A model generated the notes under the pieces. It was not told the DNA's origin and did no database searches. It saw only the letters and a list, made by a program, of their open reading frames with translations. A program made the position numbers and the translations under genes. Shown one piece after another: positions 1-64,000 of a stretch of 64,000 nucleotides of DNA; position 1 is the first letter of the stretch, and each line of letters begins with the position of its first letter. Where the stretch lies: positions 2,852,001-2,916,000 of the forward strand of contig NZ_KK073874.1 of assembly GCF_000585375.1 (NCBI RefSeq), written 5' to 3'. Source of the stretch: Cryptosporangium arvum DSM 44712. Its GTDB lineage: Bacteria; Actinomycetota; Actinomycetes; Mycobacteriales; Cryptosporangiaceae.

Positions 1-516
1 ACCTCGGCCCGCGTGCCGCTGGCCGAGCTGGTCGGGGAGATCGCGAGCGCCCGCATCGACCAGGCCCTGGCCGCGAGCGCGCTACCCCCACGCTTCACCG
101 TGGGCGCGCTGCACGACGTGGAAGCCGACCCGGTGCTGACCCGGCAGCTGCTCGAGAACCTGCTCGGCAACGCGATCAAATACACCGCGCGCGGGGTCGT
201 GCCGCACGTGACGGTCACGACCGACCTCGTCGACGACCGCGTCCGCCTCACGATCGGCGACAACGGCATCGGCATCCCGCCCGGCCAGCACGAGGCGATC
301 TTCGCGGACTTCCACCGCGCCCACCGCGACGCCGGGTACACCGGCACCGGCCTGGGGCTGGCGATCTGCGCCCGCATCGTCGAGCGCCACGGCGGCACGA
401 TCGCGGCGTCCGACAACCCGGGTGGGGCGGGTTCCCGCTTCGTCCTGACCCTGCCCGCGGCGACGACGTCGGCACCGGCACGCGAGTCGGCCGGGGTGGA
501 TTCGTCCGGAGGCTGA
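1..516 (+). CDS. Sensor histidine kinase, C-terminal part (truncated by window edge)
   Basis: The frame is open from base 1, so the N-terminus lies before the window. What remains is the ATP-binding HATPase_c lobe: N-box around LLENLLGNAIKY, G1 box DNGIGIP and G2 box GTGLGLAI. The protein would autophosphorylate and pass phosphate to a response regulator, presumably encoded upstream. The H-box and sensor region are not visible, so the signal is unknown. The last 20 or so residues are a disordered Ala/Ser/Gly tail. Confidence 0.93.
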   Translation, partial: TSARVPLAELVGEIASARIDQALAASALPPRFTVGALHDVEADPVLTRQLLENLLGNAIKYTARGVVPHVTVTTDLVDDRVRLTIGDNGIGIPPGQHEAIFADFHRAHRDAGYTGTGLGLAICARIVERHGGTIAASDNPGGAGSRFVLTLPAATTSAPARESAGVDSSGG

Positions 517-540
517 TCCGCGGGGCGCGGGGCGTCGGGG

Positions 541-780
541 TCAGGTGCGGGTGCGTCGGATCGTGACCGGGGGCTCGTCGTCGTCCGGCGTCTGGTTCGG
601 CGCCGTGCGGTGCTCCTCGGCGAAGATCTCGAACCGGGCCTCGTGAGCCGAGGGCCGGTACATCTCATCGAACACGTCGAGAATCGGCGCGCTGATACCC
701 CGCTTCCGTACCCGGGCCGCGAGAACCACCAGGCCGACGATCACCCCGACGTAGCCGGCGGCGACAACGAGTGCTCCCAC
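541..780 (-). CDS. Small single-pass membrane protein, DUF6191-like
   Basis: This is a 79-residue protein with one N-terminal hydrophobic segment (about residues 1-22, VGALVVAAGYVGVIVGLVVL), a short basic stop-transfer (ARVRKRG) and an acidic, proline-containing cytoplasmic tail. The tail pattern FDEMYRPSAHEARFEIFAEEH resembles small actinobacterial DUF6191-type proteins. The GTG start is chosen because AGGA lies 5 bases upstream. The same frame stays open further upstream but runs into low-complexity repeats and is unlikely to be translated. Function unknown. Confidence 0.55.
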   Translation of the reverse strand: MGALVVAAGYVGVIVGLVVLAARVRKRGISAPILDVFDEMYRPSAHEARFEIFAEEHRTAPNQTPDDDEPPVTIRRTRT

Positions 781-942
781 ATCTTCCTGCGACGATCGAG
801 CCCCGGCCGTAGTTCCCGAAGGTCTGGGGTTTCCCGGGGTGCCACTTCGCGGTGCCCGCTCCCGAAGGTGCCACCACCGGCCGAGCACCCCTCGCGACGC
901 CCGTGCGCGGCGGTTTTGTGTGGCGGCTTGTATCGACCGTGT

Positions 943-1000
943 GCATCGGCCCTGCGCATCGGCCCTGCGCATCGGCCCTGCGCATCGGCCCTGTGCATCG
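943..1000. repeat. 13-bp minisatellite, about 4.4 copies
   Basis: The unit GCATCGGCCCTGC starts at 943, 956, 969 and 982, with a partial fifth copy. The last full unit has a C-to-T change. The 13-bp period would shift frame at each copy. Confidence 0.9.
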
Positions 1001-1040
1001 ATGGTGGGCGAGGCGGCGTGATGCGCGCGACGATGGAGTC

Positions 1041-1135
1041 TTCGTGCGGTGGCCTTCGTGCGGTGGCCTTCGTGCGGTGGCCTTCGTGCGGTGGCCTTCG
1101 TGCGGTGGCCTTGTGCGGTGGCCTTGTGCGGTGGC
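1041..1135. repeat. 14-bp minisatellite decaying into 12-13-bp units
   Basis: The unit TTCGTGCGGTGGCC occurs five times in perfect register from 1041 to 1110. It is followed by TTGTGCGGTGGCC (13 bp) and TTGTGCGGTGGC (12 bp). Degenerate traces of TGTGCGGC continue to about 1180. Confidence 0.9.
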
Positions 1136-1412
1136 TCTGTGCGGCGATTCTGTGCGGCAGTCGTGCCCGGCGGCCCTGCGTCGGTGAGCTGCGGGGCTGC
1201 CGATTGGTATCGGCGGGGGAGGTGGTGATGCATTTCGTGAAGCGAGTACGGCCGGCGGGGTCGGTGAGCGCCAGAGCTGACACGAAGGTCGGCCGGGTCG
1301 CAGCCTCGGCACCAACGAGTTCCGGGGGCCTCGACCAGTTCCCGGGCCTACGCGACCCGAGGTAGACCCAAGCAATCGTCGTAGGCCCGGAAAGCTGCCG
1401 CGCAGGCCGAAG

Positions 1413-1460
1413 CTGAGCCGCTGAGCCGCTGAGCCGCTGAGCCGCTGAGCCGCTGAGCCG
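1413..1460. repeat. 8-bp tandem repeat, six perfect copies
   Basis: CTGAGCCG is repeated six times without interruption. It is followed at about 1480-1512 by a looser ACCGGGG-based repeat. Arrays of this kind are prone to slippage. Confidence 0.92.
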
Positions 1461-1969
1461 ATAGCGCCGGGACCAACGGGATCACCGGGGCTACCGGGGT
1501 TACCGGGGCGATCGATGCAGTCAAGGCAGTCGGGGTTGTCGGGGCAGCCGGGTGATGAGGCTGCCGGGCGTGGAAGGTCAGGCAGGTCGCAGCCGTGGCC
1601 TGAGCGGTCCGGGCAGCCTTGCGTGGTCTCCACGGCTGACGTGTCCACTCCGGGTCGCCGAGATTCGTGGTGTCGATACGGATCAAGGCACTGGCGAGCG
1701 GGACGACCTCGTCCACGGCCCGTGGTCCGGTCGTCACGTGAACCTCCGGAGCAGCGGCTTGCTGCGCCGCTCCCAGTCGGTGTGGCAGTCGCGGCTGGAG
1801 TGAAAACCTGGGCGGGCGTGGTGGACATCGTGGGCGTGACACCTGCAGTATCGCGGCGGCGCTGGATCTCGCATTCGTTGCTGGCGTGACGGACCTGGTG
1901 GGCGTGCCACCTGTGACTGGCGAGGCGGCCGTGGCGTCCGTCAAGGCAGTGCGCGGTCCGCGTGTTGTG

Positions 1970-3178
1970 CTACGCCCGAACGGGTTGGGGCGGCACAGCG
2001 GCAGGGCGGGGCGTTGAGGCTGGGCGGGGCGCTGAGGCGGACTGCCCAACTGTGGTGGCGCCGAGCGGTGTGGTGGGGCTGAGCGGTGTGGTGGGGCCGA
2101 CCGTGGTGGTGGGGCTGGGCGTTGTGGTGGCGCCGAGCGGTGCGGTGGGGCTGAGCGGTGTGGTGGGGCCGACCGTGGTGGTGGGGCTGGGCGTTGTGGT
2201 GGCGCCGAGCGTGTTGGTTCCGCCGCGTGTTGTCGTGGGGCTGGGGCCGCTTGTGGGGGTGGTGGGGCGCGGTGCGGGGGTGGGCTGGGGTGTGGGGAGG
2301 ATCGCGGCGCGGGCGGCGGTGAGGACTGCGGCGAGGACGGTGGCTACGCCCAGGGCCTGGGTGAGGGTGAGCGCCTGGCCCAGCACCAGCCAGCCGGCGA
2401 GCACCGCGACCACCGGGCTCAGCAGGCTGAGGAACGACGTCGCGCCGGCGGGGAGGGCGGCGAGCCCGCGGAACCAGAGCGCGTAGGCGAGCGCCGTGCC
2501 GACCACCGCGAGGTACGCGTACCCGCCGACCGCGGCCGCGTCCAGGGCCGGCGGCGCGCCCTCGACCGCGAACGCCACCGGAGCCAGCACCAACCCGCCG
2601 GCCACCAGTTGCCAGGCCGTGCTGACCAACGGGGGCGGGGGCGTCCCCGCGCCCCGGGCGGTGCGGGTGGGGGAGGACCAGCGTTTCGTGAGGACGATCC
2701 CCAGTGCCATCGAGGCGGCGCCGCCCAGAGCGGCGGTGATGCCGAGGGCGTCCAGGCGTGCTTGGGCAGTGAGGACGACGAGCGCGACCCCGGCCACGCC
2801 CGCGGCGCCGGCGGCGACCATCCGGGGGCGCAGGCGTTCTCCCAGCGCGGGGACGGCGAGTGCGGCCACCAGCAGGGGCTGGATCGCACCGGCGATCGCG
2901 GCCACCCCGCCGGGCAGGCGGTACGCGGCCAGGAAGAGGAGGGCGAAGAACGCCCCGATGTTCAGGGTGCCGAGGACGGCTGAGCGCCACCACCACGAAC
3001 CCCGGGGTAACACCCGCACGATCGCGAGCAGCAACAAGCCCGCCGGGAGGGCGCGCAGCACACCGGCGAGCAAGGGGCGTCCGGCCGGGAGGAACTCGGT
3101 CGTGACCAGGTACGTGGTGCCCCAGGTCGCCGGGGCGGCAGCGGTCGCGATCAGCACGCGAGCTCGATTGCTAAGCAC
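1970..3178 (-). CDS. EamA/DMT-family transporter with repetitive C-terminal tail
   Basis: This is a drug/metabolite-transporter-type integral membrane protein with about ten hydrophobic segments in the first 290 residues, arranged as two EamA repeats. It probably exports a small metabolite; the substrate cannot be told. The last 110 or so residues are unusual: a Thr/Pro-rich tail built from a 24-residue repeat (72-bp DNA repeat). The GTG start at 3178 sits inside a MarR-type operator and lies about 7 nt after a possible -10 (TATTAT, minus strand 3190-3185), which suggests a leaderless message. A GTG at 3157 is the alternative. A MarR gene is divergent. Confidence 0.85.
   Translation of the reverse strand: MLSNRARVLIATAAAPATWGTTYLVTTEFLPAGRPLLAGVLRALPAGLLLLAIVRVLPRGSWWWRSAVLGTLNIGAFFALLFLAAYRLPGGVAAIAGAIQPLLVAALAVPALGERLRPRMVAAGAAGVAGVALVVLTAQARLDALGITAALGGAASMALGIVLTKRWSSPTRTARGAGTPPPPLVSTAWQLVAGGLVLAPVAFAVEGAPPALDAAAVGGYAYLAVVGTALAYALWFRGLAALPAGATSFLSLLSPVVAVLAGWLVLGQALTLTQALGVATVLAAVLTAARAAILPTPQPTPAPRPTTPTSGPSPTTTRGGTNTLGATTTPSPTTTVGPTTPLSPTAPLGATTTPSPTTTVGPTTPLSPTTPLGATTVGQSASAPRPASTPRPAAVPPQPVRA
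2057..2211. repeat. 72-bp tandem repeat inside the EamA gene
   Basis: GGCGCCGAGCG recurs at 2057, 2129 and 2201, a constant 72-bp period (24 codons). The repeats are in frame and encode the Thr/Pro-rich tail of the minus-strand transporter. The two full copies are nearly identical, which implies recent expansion. Confidence 0.9.
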
Positions 3179-3203
3179 TTAGCAATAATAGCTAAGTGCT
3201 TAG
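3168..3203. promoter_or_regulatory. Paired MarR-type operators in divergent promoter
   Basis: TTGCTAAGCACTTAGCAA at 3168-3185 is a palindrome with perfect 8-bp arms. A second copy of the core, CTAAGTGCTTAG at 3192-3203, is the exact reverse complement of the first core. The pair covers the putative transporter -10 region. The MarR protein encoded next to it is the obvious ligand, which implies autoregulation plus repression of the exporter. Confidence 0.75.
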
Positions 3204-3224
3204 GTAAATGGCTAGGGTGGTGGG

Positions 3225-3755
3225 GTGAGCAAATCCGCGCCGGGACCCGACCACGTGGACCGGATCCTCGCCCAGTGGCACCGCGAACGTCCCGATCTGG
3301 ACGTGTCGCCGATGGCGGTGATCGGGCGGCTGAGCCGTGCCGCGGCGGCGGTGCACGGGCGGCTGGATCGCACGTTCGCCGCGCACGATCTCGACCGGGG
3401 CTCGTTCGACGTGCTCGCCACGCTGCTGCGCAACGGCCCGCCGCACCGGCTCACCCCGGCCCAGCTCGCGGCCGACGCGATGATCACGTCCGCCGCGGTG
3501 GCGCAGCGACTCAACCGGCTCGAGTCGCGGGGCCTCATCACCCGCGCCCCGAATCCCGACGACGGTCGCGGCAGCCTCGTCTCGCTCACGCCGTCGGGCA
3601 AGGCCGCCGTGGAGGCCACGCTCCCGGCCCACCTGGCGACCGAGCAGGAGTTGCTGGCCGGCCTCTCCCCGGAGGAACGCGAAACCCTGGCTGCCCTCCT
3701 GTCCCGCGTGTCCCATGCCGCCGACCCGAAACGGCAAGCTCCGCCCACCGACTAA
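3225..3755 (+). CDS. MarR-family transcriptional regulator
   Basis: This 176-residue protein has the MarR winged helix: a helical dimerization region, then LTPAQLAADAMITSAAVAQRLNRLESRGLITR as the HTH, and a wing with NPDDGRGSLVSLT (the D-x-R-G/R wing signature). It starts at GTG 3225, 21 bp past the second operator. It probably represses itself and the divergent EamA exporter until a small phenolic or other ligand releases it. The ligand is inferred only from the family. Confidence 0.9.
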   Translation: MSKSAPGPDHVDRILAQWHRERPDLDVSPMAVIGRLSRAAAAVHGRLDRTFAAHDLDRGSFDVLATLLRNGPPHRLTPAQLAADAMITSAAVAQRLNRLESRGLITRAPNPDDGRGSLVSLTPSGKAAVEATLPAHLATEQELLAGLSPEERETLAALLSRVSHAADPKRQAPPTD

Positions 3756-3874
3756 GCCCCGGCGCCCACTGCTGAGCGGTTTGGAGATGCCGAGCTGAGC
3801 GGCACATGGGTGTCGAGCCGAGCGGCGAGGGCTTGCCGGGCGGCGGGGGCGGGTGCGTCGGGTTCGGTGCCGAC

Positions 3875-5191
3875 CTACGGGGTCGAGCTGCCGATCGGGT
3901 AGCGGTAGACGCGGATCCAGTCGATCAGGGCGGTCGCGGGCACCTGGGGCGCGGGGCCGTCGATCGCCAGTTCCAGGGCCAGGGTATGGGGGCGGCGGAA
4001 CGAGGCCCAGGCGGCCCCGGCACCGGCGGCGCGGAGTTCCTGGGTGACGACGCCGTCCACGGACCAGCGCAGGTGGCCGTTCTCGCCGGGCTTCCAGTCC
4101 AGCGCGTAGACGTGCCAGTCGGTGGCGGCGCCGCGGGCCGGGAGGTCGTGGGCGCGGCCGTAGGCCAGGTCGGGGGTGCCGCCGTGGGCGAACTGGCGTA
4201 CCAGGCCGGGTCGTTCGCCGGCGACTTCGGCGATGTCGATGCCGCCCGACTCCGGCCAGGCGACGCTCGCGGCGTCCGCGCCGATCGTGCGGAACGCCGG
4301 GCGCAGGCCGCGGCCGGCGGGCAGCTTCATCCGGGCCGCGAAGTAGCCGCCCTGCTGCGACCAGGCGGCCGCGCCGTCGTTGCCCGAGCGGTCGAGCATG
4401 CTGAGGCGGGGTGCCACCGGGCCGGGTTCCGCGGTCAGGGCCAGGCGGCCCAGGCCGTCGAGTTTCGCCTGGTCGAGTGAGTACCGGGCGTCGCCGCGGG
4501 GGTCGTCGAACCACATCGCGGTGGAGAGGCCGTAGTTCGGGCCGGCGCCGGCCGGGCCGCTGAACTCCTGGCGGAACGTCACCGGGTTGGTCCGCACGGT
4601 CAGGTACCGCGGTGGGGTGAGCGCCGTCCAGACGCCGGCGATGCGGACGGCGGCGGCGACCAGGTAGTCGCCGGGTGGGAACGTCCGTTGCCCGGTAGCG
4701 AACGTGTACCCGCCCGGCGGGACGGTGGCCGGCTGGACGCCGGGGAAGTCGAAGTTCGCGCCGTCGGAGTTGCGGACCGCGACGGTCAGGGCCTCGACCG
4801 CGACCGGCGTCGACTTCGCGTGGAGCCGGACGGTCGCGGCGATCGCCTGCCCGGACTCCGCGGTCGCCGGCACGCTCAGCCGGTCCAGCACCAGCCCGCT
4901 CGCCGCCGCCGTCCGCGCCGACCACACCGGAAACGCCCGCCCCGCGAGCGCCACGTCCCGCCCCCCGCCCGTCCGCGCGTCCCCGGTCCGCGCGTCCCCG
5001 GTCCGCGCGCCCGCGCCGACCAGCGCGCCGGCCCGGTCGGACGAGAGCGACGGCCAACCGCCCCGGTCGGACGGCAGCCGCACCCCGCCCCGATCGGACG
5101 GCAGTGGCGCGCCGGACGCGGCCGGTGGTGCGGACAGTGTGGCCAGCGCCAAGCCCAGTGCGGTGACCGCGCCGATGGTCCGTCGGTTCAT
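3875..5191 (-). CDS. Secreted GH16-like (laminarinase-fold) protein lacking the usual nucleophile
   Basis: ATG 5191 with GGAGGGGA upstream gives 438 residues with a Sec signal peptide (MNRRTIGAVTALGLALATLSAPPAASGA). Next come a linker rich in repeated DRGG/DART units and a predicted beta-rich region. The GH16-like jelly roll lies at the C-terminus. The catalytic strand normally reads E-x-D-x-x-E but here reads GGIDIAE: G317 (codon 4241-4243), D319 and E322. The proton donor and middle Asp are kept, but the nucleophile Glu is Gly. It may be a carbohydrate-binding pseudoenzyme. It is convergent with MarR. Confidence 0.8.
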   Translation of the reverse strand: MNRRTIGAVTALGLALATLSAPPAASGAPLPSDRGGVRLPSDRGGWPSLSSDRAGALVGAGARTGDARTGDARTGGGRDVALAGRAFPVWSARTAAASGLVLDRLSVPATAESGQAIAATVRLHAKSTPVAVEALTVAVRNSDGANFDFPGVQPATVPPGGYTFATGQRTFPPGDYLVAAAVRIAGVWTALTPPRYLTVRTNPVTFRQEFSGPAGAGPNYGLSTAMWFDDPRGDARYSLDQAKLDGLGRLALTAEPGPVAPRLSMLDRSGNDGAAAWSQQGGYFAARMKLPAGRGLRPAFRTIGADAASVAWPESGGIDIAEVAGERPGLVRQFAHGGTPDLAYGRAHDLPARGAATDWHVYALDWKPGENGHLRWSVDGVVTQELRAAGAGAAWASFRRPHTLALELAIDGPAPQVPATALIDWIRVYRYPIGSSTP

Positions 5192-5364
5192 CCCGGACAC
5201 TCCCCTCCGAACGACCTGCTGGTAGCAAGCAGCGTCATACCGCACTGAAAGGGTGTAATTCGCGCGGCGCGCGCGAGCTGAGAGAATGCTGCGAACTTTA
5301 TGCAGGTTCGCTCAATTACCACCGGAATCTGGCGTGTCGGTCACTCGCTGCAACGAGGACCATT

Positions 5365-5922
5365 TTGGGTGTCGTCATGCGCCTTCACCATAAAACGGGC
5401 ATCATCTGTGCACTCGTCGTCGGCCTCCTGACGCCCGCCGTGCCTAGCGCGGCAATCGATCGCCCGGCGTTCAACCGGTACTCCGCCGCCCAGCTCGCGC
5501 AGCAGATCCTGGCGCTACGGGCCGCGGGCCGGATCCGCATCTACGACTACTCCGCCCACAAGGCCGCCGACCGCCGGGACCGGTCACTGGCCAGCCAGCA
5601 GCTGGCCGACATCGCCGCGGGCAAGCGTGCGAACCTGTCCCGTCGCTGCCACCGGGGCCGCCTGGTGAAGATCCGCCCCGACATCCGGATCCTGCGCTTC
5701 CTCGCCGACCTGGGGATGAGCTACGGCGGCTACACGATAAACGTCCTGTTCGGGCAGTGTCACTCGCGCCGTTCGCTGCACTACGCCGGCCGTGCGGTCG
5801 ATCTCCGGTGCGGCCTCCGGATCACCAGGGCCGACACGAAAGCGATCACGTGGGGAGTGAAGCGAAACCTGGAGACGTGTCGGCGGAACGCGCACTGGCA
5901 CTACTCCGTCGGCGGCCGATGA
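5365..5922 (+). CDS. Secreted peptidase M15-like (LAS/DD-carboxypeptidase fold) protein
   Basis: This 185-residue protein has an N-terminal signal sequence (GIICALVVGLLTPAVPSAA). It carries a C-terminal zinc-peptidase-like motif SLHYAGRAVDL (S-x-H-x-x-G-x-A-x-D) and a late HWHYS that could supply the third zinc ligand. Such proteins cut peptidoglycan stem peptides. The Cys residues in the mature part could form disulfides. TTG 5365 has GAGG 6 nt upstream; ATG 5377 is the alternative start. The 3' end overlaps the convergent gene by 77 bp. Confidence 0.7.
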   Translation: MGVVMRLHHKTGIICALVVGLLTPAVPSAAIDRPAFNRYSAAQLAQQILALRAAGRIRIYDYSAHKAADRRDRSLASQQLADIAAGKRANLSRRCHRGRLVKIRPDIRILRFLADLGMSYGGYTINVLFGQCHSRRSLHYAGRAVDLRCGLRITRADTKAITWGVKRNLETCRRNAHWHYSVGGR

Positions 5923-6481
5923 CCACGGTCACGACCAGGGCCAGCACCGCACCGCACGTGCCGAGCGTCATGTCGCCGAGGGTGTCCTCGTAGGCCGTGT
6001 CGAGCTCGGTGCCGTGCCGGATGAACGCGTACCACTCGCCGAGCTCCCAGAGCAGCGCGAGCAGGGCGCCCCCGCCGACCACGACGATCGCGCGGGCCCA
6101 GGCCGGGCGCAGCGACGGGACGTCGAGCACCAGCGCGAGGCCCAGGCAGAGCAGGAACCAGTTGACGAAGTGGTTCGCGTCGTCCCACCACGAGATCGAG
6201 TCGTAGAGGTCGAGCGTGTTGCCGGTGACGTCGATCAGGAACGGGGTCATCGTCAACGTGAAGCCGGCGATCGGGGGACGCGTGCCCCGCTTCACCGTCC
6301 ACCACCAGACCGGGACGACGAGCATCATCAGCGGGTAGAGCACCAGGCGGGCGCCGAAGCCCTTGCCGGCGAACTGGGGCAGGTCACTGGCGACGCTCGC
6401 GACGACCAGCTGGGCGATCGTGGCGATCAGCACCACCCCGGGCCCGGCCCACTTCTTCAGCTGCATTGCGGCAGTGTGCAC
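5846..6481 (-). CDS. DUF2238 (YjdF-like) integral membrane protein
   Basis: The protein has 211 residues and about five to six hydrophobic segments. Family-typical polar signatures are DDANHFVNWFLL in the middle and WELGEWYAFIRH followed by YEDTLGDMTLGTCGA near the end. Function in this family is unknown. ATG at 6466 is an alternative start. The last 25 codons overlap the end of the opposite-strand M15-like gene, which is unusually long for a convergent pair. Confidence 0.75.
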   Translation of the reverse strand: MHTAAMQLKKWAGPGVVLIATIAQLVVASVASDLPQFAGKGFGARLVLYPLMMLVVPVWWWTVKRGTRPPIAGFTLTMTPFLIDVTGNTLDLYDSISWWDDANHFVNWFLLCLGLALVLDVPSLRPAWARAIVVVGGGALLALLWELGEWYAFIRHGTELDTAYEDTLGDMTLGTCGAVLALVVTVVIGRRRSSASARSADTSPGFASLPT

Positions 6482-6535
6482 GACCGGGCGGAGAGGCGGC
6501 CGGGCACCCTCCCGGTTCGCCGCAGAGCGTGAGAA

Positions 6536-7294
6536 TCAGTCGTTGGCGAGGTCGCGCGAGACGGCGCGTGCCGCGTCACGCACGCGGTTGACCAGGGCAT
6601 TTCTTGGCCGGAGGCCGGGGTCGCAGACGCGGTCGACGGCGCCGCTGACGCCGATGGCGCCGACCACCAGCCCGCCGTGGCCGCGGATCGGGACGGCGAC
6701 GCCGGCCTGGCCGACGGTCATCTCCTCGATCTCGGTGGCCCAGCCGCGGCGGCGGACCCGGTCGAGGGAGGCGCGGAGCTCGTCGGGGTCGGTGATCGTG
6801 CGGTGCGAGTAGGGCGGCAGGCCCTGGGCGAGCACCACCGACGCGTTCGGCGCGTAGGCCAGCAGGGCCTTGCCCAGCGCGGTGGCGTGCACGGGGAGCG
6901 AGGAGCCGACGTCGAGCCGCTGCTGGGTGTCGTCGGGGCGGAACACGTGGTGGACGACGACGACCGCGCCGGCCTGCAGCGCCCCGATGCGGACCGCGAA
7001 ACCGGTGCGTGCGGCCAGCGGGTCGGCCCAGTTGATGGCGTGCGACCGCAGTTCGTTGAGGTCGAGCGGGCCGCTGCCGAGATCGAGCAGGGAGGCGCCG
7101 GGGCGGTACTTGCCGCCGGAGCCGTCCTGGTCGACGAAACCGACGCGGTGCAGTGTCCGTAACAAGCCGTGCGTGGTGCCCTTGGCCAGGCCGAGCGCCT
7201 CGGCGATCTCGGTGACGCCCAGCGGGCCCGGAGCAGCGCCGAGCAGGCGCAGGATCGCCGCCGCTCGTTCGATGGACTGCACGGAGCCGGGCAC
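6536..7294 (-). CDS. IclR-family regulator of the glycerol operon (GylR-like)
   Basis: The GTG start gives 252 residues: an N-terminal winged helix (QSIERAAAILRLLG ... LGVTEIAEALGLAKGTTHGLLRTLHRVGF) and a C-terminal IclR effector domain (ALGKALLAY ... SLPVHATALG, GAIGVSG). An upstream ATG at 7336 is in frame but would place the operator inside the gene, so GTG 7294 is preferred. It is divergent from glpF, as GylR of Streptomyces lies next to the glycerol operon. It likely responds to glycerol 3-phosphate (inference from family and context). Confidence 0.88.
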   Translation of the reverse strand: MPGSVQSIERAAAILRLLGAAPGPLGVTEIAEALGLAKGTTHGLLRTLHRVGFVDQDGSGGKYRPGASLLDLGSGPLDLNELRSHAINWADPLAARTGFAVRIGALQAGAVVVVHHVFRPDDTQQRLDVGSSLPVHATALGKALLAYAPNASVVLAQGLPPYSHRTITDPDELRASLDRVRRRGWATEIEEMTVGQAGVAVPIRGHGGLVVGAIGVSGAVDRVCDPGLRPRNALVNRVRDAARAVSRDLAND

Positions 7295-7310
7295 GTCCCC
7301 AAAAGTATCG

Positions 7311-7364
7311 GTTCGACAATGTCGAACACGTGCCATTGAGACCGATAGCGGTGCTTTCTAACTT
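7311..7364. promoter_or_regulatory. IclR operator and glpF promoter
   Basis: GTTCGACAATGTCGAAC at 7311-7327 is a palindrome with perfect 7-bp arms around AAT, the size expected for an IclR dimer half of a site. Downstream on the plus strand, TTGAGA (7336-7341) and TAACTT (7359-7364) are 17 bp apart and form a reasonable sigma-70-type promoter for glpF. Confidence 0.65.
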
Positions 7365-7420
7365 CGGGAATGCGCCGGGACGGCCAACGTCGGCTCCCGG
7401 CCCCAGCCCCGGGAGGTCCC

Positions 7421-8275
7421 ATGGCGGAACGGTTGAAGATCCCGAAGGTCCCCGGCACGGTCGGCGAGATGGCGGCGGAGTTCGCCGGAACGTTGATCCT
7501 GATTCTGTTCGGATGTGGTGTGGTCGCGCAGGTCGTGGCCGGTGAGCTCGGCGATCACGACAGCATCGCCTGGGCGTGGGGGTTCGGCGTGACCCTCGGC
7601 GTGTTCGTCGCCGGGCGGATCAGCGGCGCGCACCTCAACCCCGCGGTGACGATCGCCCTCGCGGTGTTCAAAGGCTTTTCCTGGCGGAAGGTGCCGGCGT
7701 ACATCGCCGCGCAGACGCTCGGCGCGTTCGTCGCCGCGCTGCTCGTCCGCTGGAACTACAGCGAGGTCCTGGCGAAGGTCGACCCGGGCAACACGATCAA
7801 GACCCAGGGCGTGTTCTCGACGTTGCCCGGCAACGGCGCGCTGCCGGTGTCGGAGTGGGGCGCGTTCCGCGACCAGGTCATCGGTACGGCGATCCTGCTG
7901 TTCGTCATCCTCGCGCTGACCGACCTGCGCAACAACCCGCCGCTGGCGAACCTGACGCCGCTCATCATCGGTTTCCTGGTGGTCGCGATCGGCATGGCGT
8001 GGGGCACCGACGCCGGGTACGCGATCAACCCCGCCCGTGACTTCGGCCCGCGTCTGGCCTCGTACTTGACGGGGTACGAAACAGCATGGAGCGACCAGTA
8101 CGGGAACGTGTACTTCTGGGTGCCGATCATCGCCCCGATCATCGGTGGTCTTGTCGGTGCCGCCCTCTACGGTCTGCTCATCGGCCGGTTCCTGCCCTCG
8201 GACGAGCCGCAGGAGCCGGGCGACCTGCCGTCGGCCGATGCCCGTGACGCCCGTCCCTCCGAGAAGATCGCTTAA
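7421..8275 (+). CDS. glpF: Glycerol facilitator (aquaglyceroporin)
   Basis: This 284-residue MIP channel carries both NPA boxes: NPAVT in the first half and NPARDFGPR in the second. The Asp after NPAR marks the glycerol-conducting branch. Six transmembrane segments are visible, followed by an acidic hydrophilic tail of about 30 residues. The ATG has GGGAGG just upstream. It is the first gene of the operon and supplies glycerol to the kinase 18 bp downstream. Confidence 0.95.
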   Translation: MAERLKIPKVPGTVGEMAAEFAGTLILILFGCGVVAQVVAGELGDHDSIAWAWGFGVTLGVFVAGRISGAHLNPAVTIALAVFKGFSWRKVPAYIAAQTLGAFVAALLVRWNYSEVLAKVDPGNTIKTQGVFSTLPGNGALPVSEWGAFRDQVIGTAILLFVILALTDLRNNPPLANLTPLIIGFLVVAIGMAWGTDAGYAINPARDFGPRLASYLTGYETAWSDQYGNVYFWVPIIAPIIGGLVGAALYGLLIGRFLPSDEPQEPGDLPSADARDARPSEKIA

Positions 8276-8293
8276 CCCCGAGGAGCAATCCGC

Positions 8294-9799
8294 ATGCCTG
8301 ATTTCGTCGGCGCAGTCGATCAGGGCACGACCAGCACCCGGTTCATGGTCTTCGACCACGGTGGCAACGAGGTCGGCCGTCACCAGCTCGAGCACGAGCA
8401 GATCCTGCCGCAGGCCGGCTGGGTCGAGCACAACCCGGTGGAGATCTGGGAGCGCACCGCCTCGGTCATCCGCACCGCAATGAACAACCTCAACCTGTCC
8501 GCCTCCGACCTGGCCGCGCTCGGCATCACCAACCAGCGCGAGACCACGGTCGTGTGGGACAAGCGCACCGGCCGTCCGTACTACAACGCGATCGTCTGGC
8601 AGGACACCCGCACCGACCGGATCGCGTCGGCGCTCGACCGCGACGAGCGGGGACAGACCATCCGGCAGAAGGCCGGCCTGCCGCCGGCCACGTACTTCTC
8701 CGGCGGCAAGATCCAGTGGATCCTGGAGAACGTCGAGGGGGTCCGCGAGGCCGCCGAGGCCGGCCACGCGATCTTCGGCAACACCGACACGTGGCTGATC
8801 TGGAACCTCACCGGGGGCGCCCACGTCACCGACGTGACGAACGCCAGCCGCACGATGCTGATGGACCTCGAGACGCTGGACTGGGACGACGAACTGCTGT
8901 CGTTCTTCAACATCCCGCGCTCGATGCTCCCGGAGATCCGGCCGTCGTCGGACCCGGCCGGTTACGGTTCGCTGGAGGCCGGTGGCCCGTTCCGGGGTGA
9001 CGTCCCGCTCACCGGTGACCTCGGCGACCAGCAGGCGGCCACCGTCGGGCAGGTCTGCTTCGCCCCCGGCGAGGCGAAGAACACCTACGGCACCGGCAAC
9101 TTCCTGCTGCTCAACACCGGCAACGAGCTGGTGCGCTCGGAGCACGGGCTGCTGACCACCGTGTGTTACAAGTTCGGTGACCAGGCCCCGGTCTACGCGT
9201 TGGAGGGCTCGATCGCGGTCACCGGCTCGGCCGTGCAGTGGCTGCGTGACCAGCTCGGCATCATCAGCGGCGCGTCGCAGAGTGAGGCGCTGGCCCGCCA
9301 GGTCGACGACAACGGCGGCGTGTACTTCGTGCCGGCGTTCTCCGGGCTGTTCGCACCGTACTGGCGCTCCGACGCCCGGGGCGCGATCGTCGGCCTCTCG
9401 CGGTACAACACCAACGCGCACCTGGCCCGGGCCACGCTCGAGTCGATCTGTTACCAGAGCCGGGACGTCTCCGAGGCGATGGCGCAGGACTCCGGCGTCA
9501 CGCTCGACGTGTTGAAAGTGGACGGTGGGGTAACCGCCAACAGCCTGTGCATGCAGCTGCAGGCGGACATCCTCGGCGTGCCGGTCAGCCGGCCGGTGGT
9601 GGCGGAGACCACCGCGCTCGGTGCGGCCTACGCGGCGGGGCTCGCGGTCGGGTTCTGGAAGAACACCGACGAACTGCGCGAGAACTGGAACGAGTCGGAG
9701 CGCTGGCAGCCGAGCTGGAGCGAGGAGCGGCGCACCGAGGGCTACGCGAAGTGGCGCAAGGCGGTCGAGCGGACGCTCGACTGGGTCGACGTCGACTGA
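8294..9799 (+). CDS. glpK: Glycerol kinase 1
   Basis: This 501-residue FGGY kinase converts glycerol plus ATP to sn-glycerol 3-phosphate in the cytoplasm. Visible motifs are [11 protein letters not shown] (phosphate 1), TNQRET and VWQDTRT (glycerol contacts), LGDQQAA with the catalytic Asp, and [13 protein letters not shown] in the ATPase domain. RBS GAGGAGC lies 9 nt before the ATG. It is clearly paralogous to the second kinase at 11610, with many shared blocks such as [22 protein letters not shown]. Confidence 0.96.
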
Positions 9800-9812
9800 G
9801 GGTTTCGCGCAC

Positions 9813-9840
9813 GGCGGGGCGGCCTTCCGGCCGCCCCGCC
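9813..9840 (+). terminator. GC hairpin between glpK and glpD (attenuator or processing site)
   Basis: GGCGGGGCGGCC and its exact complement form a 12-bp perfect stem with a TTCC loop. There is no T-tract. It starts 13 bp after the glpK stop and ends 5 bp before the glpD RBS. It may cause partial termination or protect the upstream message rather than end the operon. Confidence 0.6.
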
Positions 9841-9857
9841 CACACAAAGGAGACGGT

Positions 9858-11573
9858 ATGGACACCGGTCGGCTTTCACCCGAGGCCCGGGAGGCGGCGT
9901 TCACCGCGCTGGCCGACGGTGACGAAGTAGATGTCGTCGTCGTCGGAGGGGGCGTGGTCGGGGCCGGGGCCGCGTTGGACGCGGTGACCCGCGGGCTCTC
10001 GGTGGCGCTCGTCGAGGCCCGCGACTTCGCCAGCGGAACCTCCAGCCGGTCGAGCAAACTCATCCACGGTGGCCTGCGCTACCTGGAGATGCTCGACTTC
10101 GGCCTGGTGCGGGAGGCGTTACACGAGCGAGGGCTGATGGTGCAGCGCCTGGCCCCGCACCTGGTGCGTCCGGTGCGCTTCCTCTACCCGCTCAAACACC
10201 GGGGGTGGGAGCGGCTCTACGCCGGCAGCGGCGTGGCTCTCTACGACGCGCTCAGCCTGTCCAGCGCCGGGCGGGGCCTGCCGCACCACCGGCACCTCAC
10301 GCGCCGCGGCGCGCTGCGTGTCGCGCCGTCGCTGCGCAAGGACGCGCTGGTGGGGGCGTTGCAGTACTACGACGCCCAGGTCGACGACGCGCGCCACACG
10401 ATGTTCCTGGCCCGTACCGCCGCGGCGTACGGGGCGCAGGTGCTCTCGCGGGCCCGGGTGGTCGGGTTCCTGCGCGAGGCCGAGCGGGTCACCGGTGTGA
10501 CCGTGCGTGACCTCGAACACGACCGGGAGTTCACGATCCGCGCCAAGCAGGTCATCAACGCGACCGGCGTCTGGACCGACGACACCCAGGCGATGGTGGG
10601 GGAGCGGGGCCAGTTCCACGTCCGCGCGTCCAAGGGCATCCACCTGCTCGTGCCGCGCGATCGCATCCAGTCCTCCACCGGGCTGATCCTGCGGACGGCG
10701 TCGTCGGTGCTGTTCGTCATCCCGTGGGGGCGGCACTGGATCATCGGCACCACCGACACCGACTGGGCGCTGGACAAAGCCCATCCGGCGGCGTCGAGCC
10801 GGGACATCGAGTACCTGCTCGACGAGGTCAACAAAGTGCTCGTCACGCCGCTGACCAAGCCGGACGTGGTCGGCGTCTACGCGGGTCTGCGTCCGCTGCT
10901 GGCCGGGGAGTCCGAGTCGACGTCGCAGCTCTCACGCGAACACACGGTGGCCTCGCCGCAGCCGGGGCTGGTCGTGGTGGCCGGCGGCAAGTACACGACG
11001 TACCGGGTGATGGCCCGGGACGCCGTCGACGCGGCCGTGCACGCGTTGGACCGGGGCGCGCCGAAGTCGTGCACCGACACCGTGCCGCTGCTCGGGGCCG
11101 AGGGGTTCCGCGCGCTGCGTAATCAGCGGGCGACGCTCGCGGCCCGGTCCGGGCTCCACGTGGCCCGCATCGAGCACCTGCTGAGCCGGTACGGGTCACT
11201 GCTCGACGAGCTGCTGACCCTGATGGCGGCCGACCCCGATCTGCGTGCGCCCCTCGACGGCGCGGAGGACTACCTCCGGGTCGAGATCGCGTACGCGGCG
11301 TCGCACGAGGGCGCGCGGCACCTGGAGGACGCGTTGACCCGACGTACCCGCATCTCGATCGAGGTGCCCGACCGCGGTGTGGCCGCGGCCCGGCCGGCCG
11401 CCGAGCTGATGGCGGCGGTGCTCGGGTGGAGCGACGAACAGGTCGATCGCGAAGTAGAGCATTATTTACGACGAGTCGAGGCTGAACGCGCGTCCCAGGA
11501 CCAACCGGACGACGAGACGGCCGATGCGAAGCGACTGGGTGCCGAAGATGTGGTTCCTCTGATCACTGGGTAA
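9858..11573 (+). CDS. glpD: Aerobic glycerol-3-phosphate dehydrogenase
   Basis: This 571-residue FAD enzyme oxidizes glycerol 3-phosphate to dihydroxyacetone phosphate and feeds electrons to quinone at the membrane. The N-terminal Rossmann motif VVVVGGGVVGAGAALDAVTRG is followed by the family signature SGTSSRSSKLIHGGLRYLE. GTTDTDW and VAGGKYTTYRVMARDAVD are also typical, and a helical C-terminal cap follows. The start is ATG 9858 with AAAGGAGA 4 nt upstream. It sits between two glycerol kinase genes. Confidence 0.95.
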   Translation: MDTGRLSPEAREAAFTALADGDEVDVVVVGGGVVGAGAALDAVTRGLSVALVEARDFASGTSSRSSKLIHGGLRYLEMLDFGLVREALHERGLMVQRLAPHLVRPVRFLYPLKHRGWERLYAGSGVALYDALSLSSAGRGLPHHRHLTRRGALRVAPSLRKDALVGALQYYDAQVDDARHTMFLARTAAAYGAQVLSRARVVGFLREAERVTGVTVRDLEHDREFTIRAKQVINATGVWTDDTQAMVGERGQFHVRASKGIHLLVPRDRIQSSTGLILRTASSVLFVIPWGRHWIIGTTDTDWALDKAHPAASSRDIEYLLDEVNKVLVTPLTKPDVVGVYAGLRPLLAGESESTSQLSREHTVASPQPGLVVVAGGKYTTYRVMARDAVDAAVHALDRGAPKSCTDTVPLLGAEGFRALRNQRATLAARSGLHVARIEHLLSRYGSLLDELLTLMAADPDLRAPLDGAEDYLRVEIAYAASHEGARHLEDALTRRTRISIEVPDRGVAAARPAAELMAAVLGWSDEQVDREVEHYLRRVEAERASQDQPDDETADAKRLGAEDVVPLITG

Positions 11574-11609
11574 TAGGATCGTCACTGCGGCGACCGGGAG
11601 GAGGCCGAC

Positions 11610-13118
11610 ATGGTTTCGCGGTATGTGATCGCGATCGACCAGGGAACGACCTCCACCCGGTGCATCGTGTTCGACCAGGCCGGCCGGCTGGTGTCGGTGT
11701 CCCAGCGCGAGCACCGCCAGCTCTACCCCAAGCCGGGCTGGGTCGAGCACGACGCCGCGGAGATCTGGCGCAACGTGCAGCGGATCGTTCCCCGTGCGGT
11801 GGCCGAAGCCGGTATCGAGGCCTCGCAGGTCGTCGGCATCGGCATCGCCAACCAGCGGGAGACGTACGTGCTGTGGGAGCGTTCCTCGGGACGGCCCATC
11901 GGGCAGGCGCTGGTCTGGCAGGACACCCGGGCCGACGCGCTGGTGGACGACCTGTCGTCGCACGCCGACGCGAAGGACGTCGAGGCGCGCTGCGGGTTAC
12001 CGCTCGCCACGTACTTCTCGGCCCCGAAGCTGCGCTGGCAGCTCGATCACGTGCCGGGGCTGCGCGAGCGGGCCGAGCGCGGCGAGGTCCTGTTCGGCAC
12101 GATGGAGACCTGGCTGATCTGGAACCTCACCGGCGGGGTGCACGTCACCGACGTCACGAACGCCAGCCGCACGATGCTGATGGATCTGCGGACGCTGCGG
12201 TGGAGCCCCGAGCAGCTCGATTTCTTCGGCATCCCGGCCGCGATGCTGCCGGAGATCCGGTCGTCGGCCGAGGTGTACGGGGTGTGCACGTCGGTGCTGC
12301 CCGGGGTGTCGATCACCGCGGCGCTCGGTGATCAGCAGGCCGCGCTGTTCGGACAGGTGTGCTTCGCGCCCGGCGACGCGAAGTGCACCTACGGCACCGG
12401 GTCGTTCCTGCTGCTCAATACCGGTTCCGAGGTCGTGCAGTCCACGCACGGGCTGCTCTCGACGGTCGGCTACCAGATCGGTGGCGCGCCGGCGACGTAC
12501 GCGCTCGAGGGGTCGATCGCGATCACCGGGTCGCTGGTGCAATGGTTCCGCGACTCGCTCGGGCTGATCAGCACCGCGCCGGAGATCGAGACGCTGGCGC
12601 GCACCGTCGAGGACAACGGCGGGTGTTACATCGTGCCGGCGTTCTCGGGCCTGTTCGCGCCGTACTGGCGGAGCGAGGCGCGCGGCGTGATCGTCGGGCT
12701 GACCTCGTACATCACCAAGGGGCACCTGGCGCGGGCGGTGCTGGAGGCCACCGGCTGGCAGACCCGCGAGGTCGTCGACGCGATGAACGCCGACTCCGGC
12801 CTCGATCTGCGGACGCTGCGCGTGGACGGGGGGATGACCTCGGACAACCTGCTGATGCAGTTCCTCGCCGACGTGCTCGACGTGCCGGTGGTGCGGCCGA
12901 TGGTGGCCGAGACGGTGTCGCTGGGGGCGGCGTACGCGGCCGGGCTGGCCGTCGGGTACTGGGCCGACCTCGCGACGCTGCGCCAGAACTGGCACCGCGC
13001 GGCGGAGTGGCGGCCGGCGATGGCGGCCGACCGCCGCGCCGAGGAGTACGACAACTGGCAGCGCGCCGTCGAGCGCACGTTCGGCTGGATCAAACCGGGC
13101 GCCCACCACCCGGGGTAG
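11610..13118 (+). CDS. glpK: Glycerol kinase 2
   Basis: This second full-length FGGY glycerol kinase (502 residues) lies in the same operon, 36 bp after glpD with RBS GGGAGGAGG. All key motifs are present: [32 protein letters not shown] and [13 protein letters not shown]. It differs from the first copy mainly in N-terminal and surface segments, so both look functional. Likely roles are differential regulation or a different polyol preference; the sequence alone does not decide. Confidence 0.94.
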
Positions 13119-13128
13119 CGGCGTGTCG

Positions 13129-13262
13129 TCAGGGCGCCACGCCGTGGCGAAGGCCCGGGTCGGTGACGGTGATGGGCCGTCGAAGGCGCGGAACGCCCCG
13201 CTGCGGCCCGGTCGCCGCGACCACGTGGACGCCGGTCGCCCGGGACACCGTCACCAGGGAGC
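13129..13262 (-). pseudogene. Possible remnant of a phosphotriesterase-like gene
   Basis: Reading the minus strand, a frame of about 44 codons ending at TGA 13131-13129 contains VSRATGVHVVAATGPQRG. This recalls the SxxTGVxVVAATG strand of phosphotriesterase-like amidohydrolases. No start codon, metal ligands or remaining barrel are present. It lies between the convergent ends of glpK2 and the DUF4865 gene, where a decayed fragment could persist. The match is short and could be chance. Confidence 0.3.
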
Positions 13263-13777
13263 TAGTGGATCTCGTCGAGGCCGGGTGTGCTCAGGTGGAG
13301 CACCTCGTACCGCGTGCCGGGGTGGGTTCCGCCGAGCGTGAAGCGCGTCAGCACCCAGTGGTGCGTGTCGATGACCAGGGCCGCCGAGTGGACGTCCGGC
13401 CCGGGCACCAGCTCGTCGATCGCGCGCCGGATGACGTCCGAGGGGTCGCCGTCCGGAAGGTGGACGTCCAGGCGGGTCGCGGTCCGCGCCTCGGACGCGG
13501 GGCCACGCGCGAACGCGAGGCCGGTCCACTGCCGTACCGGTGGCCGCCCGAAATCGCGGATGATGTTCGCGAAGCCGCCGCCCCAGAGGAACGTGTTCAT
13601 CCCGGACATGTCGTTCCAGAGGTAGAACGGCGCGTAGGCGTGCTCGCGGATCAGGTAGGCCTTGAGGCCCAGGCCGGGGAAGTGGTCGAGCGCCGCGCCG
13701 CGGGTGGCCACCCGGCGGCGGATGATGCCCATGTCGTAGTCGGTGGGCAGCGGGATCTCGTACTGCATCGCGTGCAT
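13262..13777 (-). CDS. DUF4865-family protein
   Basis: This 171-residue protein begins MHAMQYEIPLPTDYDMGIIRRRV, the hallmark N-terminus of DUF4865, and contains DHFPGLGLKAYLIRE and FYLWNDMSGMNTFLWGGGFANI. The family resembles small monooxygenase-like ferredoxin folds, but its function is unknown. The start overlaps the stop of the upstream TetR gene (TGATG), so the two are translationally coupled. TetR-DUF4865 pairs are common in actinobacteria and proteobacteria. Confidence 0.85.
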   Translation of the reverse strand: MHAMQYEIPLPTDYDMGIIRRRVATRGAALDHFPGLGLKAYLIREHAYAPFYLWNDMSGMNTFLWGGGFANIIRDFGRPPVRQWTGLAFARGPASEARTATRLDVHLPDGDPSDVIRRAIDELVPGPDVHSAALVIDTHHWVLTRFTLGGTHPGTRYEVLHLSTPGLDEIH

Positions 13778-14337
13778 CAGCGCCGCCCTCCGAGCAGGGC
13801 CAGCGCGCCCTCGGCGGCCCGGGTGAACAGCTCCGGGTCGTCCGCGGACCGGGCCAGGACGTAACCGCCCTGCACCACGGCCACCAGGGCGGCCGCGACG
13901 TCGTCGGGGTCCAGTTCGGACGAGATCTCGCCGGACGCGATGCCCTCGCGGATCAAGCCGCTGATCCGGTGACGCAACCAGCCGAGCGTCTCCTCCAGCG
14001 GCTCGCGCAGCTGCGGGTTCGCGACGACGTCCGGATCCTGGGTGAGGCGCCCGACCCGGCACCCGCGGAGCACGTCCCGGTCGCGCCGCAGGTAGGCCGC
14101 GATGCGGTCGTAGGCCGACCCGGGGCCGGCGAACGTCTCCTCGGCCAGCCCGCGCAGTTCGGTGGCGCTGCGGTCGATCGCGGCCCGCGCGAGGTCGGGC
14201 TTGCCGGTGAAGTGGTGGTACATGCTGCCCTGCCCGGCGCCGGCCCGCTGCTGGATCGCTTTCGGACTGGTGCCGACGTAACCCCGCTCCCAGAGCAGCT
14301 CCTGTGTGCTGGCGACGAGTCGTTCCGCGGCGTCCAT
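13777..14337 (-). CDS. TetR-family transcriptional regulator
   Basis: The 186-residue protein has an N-terminal TetR HTH (ERLVASTQELLWERGYVGTSPKAIQQRAGAGQGSMYHHFTGKPDL) and a helical C-terminal ligand domain. ATG 14337 is chosen over ATG 14352 because the latter lies inside the palindromic operator. It probably represses itself and the coupled DUF4865 gene, and perhaps the divergent gene at 14392. Confidence 0.88.
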   Translation of the reverse strand: MDAAERLVASTQELLWERGYVGTSPKAIQQRAGAGQGSMYHHFTGKPDLARAAIDRSATELRGLAEETFAGPGSAYDRIAAYLRRDRDVLRGCRVGRLTQDPDVVANPQLREPLEETLGWLRHRISGLIREGIASGEISSELDPDDVAAALVAVVQGGYVLARSADDPELFTRAAEGALALLGGRR

Positions 14338-14346
14338 GCGAGCACC

Positions 14347-14364
14347 GTACATACTAGTAGGTAC
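14347..14364. promoter_or_regulatory. TetR operator
   Basis: GTACATACTAGTAGGTAC is an 18-bp near-perfect palindrome with one mismatched pair around the perfect core TACTAGTA. It is the typical TACTAGTAGGTA form of TetR operators. It sits directly upstream of the TetR start and 27 bp before the divergent gene. Confidence 0.75.
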
Positions 14365-14391
14365 AGAAGTCCAGCCGAATACGATGGGCCG

Positions 14392-14703
14392 GTGACGCTT
14401 CCTACGGACCGGTTGTTCGACGGCTGGTGCCCGGATCCGGGGCACCCGCGGCTCGAGGAGTCGATCAACCCGGTCAGCGAACGGGACGCCGGTTGGTGCA
14501 CGGAGTGCCAGGCCTGGTGGGCACCGGATCCGTCGTGGGCGCTCGGGATCGAGTCGGTCGATCTCACGGTGCCGGGTCGCGGCGGCGACTTCACGCTCTG
14601 GCGCGTCGACGCCGGGGAGCTGAACGCGAGCCGGGGAGGAGTTCCGGCGGTCCTTGCGCGCTACCGCGACCGGACGCTGACCGGGTGGGGCGAGACCGAG
14701 TGA
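14392..14703 (+). CDS. Small Trp/Cys-containing protein of unknown function
   Basis: The protein has 103 residues from GTG 14392. The N-terminal half has WCPDPGHPRLEES and GWCTECQAWWAPDP, giving three Cys and a His that could bind one metal. I do not recognise the family. Its stop overlaps the GTG of the S41 gene (GTGA), so the two are probably co-translated. Confidence 0.6.
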   Translation: MTLPTDRLFDGWCPDPGHPRLEESINPVSERDAGWCTECQAWWAPDPSWALGIESVDLTVPGRGGDFTLWRVDAGELNASRGGVPAVLARYRDRTLTGWGETE

Positions 14704-15578
14704 CGATCGTCGAGCAGGTGGCCGCCCTCGTCGACGAGCACTACGTGTTCCCCGCGGTCGGGCCACGGATCAGCGCGGTGCTGCGCCGCCGTCTCGACGA
14801 GGGTGCCTACGCGGGCCTGGAACCCGAGGCGCTGGCCACCCGGGTGACCACGGACCTGCAGTCGGTGAACGGTGACCGCCACACCCGGCTGGTGTTCCAC
14901 GCCGACGAACTGCCCGCCGACCACGGCGACGACGCGGCGGACGCGGTGCGCCGCGGTGCGCTCGCGGCGCGGTGGGCCGGGGGCGTGACCCGGGCCGAAC
15001 TGCTCGAGGGGAACGTCGCCGTGGTGGCGCTGGCGCCGATCCTGTTCCCGCCCGCGGCGGCCGGGGAGAGCGTGGGGGCCGCGATGACCTGGGCTCGGCG
15101 CTCGTCCGCGCTGATCCTCGACCTGCGCCGCTGCCTGGGCGGTGACCCGCGGACGGTCACGCTGGTCTGCGGCTACCTGGTCGGCGACGAGCGCGTGCAC
15201 GTCAACAGCCTGCGTGACCGGCACGGGGACCTCACCCAGTTCTGGACCAGCCCGGCGCTGCCCGGGCGGCGGTTCGGGCCGGAGCGGCCGGTGGCCGTGC
15301 TGACCGGTGCGGACACGTTCTCGTCGGCCGAGGAGCTCGCCTACGACCTGCAGCAGCTGGGCCGCGCCGAGGTGATCGGGGAGCGGACGCCCGGCGGAGC
15401 CCACAACCGGCGGGCGTTCCGGGTGCACCCGCACCTGGAGGCCACGATCTCGGTCTCCGCGGCGGTCAATCCGGTGACCGGCACGAACTGGGAAGGCGTC
15501 GGGGTCGTCCCCGACGTCGAGGTGCCGGCGGCGGATGCGCTGGACGTCGCCCACCGGCGTCTTAGGGTGGCCCCATGA
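14700..15578 (+). CDS. S41-family (tail-specific/IRBP-like) peptidase
   Basis: The protein has 292 residues. An N-terminal helical cap (VEQVAALVDEHYVFPAVGPRIS) is followed by an S41 core with ILDLRRCLGGDP and the nucleophile region GADTFSSAEELAYDL. GERTPGGAHNR and NPVTGTNWEGVGVVPDVEV follow, as in IRBP-type S41 proteins. No signal peptide is seen, so it is probably cytoplasmic, unlike Ctp proteases. It overlaps its neighbours by 4 bp on both sides. Confidence 0.85.
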   Translation: MTIVEQVAALVDEHYVFPAVGPRISAVLRRRLDEGAYAGLEPEALATRVTTDLQSVNGDRHTRLVFHADELPADHGDDAADAVRRGALAARWAGGVTRAELLEGNVAVVALAPILFPPAAAGESVGAAMTWARRSSALILDLRRCLGGDPRTVTLVCGYLVGDERVHVNSLRDRHGDLTQFWTSPALPGRRFGPERPVAVLTGADTFSSAEELAYDLQQLGRAEVIGERTPGGAHNRRAFRVHPHLEATISVSAAVNPVTGTNWEGVGVVPDVEVPAADALDVAHRRLRVAP

Positions 15579-15892
15579 CGCCGGACGAGTGCTTCGACGA
15601 CATCCTCGACGAGCTGACCCCCGAGGGGGTGCACACCGCGACGATGTTCGGCAGCCGGGCGCTCAAGCGGGAGACGAAGGTCTTCGCGGTGGTGCACACC
15701 GAGGACGCGGTGTTCCGGCTGGGGCGCGGGACCCCGGCGCACGCGGACGCGCTCGCGCTCGACGGGGCCGAGCTGTTCGACCCGTCCGGCCGGGGCCGCC
15801 CGATGAAGGACTGGGTACGGGTCCCGGCCGAACACACCGACCACTGGCTGCCGTTCGCGCAGGCCGCGCTCGCCTACCTCCGGGGGGCCTGA
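15575..15892 (+). CDS. TfoX N-terminal-domain-like protein
   Basis: The protein has 105 residues with ATMFGSRALKRETKVFAVVHTEDAVFRLG and PMKDWVRVPAEHTDHWLPFAQAALAYL. This is the small alpha/beta fold shared with the TfoX/Sxy N-terminal domain. The start ATG overlaps the S41 stop (ATGA). The role is unknown; similar proteins are usually paired with MmcQ/YjbR genes, as here. Confidence 0.75.
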   Translation: MTPDECFDDILDELTPEGVHTATMFGSRALKRETKVFAVVHTEDAVFRLGRGTPAHADALALDGAELFDPSGRGRPMKDWVRVPAEHTDHWLPFAQAALAYLRGA

Positions 15893-15894
15893 CC

Positions 15895-16248
15895 GTGGCC
15901 ACCTGGGACGACGTGCGGCGGATCGCGCTCGCGCTGCCGGAGAGCAGCGAGGGGACCTCGTACGGCGCGCCGGCCTGGAAGGTGCGCGGCAAGACGTTCG
16001 TCTGGGATCGCCCGGTGCGCAAGGGCGACCCCGAGCCGATCCTCGGCGTGCGCGTCGCCGACGAGGGCGTCAAGGCGGCACTGATCGCCGACGACCCGGA
16101 CGTCTGCTTCACGATCCCGCACTTCGACGGCTACGCGGCCGTGCTCGTGCGCCTCGACCGCATCCCGCTCGACGAGTTGACCGAGCTGATCACCGAAGCG
16201 TGGCTCCTCCGGGCCCCGAAGCGGCTGGCCGCCGAGTACCGCCCCTAG
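15895..16248 (+). CDS. MmcQ/YjbR-family protein
   Basis: The 117-residue protein starts VATWDDVRRIALALPESSEGTSYGAPAWKVRGKTFVWDR, the standard YjbR/MmcQ opening. This is the double-wing fold related to the CyaY-like and TfoX N domains. DNA binding is suggested for the family but not proven. It follows the TfoX-like gene by 2 bp. Its TAG stop shares the palindrome CTAG with the stop of the convergent MOSC gene. Confidence 0.88.
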   Translation: MATWDDVRRIALALPESSEGTSYGAPAWKVRGKTFVWDRPVRKGDPEPILGVRVADEGVKAALIADDPDVCFTIPHFDGYAAVLVRLDRIPLDELTELITEAWLLRAPKRLAAEYRP

Positions 16249-16994
16249 GCCGGGGCCAGCTCGTCCCCGACGCGGATCTCGCCCGGCTCCACCACGTCGG
16301 CGTAGACACCGAAGTGGATGCCGCGCCCGAGCTCGCCCACCGTCACCCCGCGATACCCCTTGATCAGGTGCAACGTCTTCAGGTCGGTCGCGCCGCCGTC
16401 GGGGTCACGGGTGGTCGCCGCGCACCGCGGCACTGGGCCGCCGACACGCAGCACCACCGACCCGGCGCGGAACTCCGCACCGGCCCAGCCGTCCTCGGCG
16501 TGCGGCGCACCGCCGGCGAACTCCACCGACATCCGGAAGCGGCGCGAGTCCACCGGCGCCACCCCGGCCCGGGACGCCAGCTCACCCACCGACGCCTCGC
16601 CGAGCAGCGTCAGCGCGTGCACGTCGCAGCCGCCGTTCGGCTCGTCGGCGTGCACCAGCCGCACGGGCTGACCGGCCCGCTCGGTGAAGTACGCCGACCA
16701 CGGCCCGAGCACCTCGTGCGCCGCGACGTGCTTGAGACCGTAGAAGTCGGCCTCCACGGCCGGCCCGAGCTCGATCGGCGCCCGGACCCCCGACACGTCC
16801 AGGAAGCCCGGCGACCAGGACGCCCGCGCCCCGAGGAAGGCCCCGGTGCGCGAAGCGGAGAACAGCTTGCCGTCCGCGTCGACCAGGAAGAACTGCCGGT
16901 CGCCGACGATGCCGGTGGGCGTCACCACGACCGAGGCCGGGTGCTCGGCACGCAGGCCCTTGACCGGGACGACGGTTAGCCGGCTCACGCGCAC
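16245..16994 (-). CDS. MOSC-domain protein (molybdenum-cofactor-sulfurase C-terminal type)
   Basis: The protein has 249 residues: a MOSC N-terminal beta barrel (SRLTVVPVKGLRAEHPASVVVTPTGIVGDRQFFLVD) followed by the MOSC domain. This domain carries FRMSVEFAGG and the conserved Cys in GPVPRCAATTRDPDGG. Such proteins act in Moco-dependent N-oxide reduction or sulfur transfer to metals. The start is GTG 16994 or GTG 16988; no clear RBS separates them. It is divergent from the AraC gene with an 18-bp gap. Confidence 0.85.
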   Translation of the reverse strand: MRVSRLTVVPVKGLRAEHPASVVVTPTGIVGDRQFFLVDADGKLFSASRTGAFLGARASWSPGFLDVSGVRAPIELGPAVEADFYGLKHVAAHEVLGPWSAYFTERAGQPVRLVHADEPNGGCDVHALTLLGEASVGELASRAGVAPVDSRRFRMSVEFAGGAPHAEDGWAGAEFRAGSVVLRVGGPVPRCAATTRDPDGGATDLKTLHLIKGYRGVTVGELGRGIHFGVYADVVEPGEIRVGDELAPA

Positions 16995-17012
16995 GGGCTT
17001 AGCGTAGTCAGC

Positions 17013-17837
17013 ATGATCGACGAGGCGGTCCGTGGTCGGCCCGCCCCGGCGCTGCGGCCGTACGTCGCCTGGTACTCCGGTTACCGGCAGGCCGGCATCG
17101 CGCCGGGGCGGCACCGGGGCCTGCCGTCGCCGTACCTCACGCTCATCGTCACGATCGACGACCCTCTCGTCGTGGCGGCGCACCCCGACCCGGCCCAGCC
17201 GGCCGAGCAGTACACGACGCTCGTCGGCGGGCTGCACACGGTTCCGGCGCTGATCACCCACGACGGACGGCAGTCGGGGGTGCAGCTCGCGCTCCGTCCG
17301 CTGGGCGCGCGGGCGCTGCTCGGGCTCCCGGCCGGCGAACTCGGCCACCTCGACGTCCGCGGCGAGGACGTGCTCGGCCCGTTCGCCGCCGAGCTGCACG
17401 AACGCCTCCGCGCGGCGTCGAGCTGGCCGGCCCGGTTCGCCGCGGTGGACGCCGTCTTCCTGAAGATCTGCCGGCCCGCGAACGCGCCGCTCCCCGAGAT
17501 CACCGCGGCCTGGCGTCTCCTGACCGGGGGCGGGCACACGGTCGCCGCGGCCGCGGACGCCGTCGGCTGGAGCGTGCGTCGCCTCTCCGACCGCTTCGGC
17601 ACCGAGCTCGGCGTCTCCCCGAAGACCGCGGCGAAGATCGCCCGCTTCGACCGGGCGCGGCGGCTCCTGCTGACCACCGACCGCGGCCTCGCCGACGTGG
17701 CCGTCGCCTGCGGCTACTACGACCAGGCGCACCTGGCGCGCGACTTCCGCGACCTCGCCGGCGCACCGCCCAGCCAGTGGCTGGCCGAGGAGCGCCGATT
17801 CGTCCAAGCCCACGACGACGACGCGGGGGAAAGCTGA
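17013..17837 (+). CDS. AraC-family transcriptional regulator
   Basis: The protein has 274 residues. An N-terminal region like DUF6597 (RPYVAWYSGYRQAG ... GVQLALRPLGARALLGLPAGEL) precedes a C-terminal AraC double HTH. That HTH carries VAAAADAVGWSVRRLSDRFGTELGVSPKTAAKIARFDRA and LADVAVACGYYDQAHLARDFRDLAGAPPSQW. It is followed after 4 bp by a VOC protein, a common pairing in which the regulator likely controls the VOC gene. Confidence 0.9.
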   Translation: MIDEAVRGRPAPALRPYVAWYSGYRQAGIAPGRHRGLPSPYLTLIVTIDDPLVVAAHPDPAQPAEQYTTLVGGLHTVPALITHDGRQSGVQLALRPLGARALLGLPAGELGHLDVRGEDVLGPFAAELHERLRAASSWPARFAAVDAVFLKICRPANAPLPEITAAWRLLTGGGHTVAAAADAVGWSVRRLSDRFGTELGVSPKTAAKIARFDRARRLLLTTDRGLADVAVACGYYDQAHLARDFRDLAGAPPSQWLAEERRFVQAHDDDAGES

Positions 17838-17841
17838 GGTC

Positions 17842-18234
17842 ATGACACAGACCGTGTGGCCCACCCTCCGCGCTCGCGACGCCCGGGCGCTCATCGACTT
17901 CCTGGTCACTGCGTTCGGGTTCGAGGAGGTGGTGGCGCACTCCGGGGACGACGGCGTCATTCAGCACGCCGAACTGGCCTGGCCCGGCGGCGGCGGGATC
18001 ATGCTCGGCCAGGAGCGCGACGACCCGGACAACCCGTGGAAGCTCCCGCCGGGAACGTTCGGCGCGTACATCGTGACGAGCACGCCCGACGCGCTGCACG
18101 AACGCGCGGCGGCGGCCGGCGCGGAAATTCTCCGGAAGCCGTTCGACACCGACTACGGGTCCCGCGACTTCGCCGTCCGTGACCCCGAGGGCAACCTCTG
18201 GTCGTTCGGGACCTATCCCGGCCACGCGCGCTGA
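17842..18234 (+). CDS. VOC-superfamily (glyoxalase/bleomycin-resistance-like) protein
   Basis: The 130-residue protein has two beta-alpha-beta-beta-beta modules: VWPTLRARDARALIDFLVTAFGFEEVV and the closing signature DYGSRDFAVRDPEGNLWSFGTY. It may be a metal-dependent lyase/dioxygenase or a binding protein. The substrate is unknown. It is co-transcribed with the AraC gene. Confidence 0.88.
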   Translation: MTQTVWPTLRARDARALIDFLVTAFGFEEVVAHSGDDGVIQHAELAWPGGGGIMLGQERDDPDNPWKLPPGTFGAYIVTSTPDALHERAAAAGAEILRKPFDTDYGSRDFAVRDPEGNLWSFGTYPGHAR

Positions 18235-18238
18235 GGCC

Positions 18239-18269
18239 GAGTCGGCGGCGCATCCCGTGCCGCCGACTC
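18239..18269 (+). terminator. Hairpin terminator after the VOC gene
   Basis: GAGTCGGCGGC and its exact complement GCCGCCGACTC form an 11-bp stem with a 9-nt loop, starting 4 bp after the stop codon. No T-run follows, as is usual in actinomycetes. Confidence 0.7.
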
Positions 18270-18353
18270 AAACCCCGATGTATTGACTTGTCACCATTAG
18301 GTCGTTCTTACTCAGCGTGGGGATGCCGTAGTCACGGTCCGCTGGGGGACGGC

Positions 18354-18626
18354 GTGCGAATACTTCTGGGGATGAGTGTGCTCGTCGTGGCGGCTGTGGC
18401 GGCCGACCGCGTACTTACGGTGACGGGGATGCCGTTACCGGTCTACGTCGCGATCGTGTTCGGCCTCACGCTCGTCGCTCCGTTCGGGGTCCGGAGCTGG
18501 CACCTGCGCCATCCCGACCGCTGCGAGCACTGCCGCGGCCGCGGCTCGACGACGTTCGTCGCCGCGCGTCGCTTACGCACGCGGATGTGCTCGTTCTGCC
18601 ACGGCAGCGGCCGGATGAGCGTCTGA
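18354..18626 (+). CDS. Small membrane protein with DnaJ-type zinc-finger motif
   Basis: The 90-residue protein has two N-terminal hydrophobic segments (ILLGMSVLVVAAVAADRVL and LPVYVAIVFGLTLVAPF). It ends with two CxxCxGxG boxes (CEHCRGRG and CSFCHGSG) that would bind one zinc, as in the cysteine-rich region of DnaJ. GTG 18354 follows GGGGGAC closely; ATG 18372 is an alternative. It is probably a membrane-anchored zinc-ribbon protein. Its role is unknown. Confidence 0.65.
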   Translation: MRILLGMSVLVVAAVAADRVLTVTGMPLPVYVAIVFGLTLVAPFGVRSWHLRHPDRCEHCRGRGSTTFVAARRLRTRMCSFCHGSGRMSV

Positions 18627-18709
18627 CGCGGCATTTTGTTCCCGCCGCACATTTACGCGCCGTCCATCCCACTCATACCCTGACGTCCGGTCGGCGGAAG
18701 GGAAACGAC

Positions 18710-19786
18710 ATGGCCTCGACGACGCTCTCCCCGGTTACCGGACCATCCGCGTGGCGCGGTGACCAGTTACAACACGACCGCAGCTGGATCTATCACCTCA
18801 CCGAGGAGCAGATCGCCGAACTCGAGGCGGTCGGGCGGAAGTTCGTCCTCGACGACCCCGACCTGCGCACCGTGACCCGTGAGGACTACCCGCTGCCGGT
18901 CTGCGCGCCGGCGATCGAGCAGTGGGGTCACGACATGTCGCGCGGGCGCGGGTTCGTGCTCATCCGCGGCCTGCAGACCGAGCTCTACTCCGACGCGCTC
19001 TCCGGCGCCATCTTCTACCTGACCGGGCTGCACCTCGGCTCGCCGATGCAGCAGAACGGCATGGGCGACCTGATCGACCACGTGGTCGCGACCTCGGACA
19101 AGACGATGGACGACCCGACGGCCCGGTCCTCCCGGGTGCGCGACAAGCTGGTGTTCCACTCGGACAGCTCCGACGCGGTCGCGCTGTTCTGCCTGCGCCC
19201 GGCCAAGCAGGGCGGGGCGTCGAGCCTGGTGTCGGGCGCGCAGATCTACAACGAGATCGTGGCGCGGCGCCCCGACCTCGCGCCGCTGCTGCTCGAGCCG
19301 GTGCACTTCGACTGGCGGCGGCAGGACTCCAACGCGCCGTCGAACACCTACGTGTCGCCGATCGTCAGCATCGTGGACGGCGTGTGCAGCATCTACGCCG
19401 GATCGACGTACATCCTCACCGCGCAGAACTACCCCGAAGTGCCGAAGCTGACGCCCGAGCAGCTCGAGGTCATCGCGATGTTCGACGCGATCACCTACGA
19501 GCCCGGGATGGCGCTGGACATGGACTTCCAGCCCGGCGACATCCAATGGGTGTCGAACTTCGCGGCGCTGCACTCGCGCACCGAGTTCACCGACCACCCG
19601 GAGTGGCAGCGGCGCCGGCACCTGCTGCGGCTCTGGGACGAGCGGGACCGGGACCGGCCGCGCGTGCCGAACTTCGGCAAGCCGGTCGTGGCCCGCGACC
19701 AGAAGCGCGAGGACGACCTCGCCGCGATCCCCGACGTCGGCCAGTTCTCGGTGAAGACCGCGGTCATCCCGCGTCCCGTCGCCTGA
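18710..19786 (+). CDS. TauD/TfdA-like Fe(II)/2-oxoglutarate dioxygenase
   Basis: The 358-residue double-stranded beta-helix protein has an iron-binding H-x-D in KLVFHSDSSDAVALFCLR. The distal His and 2OG-binding Arg lie in FAALHSRTEFTDHPEWQRRRHLLRLW. The N-terminus includes RGFVLIRGL, typical of TauD. It hydroxylates an unknown substrate; the clavaminate-synthase-like subgroup is most similar by eye. ATG 18710 is preceded by GGAAGGGAAA. It is monocistronic and closed by a strong hairpin. Confidence 0.88.
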   Translation: MASTTLSPVTGPSAWRGDQLQHDRSWIYHLTEEQIAELEAVGRKFVLDDPDLRTVTREDYPLPVCAPAIEQWGHDMSRGRGFVLIRGLQTELYSDALSGAIFYLTGLHLGSPMQQNGMGDLIDHVVATSDKTMDDPTARSSRVRDKLVFHSDSSDAVALFCLRPAKQGGASSLVSGAQIYNEIVARRPDLAPLLLEPVHFDWRRQDSNAPSNTYVSPIVSIVDGVCSIYAGSTYILTAQNYPEVPKLTPEQLEVIAMFDAITYEPGMALDMDFQPGDIQWVSNFAALHSRTEFTDHPEWQRRRHLLRLWDERDRDRPRVPNFGKPVVARDQKREDDLAAIPDVGQFSVKTAVIPRPVA

Positions 19787-19800
19787 TCGCCCCCCTCGGC

Positions 19801-19831
19801 GGCGCCCCGGAAATTCACTTTCCGGGGCGCC
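19801..19831 (+). terminator. Hairpin terminator after the dioxygenase gene
   Basis: GGCGCCCCGGAAA and its perfect complement form a 13-bp stem with loop TTCAC, 14 bp after the stop codon. Confidence 0.8.
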
Positions 19832-20090
19832 GCGGCGTTCGTACCCTGATTCACGTGAGCACGCAGCAGCAGGGACAACGGCGGGAGTAACGCGCGGGCA
19901 GCCGCGTCAGCGCCTCCTTCATCGAGAGGCCGTCGCGGGCCGCGCGGATCGCGCGAGCGGCGGTCCCCACCAGCGCGAGGCCCCGGGCTCATCACCCGGA
20001 GAGCGCCGCCGGGTTCGTTGCGCCCCGGCCGCGCCGCCCGCGCTGGTACCGGCCGGCGGGACCGCTACCCCCGCCGGCCGGCCCGAACCA
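19832..20090. other. 259-bp stretch without a supported gene
   Basis: It lies between the dioxygenase terminator and the tRNA. A tiny 11-codon frame from GTG 19858 and, on the minus strand, a 40-codon frame reading AARAIRAARDGLSMKEALTRLPAR can be seen. Neither has a convincing start or family match. The region probably contains the tRNA promoter. Confidence 0.5.
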
Positions 20091-20163
20091 TGCGGGCTGG
20101 TGTAACCAGGCAGCACGACCGGCTCTGGACCGGTCGGTGGAGGTTCGAATCCTCCGCCCGCAG
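20091..20163 (+). tRNA. tRNA-Gln(CTG)
   Basis: The 7-bp acceptor stem TGCGGGC/GCCCGCA closes the molecule. The anticodon stem ACCGG/CCGGT encloses loop CTCTGGA, giving anticodon CUG, which reads CAG. The T-arm is GAGG-TTCGAATC-CTCC with G as discriminator. CCA is not encoded, as is usual in actinobacteria. The GTGTAACCAGGCAGCAC D-arm resembles actinobacterial tRNA-Gln. Confidence 0.93.
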
Positions 20164-20168
20164 CAACC

Positions 20169-20981
20169 TCAGCCCTTGGTGCCGGTCAGCGCGATGCCCT
20201 CCACGAACTGGCGCTGCATGACGACGAACACCGCGATCACCGGCAGGGACGCCAGCAGCGACCCGGCCATCAGCAGCGGGTAGTCGGTGAGGAACTGGCC
20301 CTGCATCGACGCCAGGCCGGCGGAGAGCGTCATCTTCTCGGGGTCGTTGTTGACCACCAGCGGCCAGAAGAAGTCGTTCCAGGACCAGATCGTCGTCAGG
20401 ATGCCGAGCGCGATCATTCCCGGGCGGGCCAGCGGCACCATCACCGACCACCAGATCCGCAGCGGGTTCGCCCCGTCGAGGCGCGCGGCCTCGTCCAGTT
20501 CGGCCGGCAGGCCGAGGAAGAACTGACGCAGCAGGAACGTGCCGAACGCGCTGAACAGGCCGGGCACGATCAGCGCCGGCAGGCTGTTGAGCCAGCCCAG
20601 GTCGGCGATGATCTCGTACTGCGGAATGATGAACAGCTGCGGCGGCACCATCAGCACCGAGAGGAACAGCCCGAACAGCACGGTGCGCCCGGGGAACCGC
20701 AGCCGCGCGAACGCGTACGCCGCGAGCGAGCACATCAGCACCTGCCCGAGTGCCCGCGCCGCGACCATCACCACGGTGTTGAGGAACTGGGACCCGAACG
20801 GCACCAGATCGAACACCTTCGTGTAGTTGCTCCACTGCCCGTCGGGCACGAGCGTCGGCGGCACCGACGTGGCGTGCTCCAACGTCTTGAGCGATGTCAG
20901 GAACTGCCAGATGAACGGGGCCACCATGGCCAGCGCGCCGATCGTCAGCAGCAGGTGCGTGAGGCCGAACTTCCTAGTCAT
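20169..20981 (-). CDS. Carbohydrate ABC transporter permease, MalG-like
   Basis: The 270-residue inner-membrane permease has six hydrophobic segments and the EAA loop DEAARLDGANPLRIWWSVMVPLARP that contacts the ATPase. It overlaps the MalF-like gene by 8 bp. No ATPase gene is present locally, so the system probably uses a shared MsiK-type ATPase encoded elsewhere, as known in actinomycetes. It ends 5 bp from the tRNA. Confidence 0.93.
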   Translation of the reverse strand: MTRKFGLTHLLLTIGALAMVAPFIWQFLTSLKTLEHATSVPPTLVPDGQWSNYTKVFDLVPFGSQFLNTVVMVAARALGQVLMCSLAAYAFARLRFPGRTVLFGLFLSVLMVPPQLFIIPQYEIIADLGWLNSLPALIVPGLFSAFGTFLLRQFFLGLPAELDEAARLDGANPLRIWWSVMVPLARPGMIALGILTTIWSWNDFFWPLVVNNDPEKMTLSAGLASMQGQFLTDYPLLMAGSLLASLPVIAVFVVMQRQFVEGIALTGTKG

Positions 20982-21978
20982 AGGTCACCCACCGCTTCTG
21001 GAGGCGGAACTGCACCGCGGTCAGGGCGACGATGAGCGCGAGCAGGATCATCGCGATCGCGGCGCCGTAGCCCTTGTCGTTGTTCTGGAACGCCTCGGCG
21101 TAGAAGAGGTAGACGATCGTCTCCATGCTCTCGAACGCCGGGTTCGCGCGCGACGCCTGGTTCGAGCCCCCGGCGAGCACGTAGACCAGGTCGAACAGCT
21201 GCAGCGATCCGATCACCGACACGACCGAGACGAAGAAGATCGTCGGCGAGAGCAGCGGCACCGTGATGCGGAAGAACTGCTGGACCGGGCCGGCGCCGTC
21301 GATCTCCGCGGCCTCGTAGTAGTGCCGGGGGATACCCTTCACCGCCGCGATGAAGATGACCAGGTTGTAGCCCAGCCCCATCCAGATCCCGACGATCACC
21401 ATCGCGATCAGCGCGGTCCGCGAATCGGCGATCCAGTGCGGACCTTCGATGCCGACCAGCGACAGCAGGTAGTTCAGGATCCCGAAGTCACCGCTGTAGA
21501 TCCAGCGCCAGATCATCGCGACCGCGACCGGCGTCGTCACGACCGGCAGGAAGAAGAACGTGCGGTAGACGGCGACGCCGCGCAATCCGGGGCGTGAGAG
21601 CAGCGCGGCGATCACGACCGCGATCGGGATGCCGATCAGCCCCAGCGCGGTGTACGCGAGGGTGTTGACGAGCGACCGGCCGACCTCCGGGTCGCTGATC
21701 AGCTCCTGGTAGTTCTCCAGGCCGACCCACTCGGACGGGCCGCCGAACGGGCCGGCCTCGGTGAACGAGAGGTAGGCGGTCTGCAGCACCGGCCAGAGGT
21801 AGAACACCGCGAGGCCGATTCCGGTCGGGGCGATCAGCGCGTACCCCCAGAGCGCCTCGCGCCAGTCCGTGCGCCGCCGCCGGCGGCCACCCGCGGCGGC
21901 CCCTACCGCCGCCGCGGGTGGCTCGGCGCCGGTGGCAGGCACTTTCCCCCGCCCGCCACCGGTGTCCAGGAGAGCCAC
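20974..21978 (-). CDS. Carbohydrate ABC transporter permease, MalF-like
   Basis: The protein has 334 residues. A cytoplasmic N-terminus of about 40 residues is rich in Gly/Ala/Arg, followed by six transmembrane segments and the EAA loop YEAAEIDGAGPVQQFFRITVPLLSP. It starts 1 bp after the stop of the solute-binding protein gene. A perfect 15-bp inverted repeat (21886-21900/21908-21922) lies in its N-terminal codons. Confidence 0.93.
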   Translation of the reverse strand: MALLDTGGGRGKVPATGAEPPAAAVGAAAGGRRRRRTDWREALWGYALIAPTGIGLAVFYLWPVLQTAYLSFTEAGPFGGPSEWVGLENYQELISDPEVGRSLVNTLAYTALGLIGIPIAVVIAALLSRPGLRGVAVYRTFFFLPVVTTPVAVAMIWRWIYSGDFGILNYLLSLVGIEGPHWIADSRTALIAMVIVGIWMGLGYNLVIFIAAVKGIPRHYYEAAEIDGAGPVQQFFRITVPLLSPTIFFVSVVSVIGSLQLFDLVYVLAGGSNQASRANPAFESMETIVYLFYAEAFQNNDKGYGAAIAMILLALIVALTAVQFRLQKRWVTYD

Positions 21979-21979
21979 G

Positions 21980-23230
21980 CTACTTTTCCTCGGCCAGAGC
22001 GTCGTCCATCGCGGTGGCGAGCTCCTTCGAGGCGGCCGCCACGTCGGTCGTGCCGTTCCAGGCCGGCGTGAGGTACTTCGTCTCCAGCTCCTGCCAGGCG
22101 GCGGTGTTGCGCGAGACCGGGTAGGGCACCGAGTACTCGACCTCGTCGAGGAACGCCTGCAGGTTGAACTCGGGGTGCGACTTCACCCATGCGTCCTGGG
22201 TGCCGTTGAACGCCGGGATGACGCCGTTCTGCGCGAGCAGCTCAGCGGCTTCCTTGGAGCCGAGGAACTTCACGAACTCCTTCGCCGCGGCGGGCGACTT
22301 CGTCTTCGCCGCGACGACGTTCGCGAGGCCGTGGATGATCGTCGCGCGCTTCTTGCCCTGCGGCAGCACCGCGACGTCGGCGCGGGTCTTCGTGTACTCG
22401 TTCGTCGAGAACTCCGCGGCGTTCCAGGAGCCGCCGTAGTACATCGCGATCTTGCCCGACTCGAACAGGTTGATCGCCTGGGTGTCGGTGAGCGTCTTGA
22501 GGCTCGGGGACTGGCCGGCCTTGATCAGGTCGGTCCAGAACTTCAGGCCCTCGATCGTCGCCGGGTCGGCGTAGCCGGACTTCGTGGCGTCGTCGGAGAG
22601 CACCGTGCCACCGGCCTGGTAGATGGTGTTGTACTGGTACTCCTGCGCCGAGGTGAGCGTCGAGCCGATCGCGTACTGGCCCTTGGCCTTGTTCGTCAGC
22701 TTCGCCGCGGCGGCCTTGAAGGTGTCCCACGTCCACGTGTCGTCCGGGTACTTGACCTTGGCCGCGTCGAAGAGCTCCTTGTTGTACCAGAGCCCGACGG
22801 TGTCGAAGTCCTTCGGCACCCCGTAGGTCTTGCCCTCGACCGTGTAGAGGTCGACGAGCGACTTCGGGTAGTTGCCGGTGTCGACGCCGTCGAGCGGCAG
22901 CAGGACGTCGTTCGTGGCGTAGAGCTGGAAGTTCGGGCCGTTCATCCAGAAGACGTCGGGCGCGGCGCCGCCGGTGGCCGCCGCCTTCATCTTCGTCCAG
23001 TACGTCTCCCAGGGGGAGAGCTGGACGTTCACCGTGATGTTCGGGTGGGTCTTGGTGAAGTCCGCGGCGAGCTTCTGCATCGCCGGCACCTGGTTCTTGT
23101 CCCAGACCGCGTACGAGATGGTCGCCTTCGCGTTCGGGTCGTCGTTGGTGTCGGAGTCGCCACCGCAGGCGGCAGTGGCCATCACTGCGACTAAGCCGAC
23201 CAGAGCGCCGGTGCGTCGGAACCATGACAT
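21980..23230 (-). CDS. Sugar ABC transporter solute-binding lipoprotein
   Basis: The 416-residue family 1 extracellular binding protein has a signal peptide ending in lipobox ATAACGG (Cys about 22). It contains PDVFWMNGPNFQLYATNDVLLPLDG and IAMYYGGSWNAAEF, typical of the MalE/UgpB type. It delivers an unidentified sugar or glycoside to the two permeases downstream. Expression probably starts from TTGACA (minus strand 23319-23314) at the end of the ROK gene. Confidence 0.93.
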   Translation of the reverse strand: MSWFRRTGALVGLVAVMATAACGGDSDTNDDPNAKATISYAVWDKNQVPAMQKLAADFTKTHPNITVNVQLSPWETYWTKMKAAATGGAAPDVFWMNGPNFQLYATNDVLLPLDGVDTGNYPKSLVDLYTVEGKTYGVPKDFDTVGLWYNKELFDAAKVKYPDDTWTWDTFKAAAAKLTNKAKGQYAIGSTLTSAQEYQYNTIYQAGGTVLSDDATKSGYADPATIEGLKFWTDLIKAGQSPSLKTLTDTQAINLFESGKIAMYYGGSWNAAEFSTNEYTKTRADVAVLPQGKKRATIIHGLANVVAAKTKSPAAAKEFVKFLGSKEAAELLAQNGVIPAFNGTQDAWVKSHPEFNLQAFLDEVEYSVPYPVSRNTAAWQELETKYLTPAWNGTTDVAAASKELATAMDDALAEEK

Positions 23231-23294
23231 GGGGGAGTCCTAGGGGTGAGCCCGGCCGCGACGCCGATCGAGCGCCGCAGGATTTCCACTATTA

Positions 23295-23319
23295 ATGGAC
23301 TCCAGTAAAAAGATGTCAA
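23295..23319 (-). promoter_or_regulatory. Promoter of sugar ABC operon with possible ROK site
   Basis: On the minus strand, a perfect -35 TTGACA (23319-23314) is followed 17 bp later by ATTAAT. Between them is CTGGAGTCCAT, an odd palindrome (TGGAGTCCA). It matches CTGGAGAGGAT upstream of the ROK gene (24459-24469) at 9 of 11 positions. A shared ROK operator is inferred. Confidence 0.45.
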
Positions 23320-24416
23320 GGGACCAGCTGGGGCTGCACGTGGTCGAGCGCGAGTTTCACGGCACCCAGCGCGACGCTCTCCTCGCCGAGCGTGGAGGCC
23401 AGCACCTCCGGCGTCCGAATGCAGTGCTTATCGAGCTCTTTGCGCAGCGGCTCGAGCAGGACGTCGGCGGAGCGTGAAAAACCTCCGCCGAGCACGACCA
23501 TCTGCGGATCGAGGGCGAGCACCAGCGCGGCCGTGCCGACCGAGAGGTCACGCACGTAGCGACGTACCGCGCCGAGCGCCGACCGGTCGCCGGCGCGAGC
23601 GGCCGCGAACAGGTCGGCGGCCTCGCCGTCCCACGCCTGCAGGTGCTCCTGGGCCCGGATCCAGCCGACGTTCGGCAGCGCGCCGATCTCGCCGGCCGCC
23701 CCGCCGAAGCCGCGGTGCAGCTTGCCGTCGATGACCAGGCCGACGCCGGTACGCAGGCCGGCGAGCAGGTGGACGAAGTCCTTCGCGTACCGGGCGACAC
23801 CGCGCCACTGCTCGGCCAGCGCGGCCAGCCGGCTGTCGTTGTCGACCACGACCGGGCCGCGGAACGTGGTGCCGAAATGCTGTGCGAGGTCGAGGCCGGT
23901 CCACTCCGGGATCGCGACCGACAGCACGACGCGGCCACCGGGGTCGACCAGCCCGCTGCTGGCCACGCCGACCGCCCACAGCTCACCGGCGGGCAGGCCG
24001 GCGGCGCGCAGGCCCTCGCTGACCACGCTGTCGGCCGCCGCGAGCCGGGTCGCCCGCCCCGCGGTCTCCGCCACCGCGGTCTGGGCCCGCCCGAGCACCG
24101 TGCCGTCCAGGTCGGTGACGAGCGCACGCACCCGGTGCCCACCGATGTCGACGCCGAGCACGTGACCGGCGTCGCCGCGGAACCGGTAGCGCCGGGCCGG
24201 GCGACCCATCGCGCCGGCGACCGGGGGCACCTCGGCCACCCAGCCCTGCGCCACCAGCGCGCCCACCACGTCCTCGGTCGAGGCGCGGGAGAGGCCGGCG
24301 CGCGCCGCCAGCTCGGTGAGCGTCGCCGGTTCCCCGGCGCGCAGCACCCGCACCATGGTCAGCGAGTTGAGCTGCCGCAGGCGCGACAAGTCGCCGCCCG
24401 CGATCTCCTCGGCCAT
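23316..24416 (-). CDS. ROK-family transcriptional repressor
   Basis: The 366-residue protein has an N-terminal winged helix (LRQLNSLTMVRVLRAGEPATLTELAARAGLSRASTEDVVGALVAQGWV). A ROK ATPase-fold domain follows (HVLGVDIGGHRVRALVTDLDG, RTGVGLVIDGKLHRGFGGAAGEIGAL). The zinc-binding CxCGxxGC motif of ROK kinases is absent and GEIGH is GEIGAL, so it is a regulator rather than a kinase. ATG 24416 has AAGGGAG 5 nt upstream. It likely controls the ABC operon and divergent oxidoreductase/kinase genes in response to the sugar. Confidence 0.88.
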   Translation of the reverse strand: MAEEIAGGDLSRLRQLNSLTMVRVLRAGEPATLTELAARAGLSRASTEDVVGALVAQGWVAEVPPVAGAMGRPARRYRFRGDAGHVLGVDIGGHRVRALVTDLDGTVLGRAQTAVAETAGRATRLAAADSVVSEGLRAAGLPAGELWAVGVASSGLVDPGGRVVLSVAIPEWTGLDLAQHFGTTFRGPVVVDNDSRLAALAEQWRGVARYAKDFVHLLAGLRTGVGLVIDGKLHRGFGGAAGEIGALPNVGWIRAQEHLQAWDGEAADLFAAARAGDRSALGAVRRYVRDLSVGTAALVLALDPQMVVLGGGFSRSADVLLEPLRKELDKHCIRTPEVLASTLGEESVALGAVKLALDHVQPQLVP

Positions 24417-24455
24417 CCACACTCCCTTGACCTGAAGCCGCACCGGGGGTTACTA

Positions 24456-24469
24456 ATCCTGGAGAGGAT
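24456..24469. promoter_or_regulatory. Candidate ROK operator between divergent genes
   Basis: ATCCTGGAGAGGAT has 5-bp inverted arms around GGAG. It sits in the 68-bp gap between the ROK repressor start and the oxidoreductase start. It shares the CTGGAG core with the site upstream of the ABC operon. Confidence 0.45.
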
Positions 24470-24484
24470 AGAAAGTAGGCTCCC

Positions 24485-25717
24485 GTGAACCAAGTCAGTT
24501 TAGTTGTCGTCGGTGCGGGTCTCCGTGGGCAGGGCTACGCCAGACGCGCGGTGAGCAGCGGCGGCGCGCGGATCGTCGCGGTCGCGGAGCCGGACCCGGG
24601 TCGCCGGGAGCGGTTCGCGGCCGAGTTCGGGGTGGCGCAGGTCTTCGAGGACTGGACCGGGCTGGCCGCCGCCGGCCGCATCGCCGACGGCGCGATCATC
24701 GCCACCCCCGACCAGCAGCACACCGGGCCGGCGATCGCGCTGGCCGACCTCGGCTACCACCTGCTCGCCGAGAAACCGATGGCCCCCACCGAGGACGAGG
24801 CCGAGCGCATCGTCGACGCGGTCGAACGCAACAAGGTGATCTTCGCGCTCTGCCACGTGCTGCGCTACACGGCCTACACACGCGGGCTGATGGACGTCGT
24901 CGGCTCCGGGCGGATCGGCGAGATCATGAGCATCGAGCACCTCGAGCCGGTCGGGTGGTGGCACCAGGCGCACTCGTTCGTCCGCGGCGAGTGGAGCAAC
25001 AGCCGCACGTCGACGCCGATGCTGCTGGCCAAGGCGTGCCACGACCTGGACTGGATGTTGTACGTGGTCGGCCGGCCGGTGGAGCGGGTGAGCTCGTTCG
25101 GCCGCCTGTCGCACTTCCGCCCCTCGGCGCGGCCGGAGGGGGCCGCGGCCCGGTGCCTGGACTGCCCGATCGAGCCGACCTGCCCGTACTCGGCCAAGCG
25201 GCTGTACTTCGACTGCCTCGGTGACCCGGACAAGGAGTTCTGGCCGCTCTCGGCGGTGACCTCCGACCACACGGTCGACGGGGTCACGCGTGCGCTGCGC
25301 GAAGGGCCGTACGGGCGGTGCGTCTACGACAGCGACAACGACGTCGTCGACCACCAGGTCGTCTCGCTGGAGTTCGAGGGCGGTGCGACCGGGTCGTTCA
25401 CGATGACCGCGTTCTCGCCGTTCGAGCTGCGCAAGACCCGGCTGTTCGGGACGCACGGGTACGTCGAAGGGGACGGCGTGCGGTTGCGGGTGGTGGACTT
25501 CCGGGACGGCTCGGAGACGGTGGTGGAGACCGGCGGCTCGTCGGTGGACGCCGACCACACCGACGGCGACCACGCGCTCGTCGACACGTTCGTCGAGGCG
25601 GTCGCGACCGGTGACCCCACGTTGCTCAACTCCGACGCGACGACCAGCCTGGCCGGGCACCGGGTGGTGTGGGCGGCCGAACGCGCCCGCGCCGCGGGCA
25701 CGGTCGTCACGCTGTAG
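24485..25717 (+). CDS. Gfo/Idh/MocA-family oxidoreductase
   Basis: The 410-residue NAD(P)-dependent sugar dehydrogenase-like protein starts at GTG. The Rossmann motif VVVGAGLRGQGYARRA opens the chain. The catalytic EKPMAPT loop (Lys) and HDLDW follow, matching the E-K-P and H-D-x-x-D features. A Cys cluster (CLDCPIEPTCPYS) occurs in a subgroup of this family. It probably oxidizes the imported sugar or inositol-like compound. It is coupled to the downstream kinase by a 1-bp overlap. Confidence 0.9.
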   Translation: MNQVSLVVVGAGLRGQGYARRAVSSGGARIVAVAEPDPGRRERFAAEFGVAQVFEDWTGLAAAGRIADGAIIATPDQQHTGPAIALADLGYHLLAEKPMAPTEDEAERIVDAVERNKVIFALCHVLRYTAYTRGLMDVVGSGRIGEIMSIEHLEPVGWWHQAHSFVRGEWSNSRTSTPMLLAKACHDLDWMLYVVGRPVERVSSFGRLSHFRPSARPEGAAARCLDCPIEPTCPYSAKRLYFDCLGDPDKEFWPLSAVTSDHTVDGVTRALREGPYGRCVYDSDNDVVDHQVVSLEFEGGATGSFTMTAFSPFELRKTRLFGTHGYVEGDGVRLRVVDFRDGSETVVETGGSSVDADHTDGDHALVDTFVEAVATGDPTLLNSDATTSLAGHRVVWAAERARAAGTVVTL

Positions 25718-26739
25718 TGGAGACCGTCCTCGCCGTCGACCTGGGCGGCACCACCCTCAAATGCGCGGTGTTCGACGCCACCGGCGCCCCGCTCTGGGCC
25801 GCGCGCCATCCGACCGGGCGGGAGCGGGGCGCCGACGCCGTCGTCTCGACCGTGCTCGAGGTGCTGACCTCGATGCGCGAGCGGGCGGTGGCCTCCGGCT
25901 GGCCCCCGCGGGCAATCGGGCTGGCGGTGCCGGGTCTGGTGGACGCGGCGGCCGGGGTGGCCGTGTGGTCGGTGAACGTCGGCTGGCGGGACGTACCGCT
26001 GCGCGACCTCGTCGAGGCGCGGGTGGGGCTGCCGACCGTGCTGTCGAACGACGTCCGCGCGGGTGGTCTGGCCGAGGCCGCGGCGAGTGGGAGCGACGAC
26101 GTGCTGTTCGTCCCGATCGGCACGGGGATCGCGTCGGCGCACGTGGTCGCGGGTGCGGTGGTGACCGGGGCCAGCGGGGCCGCGGGGGAGCTCGGGCACG
26201 TCGTCGTGCGGCCGGGGGGCCGGAAATGCGGCTGCGGGCGCCGCGGGTGCCTGGAGGCCGAGGCCAGCGCCTCGGCGATCGAGGCCCGGTACCGGGAGGC
26301 CGGCGACTCCGTTCAGTCCGGGGGCTCCGTTCAGTCCGGGGGCTCCGTTCAGTCCGGGGACTCCGTTCAGTCCGGGGGCTCCGTTCCGGCCGCGATCTCC
26401 GCGGCGGGTGCGAGCGCGGCTGAGGTGGCGCGGCTCGCGGCGGCGGGCGACCCGGTGGCGGCCGGGGTGTGGGGAGAGGCCGTCGAGGCGCTCGCGGACG
26501 GGTTGGTGAGCGCGGCGGCGCTGTTGGATCCCCGGGTGATCGTGGTGGGCGGCGGGCTCGCGCGGGCCGGCGAGACGCTCTTCGGGCCGCTGCGTGCGGC
26601 GGTCTCGGCTCGCGGCTCGTTCCTCCCGGCCCCGGAGATCGTGCCGGCCACCCTCGGGGACGAGGCCGGGTGCCACGGGGCCGCTCTGCTGGCCCGCCCG
26701 CTGCTCGCCGGCGTCTCGGGGCTACCCGCGCCGTCGTAG
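25717..26739 (+). CDS. ROK-family sugar kinase with in-frame minisatellite
   Basis: The 340-residue protein has phosphate motif AVDLGGTTLKCAVFD, the catalytic region SNDVRAGGLAE and the ROK signature GASGAAGELGHVVVRPGG. The zinc site is intact (H in GELGHV, then KCGCGRRGCLEA). It likely phosphorylates the imported sugar at C6. Between about residues 198 and 221 a low-complexity insert of four SVQSGG-type units (18-bp DNA repeats) lengthens a surface loop. GTG 25717 overlaps the previous TAG. Confidence 0.9.
   Translation: METVLAVDLGGTTLKCAVFDATGAPLWAARHPTGRERGADAVVSTVLEVLTSMRERAVASGWPPRAIGLAVPGLVDAAAGVAVWSVNVGWRDVPLRDLVEARVGLPTVLSNDVRAGGLAEAAASGSDDVLFVPIGTGIASAHVVAGAVVTGASGAAGELGHVVVRPGGRKCGCGRRGCLEAEASASAIEARYREAGDSVQSGGSVQSGGSVQSGDSVQSGGSVPAAISAAGASAAEVARLAAAGDPVAAGVWGEAVEALADGLVSAAALLDPRVIVVGGGLARAGETLFGPLRAAVSARGSFLPAPEIVPATLGDEAGCHGAALLARPLLAGVSGLPAPS
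26307..26378 (+). repeat. 18-bp in-frame tandem repeat, four copies
   Basis: The units start at 26307, 26325, 26343 and 26361 (CTCCGTTCAGTCCGGGGG); the third differs by one base. They encode repeated SVQSGG/D in the ROK kinase. Near-identity implies recent expansion and possible copy-number variation. Confidence 0.95.
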
Positions 26740-26811
26740 ACCTGGAAACCCGTCGTAGGCGCGGAACCGGTCGTCGACCCGGAAAGCCGGCATAGGCCGG
26801 AAAGCCGGGGC

Positions 26812-27588
26812 CTACTCGGCGGGGAGGCCGCCGGGCCAGCCCAGCGCGCGGGAGATGCGGTCGGCCGTCTGGACCACGTGCGGAACGTAGGTGCGCCGCG
26901 CCTCCGCGGTCAGGCGGTTGATCGGGCCGCACACCGAGATCGACCCGATCACCTGCCCGTCCAGATCGAAGACCGGAGCCGCCACCGACCCGGCGCCGGG
27001 CTGCCGCTCGCCGCCCGACTCGGCGACCCCGTTCTTGCGTGTCTCGGTGAGCAGCGTCCGCAGCTGCTCGGGGTCGACCTGCGTCGCCGACGTGAGCGTG
27101 CGCAGCTCCCCGTGGAGCACGTCCTCCCGCTCCCCGGCCGGGAAGAACGCGAGGATCGCCCGCCCCGATCCACCCGCGTGCAGCGGGAACCGGCGCCCGA
27201 GCTCCACCGTCATGTTGATCTCGTGGGTGCTCACGACCTGGTCGAGGTACACCCTCCCGCCGGGTACCCGCGCGGACAGCGTCGTGGTCTCGCCGGTCGT
27301 GACCTGGAGTTCGCGCAGCAACGGCAGGGACACCCGGCGCAGCTTCGAGTCACGCAGCGCCCGCGCGCCGATCGCCGCGGCCGCGGGCCCCAGTGAGTAG
27401 GTCCGCGACGTCGAGTCGAGCGTGAGCAGGCCACGGTCGACGAGCGAGCGCATGATCCGGTGCACGACGGCCTTGCTCAGGTCCAGCTCGCGCGCCATCG
27501 CCGAGACGCCCCACGACTGCGGCCCGTCGACGAAGCGGAGCAGGACGTCGGCGACCCGACCGGCGCCCTCCGTGCCGTCGCTGACCAT
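26812..27588 (-). CDS. IclR-family regulator of the LIV-type operon
   Basis: The 258-residue protein has an N-terminal winged helix (VADVLLRFVDGPQSWGVSAMARELDLSKAVVHRIMRSLVDRGLL). The IclR effector domain carries FPLHAGGSGRAILAF and GSISVCGPINRL. ATG 27588 follows GGAGGGAG. It is divergent from the nine-gene operon starting at 27807. Two 17-bp palindromes in the intergenic region are its likely binding sites. Confidence 0.9.
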   Translation of the reverse strand: MVSDGTEGAGRVADVLLRFVDGPQSWGVSAMARELDLSKAVVHRIMRSLVDRGLLTLDSTSRTYSLGPAAAAIGARALRDSKLRRVSLPLLRELQVTTGETTTLSARVPGGRVYLDQVVSTHEINMTVELGRRFPLHAGGSGRAILAFFPAGEREDVLHGELRTLTSATQVDPEQLRTLLTETRKNGVAESGGERQPGAGSVAAPVFDLDGQVIGSISVCGPINRLTAEARRTYVPHVVQTADRISRALGWPGGLPAE

Positions 27589-27638
27589 ACGGCTCCCTCC
27601 TGTCGAAACCGGCCCGTAGACCGTACCGTCTTCGCATC

Positions 27639-27655
27639 GTTCCTCTAGCAGGAAC
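27639..27655. promoter_or_regulatory. IclR operator 1
   Basis: GTTCCTCTAGCAGGAAC has 6-bp inverted arms and a 5-bp spacer, 51 bp upstream of the IclR start. It shares GTTCC, TAGC and GGAAC at the same positions with operator 2. Confidence 0.7.
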
Positions 27656-27761
27656 AGTAGGGCACGAGTCGTCAACGCGGTGTAAATGCTGCGTCTCGGA
27701 GGGACAGAACACTTGACGGCTCCACCGGAGGGTGGAACGGTCTGCGTTAACCAAAGCAGCT

Positions 27762-27778
27762 GTTCCGATTAGCGGAAC
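27762..27778. promoter_or_regulatory. IclR operator 2
   Basis: GTTCCGATTAGCGGAAC has 6-bp inverted arms and a 5-bp spacer, 28 bp before the binding-protein ATG. A weak -35 (TTGACG, 27713-27718) lies upstream, so binding here would block transcription of the operon. Confidence 0.7.
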
Positions 27779-27806
27779 GCAGCCCTGCACCTTTCGAGGG
27801 AGCGAC

Positions 27807-29039
27807 ATGGGTAGGCGGACTCTTCCGTTACTGGCGCTGGTGTGTTCCGTCTCGCTCGCTCTGGCCGGGTGTGGTGGCGGGTCGACCGGAACCGGCGACT
27901 CCGGCGGCACGATCAAGATCGGCACCCTCCACCCGCTCACCGGCCCGTTCGCGGGCGACGGCCAGCAGATGGAGAACGGCGTCAAGCTGGCGATCGAGGA
28001 CATCAACAAGGCCGGCGGGATCAAGGCGCTCGACGGACGCAAGCTCGAGCTGGCCGGCGGTGACACGCAGGGCAAGCCCGACGTCGGGCAGAGCGAGGCC
28101 CAGCGCCTGGTCACCGAGGGCGTCACCGCGCTGGTGGGCACCTACCAGAGCGCGGTGAGCGCGAATGTCGCCCCGCTCGCCGAGCGGAACAAGGTGCCGT
28201 TCGTCATCGACATCTCCGGCGACGACGGGATCCTCTCGCACGGCTACGAGTACGCGTTCCGGATGCAGCCGCGCAACAGCGTCTTCGGTACCGCCGGGGC
28301 GAAGTACCTGCAGGAGATCTCGAAGGCGGCCGGCAAGCCGCTCACCAAGGTCGCCTACCTGCACGAGAGCACCGCGTTCGGCACCGGCGTCTTCAAGGCG
28401 TTCAAGGCCGAGGCCGAGAAGGCCGGCATCACCGTCGACCCGGAGATCAGCTACGACGCGGCCAGCGTCTCCGACCTGACGACGCAGATCACGCAGGTCA
28501 AGGCGTCGGGCGCCCAGGCGCTCGTGGTCACCGGCTACTACAAGGACGGGGTGCTCGCGGCGAAGGCGGTGTCGACCGTCAAGCCGACGCTCGACGCGGT
28601 GTACGGCATCGCGAACGGCGCCTTCGACCAGCCGCAGTTCCCGACCGACGCCGGTGCGGCCTCGGCCGGCTACTTCGACGTCAACTACCACCTCAACGAC
28701 AAGAGCCCCGAGGCGACGAAGTTCGCCCAGGCCTACCAGGCGAAGTACGGGCAGCCGCCGCGCACGGGCGCCGCGCTGGCCTACGACTCGGTGCGGGTGA
28801 TCGCCGCGGCGCTGGAGCGCTCGAAGTCGGTCGACGGGTCGAAGCTGCGGGACGCGATCACCGACACCGACCTCACGCCGCTGACGCTCAACGACGGCCC
28901 GATCAAGTTCGACGACAAGGGTGAGAACTCGACCGCGCTGCCGGCGCTCACCCAGGTGGTCGAGGCCAAGCCGACCGTCGTCTACCCGGCGGAGTTCGCG
29001 ACCGCGAAGGTCACGTACCCGGCCGCCCCCGGCGCATGA
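27807..29039 (+). CDS. LIV-type ABC transporter substrate-binding lipoprotein
   Basis: The 410-residue peripla_BP_6 (LivK-like) protein has lipobox LALAGCGG and opens KIGTLHPLTGPFAGDGQQMENGVKLAIEDINKAGGI, the family signature. Members bind branched-chain amino acids, amides, urea or aromatic and dicarboxylic acids. The downstream enzymes suggest an organic acid. ATG 27807 follows GAGGGAGCGAC. Confidence 0.94.
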   Translation: MGRRTLPLLALVCSVSLALAGCGGGSTGTGDSGGTIKIGTLHPLTGPFAGDGQQMENGVKLAIEDINKAGGIKALDGRKLELAGGDTQGKPDVGQSEAQRLVTEGVTALVGTYQSAVSANVAPLAERNKVPFVIDISGDDGILSHGYEYAFRMQPRNSVFGTAGAKYLQEISKAAGKPLTKVAYLHESTAFGTGVFKAFKAEAEKAGITVDPEISYDAASVSDLTTQITQVKASGAQALVVTGYYKDGVLAAKAVSTVKPTLDAVYGIANGAFDQPQFPTDAGAASAGYFDVNYHLNDKSPEATKFAQAYQAKYGQPPRTGAALAYDSVRVIAAALERSKSVDGSKLRDAITDTDLTPLTLNDGPIKFDDKGENSTALPALTQVVEAKPTVVYPAEFATAKVTYPAAPGA

Positions 29040-30010
29040 GTACGGCCGAAGCCCTCACCGCGCGGTGGCGGTCGGTTCCGGCCGCCCCTGCGGTCGCGGT
29101 CGGGCTGGTGTTCGTGTTGATCGCGGCCGCGCTGCTCAAGTCCGGCAGCGGCACGATCACCGGGCAGGCCGTGCTCACCGGGCTGGTCAACGGCGGGGTG
29201 TACAGCCTGCTCGCGATGGGGCTGACGCTGATCTTCGGCGTCCTCGACATCGTCAACTTCGCGCACGGCGCGTTCCTCGCGGTCGCGCTGTTCACCACGT
29301 ACCAGTTCGTGGCGACCACCGGAGCCAACCCGTACGTCGCGCTGCCGATCGCGATCGCGGCGCTGTTCGCGCTCGGCGCGCTGGCGCAGTGGGCGCTGCT
29401 CAACCACACGATGGGCCGGCCACTGGAGAGTCAGCTCCTGCTGACGCTCGGCCTGTCGCTGCTGGTGTCGAACCTGCTGCTGCTGGCGTTCGGCGGTGAT
29501 CCGCTGTCGGTCGCGGTGGCCGGCGACCACGGCATCAACGTGCTCGGGGCAGTGGCGAACCAGACGCGCCTGGTCGCGTTCGGCGGCGCCCTGGTGCTGG
29601 CGGCCGGTCTCTACCTGCTGCTCGGACGCACCCGCCTGGGCCGCGCGATCCGGGCCGTTGCGGCCAGTCGGCAGGGCGCCGGGCTGGTCGGCATCGACGT
29701 ACGGAAGATCTACGTGCTGACGTTCGGCCTCGGCACCGCGTGCGCCGGCGCGGCGGGCATGCTGATCGCGCCGTTCACCACGATCACCCCCACCGCCGGC
29801 GACCAGTTCAACATCCTCGCGTTCGTGGTCGTCGTGATGGGCGGCCTCGGCAACGTCGCGGGCGCGCTGATCAGCGGCATCATCGTGGGCCTGGTCGAGC
29901 AGCTGGGCGGCGTCCTGCTCACCGGGCAGAGCCCGCTGTTCGGCGTATTCCTGGTGTTCATCCTGATCCTGGTGGCCCGGCCGCAGGGCCTGTTCGGGGC
30001 ACGACAATGA
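29036..30010 (+). CDS. LIV-type ABC permease, LivH-like
   Basis: The 324-residue branched-chain-type permease has about eight hydrophobic segments. It contains GGVYSLLAMGLTLIFGVLDIVNFAHG near the N-terminus and VVVMGGLGNVAGALISG near the end. It overlaps the binding-protein gene by ATGA and the LivM gene by ATGA. Confidence 0.93.
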   Translation: MSTAEALTARWRSVPAAPAVAVGLVFVLIAAALLKSGSGTITGQAVLTGLVNGGVYSLLAMGLTLIFGVLDIVNFAHGAFLAVALFTTYQFVATTGANPYVALPIAIAALFALGALAQWALLNHTMGRPLESQLLLTLGLSLLVSNLLLLAFGGDPLSVAVAGDHGINVLGAVANQTRLVAFGGALVLAAGLYLLLGRTRLGRAIRAVAASRQGAGLVGIDVRKIYVLTFGLGTACAGAAGMLIAPFTTITPTAGDQFNILAFVVVVMGGLGNVAGALISGIIVGLVEQLGGVLLTGQSPLFGVFLVFILILVARPQGLFGARQ

Positions 30011-31074
30011 CATTTCAGACGGTGACGGCTCCCGACGCGGGGGAGCACGAGGGCACGGTCCGCCGTCGCCCGAGCCGGGCGAGGGGCACGCTCGGGGTGC
30101 TCGCGGTGGTCACCGTCGTCGCCGCCACGATGCCGTTCGTGCTGCCGGAGTCGCAGCAGGCGGTCGCGATCCGCGTGCTGATCTTCGCGTTGATGGCCAC
30201 CGGCTGGAACCTGATGAGCGGGTACGGCGGCATGTTCAGCTTCGGCAACGCGGCCTACTTCGGCGTCGGTGCCTACGCCGACGTGGTGCTGCTCGTCGGG
30301 TTCGACGTGTCGCCGTGGATCGCGATGCTGGCCGGCGCCGCCCTGGCCGCCGCCCTGGCCGTGGGTACGGGCTACGTCGCGTTCCGGTACAAGGTGCGCG
30401 GCGCGTACTTCGCGTTGGCGACCTTCGCGATCGCGGAGATGCTCCGCCTGCTGGCCACCGACACCACCTGGGTGAACGGCACGATCGGCTACCACGTGCC
30501 GCTCCTCCAGGAGGAGTCCTGGTGGAAGTTCCAGTTCGAGGCCAACGCGCCGGAGTACTTCTGGATCGGCCTGGCTCTCGTCGTCGTCGCCTTCCTGGCC
30601 GTGTTCTTCTACCTGCGGTCGAAGGCCGGTCGCTACGCGGTGGCGATCCGCGACGACGAGGACGCGGCCGCCGCGCTCGGCATCCCGGTGATGCGCTACA
30701 AGCTCACGACGATGGCGCTGGCCGCGGCGATCACCGCGGTGGCCGGGGCCTTCTACGCGCAGTACTACATGTTCGTGGACCCCGACATCGTGCTCGGGCA
30801 GGCGCAGTCGATCCAGGCGATCGTGCCCGCCGTGGTCGGTGGCGTCGGGACGCTCTGGGGTCCGGTCATCGGCGCCGTCATCGTCGGCCCGTTGTCCACG
30901 GTGACGGCCACGCTGCTGCGGGAGCCCCCCGAGGCGCTGTCGTTCCTGGCCGGCCGGGGCGGGCTGGACGTCGTCCTGTACGCCGTGCTGGTGATCGTGA
31001 TCGTGCTGGCGCTCCCGAAGGGCCTGTACGGAACGATCCGCCAGCTCGTGATCGATCGGTGGCGGTCGCGGTGA
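30007..31074 (+). CDS. LIV-type ABC permease, LivM-like
   Basis: The 355-residue permease has GWNLMSGYGGMFSFGNAAYFGVGAYA, VAIRDDEDAAAALGIPVMRYKL and PAVVGGVGTLWGPVIGA, all typical of LivM. A hydrophilic N-terminus of about 30 residues precedes the membrane part. It is in the same operon as the other LIV genes. Confidence 0.93.
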   Translation: MTFQTVTAPDAGEHEGTVRRRPSRARGTLGVLAVVTVVAATMPFVLPESQQAVAIRVLIFALMATGWNLMSGYGGMFSFGNAAYFGVGAYADVVLLVGFDVSPWIAMLAGAALAAALAVGTGYVAFRYKVRGAYFALATFAIAEMLRLLATDTTWVNGTIGYHVPLLQEESWWKFQFEANAPEYFWIGLALVVVAFLAVFFYLRSKAGRYAVAIRDDEDAAAALGIPVMRYKLTTMALAAAITAVAGAFYAQYYMFVDPDIVLGQAQSIQAIVPAVVGGVGTLWGPVIGAVIVGPLSTVTATLLREPPEALSFLAGRGGLDVVLYAVLVIVIVLALPKGLYGTIRQLVIDRWRSR

Positions 31075-31817
31075 GCTCTGTGCTGACGGTGAAGGGCCTG
31101 AGCAAGTCCTTCCGCGGGATCGCCGCGCTCAGTGACGTCGACATCGACGTGACGGAGGGGACCGTGCTGGGCATCATCGGTCCCAACGGCGCGGGGAAGA
31201 CGACGTTCTTCAACGTCGTGGCCGGGGCGTTCAAGCCCGACACGGGAAGCGTGACCCTCGACGGGAAGGACATCACCGGGTTCCCGGCGCACAAGGTGGC
31301 GCGGGCCGGGATGACCAGGACGTTCCAGCTGATGCGCCCGTTCGCGACGCTGAGCGTGCTGGAGAACGTGGCGATCGCGGCCTCGGTGGGCGGAGGATCG
31401 CAGCGGGCGGCGCGCAGACGGGCCGAGGAGGTCGTCGCGTCGGTCGGGATGGACGAGTGGGCCGACACGGTCGCCGGCACCCTGCACACGGCCGCGCTCA
31501 AGCGGCTCGAGCTGGCGCGGGCGATCGCGACCAGGCCGCGGGTGCTGCTGCTCGACGAGGTGCTGGCCGGGTTGGTGCCGACCGAGCGGCAGCCGGTGCT
31601 CGACCTGCTGGCGAGCCTGCGCGACGAGCAGGGGCTGAGCCTGGTGTTCGTCGAGCACATCATGGCGGCGGTGATGCGGCTGTCCGACTCGGTCGTGGTG
31701 TTCGACCGCGGCCGGGTGATCGCCCGCGGAGCGCCGGCCGAGGTCGTCGACGACCCCGCGGTGGTCGAGGCGTACCTGGGTACGGCCCCGTCGACGGGGG
31801 AGACGACCGATGAGTGA
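31071..31817 (+). CDS. LIV-type ABC ATPase, LivG-like, with divergent signature motif
   Basis: The 248-residue ATPase has Walker A GPNGAGKTT and Walker B VLLLDEVLAGL. The usual LSGGQ signature is replaced by LHTAALKRLELARAIA, a variant known in part of the LivG family. GTG 31071 overlaps the LivM stop; GTG 31059 is an alternative. It works with the LivF-like ATPase that overlaps its end by 8 bp. Confidence 0.92.
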   Translation: MSSVLTVKGLSKSFRGIAALSDVDIDVTEGTVLGIIGPNGAGKTTFFNVVAGAFKPDTGSVTLDGKDITGFPAHKVARAGMTRTFQLMRPFATLSVLENVAIAASVGGGSQRAARRRAEEVVASVGMDEWADTVAGTLHTAALKRLELARAIATRPRVLLLDEVLAGLVPTERQPVLDLLASLRDEQGLSLVFVEHIMAAVMRLSDSVVVFDRGRVIARGAPAEVVDDPAVVEAYLGTAPSTGETTDE

Positions 31818-32520
31818 CCAGGGACTGCGGATCGAGGAGGTCTCGGCCGGGTACTCCGGGCTGCAGATCCTGCACGGGATCTCGCTGCACGTCGACGCGG
31901 GCGAGCTGGTGTCGATCGTCGGCGCCAACGGCGCCGGGAAGTCGACCACGCTGCGGCTGATCAGCGGACTGCTCCGCGCGTCCGCGGGCACCGTGACCTA
32001 CGCCGGGGAACGCATCGACGGGCGGCGCCCGCACGAGATCGTGCGCCGCGGGGTCGTGCAGGTCTCGGAGGGCCGGGACCTGTTCGGCCCGATGAGTGTG
32101 GACGAGAACCTGCGCCTCGGCGCCTGGACCGTCCGGTCCGGCGTGGACGAACTCCTGGACGAGGTCTACGCGCTGTTCCCCGCGCTCGCCGAGCGGCGCA
32201 GGCAGGCCGCGCAGACGATGAGCGGTGGCCAGCAGCAGATGCTGGCGATCGGGCGGGCGCTGATGAGTCGTCCGAAGCTGCTGATGCTCGACGAGCCCTC
32301 GACCGGGCTGTCGCCGAAGCTCACCTGGGAGGTGCTCGAGGCGGTGCGCTCGATCCGGGACCGCGGCGTGGCCGTCCTGCTCGTCGAGCAGAACGCCGCC
32401 CAGGCGCTCGGCATCTCCGACCGGGCGTACGTGCTGGAGAGCGGCACGATCGTGCTCGACGGCCCGGGATCCGCGCTGGCCGAGGACGCCCGGGTGCGGA
32501 AGGCTTACCTCGGCCTATGA
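31810..32520 (+). CDS. LIV-type ABC ATPase, LivF-like
   Basis: The 236-residue ATPase has GANGAGKST, a Q-loop in VQVSEGRDLFGPMSVDENLRLG, MSGGQQQMLAIGRALMSRP, LMLDEPSTGLSP and H-loop region VLLVEQNAAQAL. All features of LivF are intact. It overlaps the LivG-like gene by 8 bp and the MmgE/PrpD gene by 4 bp. Confidence 0.95.
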   Translation: MSDQGLRIEEVSAGYSGLQILHGISLHVDAGELVSIVGANGAGKSTTLRLISGLLRASAGTVTYAGERIDGRRPHEIVRRGVVQVSEGRDLFGPMSVDENLRLGAWTVRSGVDELLDEVYALFPALAERRRQAAQTMSGGQQQMLAIGRALMSRPKLLMLDEPSTGLSPKLTWEVLEAVRSIRDRGVAVLLVEQNAAQALGISDRAYVLESGTIVLDGPGSALAEDARVRKAYLGL

Positions 32521-33821
32521 GCACGTCACCGGTGGACGACCTGGCCGCCTGGGCGGCCGGGCTCCGCACGGTCGACCTGCCCGGTGGGGTCACCGACCGG
32601 CTGGAGACCGTGCTGGCGAGCGTGCTCGGCGTGACGCTCGTCGGATCGGCGGGGCGCTCGGCGCTGGTCGAGGCGTGGGATCCGCCGCCGGGCCCGAGCG
32701 TCCTGATCGGAACCGGCCGGTCGACGACGCCGGACGCGGCGGCCTGGCTGAACGCGACCGCGCTGGTGAGCCTGGAACTCGACGAGGGCAACCGGTTCGC
32801 CGGTGGGCACCCGGCGGCGCACGGCTGGCCGGCGGTGCTGGCGCTGGCCGGTGCCCGGGACGCGGACGGGCCGACGACGGCGGCGGCGCTCGTCGTCGCG
32901 TACGAGGTGGCGGCGCGGTTCGGCCGGGCGACGCGGCTGCGCCCCGGCACCCATCCGCACGGGACCTGGGGCGCGACCGGTGCGGCCGCGGGGTGTGCCC
33001 GCCTGCTCGGGCTGTCTGCCGACGCGATGGCCGCCGCGATCGACACCGCGGCCGGGATGGCGATCGCGGGGCCGTTCGTGGCGGCCCTCGACGGCAACCC
33101 GGTGCGTGACGAGTGGGTCGGCGCCGCCAACCAGAGCGGGCTGGCCGCCGCCCGCCTGGCCGCCGCCGGGGCGGCCCGCGACACCGGCATCGCCCGGCAC
33201 TCGCTCGGCGGCCTGCTGGGAACGTTCGACCCGGGCCCGCTGAACGAGGGGCTCGGGGAGCGGTGGGACCTGGAGCTGGGGTACTTCAAGCGGCACGCGT
33301 CGTGCGCGTACACCCACCCGACCGCCGACGCGGTGCTCGACCTGCGGCCCCGCGTGCCGCTCGAGGACGTCGAACGCGTCGACGTCGAGACCTACACCGC
33401 GGCCGCGGCCCTCGACCGGGTCGACTGCCCCACCCGGCTGGCCGCGATGTTCTCGGTGCCCTTCGTCGTCGCGACCGCCCTGCGTGAGGGGGCCGTCCGC
33501 CCCGACGCGTTCGCCCGGATCGACGCCGCCCGGCCACTGATGGCGCGCGTCCACCTGACCGTCGCACCCGACCTCGACGCCGCCGTGCCCGAGCACCGCG
33601 GCGCACGGGTCCGGGTGACGCTGCGCTCCGGCGACGTCGTGACCGCCGCGGTCGCCGACCCGATCGGCGACACCGCCCGGGGCCCGTTCGGCGCCGCCGA
33701 CGTCGAGGCCCTGCTCGCCGACCTGCTCGGCTCGGCCGCCGACGCCGAACGCGTCTGCGCGGTCGCCAGGGAGCTGCCCTGGCTGGGCTCGGTCCGTCGG
33801 GCGCTGCGTGAGCTCCCGTGA
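32517..33821 (+). CDS. MmgE/PrpD-family protein
   Basis: The 434-residue protein has the family layout: helical N-domain with LNATALVSLELDEGNRFAGGHPAAHGWPAVLALA and HPHGTWGATGAAAGCARLLGL, then FKRHASCAYTHPTADAVLDL. Relatives are 2-methylcitrate dehydratase and cis-aconitate decarboxylase, so a dehydratase, decarboxylase or isomerase acting on a polycarboxylic acid is likely. It is the first enzyme gene after the transporter. Confidence 0.88.
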   Translation: MSTSPVDDLAAWAAGLRTVDLPGGVTDRLETVLASVLGVTLVGSAGRSALVEAWDPPPGPSVLIGTGRSTTPDAAAWLNATALVSLELDEGNRFAGGHPAAHGWPAVLALAGARDADGPTTAAALVVAYEVAARFGRATRLRPGTHPHGTWGATGAAAGCARLLGLSADAMAAAIDTAAGMAIAGPFVAALDGNPVRDEWVGAANQSGLAAARLAAAGAARDTGIARHSLGGLLGTFDPGPLNEGLGERWDLELGYFKRHASCAYTHPTADAVLDLRPRVPLEDVERVDVETYTAAAALDRVDCPTRLAAMFSVPFVVATALREGAVRPDAFARIDAARPLMARVHLTVAPDLDAAVPEHRGARVRVTLRSGDVVTAAVADPIGDTARGPFGAADVEALLADLLGSAADAERVCAVARELPWLGSVRRALRELP

Positions 33822-33838
33822 TCCCAGGAGGTACTGAC

Positions 33839-34483
33839 ATGCGGATCTACGCCGTGACACCCCTGCACGTCGGCGCCCAGGAACTCGCCCGGCGGCAGGA
33901 GCGCTACGACTGGATCGCGCCGGACGGCGTCGTCGTGGACCTGCACGACCTGCCGTTCGGCGCGCCGATGTCGCTCGAGACGCCCGCGGACATGCGGTCC
34001 TCGGAGCGGTACGTCGTCGAGGCGCTGGCCGGAGCGCCGGCGGGATACGACGCGGTGATGCCCGACTGCGTGCTCGACCCCGGGGTCGCGGCCATGCAGG
34101 CCGACCCGGCGTTCGGGATCGTGATCGGCGTCCTGCGGGTGACGGTCGCGCACGCCGCGGCGGTAGGGGAGACGGTGGCCGCGGTCGTCCGGAACACCGC
34201 GATCGCCGACGAGATGCGCGCGGTCGTGGACGGGTACGGCTGGGGTGCGGTGGTCACCCCGGTGCGGACGCTGGACCTGGACTTCGCCGCGGTCGCCGAC
34301 GGGGACCGATGGCGCGAACGACTGGCCGGCGCCGCGGCCGAACTGGCGGGCTCCGGCGCGGCCGCGCTGATCAACGGCTGCTCCGCGGTCGGGCTCGGTG
34401 CCGCCGAGGGGGCGGCGCCGATCCCGGTCGTCGACCCGGTGATCCGCACGCTGCGCCTGGTCGCCGCGGGAGCCGCGGCATGA
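33839..34483 (+). CDS. Asp/Glu/hydantoin racemase-superfamily protein
   Basis: The 214-residue protein has two catalytic-type Cys at equivalent positions: C77 in MPDCVLDPG and C181 in INGCSAVG. Both are required in racemases of this fold; maleate isomerase and arylmalonate decarboxylase are variants. Retention of both Cys fits a racemase or cis-trans isomerase. A near-perfect RBS AGGAGG lies upstream. It is coupled by ATGA to the flavoprotein gene. Confidence 0.88.
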   Translation: MRIYAVTPLHVGAQELARRQERYDWIAPDGVVVDLHDLPFGAPMSLETPADMRSSERYVVEALAGAPAGYDAVMPDCVLDPGVAAMQADPAFGIVIGVLRVTVAHAAAVGETVAAVVRNTAIADEMRAVVDGYGWGAVVTPVRTLDLDFAAVADGDRWRERLAGAAAELAGSGAAALINGCSAVGLGAAEGAAPIPVVDPVIRTLRLVAAGAAA

Positions 34484-35832
34484 GCGCCGACGGGCCGGAC
34501 CTCGTGGTGGTGGGCGCGGGGGGCGGGTTGTTCGCGGCGCTGCGCGCGGCCGAGCGGGGGCTGAGCGTGCTCGTGGTCGAGGCCAGCCCGCACTACCGGC
34601 GGGGCAACAACACCTCGATGTGCACCGCGATGGTGCCGGGCGTCGGCACGCGGTGGCAGCGCGCCGCCGGCATCGAGGACTCCGTGGAGCTCTTCGTCGA
34701 CGACGTCCGCCGCAAGACCGGCGGCGCCGGCGACGAACGGCTGGCGCGGGCGCTGGCCGAGGTGAGCGCCGAACTGGTCGAGTGGATGGCCGACACCGCC
34801 GGCTTCGAGATGTCGCTGATGACCGACATGAACTACCCGGGGCACTCGGTCGAACGCTGCCACACGATCCCCGAACGCCACGGCGCCGCGCTCGTCGACC
34901 GCCTCACCCGCCTGGCCGACGCCAGCGAGCTGATCGACGTGCTGGTGCCGGCCCGCGTCACCGACGTCCTGCTCGACGACGACGGCGCGGCGCGTGCGGT
35001 CGTCGCCGGGGACGAGGAGATCCCGACCCGGGCCGTGCTGCTGGCCACCAACGGCTTCGGCGCCGACCGCGACCTGGTCCGCGAACACCTGCCGGAGATC
35101 GCCGCGGCGACCTACCACGGCAGCGAGACCTCCCGCGGCGACGCGTTGCGCATCGGCACCGGCCTCGGTGCCGACACCGCGTTCCTCGACGCCTACCAGG
35201 GCCACGCCGCCCTCTCGGCGAAGGCCTCGACGCTGCTCGGCTGGGCGACGATCGTCCACGGCGGGATCATGCTCGACGCCACCGGACGGCGCTTCGGCCG
35301 CGAGACCAGCGGTTACTCCGAGTTCGGCCCCGCCCTCGCGGCGCGCCCCGGCGCGACCGGCTGGATCGTCTACGACCAGGGTGTGCACGACGAGTGCCTG
35401 CCGTTCACCGATTTCCGGCACTGCGTCGAGGCGGGTGCGGAGCTCCGGGCGTCCTCGCCGGAGGAGCTGGCCGACGTGACCGGGCTGCCGGTGGAGGGCG
35501 TCCGGTCCGAGCTGGCCGAGATCGAGCGGCTGGACGGGAAGCCCGACCGGTTCGGGCGCACGTTCACGCGGGCGCTGCGGGCGCCGTACGCGGCGGTCCG
35601 GGTGCTGCCCGCGTTGTTCCACACCCAGGGTGGCCTGGTCGTGGACGGCCGGGCCCGGGTGCTGCGCCCCGACGGCGGCACGATCCCCGGCCTCTACGCC
35701 TCCGGCGGGGCCGCGGCGGGCATCTCCGGGCACGGGGCCGCCGGTTACCTGGCCGGCAACGGCCTGCTCCCGGCGTTCGGCCTCGCGTACCTGGCCGCCG
35801 ACGCGGTCGCCGACGAAAGGGCAGCGCGGTGA
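34480..35832 (+). CDS. FAD-dependent oxidoreductase, fumarate reductase/ketosteroid dehydrogenase-like
   Basis: The 450-residue flavoprotein has FAD motif LVVVGAGGGLFAALRAAERGLSVLVVEA and the C-terminal FAD contact GLYASGGAAAGISGHGAAGYLAGNG. TYHGSETSRGDALRIGTGLGA is like the FrdA/FccA group. It lacks iron-sulfur or heme partners here, so it is probably soluble. It may reduce or desaturate a C=C bond next to a carboxyl or keto group. Confidence 0.87.
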   Translation: MSADGPDLVVVGAGGGLFAALRAAERGLSVLVVEASPHYRRGNNTSMCTAMVPGVGTRWQRAAGIEDSVELFVDDVRRKTGGAGDERLARALAEVSAELVEWMADTAGFEMSLMTDMNYPGHSVERCHTIPERHGAALVDRLTRLADASELIDVLVPARVTDVLLDDDGAARAVVAGDEEIPTRAVLLATNGFGADRDLVREHLPEIAAATYHGSETSRGDALRIGTGLGADTAFLDAYQGHAALSAKASTLLGWATIVHGGIMLDATGRRFGRETSGYSEFGPALAARPGATGWIVYDQGVHDECLPFTDFRHCVEAGAELRASSPEELADVTGLPVEGVRSELAEIERLDGKPDRFGRTFTRALRAPYAAVRVLPALFHTQGGLVVDGRARVLRPDGGTIPGLYASGGAAAGISGHGAAGYLAGNGLLPAFGLAYLAADAVADERAAR

Positions 35833-36650
35833 TCCGGCCGGTCCGCAGTTACCTCTACGTGCCGGGCGACCGTGCCGACCGCCTGCTCGGCGCGCGGACC
35901 CGCGGTGCCGACGCGCTGATCGTCGACATGGAGGACGCGGTCGCGCCGGCGAACAAGCAGGCCGCCCGCGAGCTGGTGGCCGACTGGCTCACCCCGGAGC
36001 CCGGGCCCCAGGTGTGGGTGCGGATCAACGCCGAGAGCACCACCGACGACCTGGCCGCGGTCGTGCGGCCCGGGCTCGACGGCGTCGTCGTGCCGAAAGC
36101 CGACCCGGACGTGCTGGCCGCGGTCGACGCCCGCCTCACCGCCCTCGGCTCGGACGCGGCCGTGCTGCCGCTCGTCGAGTCCGCGGCCGGCCTGGTCCGG
36201 GTCGCGGAGATCGCGGCGGCGCCCCGGGTGCTCCGGCTGGGCATCGGCGAGGCCGACCTGATCGCCGACCTCGGCCTGCGCCCCGGCCCGGACCGCGCCG
36301 AGCTGGCCCCGGTCCGCCTGCAGGTCGTGGTCGCCTCGGCCGCGGCCGGCATCGCGCGCCCGGTCGGCGCGACCTCCACCGACTTCCGCGACACCGACGC
36401 GTTCCGCGAGAGCGCCCGCACGCTGGCCCGCCAGGGCTTCCGCGGCCGCACCGCGATCCATCCCGCGCAGGTCCCGGTGATCCACGAGGTGTTCACGCCC
36501 ACCGACGACGAGGTGGCGACCGCCCGGGACGTCCTCGATCGCTTCGACGCCGCCGGCGGCGGTGGCGCGGTGGACGCCCGGGGCCGGTTCATCGACGCCG
36601 CCGTCGTCCGCTCCGCCCGCGAGGTGGTGGCGCTCTCGGCCGGCCGCTGA
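35829..36650 (+). CDS. HpcH/HpaI-family CitE-like lyase
   Basis: The 273-residue TIM-barrel protein has SYLYVPGDRADRLLGARTRGADALIVDMEDAV, PLVESAAGL (metal Glu), LGIGEADLIADLG (metal Asp) and RTAIHPAQVPVIH. This matches CitE/malyl-CoA or citramalyl-CoA lyase-like enzymes, which cleave a beta-hydroxyacyl-CoA. It is the last gene of the nine-gene operon, and its GTG overlaps the previous stop. Confidence 0.92.
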   Translation: MIRPVRSYLYVPGDRADRLLGARTRGADALIVDMEDAVAPANKQAARELVADWLTPEPGPQVWVRINAESTTDDLAAVVRPGLDGVVVPKADPDVLAAVDARLTALGSDAAVLPLVESAAGLVRVAEIAAAPRVLRLGIGEADLIADLGLRPGPDRAELAPVRLQVVVASAAAGIARPVGATSTDFRDTDAFRESARTLARQGFRGRTAIHPAQVPVIHEVFTPTDDEVATARDVLDRFDAAGGGGAVDARGRFIDAAVVRSAREVVALSAGR

Positions 36651-36707
36651 GCCACGCTGTGCCACAGTGGACGCCTCTGGCGCAGGGAGCACGGGAGGCG
36701 AGGCCGG

Positions 36708-37310
36708 ATGGCGCGGTTGTCGGCGGGGAAATGGCTCGGCGTCGTGGCGGTGAGCACGGCCGTGTCGGCCGCGGCCGGGTACCTGGTGTCGGCGGCCCAG
36801 GAGAGCCCCGGCCTCACCGCCGGGGCCGTCGCGATCGGCGTCGTGCTGGGTCTCGGCTTCGGTGTGGTCGTCACCGGTGTCGGCGCCGGGCTCGTCTGGT
36901 TCCTCCGGCGGCGCGGTACCGGGCTGACGTCACCCGTGGCCGACCTCGGCCCGCGGGGGGTGCCGGCACGCGGCGCGGAGACCGGGGTCACGCTGGCCTC
37001 ACCGCTGCGTGATCTGAGCCGGACCGACTCGCGCACCGTGCGCGACGCGCTGAAACGCACCGAGCCGCCGGAAGACCCGGAACTCCACGCGATCGCCCGG
37101 TACGAGGCGCGGCGGTTGACCAAGTACCTGACCTTCGCCGTGTGGTTCTACCCGGTGGTCCTCGTCCTGCAAGGCGTGCAGGTGGTGTCCGGCGACCGGC
37201 TCTGGCAGCGTCTCGTCGGCGGCTACTGCGTCGTCTTCTTCGGCGCGCTCCTGGTCGTCTCGATCGTGCAGTTGCGTCGGGCGCGTCGGTACCTGACCCT
37301 CGACGGCTGA
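36708..37310 (+). CDS. Hypothetical membrane protein with four TM segments
   Basis: The 200-residue protein has a pair of hydrophobic segments near the N-terminus (residues 8-30 and 38-65). A basic and polar middle with LKRTEPPEDPELHAIARYEARRLTKY is followed by a second pair (about 140-160 and 170-190). I do not recognise the family. The start ATG 36708 is preceded by GGGAGGCGAGG. Confidence 0.7.
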   Translation: MARLSAGKWLGVVAVSTAVSAAAGYLVSAAQESPGLTAGAVAIGVVLGLGFGVVVTGVGAGLVWFLRRRGTGLTSPVADLGPRGVPARGAETGVTLASPLRDLSRTDSRTVRDALKRTEPPEDPELHAIARYEARRLTKYLTFAVWFYPVVLVLQGVQVVSGDRLWQRLVGGYCVVFFGALLVVSIVQLRRARRYLTLDG

Positions 37311-37392
37311 ACCGGTACGGACGACGAACCGCTGTCCACGATGGAGCAACGCTGGCAGACTCCGCCTTCCCGTGATGGCAAGGAGGCCCACG

Positions 37393-38550
37393 TTGCGATT
37401 ACTCATCAGTGGTGCGGTGGCCGTAGCCCTACTCGCCCCGGCCGGAACCGCCTCCGCCGCACCCACCGTCACCGCCACCCCGCTGCCCGTCCCGGACGGC
37501 ACCACGAACTCCGTCGTCTCCGACCTCAACGACGCCGGTGTCGCGGTCGGGCGCGCGGACGTCGACGGCACGTCCCGGGCGCTGCGCTGGGACGCCGCCG
37601 GCTACACCGCGCTACCGGCCCCGGCGCAGCGCCCGGGCGCGTCGGCGGCGCGGGTCTCCGAGTCCGGCGTGGTCGTCGGCTCGATCGGCGAACCCGACGT
37701 CAACCAGCGGTCGATCCGGCACTGGCGCCCGGACGGCACGACCGGCGACTGCCCGCTCACGCTGTGGGCTCCGCTCGGCGTCGAGGACGCGAACGAGAGC
37801 GGCGACGCGCTGGTGGGCACGGTGACGTCGGGGCGGCGGTTCAGCGCGACGGTCTGCCGCGCCGACGGCGGCACGGTGAACACCGACCTGGCCGTCGCGC
37901 ACGCGCTCAGCGACGACGGGAGGGTGGCCGGCGCCCGCCCCGGCAGCAGCGCCACCAACTACAACTACGTCCCGACCGTCCTCTCGGCCGGCGGCACCGC
38001 GACCACCCTGCCGGTTCCGGCCGGACAGGCCGGGGTCGCGTACGACTTCGGCCCCGGCGACGCGGTGGTCGGCGCGCTCGGCACCATGCGCTTCGGCACC
38101 GGGCCGTCGATCACGTTCGTTCCGCGGGTCGCGGTGATCTGGAGCGGTGGCCGGATCACCGAGCTCGGAACGCTCGGGGGCGACACGAGTGTCCCGGCCG
38201 ACACCGGCCGCGCGGTGAACGCCGCCGGTGACGTGATCGGCACGAGCACGACCGCGTCCGGCGAGACGCACGCGTTCCGCTGGCGCGCGGGCACGCTCAC
38301 CGACCTGGGCACGCTCGGCGGCCCGAGCAGCGCGCCGACCGCGATCAACGACCAGGGTCAGGTCGTCGGCGCCAGCCGGACGGCAGCCGGCGAGACGCAC
38401 GCGTTCCGCTGGGACGACGGCGAGCTCACCGACCTGGGGGCGCCCGGAGGCACCGCCAGCTCCGCGGCCGACGTCAACGCGTCGGGCGTCGTGGTCGGCA
38501 CCGTCACCACGACGACCGGTACGCAGGCCGTGCGCTGGACGGCGAGCTGA
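37393..38550 (+). CDS. Secreted HAF-repeat protein 1
   Basis: The TTG start at 37393 has AAGGAGG 6 nt upstream and gives signal peptide MRLLISGAVAVALLAPAGTASA, matching that of the next gene. An upstream ATG at 37375 is less likely. The mature 360 or so residues contain HAF-type repeats such as THAFRWRAGTLTDLGTLGG and AINDQGQVVGASRT. They probably form a beta-propeller-like extracellular protein. The ligand is unknown. It overlaps the paralog downstream by 1 bp. Confidence 0.82.
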   Translation: MRLLISGAVAVALLAPAGTASAAPTVTATPLPVPDGTTNSVVSDLNDAGVAVGRADVDGTSRALRWDAAGYTALPAPAQRPGASAARVSESGVVVGSIGEPDVNQRSIRHWRPDGTTGDCPLTLWAPLGVEDANESGDALVGTVTSGRRFSATVCRADGGTVNTDLAVAHALSDDGRVAGARPGSSATNYNYVPTVLSAGGTATTLPVPAGQAGVAYDFGPGDAVVGALGTMRFGTGPSITFVPRVAVIWSGGRITELGTLGGDTSVPADTGRAVNAAGDVIGTSTTASGETHAFRWRAGTLTDLGTLGGPSSAPTAINDQGQVVGASRTAAGETHAFRWDDGELTDLGAPGGTASSAADVNASGVVVGTVTTTTGTQAVRWTAS

Positions 38551-39674
38551 TGCGATCACTGCTCTGCGGGGTCGTCGCCGCCGCGCTGCTCGTCCCGGCC
38601 GGAACCGCCTCGGCCGCCGACCGGGCGATCGTCACGGTCACCCGGCTCCCGGTCCCGGCCGGGACGACGGGCTCGAGCGCCGCCGACGTCAACGACGCCG
38701 GCGTCGTGGTCGGGACCGCCGACGTCCGCGGCGTCTCGCAGGCGCTGCGCTGGGCCGGGGGCTCGTTCACCCGCCTGCCGGCGTCGGCCACGCTTCCCGA
38801 GGCCCGGGCCGCCCGGATCACCGACTCGGGCCTGGTCGTCGGGTCGATCGAGTCGGCCGACACCACCCAGCGGGGCATCCGGTACTGGGCGCCCGGCGGC
38901 GCGACCACCGACTGCGCCCTGGCCACCGGTTTCCCGCTCGGCGTCACCGACGTCAACGACCGGGGCGACGCGCTGATCTGGGTGGGGACCGGCCCCCGGG
39001 CGTTCACCTACGCGGTCTGCCACCCCGACGGCACCAGCACCGCCACGAACCTGCTGGGCGCCGGCGGGATCGACGACACCGGGCGGGTGGCCGGCTTCCG
39101 GAACGCCGGTGCGTCGACGAACTTCCAGTACGTCCCGGTGGTCGCCGCGGACGGCACCGCGGCCGACCTGCCGGTGCCCGCCGGCCAGTCCGCGGTGGCC
39201 GACGACATCGCGCCGGACGGCACGGTGGTCGGCTCCCTCGGTACGTCGACCTGGGGCAGCTTCGGCCCGGTCTACACGCCTCGGAAAGCCGTGGCCTGGA
39301 TCGACGGCGAGATCGTCGAGCTCGGCGGCACCAGCGCGACCGGGATCTCCCGGACCGGGGACGTCGTCGGCACGCTCACCACGGCGGGCGGGTCGACCCA
39401 CGCGTTCCTCTGGCGGGCCGGCCGCCGGACCGACCTGGGCACGCTCGGCGGCGATCGCAGCTTCCCGAACGCGGTCAACGATCGCGGTCAGGTCGTCGGC
39501 ACGAGCACGACCGCGAGCGGGGCCACGCACGGGTTCCGCTGGAGCGCGGGCCGCCTGGTCGACCTCGGCGGCCCGTCCGGCACCGCCGCCGCGGTGAACG
39601 ACGCCGGGGTCGTGGTGGGCTCCGTGACCACGACGTCCGGCGTCACCCGCGCCGTGCGGTGGACGATTCGCTAG
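38550..39674 (+). CDS. Secreted HAF-repeat protein 2 (tandem paralog)
   Basis: The 374-residue protein has signal peptide MRSLLCGVVAAALLVPAGTASA and the same repeat types (THAFLWRAGRRTDLGTLGG, AVNDRGQVVGTS). Alignment by eye shows it is a duplicate of the upstream gene along its whole length. The stop TAG is followed immediately, without a spacer, by the stop of the convergent amidohydrolase. Confidence 0.85.
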   Translation: MRSLLCGVVAAALLVPAGTASAADRAIVTVTRLPVPAGTTGSSAADVNDAGVVVGTADVRGVSQALRWAGGSFTRLPASATLPEARAARITDSGLVVGSIESADTTQRGIRYWAPGGATTDCALATGFPLGVTDVNDRGDALIWVGTGPRAFTYAVCHPDGTSTATNLLGAGGIDDTGRVAGFRNAGASTNFQYVPVVAADGTAADLPVPAGQSAVADDIAPDGTVVGSLGTSTWGSFGPVYTPRKAVAWIDGEIVELGGTSATGISRTGDVVGTLTTAGGSTHAFLWRAGRRTDLGTLGGDRSFPNAVNDRGQVVGTSTTASGATHGFRWSAGRLVDLGGPSGTAAAVNDAGVVVGSVTTTSGVTRAVRWTIR

Positions 39675-41138
39675 TCAGCCGGTGGGGCGCCGCACGTACT
39701 GTCCGCGCGGCGCCCCCACCACGGCCCCGTCGCGCAGCACGGCGTCGCCACGCAGGTAGGTGTCGGTGACCCGGACGGAGAGCTCGAACCCCTCGAACGG
39801 GGAGTACTCCTGCGCCGACTCCGAGTCGGCGGCGCGCACCACCCACGAGGACCCGTCGTCGACCAGGCAGAAGTCCGCGTCGTAGCCGGCCGCGACCGTG
39901 CCCTTGGAGAACAGCCCGAAGCGCTGCGCCGGGTTCCAGGACGTCAGCGCCGCGATCTGCCCGTGCGAGAGCCCTCGCCGGCGTCCCTCGCTCACCAGCG
40001 CGGGCAGCAGGTACTCGGTGCCGCCGAACCCGCTCTTCGCGGTGAAGACGTCCTCGCGCGGGTCGCCGAACTTCTGCTCGTCCTTGCAGCACGCGTGGTC
40101 GCTCGTCACCCAGGAGAAGTTCCCGGCCAGCACGTGCTCCCAGAGCGCCTCGACGTCCTCGCGCGGGCGCAGCGGCGGGTTGACCTTGCCGCCGAGCCCG
40201 CTCGCGGTCGAGATGTCGGCGACCAGGTGCCCGATCGTCACCTCGCGCCGGAAGTTCACGTGCGGGAACGCCGTCTGCATCAGCATCGCCGCCTCGATCG
40301 CCTTGCGCGAGGAGAGGTGCAGCAGGTTGATGTTCGGCAACTGGGTCTCGTGGGCCAGGTACGACGCGATCGTGATCGCCAGCCCCTCCGAGTGCGGCGG
40401 TCGCGAGGCACTGTAGGCGGCCAGGTCGCGGGGCCCGCCGGCCTCCTCGACGATCTTGGTGTAGGCGCGCATGATCTCGGCCGTCTCGCAGTGCAGCGAC
40501 AGCGAGATCGCGTCGGCGAAGCCGGCGAACCGCGGGTCCTCACGGGCGGCCTGGATGCCGCGCATGACGAACTCGAAGTGCGCGTAGTCGTACGTCTCGT
40601 CCTCGGGCAGCATCAGGAACGAGCCCTGCTCGTTCGAGCGGCCGTGCAGCCCGTGCGTGCCGTAGAACATGAAGATCTTGAACGAGGGGACGCCGAACTC
40701 GCTGATCATCGTCGGGATCTCGTCGATGTGCCTGCGCAGGATCGGCGCGACGTGGAACGCGTAGTCCACGTACGCGTGCCCCTCGGTGGCCTTGAGCACG
40801 TCCGGGAAGATCTCGGTGTAGGGCCCGGTCCGGTTCAGGTAGTACTGGCCGGTGCGGATGTAGGTGATCCCGGTGGTGACGCCGCCCTGGGCGGAGGCCC
40901 GGCTCTCGGTGCGCGCGTCGTCGGTGAGGTCGTTGTAGATGCCCCAGTGCTGGTGCACGTCGACCACGCCCGGGTAGAGCAGCTTGCCACCGGCGTCGAG
41001 CACGGTCCCGGCTTCCGCCGGGTCCAGCGTCCCCAGCGCGGTGAACTTCCCGTCCTTGATGCCGACGTCGGTCGAGCGGGGTTCCGCCGCGTCCGGCGTG
41101 ACCACGCGGGCGTTCGTGACGATCAGGTCATAGTTCAT
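39675..41138 (-). CDS. Hydantoinase/dihydropyrimidinase-superfamily amidohydrolase
   Basis: The 487-residue binuclear metal hydrolase has DVHQHWG (H62, H64), carboxylated-Lys candidate K154 in SFKIFM, SLHCE, NLLHLSS and TSDHACC with the catalytic Asp. These are the ligand positions of dihydropyrimidinase, hydantoinase and allantoinase. It likely opens a cyclic amide or imide. The ATG lies 10 bp inside the end of the MmgE/PrpD gene, so it is coupled as the last gene of a four-gene operon. Confidence 0.92.
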   Translation of the reverse strand: MNYDLIVTNARVVTPDAAEPRSTDVGIKDGKFTALGTLDPAEAGTVLDAGGKLLYPGVVDVHQHWGIYNDLTDDARTESRASAQGGVTTGITYIRTGQYYLNRTGPYTEIFPDVLKATEGHAYVDYAFHVAPILRRHIDEIPTMISEFGVPSFKIFMFYGTHGLHGRSNEQGSFLMLPEDETYDYAHFEFVMRGIQAAREDPRFAGFADAISLSLHCETAEIMRAYTKIVEEAGGPRDLAAYSASRPPHSEGLAITIASYLAHETQLPNINLLHLSSRKAIEAAMLMQTAFPHVNFRREVTIGHLVADISTASGLGGKVNPPLRPREDVEALWEHVLAGNFSWVTSDHACCKDEQKFGDPREDVFTAKSGFGGTEYLLPALVSEGRRRGLSHGQIAALTSWNPAQRFGLFSKGTVAAGYDADFCLVDDGSSWVVRAADSESAQEYSPFEGFELSVRVTDTYLRGDAVLRDGAVVGAPRGQYVRRPTG

Positions 41139-42546
41139 GGGCGTCGACCTCCCGGAGCGGTTCGAGCAGGGCGGACAGATCAGTGATGTCGTGCAGGCCG
41201 GCGATCGCCTCCGCGAGCGCCCCGACGGCCTCGGCGGGAAGTGCTCGTCCGGCATTGTCGCGAAACTTGGTTGCGAGCTCGTCGAACGAGAGCGGATCAC
41301 CCGGCCCGCCCCGGTTGACCAGAACCTCCTCGGTGAGCTCCGTGCCGTCGTCCAGCCGGAGGGTGACCACGGCCGGGAACTGGTACGGGAAGATCGCGGT
41401 GCACTTCTCGTCCGGTTCCACCTCGACCAGCCGCATCAGCGCGCGCCGGTGCGGGTCGCGGGCCAGCTCGTCGGTGAAGTCGTCGAGCCCGACGCCGAGC
41501 CCTCCGCCGCCGAGCAGGCCGGCGACGAGCGTGTACGGGCCACTGAACTGGGCCATGTAGCCGGTCTCGGGGGCGCGCTTGACCTCGATCGGCTGGCCGA
41601 CCGTGGGGAGGTTCTGCCGGGGCACGCCGAGCCGGATCGACCGGATCGCCGCCGGGTCGACGCCCTTCGCGCGCAGGCGGCGGGCGGCGTCGATGCCGGC
41701 GTGGGTGAAGTGGTTGGCCGGGTACGGCTTGAAGAAGATGCCGGGCACGGCCCAGCTCTCCCCGAGGCCGTCGGTGATCTGGCTCGCGTCGAACACGCCG
41801 TGCAGCCAGGCCTGGAAGAAGCCGAACCGGCCTTCGAGCACGGTGGGCGGGCCGGTGAAGCCGTGACGCACCAGCCCGACCGCGCTCAGCGCCGCGTGCG
41901 CGGCCCAGCCGCAGTGCATCCGTTTCACGGTGCCGCCGGTGCGGTTGGCCTCGATCAGCCCGGACGCCATCGACGCGACGACCCCGATGACGTCGGTGGT
42001 GCGGGCGGCGTCCATCCCGTGCAGTCTCGCCGCGGCGACCGCAGCACCGACCGCGCCGCAGATCGACGTGGCGTGCTGGCCGTGCTCGAAGAACACGGAG
42101 TTGTTGGACTCCTGGTCGTAGCCGGCCATGCCGAGCCGGACCGCGGTCTCGAGCCCGACCGCGATCGCGGTCTCCAGCTGGGCGCCGCTCGCGTGCGTGG
42201 CCTCGGCGGCGGCGAGCGCGGCCGGGACGACGACCGCGCTGGGGTGCAGGACGGACGGCAGGTGGGTGTCGTCGTAGTCGAGCGAGTGGGCCAGCACGCC
42301 GTTGACGAACGCGGCCTGCGTGGCCGGGAGCTTCTCCGGCCGGCCGATCGCGGTGGCCTCGGGAGTGCCGCCCTGTTCGGCGGCCCAGCGCCGGGCCGCC
42401 CGGCTGGTCTCCAGCGACGCGGCCGCGACCGCGATGCCGAGGATGTCCAGGACGCGTTTGCGGACGCTGTCGGTGACCTCGCCCGGGAGATCGGCGGCGT
42501 CGGCCGCGAAGGCCCCGAGCCGCTGCGCGAGCGTCGGCTCAGCCAC
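41128..42546 (-). CDS. MmgE/PrpD-family protein (second in window)
   Basis: The 472-residue protein has FVNGVLAHSLDYDDTHLPSVLHPSAVVVPAALA, EHGQHATSICGAVGAA, KRMHCGWAAHAAL and FKPYPANHFTHAGIDAA, closer to the canonical PrpD pattern than the copy at 32517. It is predicted to be a dehydratase, decarboxylase or isomerase on a carboxylic acid. GTG start; it overlaps the cyclase gene by 8 bp. Confidence 0.9.
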   Translation of the reverse strand: MAEPTLAQRLGAFAADAADLPGEVTDSVRKRVLDILGIAVAAASLETSRAARRWAAEQGGTPEATAIGRPEKLPATQAAFVNGVLAHSLDYDDTHLPSVLHPSAVVVPAALAAAEATHASGAQLETAIAVGLETAVRLGMAGYDQESNNSVFFEHGQHATSICGAVGAAVAAARLHGMDAARTTDVIGVVASMASGLIEANRTGGTVKRMHCGWAAHAALSAVGLVRHGFTGPPTVLEGRFGFFQAWLHGVFDASQITDGLGESWAVPGIFFKPYPANHFTHAGIDAARRLRAKGVDPAAIRSIRLGVPRQNLPTVGQPIEVKRAPETGYMAQFSGPYTLVAGLLGGGGLGVGLDDFTDELARDPHRRALMRLVEVEPDEKCTAIFPYQFPAVVTLRLDDGTELTEEVLVNRGGPGDPLSFDELATKFRDNAGRALPAEAVGALAEAIAGLHDITDLSALLEPLREVDAHEL

Positions 42547-43357
42547 GTGCGCCGCCGTCGGAGACCAGGGCCAGCGGACGCACGGGGGAGCCGGTGGCGC
42601 CGAGCAGCTTCAGCGGCGCGAGCACGAACGTGAACTCGGCGACGCCGGCCGCGGCGAGCTCCTCGAGCGCCATCGCCTCGATCAGGTAGATGCCGTGCTC
42701 CACGAGCAGGACGTTGTGCGCGGGTAACGACGCGTGCCCTCCGCCGGGCGCGAGCCGCTCGAACGCGATCGTGTCGGCGCCGGCGGCGTGGATGCCCTTG
42801 GCGGCCAGCCACTTCGCCCCGGCCTCGGAGATCCCGGGCACGCCGGAGTCCCGGCCGACGTAGGCCTCGGCGCCGTCGTCGAACCGGCGCCCCCACCCGC
42901 TGCGGATCAGCACGACGTCACCGGGGCGCACCTCGGCCCGGGCGGACGCCTCCAGATCGGACACCGTGATCTCGTACCCGGGCTCGCACTCGGCGCCCAA
43001 CGCCGCGGGCACGTCGAGCAGTACCCCGCGGCGCACCATCGGCGCGATCGTGTGCACGCCGTGCTCGAGGTACCTGCCCCCGGCCACCGCCTCGTGCGCG
43101 TCCGCACCGCCGTGCAGTTTGCCCTGGAAGCTGACGTGCGCGAGCGCGTCGATGTGGGTTCCGACGTGGGTGCCGAGCACGATCAGGTCGTTGGCCGCCG
43201 ACGCGCCGTCGGCCCGCACCATGTCACCGTGCCGCCGGGGCAGCGTGTGGGTGTACGCGGGGTGGTTCGGGGACTGCGGCATGCCGGGGAAGAACGTGCG
43301 GCCGAGGTCGTGGATCGTCACGCCGGCCGCGACCGCGTCCAGTAACGCGTCGCTCAT
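42539..43357 (-). CDS. Cyclase-family metal hydrolase (kynurenine-formamidase-like)
   Basis: The 272-residue protein has HVGTHIDALAH, the H-x-G-T-H-x-D-x-x-x-H motif at H64-H74 that binds the metal in KynB-type cyclases and formamidases. It could hydrolyse a formamide, lactone or cyclic amide produced in the same pathway. It overlaps the CoA-transferase gene by 4 bp. Confidence 0.9.
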   Translation of the reverse strand: MSDALLDAVAAGVTIHDLGRTFFPGMPQSPNHPAYTHTLPRRHGDMVRADGASAANDLIVLGTHVGTHIDALAHVSFQGKLHGGADAHEAVAGGRYLEHGVHTIAPMVRRGVLLDVPAALGAECEPGYEITVSDLEASARAEVRPGDVVLIRSGWGRRFDDGAEAYVGRDSGVPGISEAGAKWLAAKGIHAAGADTIAFERLAPGGGHASLPAHNVLLVEHGIYLIEAMALEELAAAGVAEFTFVLAPLKLLGATGSPVRPLALVSDGGARG

Positions 43358-44559
43358 CGGATCACCTCACGGTCGCGCAGGGCCTGGATCTCGTCGGCGC
43401 TGAGGCCGGCCTCGGTGAGCACCTCGTCGGTGTCGGCGCCCAGCGCCCGGCCGGGGAACCGGATCCGCCCCGGTGTCTCCGACATGCGCCAGAGGACGTT
43501 GTGCTGGAGCACGCGCCCCAGCTCGTCGTCGTCGACCTCGGTGAGCATCTGCGTCTCGCGCACGTGGACGTCCTCCACCAGGTCCTTCGCGGTGTAGACC
43601 GGGGCGATCGCCGCACCGGCCCCGGTGAACGCGGCGAGCACGTCGTCGCGGGTGCGTGCGCCGATCCAGTCGCCGACGTACGCGTCGAGCTCGTCGACGT
43701 GCGCCGCCCGGCCGCGGCCGGTCGCGAACCAGGGCTCCTCGATGACCTCGGGGTGCCCGACCAGGCGCAACACCCGCTCGGCGATCGACTGCGCGCTCGT
43801 CGAGATCGCGACCCAGCTGCCGTCGGCGGTGCGGTAGGTGTTGCGCGGGGCGTTGTTCGTCGAGCGGTTGCCGTGGCGCTGCTCGATCTCGCCGGTCTGC
43901 TGGTAGACGGTGGGCCCGGGCCCGACCGCGGTCATGATCGGCGCCAGGATGCTGAGGTCGACGACCTGACCCCGGCCGGTGCGGTCGCGGTGCCGGAGCG
44001 CCATCAGCGCCGCCGACGACGCGGCCAGCCCGCAGATGCTGTCGGCGAGGCCGAAGCTCGGCAGCGTGGGCGGCCCGTCGGCGGCACCGGTCAGCGCCGC
44101 GAACCCGCTCATCGCCTCCGCGAGCGTGCCGAACCCGGCGCGGGAGGAGTACGGGCCGGTCTGACCGAAACCGGTGAGGCGCACGAGCACGAGCCCGGGG
44201 TTCACGGCGTGCAGCGTCTCGGGGCCCAGCCCCCAGCGCTCCAGCGTGCCGGGACGGAAGTTCTCGACCAGCACGTCGGCGCGGGCCGCGAGCTTCGTCA
44301 GCGCGGCGGCACCGTCCGGATCGGAGAGGTTGAGCGCGACCGTGCGCTTGTTCCGGCTGATCTCTTTCCACCAGATCGGCACGCCGTCCTTCTGGCCGCC
44401 GTGCCCGCGCATGCTGTCGCCGGTGCGCGGGTGCTCGATCTTGATCACGTCGGCGCCGTAGTCGCCGAGGATCTGGCACGCGAGCGGGCCGGCCAGGATC
44501 GTCGAGACGTCCAGGACTCTCAGCCCGTGGAGCGGTCCGTTCTCCGGTGGGCCCGTCAT
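43354..44559 (-). CDS. CaiB/BaiF-family (class III) CoA-transferase
   Basis: The 401-residue protein has GLRVLDVSTILAGPLACQILGDYGADVIKIEHPRTGD and NKRTVALNLSDPDG. The catalytic Asp is D173 in FGLADSICG. Such enzymes activate carboxylates by moving CoA from another acyl-CoA. It is the first gene of a four-gene operon transcribed away from the SDR gene. RBS TTGGAG precedes the ATG. Confidence 0.94.
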   Translation of the reverse strand: MTGPPENGPLHGLRVLDVSTILAGPLACQILGDYGADVIKIEHPRTGDSMRGHGGQKDGVPIWWKEISRNKRTVALNLSDPDGAAALTKLAARADVLVENFRPGTLERWGLGPETLHAVNPGLVLVRLTGFGQTGPYSSRAGFGTLAEAMSGFAALTGAADGPPTLPSFGLADSICGLAASSAALMALRHRDRTGRGQVVDLSILAPIMTAVGPGPTVYQQTGEIEQRHGNRSTNNAPRNTYRTADGSWVAISTSAQSIAERVLRLVGHPEVIEEPWFATGRGRAAHVDELDAYVGDWIGARTRDDVLAAFTGAGAAIAPVYTAKDLVEDVHVRETQMLTEVDDDELGRVLQHNVLWRMSETPGRIRFPGRALGADTDEVLTEAGLSADEIQALRDREVIR

Positions 44560-44590
44560 CGTTCCGCTCCAAGAAACGCCATGCGGGGAC

Positions 44591-44696
44591 TCTATACCCG
44601 CGTGGAGGGCATGGTGAAGGTCATGGACCCGTCAATGTCGTTTCTCCGTACCGGCCAGCGGAACGCTTGAGTTGTAGTGTGTGATCGTCATACAAT
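44591..44696. promoter_or_regulatory. Divergent promoter region with GntR-motif site A
   Basis: On the plus strand TTGAGT (44667-44672) and TACAAT (44691-44696) are 18 bp apart, with the expected start at about the SDR ATG. ATCGTCATACAAT at 44684-44696 (complement ATTGTATGACGAT) covers that -10. On the minus strand TATAGA (44596-44591) could be the -10 of the CoA-transferase operon, inside GCGGG/CCCGC arms. Confidence 0.6.
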
Positions 44697-44702
44697 CGAC
44701 GA

Positions 44703-45434
44703 ATGGATTCGACGGCGGTGGTCACCGGGGCGGCGCGGGGTATCGGACGGGAGGTGGTCCGGCGGCTTCGCGCGGAGGGCTACCGGGTGGTCGCGGTCGA
44801 CCGGGACCCCGGGGTGGCCGCGCTGGCCGAGGACGGCCGGGTGGTGACCGTCACCGCGGACGTCACCGCGGACGACACGCCCGCCGCGGCGATCGGCCGG
44901 GCGGTGAGCGAATTCGGGCGGCTCGACCTGCTGGTGAACAACGCCGCGCGCTTTCTCCGCCGGTCGATCGCCGACACCACCGACGACGACTTCGACACGT
45001 TGTTCGCGACGAACGTCCGGCCGGCGTTCCGGCTCGCCCGGGCCGCCCTCCCGCACCTGGAGCGCACGCGCGGCAGCATCGTGAACACCGCGTCGATCTC
45101 CGGGCTCGTCGGCGTCGCGAACCAGAGCGTCTACGCGATGACGAAGGGAGCGATCGTCCAGCTCACCCGGCAGCTCGCGATCGAGTACGCGGCCCGCGGC
45201 GTGCGGATCAACGCGGTCGCGCCCGGCGCCGTCGACACCGGGTTCATGGACGAGGCACGCCGGGCCGACCCGGACCCCGCGGCGAGCCTCGCGGTCACGC
45301 TGGGCAACCATCCGATCGGACGGATGTCGACGCCCGACGAGGTCGCCCGCGCGATCGTGTTCCTGGCCGCTCCGGAGTCGTCCGGCATCACCGGCACGAT
45401 CCTGAGCGTCGACGGCGGCTACGTCGCGCGCTGA
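44703..45434 (+). CDS. SDR-family oxidoreductase
   Basis: The 243-residue classical short-chain dehydrogenase has TGAARGIG (cofactor), NNAARF, the Ser region NTASISG and the catalytic YAMTK. The Asp after the second strand (VAVDRD) favours NAD(H). It may oxidize a hydroxyacid intermediate. There is no RBS and the predicted transcript begins at the ATG, suggesting leaderless translation. The 3' end overlaps the convergent gene by 16 bp. Confidence 0.92.
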   Translation: MDSTAVVTGAARGIGREVVRRLRAEGYRVVAVDRDPGVAALAEDGRVVTVTADVTADDTPAAAIGRAVSEFGRLDLLVNNAARFLRRSIADTTDDDFDTLFATNVRPAFRLARAALPHLERTRGSIVNTASISGLVGVANQSVYAMTKGAIVQLTRQLAIEYAARGVRINAVAPGAVDTGFMDEARRADPDPAASLAVTLGNHPIGRMSTPDEVARAIVFLAAPESSGITGTILSVDGGYVAR

Positions 45435-46174
45435 GCCTCCTCCAGCAGGATCGGGGCGGCCGAGGTGACCGAGTGGATGCCGAGCACGGAGGCGATCTCC
45501 ATGACCTCGAGGATCTCCCGGGGGGTCGCGCCGTACCCGATCGCGTTCTCGATGTGCAGCTTCAGCCCGCTGACGTACAGGTGCGTGGCCGCCGTGTCGA
45601 ACGCGATGTAGACGAACTCCTTGACCTTCGGCTCGAGCGTCCCGCTCCGCCACGGCAGCGAGGAGAACTCGGTGTACGCGGCGAACATCTCGGGGTCGAG
45701 TTCCAGCATCTCGTCCCAGAACGAATGCCAGTAGCCCCGCGTCGCGGTGAAGTCCGCCTTCAGCCGTTCCTGGTACTCGTCCAGCGGCGCCGGCCCGTTC
45801 CGCAGGCCCTTCTCCTCGAGCACCTGGACGAGAACCGGCACGCCGACGTTCATCGCGTGGATACCGAGCGTCGCGGTGAGCTCCAGCACCTCCATGATCT
45901 CGGCCGGGGTGGCGCCCAGCGACAGCGCCGCCCGGATGTGCTGACGCACGCCCGGCAGGTACAGGTGCGTGGCGTTCGCGTCGATCGCGATGTAGAGGAA
46001 CTCCTTGACCTTCGGCTCGAGCGTGCCGGTGCGCCACGGCACGGCCGACAGGTTCAGGTACGCGGCCAGGAACTCCGGGTCGAGCCGGAGCACGCTCTCC
46101 CAGGTGTCGCTCCACGTTCCGCGCACCCGGACGAACTCCTGCTTGATCTCTTCCTGCCGTGCGGTGAGGGTCAT
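45419..46174 (-). CDS. Double-domain carboxymuconolactone decarboxylase (CMD)-family protein
   Basis: The 251-residue protein is an internal duplication. The halves (residues about 1-125 and 126-251) share LEPKVKEFLYIAID/LEPKVKEFVYIAFD, ATHLYLPGVRQHI/ATHLYVSGLKLHI and GATPAEIMEVLELTATLGIHAM/GATPREILEVMEIASVLGIHSV. The CxxC of AhpD is absent, so peroxidase activity is unlikely; a decarboxylase or isomerase role is inferred. It is the last gene of the large operon, and its start overlaps the dehydrogenase stop (TGATG). Confidence 0.88.
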   Translation of the reverse strand: MTLTARQEEIKQEFVRVRGTWSDTWESVLRLDPEFLAAYLNLSAVPWRTGTLEPKVKEFLYIAIDANATHLYLPGVRQHIRAALSLGATPAEIMEVLELTATLGIHAMNVGVPVLVQVLEEKGLRNGPAPLDEYQERLKADFTATRGYWHSFWDEMLELDPEMFAAYTEFSSLPWRSGTLEPKVKEFVYIAFDTAATHLYVSGLKLHIENAIGYGATPREILEVMEIASVLGIHSVTSAAPILLEEAQRAT

Positions 46175-47034
46175 GCCGACGCGTCCTTTCGCAGCCAGTT
46201 CACGATCTCGGTGTGGTCGGCGTTCGGCTCGAGTGCCTCGGCCGCGCGGGCCCACAGTTCGACGGCCGCGTGGCCGAGCGGGTCGGGCGCGCCCACCTGG
46301 TCGGCCAGGCCGGTCGCGATCCGCATGTCCTTGAGCATCAGCCGCAGCCCGAAGCCCGAGTCGTACGTGCCGGGCAGGATGAAGTTCGGCCACTTGTTCT
46401 CGGTCGATCCGCTCCGGCCGCTGGAGCCGTTGAAGATCGACACCATCGTCTCCGGGTCGAGGCCGAAGCGTTCGCCGGCCAGGATCGCCTCGCTGGTCAC
46501 CAGCAGGTGGGTGGCCGAGAGCAGGTTGTTCAGCGCCTTGACCGCGTGGCCGCTGCCGACCGCGCCGGTCCGGGTGACGGTGCCGAGCGGCGCCAGCACC
46601 GGCGCTACGCGGTCGAGGTCGGCCGGCTCGCCACCGGCCATGATCGTGAGCGTCCCGGTGCGGGCCCTGGCGACCCCGCCGGAGACCGGGGCGTCGACGA
46701 GCGTCACGCCCCGGGCGGCCAGCTCGGCCGCCAGTTCGCGGGTACGCAGGGGCTCCGACGAGCTCATGTCGACCACGACCGTGCCCGGCCCGGCGACGAA
46801 TCCCTCGTCGTGCAGGGTCGCCCCGACGGCGGAGGAGCCGGGCAGCATCAGCACGACGACGGAGGCGTCGCGGACCGCGTCGGCCAGGGTGTCGGCTGCC
46901 GTTCCGCCGAGCTCGGCGAGCGCGCGGAGGGCCGCCGGGTCCAGGTCGAACCCGTGTACGGCGTGATCCGCGCCGAGCAGGCGCGCCGCCATCGGCGCAC
47001 CCATGTTGCCCAGGCCGACGAACGCGATCGTCAT
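46171..47034 (-). CDS. 3-hydroxyisobutyrate dehydrogenase-like (beta-hydroxyacid) dehydrogenase 1
   Basis: The 287-residue protein has NAD motif AFVGLGNMGAPMAARLL and substrate loop DAPVSGGVARARTGTLTIMAGG. The catalytic Lys region is GSGHAVKALNNLLSA. It probably oxidizes a beta-hydroxy acid or tartronate-semialdehyde-type compound. ATG 47034 overlaps the cupin stop (ATGA). Confidence 0.92.
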   Translation of the reverse strand: MTIAFVGLGNMGAPMAARLLGADHAVHGFDLDPAALRALAELGGTAADTLADAVRDASVVVLMLPGSSAVGATLHDEGFVAGPGTVVVDMSSSEPLRTRELAAELAARGVTLVDAPVSGGVARARTGTLTIMAGGEPADLDRVAPVLAPLGTVTRTGAVGSGHAVKALNNLLSATHLLVTSEAILAGERFGLDPETMVSIFNGSSGRSGSTENKWPNFILPGTYDSGFGLRLMLKDMRIATGLADQVGAPDPLGHAAVELWARAAEALEPNADHTEIVNWLRKDASA

Positions 47035-47402
47035 GACGTGTACTCCGCGTCGGAGACCTCGTCGGCCCACCGGGTGACGCCGAGCGAGATCGCGGTGTGC
47101 GAGAGGAACGAGTCGGTGGTGGCGCCGTGCCAGTGCCGTTCACCGGCGGGCACCCACACCGTGTCGCCGACCGCGAGCGCCTGCGGCGAGCCCCCGTCGG
47201 AGCAGATCAACCCCCGGCCGGCGAGCACCTGGAGGATCTGCCCGTGCTCGTGGGTGTGCCAGAACGTGCGCGCTCCGGGCGTGAAGAAGACCGTGGTGAT
47301 CGTCGTGCCGTCGGTCCCAGGCAGCACCGGATCGAACCACGCCTCGCCGGTGATCGTCGCCGGACGCTGCTCGGACGGACCTGGTCCACGGACGATCTTC
47401 AT
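47031..47402 (-). CDS. Small cupin-domain protein
   Basis: The 123-residue single cupin has motif 1 FWHTHEHGQILQVLAGRG (HxH plus E/Q pattern) and motif 2 PAGERHWHGA, enough for a metal-binding site. It is similar to small cupins found with hydroxyacid dehydrogenases and CMD proteins. It may be an isomerase, dioxygenase or decarboxylase. It overlaps both neighbours by 4 bp. Confidence 0.88.
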   Translation of the reverse strand: MKIVRGPGPSEQRPATITGEAWFDPVLPGTDGTTITTVFFTPGARTFWHTHEHGQILQVLAGRGLICSDGGSPQALAVGDTVWVPAGERHWHGATTDSFLSHTAISLGVTRWADEVSDAEYTS

Positions 47403-48292
47403 GACGTCTCCTCATCCGGAGTGTGCAGGCGGACCCCACCGGAGAGGTCGCCGATGGCGTCGACGACCCTGTTGCTGATCTCGTCGGCGTAGCCGAGCGC
47501 CCGGGCCAGCCCGAAGCTCGCCAGCGGACCGGCCGAGTTCGGGCTCGCGACCCCCAGCCGCGCCACGAGCTCGACGTAGAGGTTGACGTCCTTGAGCATC
47601 AGCGTGTTCGTCAGCCCACCGCGCAGGTAGTCGCCGTGGACGATCTTCGGGAACCGGTTGAGCGTCGCGAAGTTGACGCCCGATCCGGCGTTGAGCACGG
47701 CCAGCAGCACGTCGAGGTCGAGCCCGGCCTTCTTGCCCGCGACCATCACCTCGGCGGTGGCCGACAGCGCGATCGCGTTGAGGAAGTTGTTCAGCAGCTT
47801 CACGGTGTGCCCCGACCCGCTCGGCCCGCAGTGGAAGATCGTCGCGGCGAACAGCTCCAGCACCGGCCGCGCCTGCTCCAGCACGTCGGGTGCGCCGCCG
47901 ACCATCAGCGTCAGCGTGCCCTTCTCGGCCGCGGCCGCCCCACCGGACACCCCGGCGTCGAGGTAGGCGGCACCGCGCTCGGCCAGCCGCCGGTGCATGC
48001 GGACGGTCGATTCGGGCGCGGCGGTCGAGAGGTCCACGACGATCTGCCCCGGCCGTGCGCCGGGCAGCACCCCGCCGAGCACGACGTCCTCGACCGCGGC
48101 GCTGTCGGGCAGCGACAGCAACACCAGGTCGCTGGCGGCGGTGACGTCCGCGACCGAGGACGCGGGGGACGCCCCGGCGTCGACCACGTTCGACGCGCGC
48201 ACGTCGAAGCCGAGCACGGGGCGACCCGCGCCGGTGATGCGGGCCGACACCCGCCCGCCCATGTTGCCGAGCCCCACGAAGCCGACCCTCAT
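47399..48292 (-). CDS. 3-hydroxyisobutyrate dehydrogenase-like dehydrogenase 2
   Basis: The 297-residue protein has VGFVGLGNMGGRVSARI, DAGVSGGAAAAEKGTLTLMVGG and GSGHTVKLLNNFLNA with the catalytic Lys. It is only distantly similar to the copy at 46171 (different N-terminal and C-terminal segments), so the two probably act on different intermediates. ATG 48292 overlaps the MBL stop (TGATG); GTG 48298 is an alternative. Confidence 0.92.
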   Translation of the reverse strand: MRVGFVGLGNMGGRVSARITGAGRPVLGFDVRASNVVDAGASPASSVADVTAASDLVLLSLPDSAAVEDVVLGGVLPGARPGQIVVDLSTAAPESTVRMHRRLAERGAAYLDAGVSGGAAAAEKGTLTLMVGGAPDVLEQARPVLELFAATIFHCGPSGSGHTVKLLNNFLNAIALSATAEVMVAGKKAGLDLDVLLAVLNAGSGVNFATLNRFPKIVHGDYLRGGLTNTLMLKDVNLYVELVARLGVASPNSAGPLASFGLARALGYADEISNRVVDAIGDLSGGVRLHTPDEETS

Positions 48293-49098
48293 CAGCACTC
48301 CTCTCCGATCGTGGCCGCGAGCCCGGCGAGCACGCCGCCGGTGACCGGCGTGAACCGGCGCAGCGTGTCGGGGTCGTGGCCGGTCACCAGGTGGCGCACC
48401 GCGCCGGACGCGAGCTGCCCGCGGATCCGCGCGAACGCGTCGTACATCGCGACCACGTCGGCCACCTGCGTGAACGGCATGTCCCGCTGGTACTCCTCGT
48501 AGTAGTGCACCGAGTCCGAGGCCAGCAGGACGACGCCGTCGCTGGTCTCGGCGGTGACGACGCTCTGCCCCGGCGTGTGGCCACCGACCCGCGTCACCAG
48601 GACGCCGGGGGCGACCACGACCGAATCGGTGAACGGGCGCAGCCGGCCCTCGGCCCCCGCCTGACGCAACCGGTCGATCTCCGCGTCCTCGACCGAGTGG
48701 TGCACGAGCGTGCGGCCGGCGTGCGGGCCGGTCCAGAACGCGTACTCGGCCGCCGCGATCGTCAGCGGGGACGCCGGGAACAGGTCGAGGTTGCCGATGT
48801 GGTCGTAGTGCGCGTGGGTGATCACGACCGGTGGACCGGCGCCCCGGTCCACTCCGAGCGCGTCGAACGCCGCCACCGGTTCGACGAGCGTCGTGCGGTT
48901 GCGGCGGGCGCCACCCGCCGCGGAGAAGCCGGTGTCCACCACGACCGTGCGTGCGGAGTTGCGCAGCACCCAGAAGAAGTAGTCCATGCCGATCGGCCCG
49001 TCCGGCTCGGCGTACAGGTGGTGGTTGAGGTAGACCTCGCTGCGCACGGTCTGCCGGGTCCCGTAGCGCACGATCGTGAGCTGGTACCGCTCGCTCAT
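48292..49098 (-). CDS. MBL-fold metallohydrolase (lactonase-like) 1
   Basis: The 268-residue protein has the zinc motif HAHYDHIGN, then VVDTGFSAAG before it and GGHTPGQS and LVTGHD after it. The layout resembles AHL/lactone hydrolases. In this context it may hydrolyse a lactone or cyclic ester formed in catabolism rather than a signal. It overlaps the DUF6282 gene by ATGA. Confidence 0.9.
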   Translation of the reverse strand: MSERYQLTIVRYGTRQTVRSEVYLNHHLYAEPDGPIGMDYFFWVLRNSARTVVVDTGFSAAGGARRNRTTLVEPVAAFDALGVDRGAGPPVVITHAHYDHIGNLDLFPASPLTIAAAEYAFWTGPHAGRTLVHHSVEDAEIDRLRQAGAEGRLRPFTDSVVVAPGVLVTRVGGHTPGQSVVTAETSDGVVLLASDSVHYYEEYQRDMPFTQVADVVAMYDAFARIRGQLASGAVRHLVTGHDPDTLRRFTPVTGGVLAGLAATIGEEC

Positions 49099-50051
49099 GT
49101 CAGGAGCAGCCGGCCGCCGTTGCCGCCCAGCAGCCGCCGGATGTCCGCCTCGGCGAGACCGGCGTCGAGCAGCCCGCGCGCGGCCCGCCGGTAGAGCGTC
49201 ACCGGCAGCGGGTTGGTCTTCTGGCCCGAGTCCGAGGACAGGATCGTCTGCTCGACGCCGACGGCCTTGATGAACGAGAGGAGCTCGTCGAGGCTGCGCC
49301 GCCGCTCGGGCTTGCCCCAGTACATGATCGCGCAGTGCTCGATGTAGACGCCCTGGCGCGCCCACGCGGCCGCCTGCTCCACCGACGCCCCGACGACGAA
49401 CACCGGGTGGTTGATCAGGATGCGTCCCACCCCGGCCTCGATCGCGGCGTCGATCAGCGCCTGCGACTCGGTGACGCCGAGGTGCCCGCAGGTCAGCACG
49501 GCGTCCTCGGCGGCGATCACCGCGAGGATGTCACGCACCTCCGGCAGCACCGCGCCGTTCTCGCCGAGGATCGAGATCACCTCGTTGTCGCGCAGCCGCA
49601 CCTCCGGCGTCGGGAAGCCGGTGTCGTGGTGCTCGTGGTGGCTGACGTGGGCCGCCGACGAGAGCGTGGGGAACCACACCATCCGCCCGCCCATGCGCAG
49701 CGCGAGTTCGACCGCGTACGGGTTGAGGCCGCCGACCGTGCGGTTGAGCGCGATCCCGCCGTAGACCTCGGTCGGGAGGTCGTCGAGCCCGGCCGCACGC
49801 AGCGCCAGGATGTCGGTGACCATGCTGTGGTGGTGCGACTTCGCCACGATCGCGCGGAATCCGGCCGCCGACGCGTCCCGGGCGGCGTCGAGGATGCTCA
49901 TCCGCCGCGGGAACGGGCTCGGCCCGGGGTGCTGGTGCAGGTCCACCGCGCCGACGAGCAGCGCGTCGGCCTCCGGGTCGGGTGTCGCGCGGTCCTCGTC
50001 GGCGGCCGGGTTGAACGGGTAATCGACTGCAGTCACGTGGAACGTCCTCAC
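49095..50051 (-). CDS. DUF6282-family amidohydrolase-like protein 1
   Basis: The 318-residue protein has metal-ligand-like motifs in TIM-barrel order: DLHQHPG, KSHHH, LTCGHLG, INHP and LSSDSG. This is the amidohydrolase pattern with divergent spacing seen in DUF6282. It has a paralog at 63018 in a similar gene context. It probably hydrolyses a C-N or C-O bond; the substrate is unknown. It starts 1 bp after the ABC ATPase stop. Confidence 0.82.
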   Translation of the reverse strand: MRTFHVTAVDYPFNPAADEDRATPDPEADALLVGAVDLHQHPGPSPFPRRMSILDAARDASAAGFRAIVAKSHHHSMVTDILALRAAGLDDLPTEVYGGIALNRTVGGLNPYAVELALRMGGRMVWFPTLSSAAHVSHHEHHDTGFPTPEVRLRDNEVISILGENGAVLPEVRDILAVIAAEDAVLTCGHLGVTESQALIDAAIEAGVGRILINHPVFVVGASVEQAAAWARQGVYIEHCAIMYWGKPERRRSLDELLSFIKAVGVEQTILSSDSGQKTNPLPVTLYRRAARGLLDAGLAEADIRRLLGGNGGRLLLT

Positions 50052-50052
50052 C

Positions 50053-51075
50053 TTAGGAAGAGACCGGGATCTGGTCCTCGGGGCGCCAGTGGGCGATCAC
50101 CGGTGTGCCCGGCGCCGGTGCCGGCGGCGAGCCGGCGGGCAGCACCCCGCAGCCGACCGAGTCGTCGCCGAACGCGAGCTCGATCCGCGAGTACGTGCCG
50201 TAGAACGAGACGTCGGTGACGGTGGCCGGCGCGGTCTTCGCGCCCGGCGGCACCGCGGCGTCGTCGAGGACGACACCCAGGCGTTCGGGCCGGACGATCG
50301 AGTCACCGAACACGTTCGACTCACCCAGGAAGCGCGCCACGAACCTGGTCGGCGGCCGGTGGTAGAGCTCGGCGGGCGTGCCGAGTGCGACGATCCGGCC
50401 CTGGTCGAAGATCGCGATCCGGTCCGAGAGCGTCATCGCCTCGTCCTGGTCGTGCGTGACGAAGACGAACGTCAGCCCCAGTTCGTCGTGGAGCCGCTTG
50501 ATCTCCCGCTGCAGCGACTGGCGCAGCTTGCGGTCGAGCGCGCTGAGCGGCTCGTCCAGCAGCAGGACGCTGGGGGAGAAGACGACCGCGCGGGCCAGCG
50601 CGACCCGTTGTTGCTGCCCGCCGGACAGCTCGTGCGGACGCCGGTCGTCCAGGCCGGTCAGGTCGACGAGAGCCAGCGCCTCGCCGACCCGCCGGGTGAT
50701 CTCGCCGGCCGGGACCTTCCGCTCGCGCAGCGGGAACGACACGTTCTGGGCCACGGTCAGGTGGGGGAAGAGCGCGTAGTTCTGGAACACCATGCCGAAG
50801 TCGCGCTTGTTGGGCGGCGTCCGGGTGATGTCCTGGCCGTTGAGCCGCACGTGGCCCGACGTCGGCTCGGTGAAGCCGACGATCATGTTGAGCGTCGTCG
50901 TCTTGCCCGAGCCGCTCGGCCCCAGCAGCGTGATGAACTCACCCGGTTCGATCTCCAGGTCGATCGAGTCCACCGCGGTGTTGCCGCCGTAGGTCTTGCG
51001 GAGGTCCACGAGCTCGACCCGGCCGCCGCGGGCGCTGATCGTCGGCGCTTCCGGAACCGCCGTTCGGAGTTTCAC
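50053..51075 (-). CDS. Polyamine-type ABC transporter ATPase, PotA-like
   Basis: The 340-residue protein has Walker A GPSGSGKTT, Q-loop VFQNYALFPHLTVAQNV, LSGGQQQRVALARAV, LLLDEPLSALD and VTHDQDEA. A C-terminal TOBE domain starts near residue 265. GTG 51075 with AAGGAGAGG upstream overlaps the permease stop (GTGA). It powers uptake with the fused permease and binding protein. Confidence 0.94.
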   Translation of the reverse strand: MKLRTAVPEAPTISARGGRVELVDLRKTYGGNTAVDSIDLEIEPGEFITLLGPSGSGKTTTLNMIVGFTEPTSGHVRLNGQDITRTPPNKRDFGMVFQNYALFPHLTVAQNVSFPLRERKVPAGEITRRVGEALALVDLTGLDDRRPHELSGGQQQRVALARAVVFSPSVLLLDEPLSALDRKLRQSLQREIKRLHDELGLTFVFVTHDQDEAMTLSDRIAIFDQGRIVALGTPAELYHRPPTRFVARFLGESNVFGDSIVRPERLGVVLDDAAVPPGAKTAPATVTDVSFYGTYSRIELAFGDDSVGCGVLPAGSPPAPAPGTPVIAHWRPEDQIPVSS

Positions 51076-52772
51076 CGCGTACCTCTCCTTCTCCACACCT
51101 GTGCGATCAAGATCGGGACGCTGACCAGCACGACCATCAGGCTCGACGCGGCCGAGATCGTCGGGTCGATCTCGACGGTCACGCTGTTGAACATCTGGAC
51201 CGGCAGCGTCGTCGCCCCGGGGGCCTGCAGGAACAGCGCGATGACGACCTCGTCGAGCGAGGTAACGAACGCCAGCACGGCGCCGGACAGGATGCCGGGC
51301 AGCACGAGCGGCAACGTCACCTTGCGGAACGTCGACACCGGGCCGGCGCCGAGGCTCGCGGCCACGCCGGGCAGCCGGTCGTCCATCCCCTGCAGCCGCG
51401 CGGTCACCGCGATGATCACGAACGGCAGCGCCACGGCCGTGTGGGCCAGGATGATCCCGAACAGCGTGCCGTTCAGGCTCAGCCGCAGGAAGGCCGCGAA
51501 GACCACCAGCCCGACCAGGATGTGCGGCACGATCATCGGCGAGAGCAGGAACCCGTTGAGCGGTCCCCGCCAGTGCGGGCGCAGCCGGGCCAGCCCGAAC
51601 GCGGCCGCGGTGCCGAGCACGGTCGCGAAGAGCGCGGTGACGAGGCCGGCCTGGAGCGAGTTGAGGATCGCCGCGATCCACTCCGGCGAGCTGAATAGCT
51701 CCCCGTACCAGCGCAACGACCAGTCCTCGGGCGGGAACCGGAACGTCGGCGAGGCCGAGAAGCTCATCGGGATGACGACGAGCGTCGGGGCGACCAGCAG
51801 GATCGCGACGACCACGGTGTGCCCGGCCAGCCAGGGACGCATCGCCGAGGCCTGCTCGCCCCCGCCGCGGGAGCGGGTGGGGCTGCCCCCGACGACGGCG
51901 GTGGTCCCGGCCAGCCGCCGGCTCAGACCGAGGACCAGCAGCGTGACCGCGAGCAGGAAGATACCCATCGCGCCGGCTCCGCCGAAGTCCAGCAGCTCCT
52001 TCGTGCGGACGTTGATGACCTGGGCGATCATCGCGTTGCGGGTGGAGCCGAGCAGCGCGGGCGTGACGTAGAAGCCCAGCGCCAGTACGAACACCAGCGA
52101 CATGCCGGCCACCACCCCCGGCAGCGACAGGGGCAGGTAGATCTTCCGGAACGCCCGCGCCCGCGACGCGCCGAGGCTCTGGCCCGCCGCCACCAGTCGC
52201 CCGTCGATCTGCTCCATCGCGCTGTACATGGGCAGCACGAGGAACGGCAGGAGCACCTGGGTCATCGAGATCGCGACCGCGGTGGTGCTGCCGAGCAGCG
52301 TGACGTCGCCCAGGCCGAACAGCCGCAGGAAACGCTGGATCACCCCGCCGTCCTGCATCAGCACGAGCCAGGCGAAGTTCCGGGCCAGCATGCTCGTCCA
52401 GAACGGGACGAGCACGAGCGTCACCAGCACCGACCGCATCGCCGGCCCGACCAGCGTCATCGCGTACGCGTAGGGATAGGCCAGCAGCGCGCCGACGACC
52501 GCGACCGTCGCGGCGACGAGCAGGGTGCGGCCCAGTACCTGGAGCGTGTAGCCGTCGGTGAACAGCGACGCGTAGTTGCTCAGGCCGGTCGTCGGTTCGG
52601 TGACGCTGTCCACGACGACGCTGAGCAGCGGCAGGACGAACAGGATCCCGAGGGCGACCAGCGCCGGCAGCAGGAGCAGCCACCCGGACGCGTGCGCACG
52701 GACGATCCAGCCCGGGCGCCGCGCGCGGGACGGCTCCACCGGAGCCGGGGCGATGGTTGTGCTGGCGGCCAC
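51072..52772 (-). CDS. Fused PotB-PotC-type ABC permease
   Basis: The 566-residue protein carries two complete permease domains. Residues about 25-300 (PotB-like, EAA loop GRLVAAGQSLGASRARAFRKIYLPLSLPG) and about 320-560 (PotC-like, GVAASLGAGPVSTFRKVTLPLVLPG) are joined by a short linker GGSPTRSRGGGEQ. In most polyamine systems these are separate genes. The single chain forms the whole membrane channel. Confidence 0.93.
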   Translation of the reverse strand: MAASTTIAPAPVEPSRARRPGWIVRAHASGWLLLLPALVALGILFVLPLLSVVVDSVTEPTTGLSNYASLFTDGYTLQVLGRTLLVAATVAVVGALLAYPYAYAMTLVGPAMRSVLVTLVLVPFWTSMLARNFAWLVLMQDGGVIQRFLRLFGLGDVTLLGSTTAVAISMTQVLLPFLVLPMYSAMEQIDGRLVAAGQSLGASRARAFRKIYLPLSLPGVVAGMSLVFVLALGFYVTPALLGSTRNAMIAQVINVRTKELLDFGGAGAMGIFLLAVTLLVLGLSRRLAGTTAVVGGSPTRSRGGGEQASAMRPWLAGHTVVVAILLVAPTLVVIPMSFSASPTFRFPPEDWSLRWYGELFSSPEWIAAILNSLQAGLVTALFATVLGTAAAFGLARLRPHWRGPLNGFLLSPMIVPHILVGLVVFAAFLRLSLNGTLFGIILAHTAVALPFVIIAVTARLQGMDDRLPGVAASLGAGPVSTFRKVTLPLVLPGILSGAVLAFVTSLDEVVIALFLQAPGATTLPVQMFNSVTVEIDPTISAASSLMVVLVSVPILIAQVWRRRGTR

Positions 52773-52775
52773 GGA

Positions 52776-53831
52776 TCAGCCGACCTTCCAGCTCGTCCAG
52801 CGCTTCACCAGCGCGTCGGTGTTCTCGATCCACCACTGCTTGTCCTGCTCGACGGTCTTCCCGCGGTCGGGCAGGAACGCGTTGAACTTCTTCTGCTCGT
52901 CGGTGTAGCCGATCGAGTCGAGGTCGACATCGGGCCGGGCCGGGGCCGTGCCGGTCAGTTTGGCGTAGGCCTTGGCCTGCTCGGGTTCGGTGATGAACGC
53001 GAGCATCTGCTGGGCGAGTTTCTTGTGCGGGCTGCCCTTCGGGATGACCTGGACGCCGATGTCGGTGGTGTTGAAGTCCCAGACCGGTACGAGGTTCGCG
53101 CCGCTCTGGGCCGAGACGATCGTGCGCGCGGTGACCGTGAGCACCATGCTGGCCTGCTTGTCGACCATCATCTGCTGGATCGCGCCGTAGCTGGGCGCGA
53201 AGACCAGCGAGCTCTTGATCGTGTCGATCTTCGCGAACGCGCGGTCGAGGTCGAGCGGGTAGACCTGGTCGGGCGCCACCCCGTCGGCGACGAGCGCGGC
53301 CTCGAACAGGCCGGCCTTCGGGTAGTCGTAGACGACCCGCTTGCCCGGGAACTTCTTCACGTCGAAGAAGTCCTTGATCGTGGTCGGCTTCGCGCCCGGG
53401 TAGAAGTCGGCGTTGTAGCTGAAGATGTTCGCGTACCGGTAGGTGGGGACGAAGCAGTCGCCGGTGGTGCCGGCGGGGAACTTGCTCCGGTCGAGCGCGG
53501 GGTCGTCGAGTTTCTCGAACAGTTCGCCGCAGTAGGCCCCGGCGTAGATCCAGCTCATGTTGGCCAGGTCCCAGATCGTCTTCCTGGCCTTCACCATCGT
53601 GCGCACCTGGGCCTGTTCGGCCGGGCTGACGTTGGTGAACGCGGTGCCGGTCTTGGCGGTGAACGGCTTCTGGAGCGCCGTCTTCTCGTCCTCCTGGAAC
53701 TGGCCGCCGGTGCTCGCCCAGGTGAGCTTCTGGTCCGACGAATCGCCGCCGGATTCACCGCCCACACCACAGGCGGTGAGCAATAACGTACCGACGGTTA
53801 ACACGCTGATGAGGCGGAGGGGTGTCTTCAT
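52776..53831 (-). CDS. Polyamine/organic-solute ABC binding lipoprotein, PotD-like
   Basis: The 351-residue protein has lipobox LLTACGVGG and the spermidine/putrescine binding-protein architecture (LTWASTGGQFQEDEKTALQKPFTAKTG, VYDYPKAGLFEAALVADG). The N-terminal motif suggests a relative of PotD that may bind an aromatic or dicarboxylic acid instead. It is the first gene of a nine-gene operon ending at 45419. Confidence 0.92.
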   Translation of the reverse strand: MKTPLRLISVLTVGTLLLTACGVGGESGGDSSDQKLTWASTGGQFQEDEKTALQKPFTAKTGTAFTNVSPAEQAQVRTMVKARKTIWDLANMSWIYAGAYCGELFEKLDDPALDRSKFPAGTTGDCFVPTYRYANIFSYNADFYPGAKPTTIKDFFDVKKFPGKRVVYDYPKAGLFEAALVADGVAPDQVYPLDLDRAFAKIDTIKSSLVFAPSYGAIQQMMVDKQASMVLTVTARTIVSAQSGANLVPVWDFNTTDIGVQVIPKGSPHKKLAQQMLAFITEPEQAKAYAKLTGTAPARPDVDLDSIGYTDEQKKFNAFLPDRGKTVEQDKQWWIENTDALVKRWTSWKVG

Positions 53832-53876
53832 GAGTGTCGCCTTTGCTCAGACTTCGGTGTCAGGAGGCGGTGTCGG

Positions 53877-54620
53877 TCAGTCGGCTCCGGCGTCGAGCGG
53901 GTTGGCCATCCGCCGGGCGATCGTCTCGGCGCCCGCCAGGAGGGCGCGCGCCACCGGGCTGTCGATCTCTTCGGGCAGGAACTGGGCGATACCGACCACG
54001 GCCAGCGTCGCGACGACCTGTCCGGACGGGTCCGTGACCGGAGTGGCCACGGCGCCGACGCCGTTCTCGCGGCTCATCCGCACCGCGATCCCGGTGCGGA
54101 CGGCGTCGGCCAGTTCCGCGTCGGTCGCGTTCACCGGCGGTGCGCCCGCGCGGAACCGGTAGAACGACCGGTCGCGGAACGCCCAGAAGATCAGCGTCTG
54201 GGCGGCGTCCGGGCCGAGCAGGTTGCCGACCGGGATCGACACGTGCGCGGTGCGGCTGCGGTCCTCGCGCACCTGTGCCACCACGGGGGTGTGTCCGTTC
54301 CAGACGCTCAGCACGACCGTGTGGCGCACGGCCACGCTGATCTCCTCCATGACCGGGCCGGCCAGATCGAGCACCCCGAGCCGGGAGAGCGCCATCGTGC
54401 CCAGCTCGGCGAGGAGTACGCCGAACTCGTAGTGGTTGCGGTCGCGGCGCTGCAGGAGACCGTGGTTCTCCATCGACGCCAGGTAGCGGTGGGCAGTGGA
54501 TTTGCCGACGCCCAGGTGCTCGGCCGCCGAGACCAGGTCGATCGTCTCGTTGGCCGCGAGCAGCCGCAGCAACTGGACGACGCGGGCGACGACCTGGAGG
54601 TCCCCGCTGGCGATTTCCAT
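53877..54620 (-). CDS. IclR-family transcriptional regulator
   Basis: The 247-residue protein has a winged helix (VVARVVQLLRLLAANETIDLVSAAEHLGVGKSTAHRYLASMENHGLL) and an IclR effector domain with ATPVTDPSGQVVATLAVVG. ATG 54620 follows GGGAGG. It lies 45 bp before the ABC operon and could be co-transcribed with it. A palindrome CCCGCATTGCGGG at 54651-54663 is a possible autoregulatory site. Confidence 0.9.
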   Translation of the reverse strand: MEIASGDLQVVARVVQLLRLLAANETIDLVSAAEHLGVGKSTAHRYLASMENHGLLQRRDRNHYEFGVLLAELGTMALSRLGVLDLAGPVMEEISVAVRHTVVLSVWNGHTPVVAQVREDRSRTAHVSIPVGNLLGPDAAQTLIFWAFRDRSFYRFRAGAPPVNATDAELADAVRTGIAVRMSRENGVGAVATPVTDPSGQVVATLAVVGIAQFLPEEIDSPVARALLAGAETIARRMANPLDAGAD

Positions 54621-54650
54621 CCGTAGCCTCCCTCGCCGTCCGCGGTCTGT

Positions 54651-54663
54651 CCCGCATTGCGGG
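54651..54663. promoter_or_regulatory. Possible IclR operator
   Basis: CCCGCATTGCGGG has perfect 5-bp arms around ATT and lies 31 bp upstream of the IclR start. In a GC-rich genome such a short palindrome could be chance. Confidence 0.35.
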
Positions 54664-54746
54664 GTGACCATCCGGCTATCCGGTACGGGGAATGTAGGCG
54701 ATCGGGCGGCGGGCGTGTCAAGAGCTGACGCCGATCTGGTCGAATT

Positions 54747-54767
54747 ATTGTATGGTTGTCGGACAAT
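54747..54767. promoter_or_regulatory. GntR-motif site E upstream of SDR 2
   Basis: ATTGTATGGTTGT (54747-54759) matches the shared motif ATTGTATGACGAT at 10 of 13 positions. With the following ACAAT at 54763-54767 it forms an ATTGT...ACAAT inverted repeat. It lies 20 bp before the SDR ATG. Confidence 0.55.
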
Positions 54768-54786
54768 CTTGAGCGAGGAGGAGCCG

Positions 54787-55602
54787 ATGCGTGGACTGGC
54801 CGGCAAGGTCGCGGTGGTGACGGGGGCGGCCGGGGGCATCGGTGCGGCCACGGCCGGGCGGCTCGCCGCGGAAGGGGCGCACGTGGTCGCCGTGGACACG
54901 GCGGACACGGTCGACACCGCCGGGCCGCCGTCCGCCGACGGGGTCTGGGTCCGGGCCGACGTGTCCACCGAGGAGGGCGTGGCCGCGTACGTCGACGCCG
55001 CGGTCGAGCGATTCGGCCGCATCGACCTGCATCACCTCAACGCCGGGATCGCCGGCTCGCTGACCCCGCTGCCCGACGTGCCGGCGGCCGAGTTCGACCG
55101 GGTGATGGCGGTGAACGTCCGCGGGGTCTTCCTCGGGGTGCGGGCCGCGTTCCGGCAGTTCGCCGCGCAGGGCAGTGCCGGGAACATCGTGATCACCGGG
55201 TCGATCGGCAGCCTGCGGGGCAGCGCCGACCTGCTGGCCTACCAGACGTCGAAGCACGCCGTGGTGGGCCTCCTGCACGGCGCGGCGGTCTACGGCGGCC
55301 CGCTCGGGGTGCGGGTGAACGCGGTCGCACCCGGCATCGTGCCCACCGACCTGTTCGGGGCCCGGGGCCGGGACGACATGACCCGGCGGGCGTCCAGCAC
55401 GCCGCTGCGCCGGGCCGGCACTGGCGACGAGATCGCGGGGGTGGTCGCGTTCCTGCTGAGCGACGACGCCGCCTACGTGACCGGCGAACTGGTCTCGGCC
55501 GACGGCGGCGCGAACGTCGTGAGCACGGTCCGGCCCTCCGGCGGGGCGGGGGCCTGGGACTTCGCGGCCCACGACCGCGCGCTCTACGGCGCGAGGGGCT
55601 GA
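54787..55602 (+). CDS. SDR-family oxidoreductase 2
   Basis: The 271-residue protein has TGAAGGIG, VAVDTADT (Asp favours NAD), NAGIAG, a Ser in ITGSIGS and the catalytic YQTSK. The C-terminal extension of about 25 residues ends in the tandem-repeat DNA shared with the convergent TPP-enzyme gene. RBS GAGGAGGAG precedes the ATG. It probably oxidizes a ring or chain alcohol in the pathway. Confidence 0.92.
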   Translation: MRGLAGKVAVVTGAAGGIGAATAGRLAAEGAHVVAVDTADTVDTAGPPSADGVWVRADVSTEEGVAAYVDAAVERFGRIDLHHLNAGIAGSLTPLPDVPAAEFDRVMAVNVRGVFLGVRAAFRQFAAQGSAGNIVITGSIGSLRGSADLLAYQTSKHAVVGLLHGAAVYGGPLGVRVNAVAPGIVPTDLFGARGRDDMTRRASSTPLRRAGTGDEIAGVVAFLLSDDAAYVTGELVSADGGANVVSTVRPSGGAGAWDFAAHDRALYGARG

Positions 55603-57296
55603 GGCGCGAGGGGCTGAGGCGCGAAGGGGGGAGGCGCCACCACCTCGAGGTCGGTGCGGACGTCGACGATCACCGGGCGGCCGGCGTGCAGCGCCTGGTC
55701 GAGAGCCTTCGGCAGGTCGCCCGGCCGGTCCACCCGGAGGCCCAGGGCGCCCAGTTCGGTGCCGACCCGGGCGAAGTCGACGTCCCGGTAGGTCCACAGC
55801 TCGCGTGACCGCGCGGTGGGCCGGCCGTCGTAGGCCCGGTCGAAGCCACGTTTGCTCTGGTTGCCGCCGGAGTTGTTGTTGACCACGGTGACCAGGTTGA
55901 TGCCGCGGCGCGCGGCGGTCTCGATCTCGCCCAGGTGGTAGTGGAGCCCGGCGTCGCCGGTGAACGCGACGACCGGCCGGTCACCGGCGGCGCACTTCGC
56001 CCCGAGCCCGGCCGAGAACGCCCAGCCGAGGTGGCCCGCGCTGCGCAGGTAGCCCTGGTCGGGCGAGGTGACGTCGTGGAACTGGGCCATCCACATCCCG
56101 GCGTGGCCGGTGTCGACGACCAGGACGGCGTCGCGGGGGAGCCCCGCGGTGAGCTCCGCCGCGATGCGTTCGGGGCGGACCGGTACCGCGTCGCTGGTCA
56201 GCACCTCGCGGTACCGCGCCCGCCAGTCGGCCCTTCGCCGGTCCACCTCCGCCAGCCAGGCGCCGCGCTCTGCCCCGGCGGTGTCCGCTCCGGCGAGGGC
56301 GAGCATCCGCGCCAGCGCGAGTTTGGCGTCGGCGGCCACGGCGGCGCGCAGCGGGTAGTTGCGCCCGAGGTGGGAGGGCTCGACGTCGATCTGGATCGCC
56401 GGGACGCCGATCGGCGGGACCGTCCAGACGTGCGTGGTCATGCCGCCGGTCCGGGTGCCGACGAAACACACCAGGTCCGCGCGTGCGACGACCTGGTTCG
56501 CGCACTCCCGCGAGTACGTGCCGACCACGCCCACCGACAGCGGGTGCGTGCCCGGGATCGTGTCCTTCCCGTTCGCGGACGTCGCCACCGGGACGCCGAG
56601 CCGCTCGGCGAGCGCGACGAGCTCGGCCCCGGCCCGGGACGCGCGCACCCCACCACCGGCGACGACGACCGGCCGCCGCGCCGCGGCCAGCAACCGCAGC
56701 ACCGCGAGCAGGTCCTCGTCGGCGGGCACGAGACGCCGGGCCGGCACGCGGGCGCACTCCGGCTCGACGAGCGGCTCGACGTCGGTCGGCTCGGCGTCGA
56801 GCTGGCCCTCGTTGCCCTGGATCTGCAGGTGCACCGGGCCCGGCGCCCCCGTGGTGGCCACCCGGAACGCGTGTCGCAGCAGGTCGGGGAAGCGGCTCAC
56901 GTCGTCGATCGTCGCGTTGAACTTGGTGACCGGCTCGAACGCCGGTACGTCGTCGACCTCCTGGTAGACGTGCCGGAACCGGGTGGCCGGTGACCGGCCG
57001 CCGGTCAGCGCGATCACCGGTGAACCGGCCAGGAACGGTTCACGCAGCCCGGCCGCGAGGTTGAGCGCCCCCACCACCTGCGCCATCGCGATCCCGGGGC
57101 GGCCCGAAACGCGGGCGTAGCCGTCGGCCATGTACGCGGCCGACTTCTCGCCGTGGGTGACGACCCGCTGGACGTGGGGGTGGTGCGCCTCCAGCGCGGC
57201 CAGCGTGCGGCGCAGGATCGCGGGGACGCCGAAGACGTGCGTCACGCCGTAGCCGGCCAGCATGTCCGCGACCACCCGGGCGCCGGTACCGGTCAT
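55584..57296 (-). CDS. Thiamine-diphosphate-dependent decarboxylase/synthase-like enzyme
   Basis: The 570-residue three-domain TPP enzyme has the catalytic Glu in VVTHGEKSAAYMADGYARVSGRPG. A central FAD/Rossmann-like domain follows, then the metal-TPP motif GDAGLHYHLGEIETAARRGINLVTVVNNNS. It resembles acetolactate synthase and benzoylformate/oxalyl-CoA decarboxylase, so it probably decarboxylates a 2-oxo acid. It ends in a repetitive PQPLA tail encoded by 15-bp repeats. It overlaps the CMD gene by ATGA. Confidence 0.92.
   Translation of the reverse strand: MTGTGARVVADMLAGYGVTHVFGVPAILRRTLAALEAHHPHVQRVVTHGEKSAAYMADGYARVSGRPGIAMAQVVGALNLAAGLREPFLAGSPVIALTGGRSPATRFRHVYQEVDDVPAFEPVTKFNATIDDVSRFPDLLRHAFRVATTGAPGPVHLQIQGNEGQLDAEPTDVEPLVEPECARVPARRLVPADEDLLAVLRLLAAARRPVVVAGGGVRASRAGAELVALAERLGVPVATSANGKDTIPGTHPLSVGVVGTYSRECANQVVARADLVCFVGTRTGGMTTHVWTVPPIGVPAIQIDVEPSHLGRNYPLRAAVAADAKLALARMLALAGADTAGAERGAWLAEVDRRRADWRARYREVLTSDAVPVRPERIAAELTAGLPRDAVLVVDTGHAGMWMAQFHDVTSPDQGYLRSAGHLGWAFSAGLGAKCAAGDRPVVAFTGDAGLHYHLGEIETAARRGINLVTVVNNNSGGNQSKRGFDRAYDGRPTARSRELWTYRDVDFARVGTELGALGLRVDRPGDLPKALDQALHAGRPVIVDVRTDLEVVAPPPFAPQPLAPQPLAP
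55588..55630. repeat. 15-bp tandem repeat at a convergent gene junction
   Basis: The unit GGCGCGAGGGGCTGA occurs 2.8 times. It contains the plus-strand SDR stop codon and encodes the minus-strand PQPLA repeats of the TPP enzyme, so both reading frames end in the same repeat. Confidence 0.88.
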
Positions 57297-57703
57297 CGGG
57301 CCGCGCCGTCCACGGCGGCCTCGGCGTGGACCTCCTCGATCGTGCGCTCGGCGACGCGGAAGGACTCCAGGGCGGCCGGGGCGCCGCAGTACGGCGCGGT
57401 CTGTAACAGCACCTCCTGGATCTCGGCCACCGTGCAGCCGTTGCGCAGCGCGCCCCGGACGTGCACCGCGAACTCGTGCGGGCGGTTCAGCGCGGTCAGC
57501 ATCGCCAGGTTGAGCAGGCTGCGCGTGCGCCGGTCGAGCCCGGGACGCGACCACACGTCGCCCCAGCAGCTCGCGGTCACGTACTCCTGCACGACGGCCG
57601 AGAACTCCGTGGCCCTGGCCATCGACCGGTCCACGTGCGCATCGCCGAGAACCTCGCGCCGGACCGTCTCGCCGCGCGCCAGCCGGCTCTCGTCATTCCT
57701 CAT
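57293..57703 (-). CDS. 4-carboxymuconolactone decarboxylase-family protein (PcaC-like)
   Basis: The 136-residue protein starts RLARGETVRREVLGDAHVDRSMARATEFSAVVQEYVT and has RTRSLLNLAMLTALNRPHEFAVHVRGALRNG. This is the PcaC pattern, with the conserved His near HVRGA. The ATG has GAGCGG upstream. It is coupled to the TPP-enzyme gene. PcaC-like homologs also occur outside protocatechuate pathways, and no other pca gene is near. Confidence 0.9.
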   Translation of the reverse strand: MRNDESRLARGETVRREVLGDAHVDRSMARATEFSAVVQEYVTASCWGDVWSRPGLDRRTRSLLNLAMLTALNRPHEFAVHVRGALRNGCTVAEIQEVLLQTAPYCGAPAALESFRVAERTIEEVHAEAAVDGAAR

Positions 57704-57724
57704 GGACCGCTCCCGTCTCAGGTC

Positions 57725-57748
57725 AATGTCGTACGATCATCATACAAT
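57725..57748. promoter_or_regulatory. GntR-motif site B upstream of CMD-TPP operon
   Basis: The complement of 57736-57748 reads ATTGTATGATGAT, one base from the consensus. A second, weaker copy (ATCGTACGACATT, complement of 57725-57737) abuts it. The pair lies 22-45 bp upstream of the CMD start. Confidence 0.65.
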
Positions 57749-57784
57749 CGCACGGCCGAAGGAAGGGCGCGATCGGGCCAGGCC

Positions 57785-58456
57785 CTACTCTTGCTCGGCG
57801 AGTGCGGTCAGCCCGGCGCGGCCGGCCGCCTCGACGTGCGCGGCGCAGGCCGCCGCGGTCGCGTCGGCGTCGCCGGCCAGTGCGGCGTCGACGATCGCGT
57901 GCAGTTCCCGGACGCTGTGTTCGAGCCGCCCCGGCACCGACATCGAGAGCGAGCGCAGAACGCTCACCCGGGCGTGCAGGCCGTTGACGACCGCGCGCAG
58001 CGCGTCGTTGCCGCCACCCTCGAACAACACGTCGTAGAAGGCGTCCTTCGCGGCCAGCAGCGGTGCGCCCTTGGCGGCCAGCCGGTCGATCTTTTCGACC
58101 GCGCGCACCAGCGCTCTGCGGTGCGCGGGGCCGGCGTTCTCGACGAAGAGCCGCCCGGCCAGTGCCTCCAGCGCCGAGCGCACCTGGTAGAGCTGGCGCG
58201 CCTCCTCGGCGCTCACGCTGGTGACGACCATGCCCCGGTTGGGGATCGCGGTGACCAGGCCTTCGGCGGCCAGCTCGCGCAGCGCCTCCCGGACGCTGGT
58301 GCGCGAGACCCCGGTGAGCTCGACCAGCTCGCGCTCGATCAGGCGCTGCCCCGGGGCGAGCCGCCGATCGAGGATCGCCTGCCGGAGGTTCTCGAGGACC
58401 TGCGAGCGGATCAGGGCCGGGTTCCGCTCGATGTGGAACGCGTCGGCTCGGGTCAC
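57785..58456 (-). CDS. GntR-family regulator, FadR/FCD subfamily
   Basis: The 223-residue protein has an N-terminal GntR wHTH (LRQAILDRRLAPGQRLIERELVELTGVSRTSVREALRELAAEGLV) and an FCD all-helical ligand domain (RSALEALAGRLF, AKDAFYDVLFEGGGN, LHAIVDAALAGD). FCD proteins sense carboxylic acids. It is the only GntR gene in a region with five copies of a shared motif, so it is the probable regulator. GTG start; it is divergent from the aldolase gene. Confidence 0.92.
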   Translation of the reverse strand: MTRADAFHIERNPALIRSQVLENLRQAILDRRLAPGQRLIERELVELTGVSRTSVREALRELAAEGLVTAIPNRGMVVTSVSAEEARQLYQVRSALEALAGRLFVENAGPAHRRALVRAVEKIDRLAAKGAPLLAAKDAFYDVLFEGGGNDALRAVVNGLHARVSVLRSLSMSVPGRLEHSVRELHAIVDAALAGDADATAAACAAHVEAAGRAGLTALAEQE

Positions 58457-58486
58457 CGCAGTCTCCCTCCGGATGGGGTCGCAGAC

Positions 58487-58525
58487 ATCGTACCGTTGTT
58501 TCAGATCGTATGACGATGCTACATT
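58487..58525. promoter_or_regulatory. Aldolase promoter with GntR-motif site C
   Basis: ATCGTATGACGAT (58505-58517) differs from the consensus by one base and fills the 18-bp spacer between TTGTTT (58496-58501) and TACATT (58520-58525). A weaker copy ATCGTACCGTTGT (58487-58499) precedes it by 18 bp. Binding would repress the aldolase operon and probably the gntR gene. Confidence 0.7.
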
Positions 58526-58557
58526 TTTGCGACCTCAAAACCCTGGTGGGGAGCGTT

Positions 58558-59337
58558 ATGCTACGAACGGGTTTCGCTCAGCGGCTGGCGCGGGCCGATC
58601 GGTGTCTGTACGGCACGTGGCTCAAGACCCCGGCGCTCGAGCCGGTCGAGATCCTCGCCGACGCGGGGTTCGACTTCCTCGTGATCGACCAGGAACACGC
58701 ACCGCTGACGCTCGAGTTCGCGTACGCGGCGACCGTCGCGGCGCAGGGCGCGGGGATGTCGGTGCTGGTCCGCGTGCCCGACCGGAGCGGCAGCCACCTG
58801 CAGCGGCTGCTCGACACCGGCGTCGACGGGATCCTGGTGCCACGGGTGACGTCGGTGGCCGAAGCCGACGCGGCCGTGCGTCAGATGACGTTCTCGCCGG
58901 CCGGTGAGCGCGGCATCGGCATCACGTCGCGGGCCGGGCGCTGGGGCGGCCTTCCGCGTGCGGAGTACCTGCGCTTCGGCGACGAGGAGGTGCTGCGCGC
59001 CGTCCAGCTGGAGGAGCGCGCGGCGATCGAGGCCGTCGACGAGATCCTCGACGTCGCCGGGCTCAACGGGGTCTTCCTCGGCATGGGGGATCTCCAGCTG
59101 TCGTCGGGGCTACCCGAGTCCGATCCCGTACTCCAGGAACTCGTCGACCGGTTACTCGCCGCCGCGCACCGGCGCGGGGTGCCCGCCGGCACCGCGGTGG
59201 CGACCGCGGCGCAGGCGTCCGCGGCCGCCGACCGCGGCTACCGGTTCGTGATGGTCAGCAACGACACGAGCCTGCTGCGCACCGCGGCGACGTCGGTCGT
59301 CCGGCAACTCGAAGAAGGAGCGTCTCATGGCGTATGA
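58558..59337 (+). CDS. HpcH/HpaI aldolase-family protein
   Basis: The 259-residue TIM-barrel class II aldolase has GTWLKTPALEPVEILADAGFDFLVIDQEHAP, VPRVTSVAEADAAV and FLGMGDLQLSSG. It is like 2-keto-3-deoxy-acid/4-hydroxy-2-oxoheptanedioate aldolases, which release pyruvate or an aldehyde. An earlier ATG at 58510 lies inside the operator, so ATG 58558 with GGTGGGGAG upstream is the start. It overlaps the cupin gene by 11 bp. Confidence 0.93.
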   Translation: MLRTGFAQRLARADRCLYGTWLKTPALEPVEILADAGFDFLVIDQEHAPLTLEFAYAATVAAQGAGMSVLVRVPDRSGSHLQRLLDTGVDGILVPRVTSVAEADAAVRQMTFSPAGERGIGITSRAGRWGGLPRAEYLRFGDEEVLRAVQLEERAAIEAVDEILDVAGLNGVFLGMGDLQLSSGLPESDPVLQELVDRLLAAAHRRGVPAGTAVATAAQASAAADRGYRFVMVSNDTSLLRTAATSVVRQLEEGASHGV

Positions 59338-60214
59338 CCCCACCGACCTGCGTTCCACGCTGCCGACCAGTTCGGGAGCGGCGCCGGACCGCGTCTCCGG
59401 CTCCGAGCACGTCGAGTTCCGCGACCTGCCTCCCACCGACGATTCGACCTGGTACGCCCGCGGCCAGAACTTCGTGGTGGGCTACTCCGAGGTGGACGGC
59501 GCGCTCACGTTCTCGCGTGACGGGCAGCCCGACGAGTACGTCGTGCTGCTGACCGACGACACGCTCGCCGCGACCGTCCGGGCCGGCGCCGAGGAGGTCA
59601 CGGCGAACGGCCGCACGATGCTGGTCGTGCCGCCGGGCGACAGCACGGTGACGGTCACCGGCCGGGGGCGGGTGATCCGCCTGCTGACGACGAAGTCGGA
59701 CGACGTCGCCGCGCTCGCCGCCAACGCGGAGTCCTACACGCGACCGCACGAGAACATCCCGCCGTTCGAGCCCTGGCCCGAGCCGCCGGGCGGCTACCGC
59801 GTCCGCAGCTACGACCTGACCGTGCCGCCGCTGGCGAACCCGGCGTTCCGGCTCTACCGCTGCACGACGTTCATGGTGAACTTCATCGATCCCAAGCAGG
59901 GCCCGCGCGACCCCGCGAAGCTCTCCCCCCACCACCACGACGACTTCGAGCAGTGCTCACTGGTGCTGGCGGGGGAGTACGTGCACCACATCCGCTGGCC
60001 GTGGACGACGAACAAGGCGAACTGGCGCGAGGACGAGCACCGCACGGTGTCCGCCCCGGCGGTGACCGTGATCCCGCCGCCGTCGGTGCACACCAGCGAG
60101 GCCGTCGGGCCCGGGACCAACCATCTGGTCGACATCTTCTCGCCCCCGCGTTTCGACTTCTCGGCGAAGGAGGGGTGGGTGTTCAACGCGGACGATTACC
60201 CGGCGCCCCGATGA
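59327..60214 (+). CDS. Cupin-fold protein of unknown function
   Basis: The 295-residue protein appears to have two beta-barrel halves. The C-terminal cupin has SPHHHDDFEQCSLVLAGEYVHHIRWPW with clustered His/Glu ligands and a later HTSEAVGPGTNHLVDIFSP. The N-terminal half has no clear metal site. It may be an isomerase or dioxygenase acting between the monooxygenase and the aldolase. I do not recognise a named family. Confidence 0.75.
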   Translation: MAYDPTDLRSTLPTSSGAAPDRVSGSEHVEFRDLPPTDDSTWYARGQNFVVGYSEVDGALTFSRDGQPDEYVVLLTDDTLAATVRAGAEEVTANGRTMLVVPPGDSTVTVTGRGRVIRLLTTKSDDVAALAANAESYTRPHENIPPFEPWPEPPGGYRVRSYDLTVPPLANPAFRLYRCTTFMVNFIDPKQGPRDPAKLSPHHHDDFEQCSLVLAGEYVHHIRWPWTTNKANWREDEHRTVSAPAVTVIPPPSVHTSEAVGPGTNHLVDIFSPPRFDFSAKEGWVFNADDYPAPR

Positions 60215-61644
60215 GGGTCGCGATCATCGGCGCCGGTCTCGGCGGGATCGCGGCCGCGATCAAACTCCGCCGCCGGACGTCGGCGACGGTCACGATCTTC
60301 GAGCAGTCCGCCGGGGTCGGCGGGACCTGGTTCGACAACCGCTACCCCGGGTGCGAGGTCGACGTGCACTCGCACGCCTACTCGTTCTCGTTCCTCCGCT
60401 ACGACTGGCCGCGTACCCACGCGACCCAGGCCGAGCTGCTCGAGTACGCCGAGCACGTGGTGGACCGCTTCGGGCTGCGCCCCCTGCTGCGCCTGAACAC
60501 CCGGGTGACCGACCTGGTGTGGGAGGAGTCGACGAACACGTACGTGCTCTCGACCGAACACGGCGACACCGAGGAGTTCGACGTCGTTGTCTCGGCGCTC
60601 GGCCTGCTCAGCGTGCCCCGCTACCCCGACTGGCCCGGGCTCGACACGTTCGCCGGCCCGTGTTTCCACACCTCGCGCTGGGAGGAGCACGACCTGACCG
60701 GCAAGTCGGTCGCGATCGTCGGCACCGGCTCGACCGCGGTGCAGATCGTCCCGGCGATCGCTCCGGCGGCCGCGAAGGTGCACGTCTTCCAGCGTCAGCC
60801 CGGCTGGATCGAGCCGAAGAACGAACGTGAGTTCAGCCCGCGGGAGCGGTGGGTGTACCGCCACGTCCCGCTGGCCCAGAAGCTCAACCGGGCCTGGATC
60901 TTCCACAAGGGAAACCGGCGGTTCAAGGGTTACGACACCGGGTCGCGGCGTCAGCGGCGCATGCGTGAGGTGTGCCGGCGGTTCATCGCGGCCACGATCG
61001 ACGCGCCCGAGACCCGGGAAGCGGTGACCCCGGACTACCCGTGGGGCTGCAAGCGGCCGGTGCTCTCGTCCACCTTCTACTCCTCGCTCAACCGGGACGA
61101 CGTCGCGCTGGTGCCGCACGCGGTGAGCCGGGTGACCCCCACCGGCGTCGTCGACGCGACCGGCGTCACCCACCCCGCCGACGTGCTGATCCTGAGCACC
61201 GGTTTCCAGCCGACGCGGTTCCTGGCCAGCCTGGACGTGAAGGGCCGGGACGGGCGCAGCATCCACGACGTCTGGCGCGAGCGGGCCGCGGCGTTCCTGG
61301 GCATCACCGTGCCCGGGTTCCCCAACTTCTTCATCCTCTACGGGCCGAACACCAACGGTGGCGTCTCGGTCATCGCGCAGCTCGAACGGCAGGCCGAGGT
61401 CGTCGTGCGTGCCGTGCGACGGCTCGAGCGCACCCGCCGGGCCAGCCTCGACACGTCGCCGGAGGCGGCGCGGCGCTTCACCGCGTGGATCGACCGGCGG
61501 ATGGCGTCGACCGCGTCGGCGATGGACGCCGGATGCCACAACTACTACCACGACGCGGCCGGCCACAACGTGACCCAGTGGCCGGGCGGGCACCTGGCCT
61601 ACGCGCTCACGACCCGGTTCCTGGACCGCTGGGGACTACGCTGA
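60211..61644 (+). CDS. Flavin-containing (Baeyer-Villiger-type) monooxygenase
   Basis: The 477-residue protein has FAD motif AIIGAGLGGIAAAI and GVGGTWFDNRYPGCEVDVHSHAY. The Baeyer-Villiger fingerprint F-x-G-x-x-x-H-x-x-x-W is met by FAGPCFHTSRW, and the NADPH site is IVGTGSTAVQ. It would insert oxygen next to a ketone to form an ester or lactone. That fits the convergent MBL hydrolase and the aldolase of its own operon. Confidence 0.93.
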   Translation: MRVAIIGAGLGGIAAAIKLRRRTSATVTIFEQSAGVGGTWFDNRYPGCEVDVHSHAYSFSFLRYDWPRTHATQAELLEYAEHVVDRFGLRPLLRLNTRVTDLVWEESTNTYVLSTEHGDTEEFDVVVSALGLLSVPRYPDWPGLDTFAGPCFHTSRWEEHDLTGKSVAIVGTGSTAVQIVPAIAPAAAKVHVFQRQPGWIEPKNEREFSPRERWVYRHVPLAQKLNRAWIFHKGNRRFKGYDTGSRRQRRMREVCRRFIAATIDAPETREAVTPDYPWGCKRPVLSSTFYSSLNRDDVALVPHAVSRVTPTGVVDATGVTHPADVLILSTGFQPTRFLASLDVKGRDGRSIHDVWRERAAAFLGITVPGFPNFFILYGPNTNGGVSVIAQLERQAEVVVRAVRRLERTRRASLDTSPEAARRFTAWIDRRMASTASAMDAGCHNYYHDAAGHNVTQWPGGHLAYALTTRFLDRWGLR

Positions 61645-62461
61645 CGTGCCCTCCGGCCAGCGACACCTCCGCCACGTGCAGACCGTCGTCCCACGTGGCG
61701 GAGGGGAAGCGGTCCCAGACGCCGGCTTCGTGGAACGGCAGCACCCGGCGGGTGTCGCCGCCGACGCCGCGCAGCATGGCGTCGGCGAAGTCGAGCCAGC
61801 CGGCGGCGCTGCCGGTCGTCATCGCGATCGGGGCGAGGACGCCGTCGCCGGAGAGCCCCTCGAGGTTCTCGTAGCTGTAGACGTTGTCCCCGGCGAACAC
61901 CCAGGTGTCGTCGACCACGACCACCTGGGAGCCGGCGGTGTGGGTGTCGTGGGCCGGCCGCAGCTCGATCCCGGGCGCGGGGCTCGCGACGCCGTCGACG
62001 AGGGTGGCCGGCCGGGTGGCCAGCTGCTGGGGCAGGTCGGCCTGGCACGAGCGGGTCAGGAACTCGAACCGGGCCGGCCGGCGCACCGCGGCCAGGTAGT
62101 TGTCGATCTCGCGCCGCTGGATCCAGACGTGCGCGCCCGGGAACGCGTCGACGCACCCGGCGTGGTCGAAGTGGTTGTGGGTCAGCAGGATCGTGTCGAC
62201 CTCGTCCGCCGACACCCCGACCCGGGCCAGGACGTCGACCGGGTGGGCCCAGCGGGTGTCGCCGTACTTGGCGGTGAGCCGTTCGGAGATCGCGGGGTCG
62301 GCGAACCCGGTGTCGACGAGCACGCACCGGTCCTGCGACCGGACCAGCCCGAAGCAGTACGGCATCCGGCGGTGTCCCGCGTTCGGTTGCGCGGCGAAGA
62401 GGTTGCTGGCGGGGAACCGGTCGACGTAGCCGTACTCGAGGATCCAGATCGAATGGCTCAT
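61607..62461 (-). CDS. MBL-fold metallohydrolase (lactonase-like) 2
   Basis: The 284-residue protein has VLVDTGFADP, the zinc motif HNHFDHAG, AHDTHTAGS and GDNVYSYENLEG. It is of the same general lactonase type as the protein at 48292 but only distantly similar. It overlaps the monooxygenase end by 38 bp (convergent) and the CMD gene by ATGA. It is a candidate hydrolase for a lactone product. Confidence 0.9.
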   Translation of the reverse strand: MSHSIWILEYGYVDRFPASNLFAAQPNAGHRRMPYCFGLVRSQDRCVLVDTGFADPAISERLTAKYGDTRWAHPVDVLARVGVSADEVDTILLTHNHFDHAGCVDAFPGAHVWIQRREIDNYLAAVRRPARFEFLTRSCQADLPQQLATRPATLVDGVASPAPGIELRPAHDTHTAGSQVVVVDDTWVFAGDNVYSYENLEGLSGDGVLAPIAMTTGSAAGWLDFADAMLRGVGGDTRRVLPFHEAGVWDRFPSATWDDGLHVAEVSLAGGHVSVVPSGPGTGS

Positions 62462-63021
62462 GCCGGCGGCCGGACGTCGAAGACCGCGAGCTGCAGGGCG
62501 ACCAGGTTGTAGTAGCCGACGATCGTGGTCAGCTCGAGCAGGCCGGGCGCGCCGAGCACCCCGGTCGCGTCGCGGAACTCGTCGTCGGTCAGGGTGCCGG
62601 TGGCGAGCATCGACGTGGTGGCGCGGAAGACGCCGGATTCGACGTCGGTGGCGCCGGCCGGCTCGCGGCCCTCGGACAGCGCGGTCAGGTCGTCCGGGCT
62701 CAACCCGGACGCGGCACCGGCCAGCCGATGGGCGTACAGCTCGAACTCGCTCCGGTGGTGGTGGCCGACGAGCAGGATCGCGATCTCCCGGGCCCGCGCG
62801 GGCAGCGCCGAGCCCCAGCGGACCGTGCTGCCGAGCTGCTGCAGCGCGGTGCCGAACGTCGGGTGGGTGATCCAGATCGCCGCCGGGCCCTGCAGCCGCC
62901 CGTCCGGGCCGACCAGCGTGAACGGGCTGCCCGGGGCGACCCGGCGCCCGGTGGTGTAGAGGTCGTAGAGGGGCCGCTGGTCGGCGGACAGGTCCGCGGG
63001 GTCGACCTCGTCGATTCTCAT
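62458..63021 (-). CDS. CMD/AhpD-like protein
   Basis: The 187-residue protein of the carboxymuconolactone decarboxylase superfamily has RAREIAILLVGHHHRSEFELYAHRLAGAASGLS and a C-terminal LLELTTIVGYYNLVALQLAVF. There is no CxxC. The HHHRSEFELYAH stretch, rich in His/Glu, corresponds to the usual E-x-x-x-H active helix. It overlaps neighbours on both sides by ATGA. Confidence 0.88.
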   Translation of the reverse strand: MRIDEVDPADLSADQRPLYDLYTTGRRVAPGSPFTLVGPDGRLQGPAAIWITHPTFGTALQQLGSTVRWGSALPARAREIAILLVGHHHRSEFELYAHRLAGAASGLSPDDLTALSEGREPAGATDVESGVFRATTSMLATGTLTDDEFRDATGVLGAPGLLELTTIVGYYNLVALQLAVFDVRPPA

Positions 63022-63908
63022 GCCGTCACTCCCAGGAACGCGCGGGGATTGGTGGAGACCATCGTGTGGAGCTGCTCGGCGGTCCAGCCGAGGTAGGCGA
63101 GTTGCTCGACGAACATGCGCAGGCACTCGGGTTCGGGCGGCACCCAGCGCGAGAACACGTCGGTGGTGAGGACGGCGTGGTCGGGGCCGACGGTCTCGAG
63201 TGCCGCGTGGACGTCGCGAAGGGTGAGGTGCGCGTCCGGGTGTACCAGCGGGGCGTTGCAGAACTCGACGAACGCGCCCAGCGCGACGTACTCACGCAGA
63301 TCCCTCGTGTAGTGCAGCGGATGGGTGATCAGGAGGCGCTGACCGATCGCCGCGCAGTACTCCGCGACCGCGAGGCTCTCGCGCGGGGACGCGTGCCCGG
63401 TGGCGAGCGCGAGGTCCAGCGCGCGGCAGGTGTCGACCACCGCCCTGGTCCGGCCGGTCAGAGCGCCGTCCGGACCGCAGAGGGCGATCGCGGTGCGTGC
63501 GGCGTAGTCGCCGAACGACGGCGCGATGCGCCCGAGCCGCGTGGCGATGTACCCGCCGCGCTCGACGTCGGCGGCGGCGCCCCAGGTGGGCAGGAAGACC
63601 ACCCGGGCGCCGTGCGCGGCGGCGAGTTCGACGACGCCGGGCTCCACGCCGCCGACCGGGGGATTGAGCGTGATGCTGCCGTGGACCTCGAACCCGGGGA
63701 CGCTCAGCGCCCGGGCCCGGTCCGTCGTGGGCCAGAGATGCGACTTGAGCACCCACCCCGCCATGCCGTACTCCGACGCCAGCCGCGCGACCTGCCGGTC
63801 GTCCCCGCGGTCGAGCATCCCGGCGGAGAGATCGGGGTAACCGTGGACGTGGAGGTCGATCGCGCCGCGGAGCAGTCGGTCGAAGTCCCGCGGCAGCGCA
63901 TCAATCAT
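63018..63908 (-). CDS. DUF6282-family amidohydrolase-like protein 2
   Basis: The 296-residue protein has DLHVHGYPD, LKSHLWPT, ALATGHAS, LITHPLHYT and LTTDVFSRW. These are amidohydrolase-type metal ligands in the same order as in the paralog at 49095. It is the first gene of a DUF6282-CMD-MBL operon. The ATG at 63908 overlaps the GntR-motif site D, so the exact start is uncertain. Confidence 0.82.
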   Translation of the reverse strand: MIDALPRDFDRLLRGAIDLHVHGYPDLSAGMLDRGDDRQVARLASEYGMAGWVLKSHLWPTTDRARALSVPGFEVHGSITLNPPVGGVEPGVVELAAAHGARVVFLPTWGAAADVERGGYIATRLGRIAPSFGDYAARTAIALCGPDGALTGRTRAVVDTCRALDLALATGHASPRESLAVAEYCAAIGQRLLITHPLHYTRDLREYVALGAFVEFCNAPLVHPDAHLTLRDVHAALETVGPDHAVLTTDVFSRWVPPEPECLRMFVEQLAYLGWTAEQLHTMVSTNPRAFLGVTA

Positions 63909-63919
63909 TGTATGACGAT
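63907..63919. promoter_or_regulatory. GntR-motif site D upstream of DUF6282 gene 2
   Basis: ATTGTATGACGAT is identical to the complement of site A. Within it and the following AC, GTAT-GACG-ATAC forms a short inverted repeat. It overlaps the annotated start codon. Confidence 0.65.
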
Positions 63920-63942
63920 ACTACAGGCAATACGTTGCGCGA

Positions 63943-63978
63943 ATTGTTGAACAATGCTTGCCAGATTGTTCAACAATC
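63943..63978. promoter_or_regulatory. Twin palindromes ATTGTTSAACAAT
   Basis: ATTGTTGAACAAT (63943-63955) and ATTGTTCAACAAT (63965-63977) are both perfect around the central base. Their centres are 22 bp apart, about two helical turns. They differ from the GntR motif and probably bind another dimeric regulator of a gene beyond the window. Confidence 0.65.
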
Positions 63979-64000
63979 TCGTACGGTGATCGGCACCCGC

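Follow-up and report, generated by a model that had tools for sequence, protein, structure and literature searches.

Do five promoters that share a short motif belong to the regulon of the single GntR-type regulator encoded among them? This question is raised by a stretch of 64,000 nucleotides from Cryptosporangium arvum DSM 44712 (hereafter the window), for which an original prediction had tied five promoters together through a 13-bp motif and assigned them to the adjacent FCD-type GntR protein, here called GntR1. Our analysis favors an affirmative answer: GntR1 is very probably an autoregulated repressor of the surrounding catabolic island, and would act via a 21-bp inverted repeat at all five promoters. 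The genes concerned are as follows.

41128..44559, minus strand: caiB (CoA-transferase III), cyclase-like and MmgE/PrpD genes (Pfam)
44703..45434, plus strand: sdr1, short-chain dehydrogenase (PF13561)
45419..53831, minus strand: sbp, ABC permease, ABC ATPase, DUF6282, MBL, two hydroxyisobutyrate-dehydrogenase-like genes, cupin and cmd2 (Pfam)
53877..54620, minus strand: iclR, IclR-type regulator (PF09339, PF01614)
54787..55602, plus strand: sdr2, short-chain dehydrogenase (PF13561)
55584..57296, minus strand: tpp, thiamine-diphosphate-dependent enzyme, acetolactate-synthase-like (PF02775, PF02776, PF00205)
57293..57703, minus strand: cmd1, PcaC-like carboxymuconolactone decarboxylase (PF02627; TIGR02425 at 142.6 bits, slightly under the cut-off of 155.7)
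57785..58456, minus strand: gntR1, FCD-type (FadR subfamily) GntR regulator, 223 aa, GTG start (Pfam)
58558..59337, plus strand: hpcH, HpcH/HpaI aldolase (PF03328; HpaI-like below cut-off)
59327..60214, plus strand: cup2, conserved protein without a family (homologues in relatives' loci)
60211..61644, plus strand: fmo, Baeyer-Villiger-type flavin monooxygenase (Pyr_redox/FMO-like)
61607..62461, minus strand: mbl1, metallo-beta-lactamase-fold hydrolase (PF00753)
62458..63126, minus strand: cmd3, carboxymuconolactone-decarboxylase-like (PF02627)
63018..63908, minus strand: d6282a, DUF6282 protein (PF19799, 1.3e-49)

The FCD-type assignment of the gene at 57785 holds, with an N-terminal GntR winged helix (PF00392, 9.9e-19, residues 18-78) and a C-terminal FCD domain (PF07729, 4.7e-24, residues 88-209). 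The protein fits no named NCBIfam GntR equivalog, the best being TIGR03338 with 102.8 bits against a cut-off of 271.5. Among its neighbors, Fmo finds its best PDB match in cyclohexanone monooxygenase (2.4e-76), Cup2 has no match in Pfam, NCBIfam or PDB, and D6282a has none in PDB. The iclR gene heads a close-packed minus-strand run that reaches 45419; judged from spacing, the genes at 45419..53831 probably form an operon. Together, the short-chain dehydrogenases, Baeyer-Villiger-type monooxygenase, metallo-hydrolases, HpcH aldolase, and carboxymuconolactone-decarboxylase and thiamine-diphosphate enzymes suggest that an alcohol or ketone is oxidized to a lactone or ester, which is then broken down further.

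The shared motif itself is readily recovered. Exact copies of the 13-mer ATTGTATGACGAT lie at 63907 (plus strand) and 44684 (minus strand), and copies with one mismatch at 57736 (minus) and 58505 (plus), all as predicted. When up to two mismatches are permitted, the window holds four matches, where 0.13 would be expected and where none of 100 shuffled sequences reached four. With up to one mismatch, the whole genome of 9,195,993 bases likewise yields four matches, all at promoters in the window, and the reversed 13-mer, used as a control, yields none. The genome scan thus adds no further copies, and the motif is not equally common inside genes. Its core is an odd palindrome, ATYGT-NNN-ACRAT, that contains GT-N3-AC. 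This core occurs exactly at six places genome-wide, five of them between 44684 and 63977. Among the sites of interest it is exact at 44684, 58505 and 63907, and carries one mismatch at 54755, 57725 and 57736.

Comparison of the upstream regions of relatives reveals that conservation spans 21 bp rather than 13. The consensus of this inverted repeat is ATTGTATGA-NNN-TCATACAAT, and the 13-mer constitutes one register of it. The candidate operators in the window, with their scores on a matrix described below, are these.

44676..44696, plus strand: operator AGTGTGTGATCGTCATACAAT, between caiB (minus) and sdr1 (plus); 13-mer exact; matrix score 30.3/30.7
54747..54767, plus strand: operator ATTGTATGGTTGTCGGACAAT, between iclR (minus) and sdr2 (plus); matrix score 28.7/29.5
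57728..57748, minus strand: operator ATTGTATGATGATCGTACGAC, upstream of cmd1-tpp (minus); matrix score 31.6
58505..58525, plus strand: operator ATCGTATGACGATGCTACATT, between gntR1 (minus) and hpcH (plus); matrix score 29.7
63907..63927, minus strand: operator CCTGTAGTATCGTCATACAAT, upstream of d6282a-cmd3-mbl1 (minus); 13-mer exact; matrix score 29.8

Each 21-mer is made up of three inverted half-sites (H1, H2 and H3) with a period of 8 bp. The extra degenerate motif copies that had been noticed earlier are genuine, and correspond to a third half-site 8 bp away from the 13-mer. Across 53 relatives' sites, positions 1-9, 13 and 16-21 are rich in information, which does not exceed 0.8 bit outside the repeat; G4, T5, A9, A17 and C18 are invariant in an alignment of 32 distinct sites. 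At hpcH the 13-mer occupies the left register; at sdr1 and d6282a, the right one. The middle half is kept less well than the outer halves at sdr2 and cmd1: H1 is perfect in 9/9 sdr2 sites and 17/17 cmd1 sites, while H3 is perfect in 9/9 at sdr2 and bears one mismatch in 17/17 at cmd1. Symmetry about the center of the 21-mer amounts to r 0.63-0.76 inside single promoter classes; the pooled value of r 0.97 is inflated, the registers having been chosen with H3 pointing to the gene.

A matrix was trained on relatives' sites only (53 sites, 33 distinct, with hand-set anchors for each promoter), leaving out those of loci L020 and L021 at d6282a, L009 and L010 at mbl2/sdr2, and L077 and L078. Over 82 kb this matrix returns exactly the five promoters of the original prediction, with scores of 28.7-31.6; the next-best independent score is 13.0, at a site of a second regulator, PxpR. 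The form at 54747, previously regarded as weak, is on par with the other four when it is scored as the 21-mer 54747-54767. The background in 440 kb of the same genome contains nothing at or above 15 (maximum 13.6), and the maximum in 12 simulated 82-kb sequences is 14.8. A profile made from all but one of the 33 distinct 21-mers (the exception came from L025) gives four hits at E ≤10 in the whole genome, all at 57728, 58505 or 63907; the search therefore lists three of the five places, with 44676 and 54747 falling below the E 10 threshold. Thus, the same five promoters are indeed tied by a common motif, and the unit that ties them is a 21-bp composite rather than the 13-mer.

We considered whether these sites might have arisen by chance recurrence or belong to a repeat element. 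The window scan, the shuffles and the whole-genome scan agree that the recurrence exceeds chance, and a repeat element is at odds with the flanks, which are unconserved beyond the 21 bp (≤0.8 bit per position, versus up to 2.8 inside). Nothing was found that favors either explanation, and the motif and matrix scans contradict both. Their probability is negligible, and they were dropped on the basis of the genome and window scans, the shuffles, the matrix background and the simulated sequences.

Does the motif travel with the regulator? Relatives' loci were found via the GntR1 protein and then searched for the motif. In these, ATYGTATGAYRAT occurs in 17 of 18 other genomes that carry a GntR1 ortholog (69-85% identity), with 22 hits and no control hits. 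Twenty of the 22 hits lie within 15 kb of the ortholog, and the remaining two also lie directly before genes, namely an SDR gene (L077) and an unrelated oxidoreductase-like frame (L078). Among 397 genomes of the order, the ortholog (E ≤1e-60) is found in two and ATYGTATGACRAT in nine, with three copies in this genome and one in each of eight others. Compared like for like, ATYGTATGACRAT is present in 13/18 genomes with the ortholog versus 8/395 in which none was detected (Fisher p ~1e-15, relatedness ignored); seven candidates were scored per genome in the order-wide search, and orthologs may be under-counted among the 395. Both ortholog and motif are absent from G001-G004, the other genomes of the family that were covered (three of the same genus and one of the same family only). 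One locus, L018/G407, has a 74% identical ortholog and no site in 8.4 kb, and G025 (65%) offers only weak candidate sites (16.8-17.2). The operator is assigned to GntR1 because motif and gene co-occur, and the comparative evidence of co-occurrence and conserved sites favors a single regulon of the adjacent FCD-type regulator, as originally proposed.

Comparison of the same promoters in related strains further indicates that relatives bearing GntR1 keep the sites, the sdr1 site least. In the gap between gntR1 and hpcH, the 13-mer is invariant in the loci of 13 relatives and in the window, whereas the flanks have diverged and the gap for the most part cannot be aligned. A matching site precedes cmd1/tpp in 17/18 relatives' loci, and d6282a has one in all 14 loci that hold the gene. 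For sdr2, the site stands directly before the gene in 9/12 loci, precedes an mbl2-sdr2 run instead in L009 and L010, and is absent in L015. An sdr1 ortholog (≥80%) is present in four loci, of which two (L075 and L076) have a site of their own; in L008 the gene shares the d6282a site, and in L009 it has none. The relatives' loci examined yielded no orthologs of the caiB, cyclase-like and MmgE/PrpD genes. The sites, their restriction to the locus, their conservation and their co-occurrence with gntR1 are thus results of the computation.

Two other regulators are encoded close enough to be considered as binders of these sites, namely IclR (53877-54620) and the second FCD-type GntR protein, PxpR (68275-68913 in window numbering). 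The iclR gene adjoins the 54747 site, and operators of PxpR lie 24 bp from the 63907 site. However, the sites remain in L009, L010 and L020-L023, where the stretch examined revealed no iclR, and IclR was dropped as a binder for this reason. In L022 and L023, GntR1 is the only regulator in common and the motif persists. PxpR orthologs occur in G001-G003, yet no GntR1-type site is found there, and the PxpR operator has a different center and scores no more than 13.0 on the GntR1 matrix in the window. We therefore regard binding by either protein as very improbable, and retain GntR1 as the likely binder.

The intergenic region at 63.9 kb turns out also to hold the operators of this second GntR regulator. 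Specifically, two perfect palindromes with another center, unnoticed in the original prediction, lie at 63943 (ATTGTTGAACAAT) and 63965 (its complement).

63943..63979, plus strand: two PxpR-type operators, 63943-63955 and 63963-63979, before the Nramp-pxpA operon

The second of these equals the published Corynebacterium glutamicum PxpR operator agattgttcaacaatct in 17/17 letters. Mutation of the C. glutamicum operator is reported to have raised reporter activity 6.5-fold (PMC13274462). The downstream gene order is Nramp, pxpA, a D-glutamate-cyclase-type gene, pxpB, pxpC and gntR2. The PxpR-type operators at 63943..63979 belong to another regulator and fall outside the GntR1 regulon; a single regulator for all palindromes between 63907 and 63977 was rejected, given that the centers differ and that the TGA/TCA type is tied to pxp genes. 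At the pxp promoter, the exact site is present in G000 and G002 and absent in G001 and G003. Another PxpR-type site stands before proA in 4/4 genomes of the genus, all of which have gntR2, and G004 has neither this site nor gntR2. We predict that PxpR may control proA, a name absent from the main text of the PxpR paper (PMC13274462); alternatively, the sequence could form a hairpin in the proB-proA gap. An order-wide scan finds the TGA/TCA-type motif in 16 of 121 genomes. Twelve of these genomes lie outside the genus; there, 10 hits adjoin pxp-type or gntR2-like genes, the exceptions being L103 and L105.

How would GntR1 act on its sites? We propose that it would bind the 21-mers before gntR1/hpcH-cup2-fmo, cmd1-tpp, d6282a-cmd3-mbl1, sdr2/iclR and sdr1/caiB, where the sdr2/iclR unit would take in the transport and dehydrogenase genes behind iclR. 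A bound dimer would exclude RNA polymerase, and such blocking appears the likeliest mode of control because the right half-site and a predicted -10 box often overlap. H3 fits TANNNT in 42/53 relatives' sites and in only 3/5 window sites, both counted by hand. At hpcH, a -35-like TTGTTT stands 17 bp upstream of TACATT. The TACAAT of the 44676 operator ends 6 nt ahead of the sdr1 ATG, and the 63907 operator overlaps the first in-frame ATG of d6282a (63908). In the window, H3 is followed by the start codon after 5 nt (d6282a) or 6 nt (sdr1); in 9/12 relatives the d6282a start codon comes 6-7 nt after H3. GntR1 would presumably be released by an acid or a lactone formed along the pathway, whose substrate the Baeyer-Villiger-type monooxygenase and the dehydrogenases would oxidize.

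An activator or dual regulator might instead be imagined, since promoters that need help would be suited by poor -35 hexamers, and those in the window are poor at cmd1, d6282a and sdr2, only sdr1 reaching 4/6 matches. We consider this alternative unlikely. The operator lies on the -10 box or between it and the -35 and, at sdr1 and d6282a, no more than 6 nt from the start codon. Such positions are usual for a repressor and not for an activator; operator position therefore points to repression by GntR1.

The architecture of the 21-mer invites a more tentative proposal, which we consider possible rather than probable. It could be a composite operator in which two dimers occupy overlapping 13-bp palindromes, with centers 8 bp apart and the middle half-site in common, or in which one dimer spans the outer half-sites (a GT-AC gap of 11 nt versus 3), the outer arm merging with the -10 box of promoters that resemble leaderless ones. 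A CTG/CAG-centered version of the 21-bp plan lies near genes resembling gntR1 (41-52% identical) in other bacteria (for example L027:12617 and L031:2190). If the composite reading were true, such sites would make this plan a trait of a whole FCD clade.

Comparative evidence supports the GntR1 regulon well as a real one, of a known and ordinary kind of local gene control. Literature searches by gene name and operator word, with subscription papers outside their coverage, found no published GntR1 regulon, and the name DUF6282 retrieved nothing. The sole bacterial GntR regulon title among the matches listed for the operator words was the PxpR paper. For a conserved, uncharacterized actinobacterial breakdown island that includes DUF6282 and a family-less protein, the analysis now offers a regulator with its operator and the genes involved. 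In addition, the PxpR operator known from Corynebacterium is recognized in this genus as well, where proA may be a new target.

Several characterized systems, described here from the portions of the papers available to us, place these features in context. Operators of the FadR subfamily are palindromes with TKGT/ACMA boxes in which 3 nt separate GT from AC (PMC4494728). The GntR1-type sites follow the same GT-N3-AC rule, and here too regulator and target diverge with the site between them; unlike those operators, the 13-bp palindrome sits inside a 21-bp inverted repeat whose outer GT-AC gap is 11 nt. NanR of Escherichia coli is also a GntR repressor, and places several dimers on close-set half-sites. 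However, these are 6-bp direct repeats, (GGTATA)3, and cooperativity requires a 32-residue N-terminal extension (PMC8012715), whereas the GntR1 half-sites are inverted at 8 bp and its helix-turn-helix match begins at residue 18. PxpR of C. glutamicum is likewise an FCD-type repressor of a catabolic operon (PMC13274462), but its operator center is TCA/TGA rather than the ATG/CAT of the GntR1 type, and it serves another pathway (5-oxoproline). In Pseudomonas putida W619, LhgR has the operators TTGTCTGACAA and TAGTCTGACAA, which differ in their CTG center, and only two promoters are named for it (PMC8206213); as proposed for GntR1, it is a GntR repressor that an organic acid releases.

A CTG/CAG-centred version of the 21-bp inverted repeat predicted to serve GntR1, the proposed FCD-type GntR repressor of the catabolic island, occurs near R1-like genes of 41-52% identity, with scores of 19-27.5 under the matrix trained on relatives' sites. 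These repeats are found at the following positions:

L027:12617
L031:2190
L028:4602
L029:4437
L030:4388

Away from the R1 locus, GntR1-type 13-mers overlap the start of an SDR (short-chain dehydrogenase) gene at L077:9632 and that of an unrelated oxidoreductase-like frame at L078:8115, both of which are possible additional GntR1 targets.

The gntR1 gene was not found in the three other same-genus genomes searched, and the island (window 41128-63908) may have been gained horizontally. Its hpcH-fmo unit also encodes a conserved 295-aa protein (window 59327-60214) with no match in Pfam, NCBIfam or PDB.

Operators resembling those of PxpR, a second FCD regulator tied to 5-oxoproline (pxp) genes, are predicted beside the island:

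Window 63943-63979: two PxpR-type operators, upstream of the Nramp-pxpA operon

These operators are spaced 22 bp apart and lie 24 bp from the GntR1 site. A PxpR-type palindrome also sits in the proB-proA gap in all four genomes of the genus (ATTGTTGAACAAT at L007:8459-8471, equivalent to G000:C1:1584459 in this genome), which suggests that 5-oxoproline sensing may be tied to proline synthesis.
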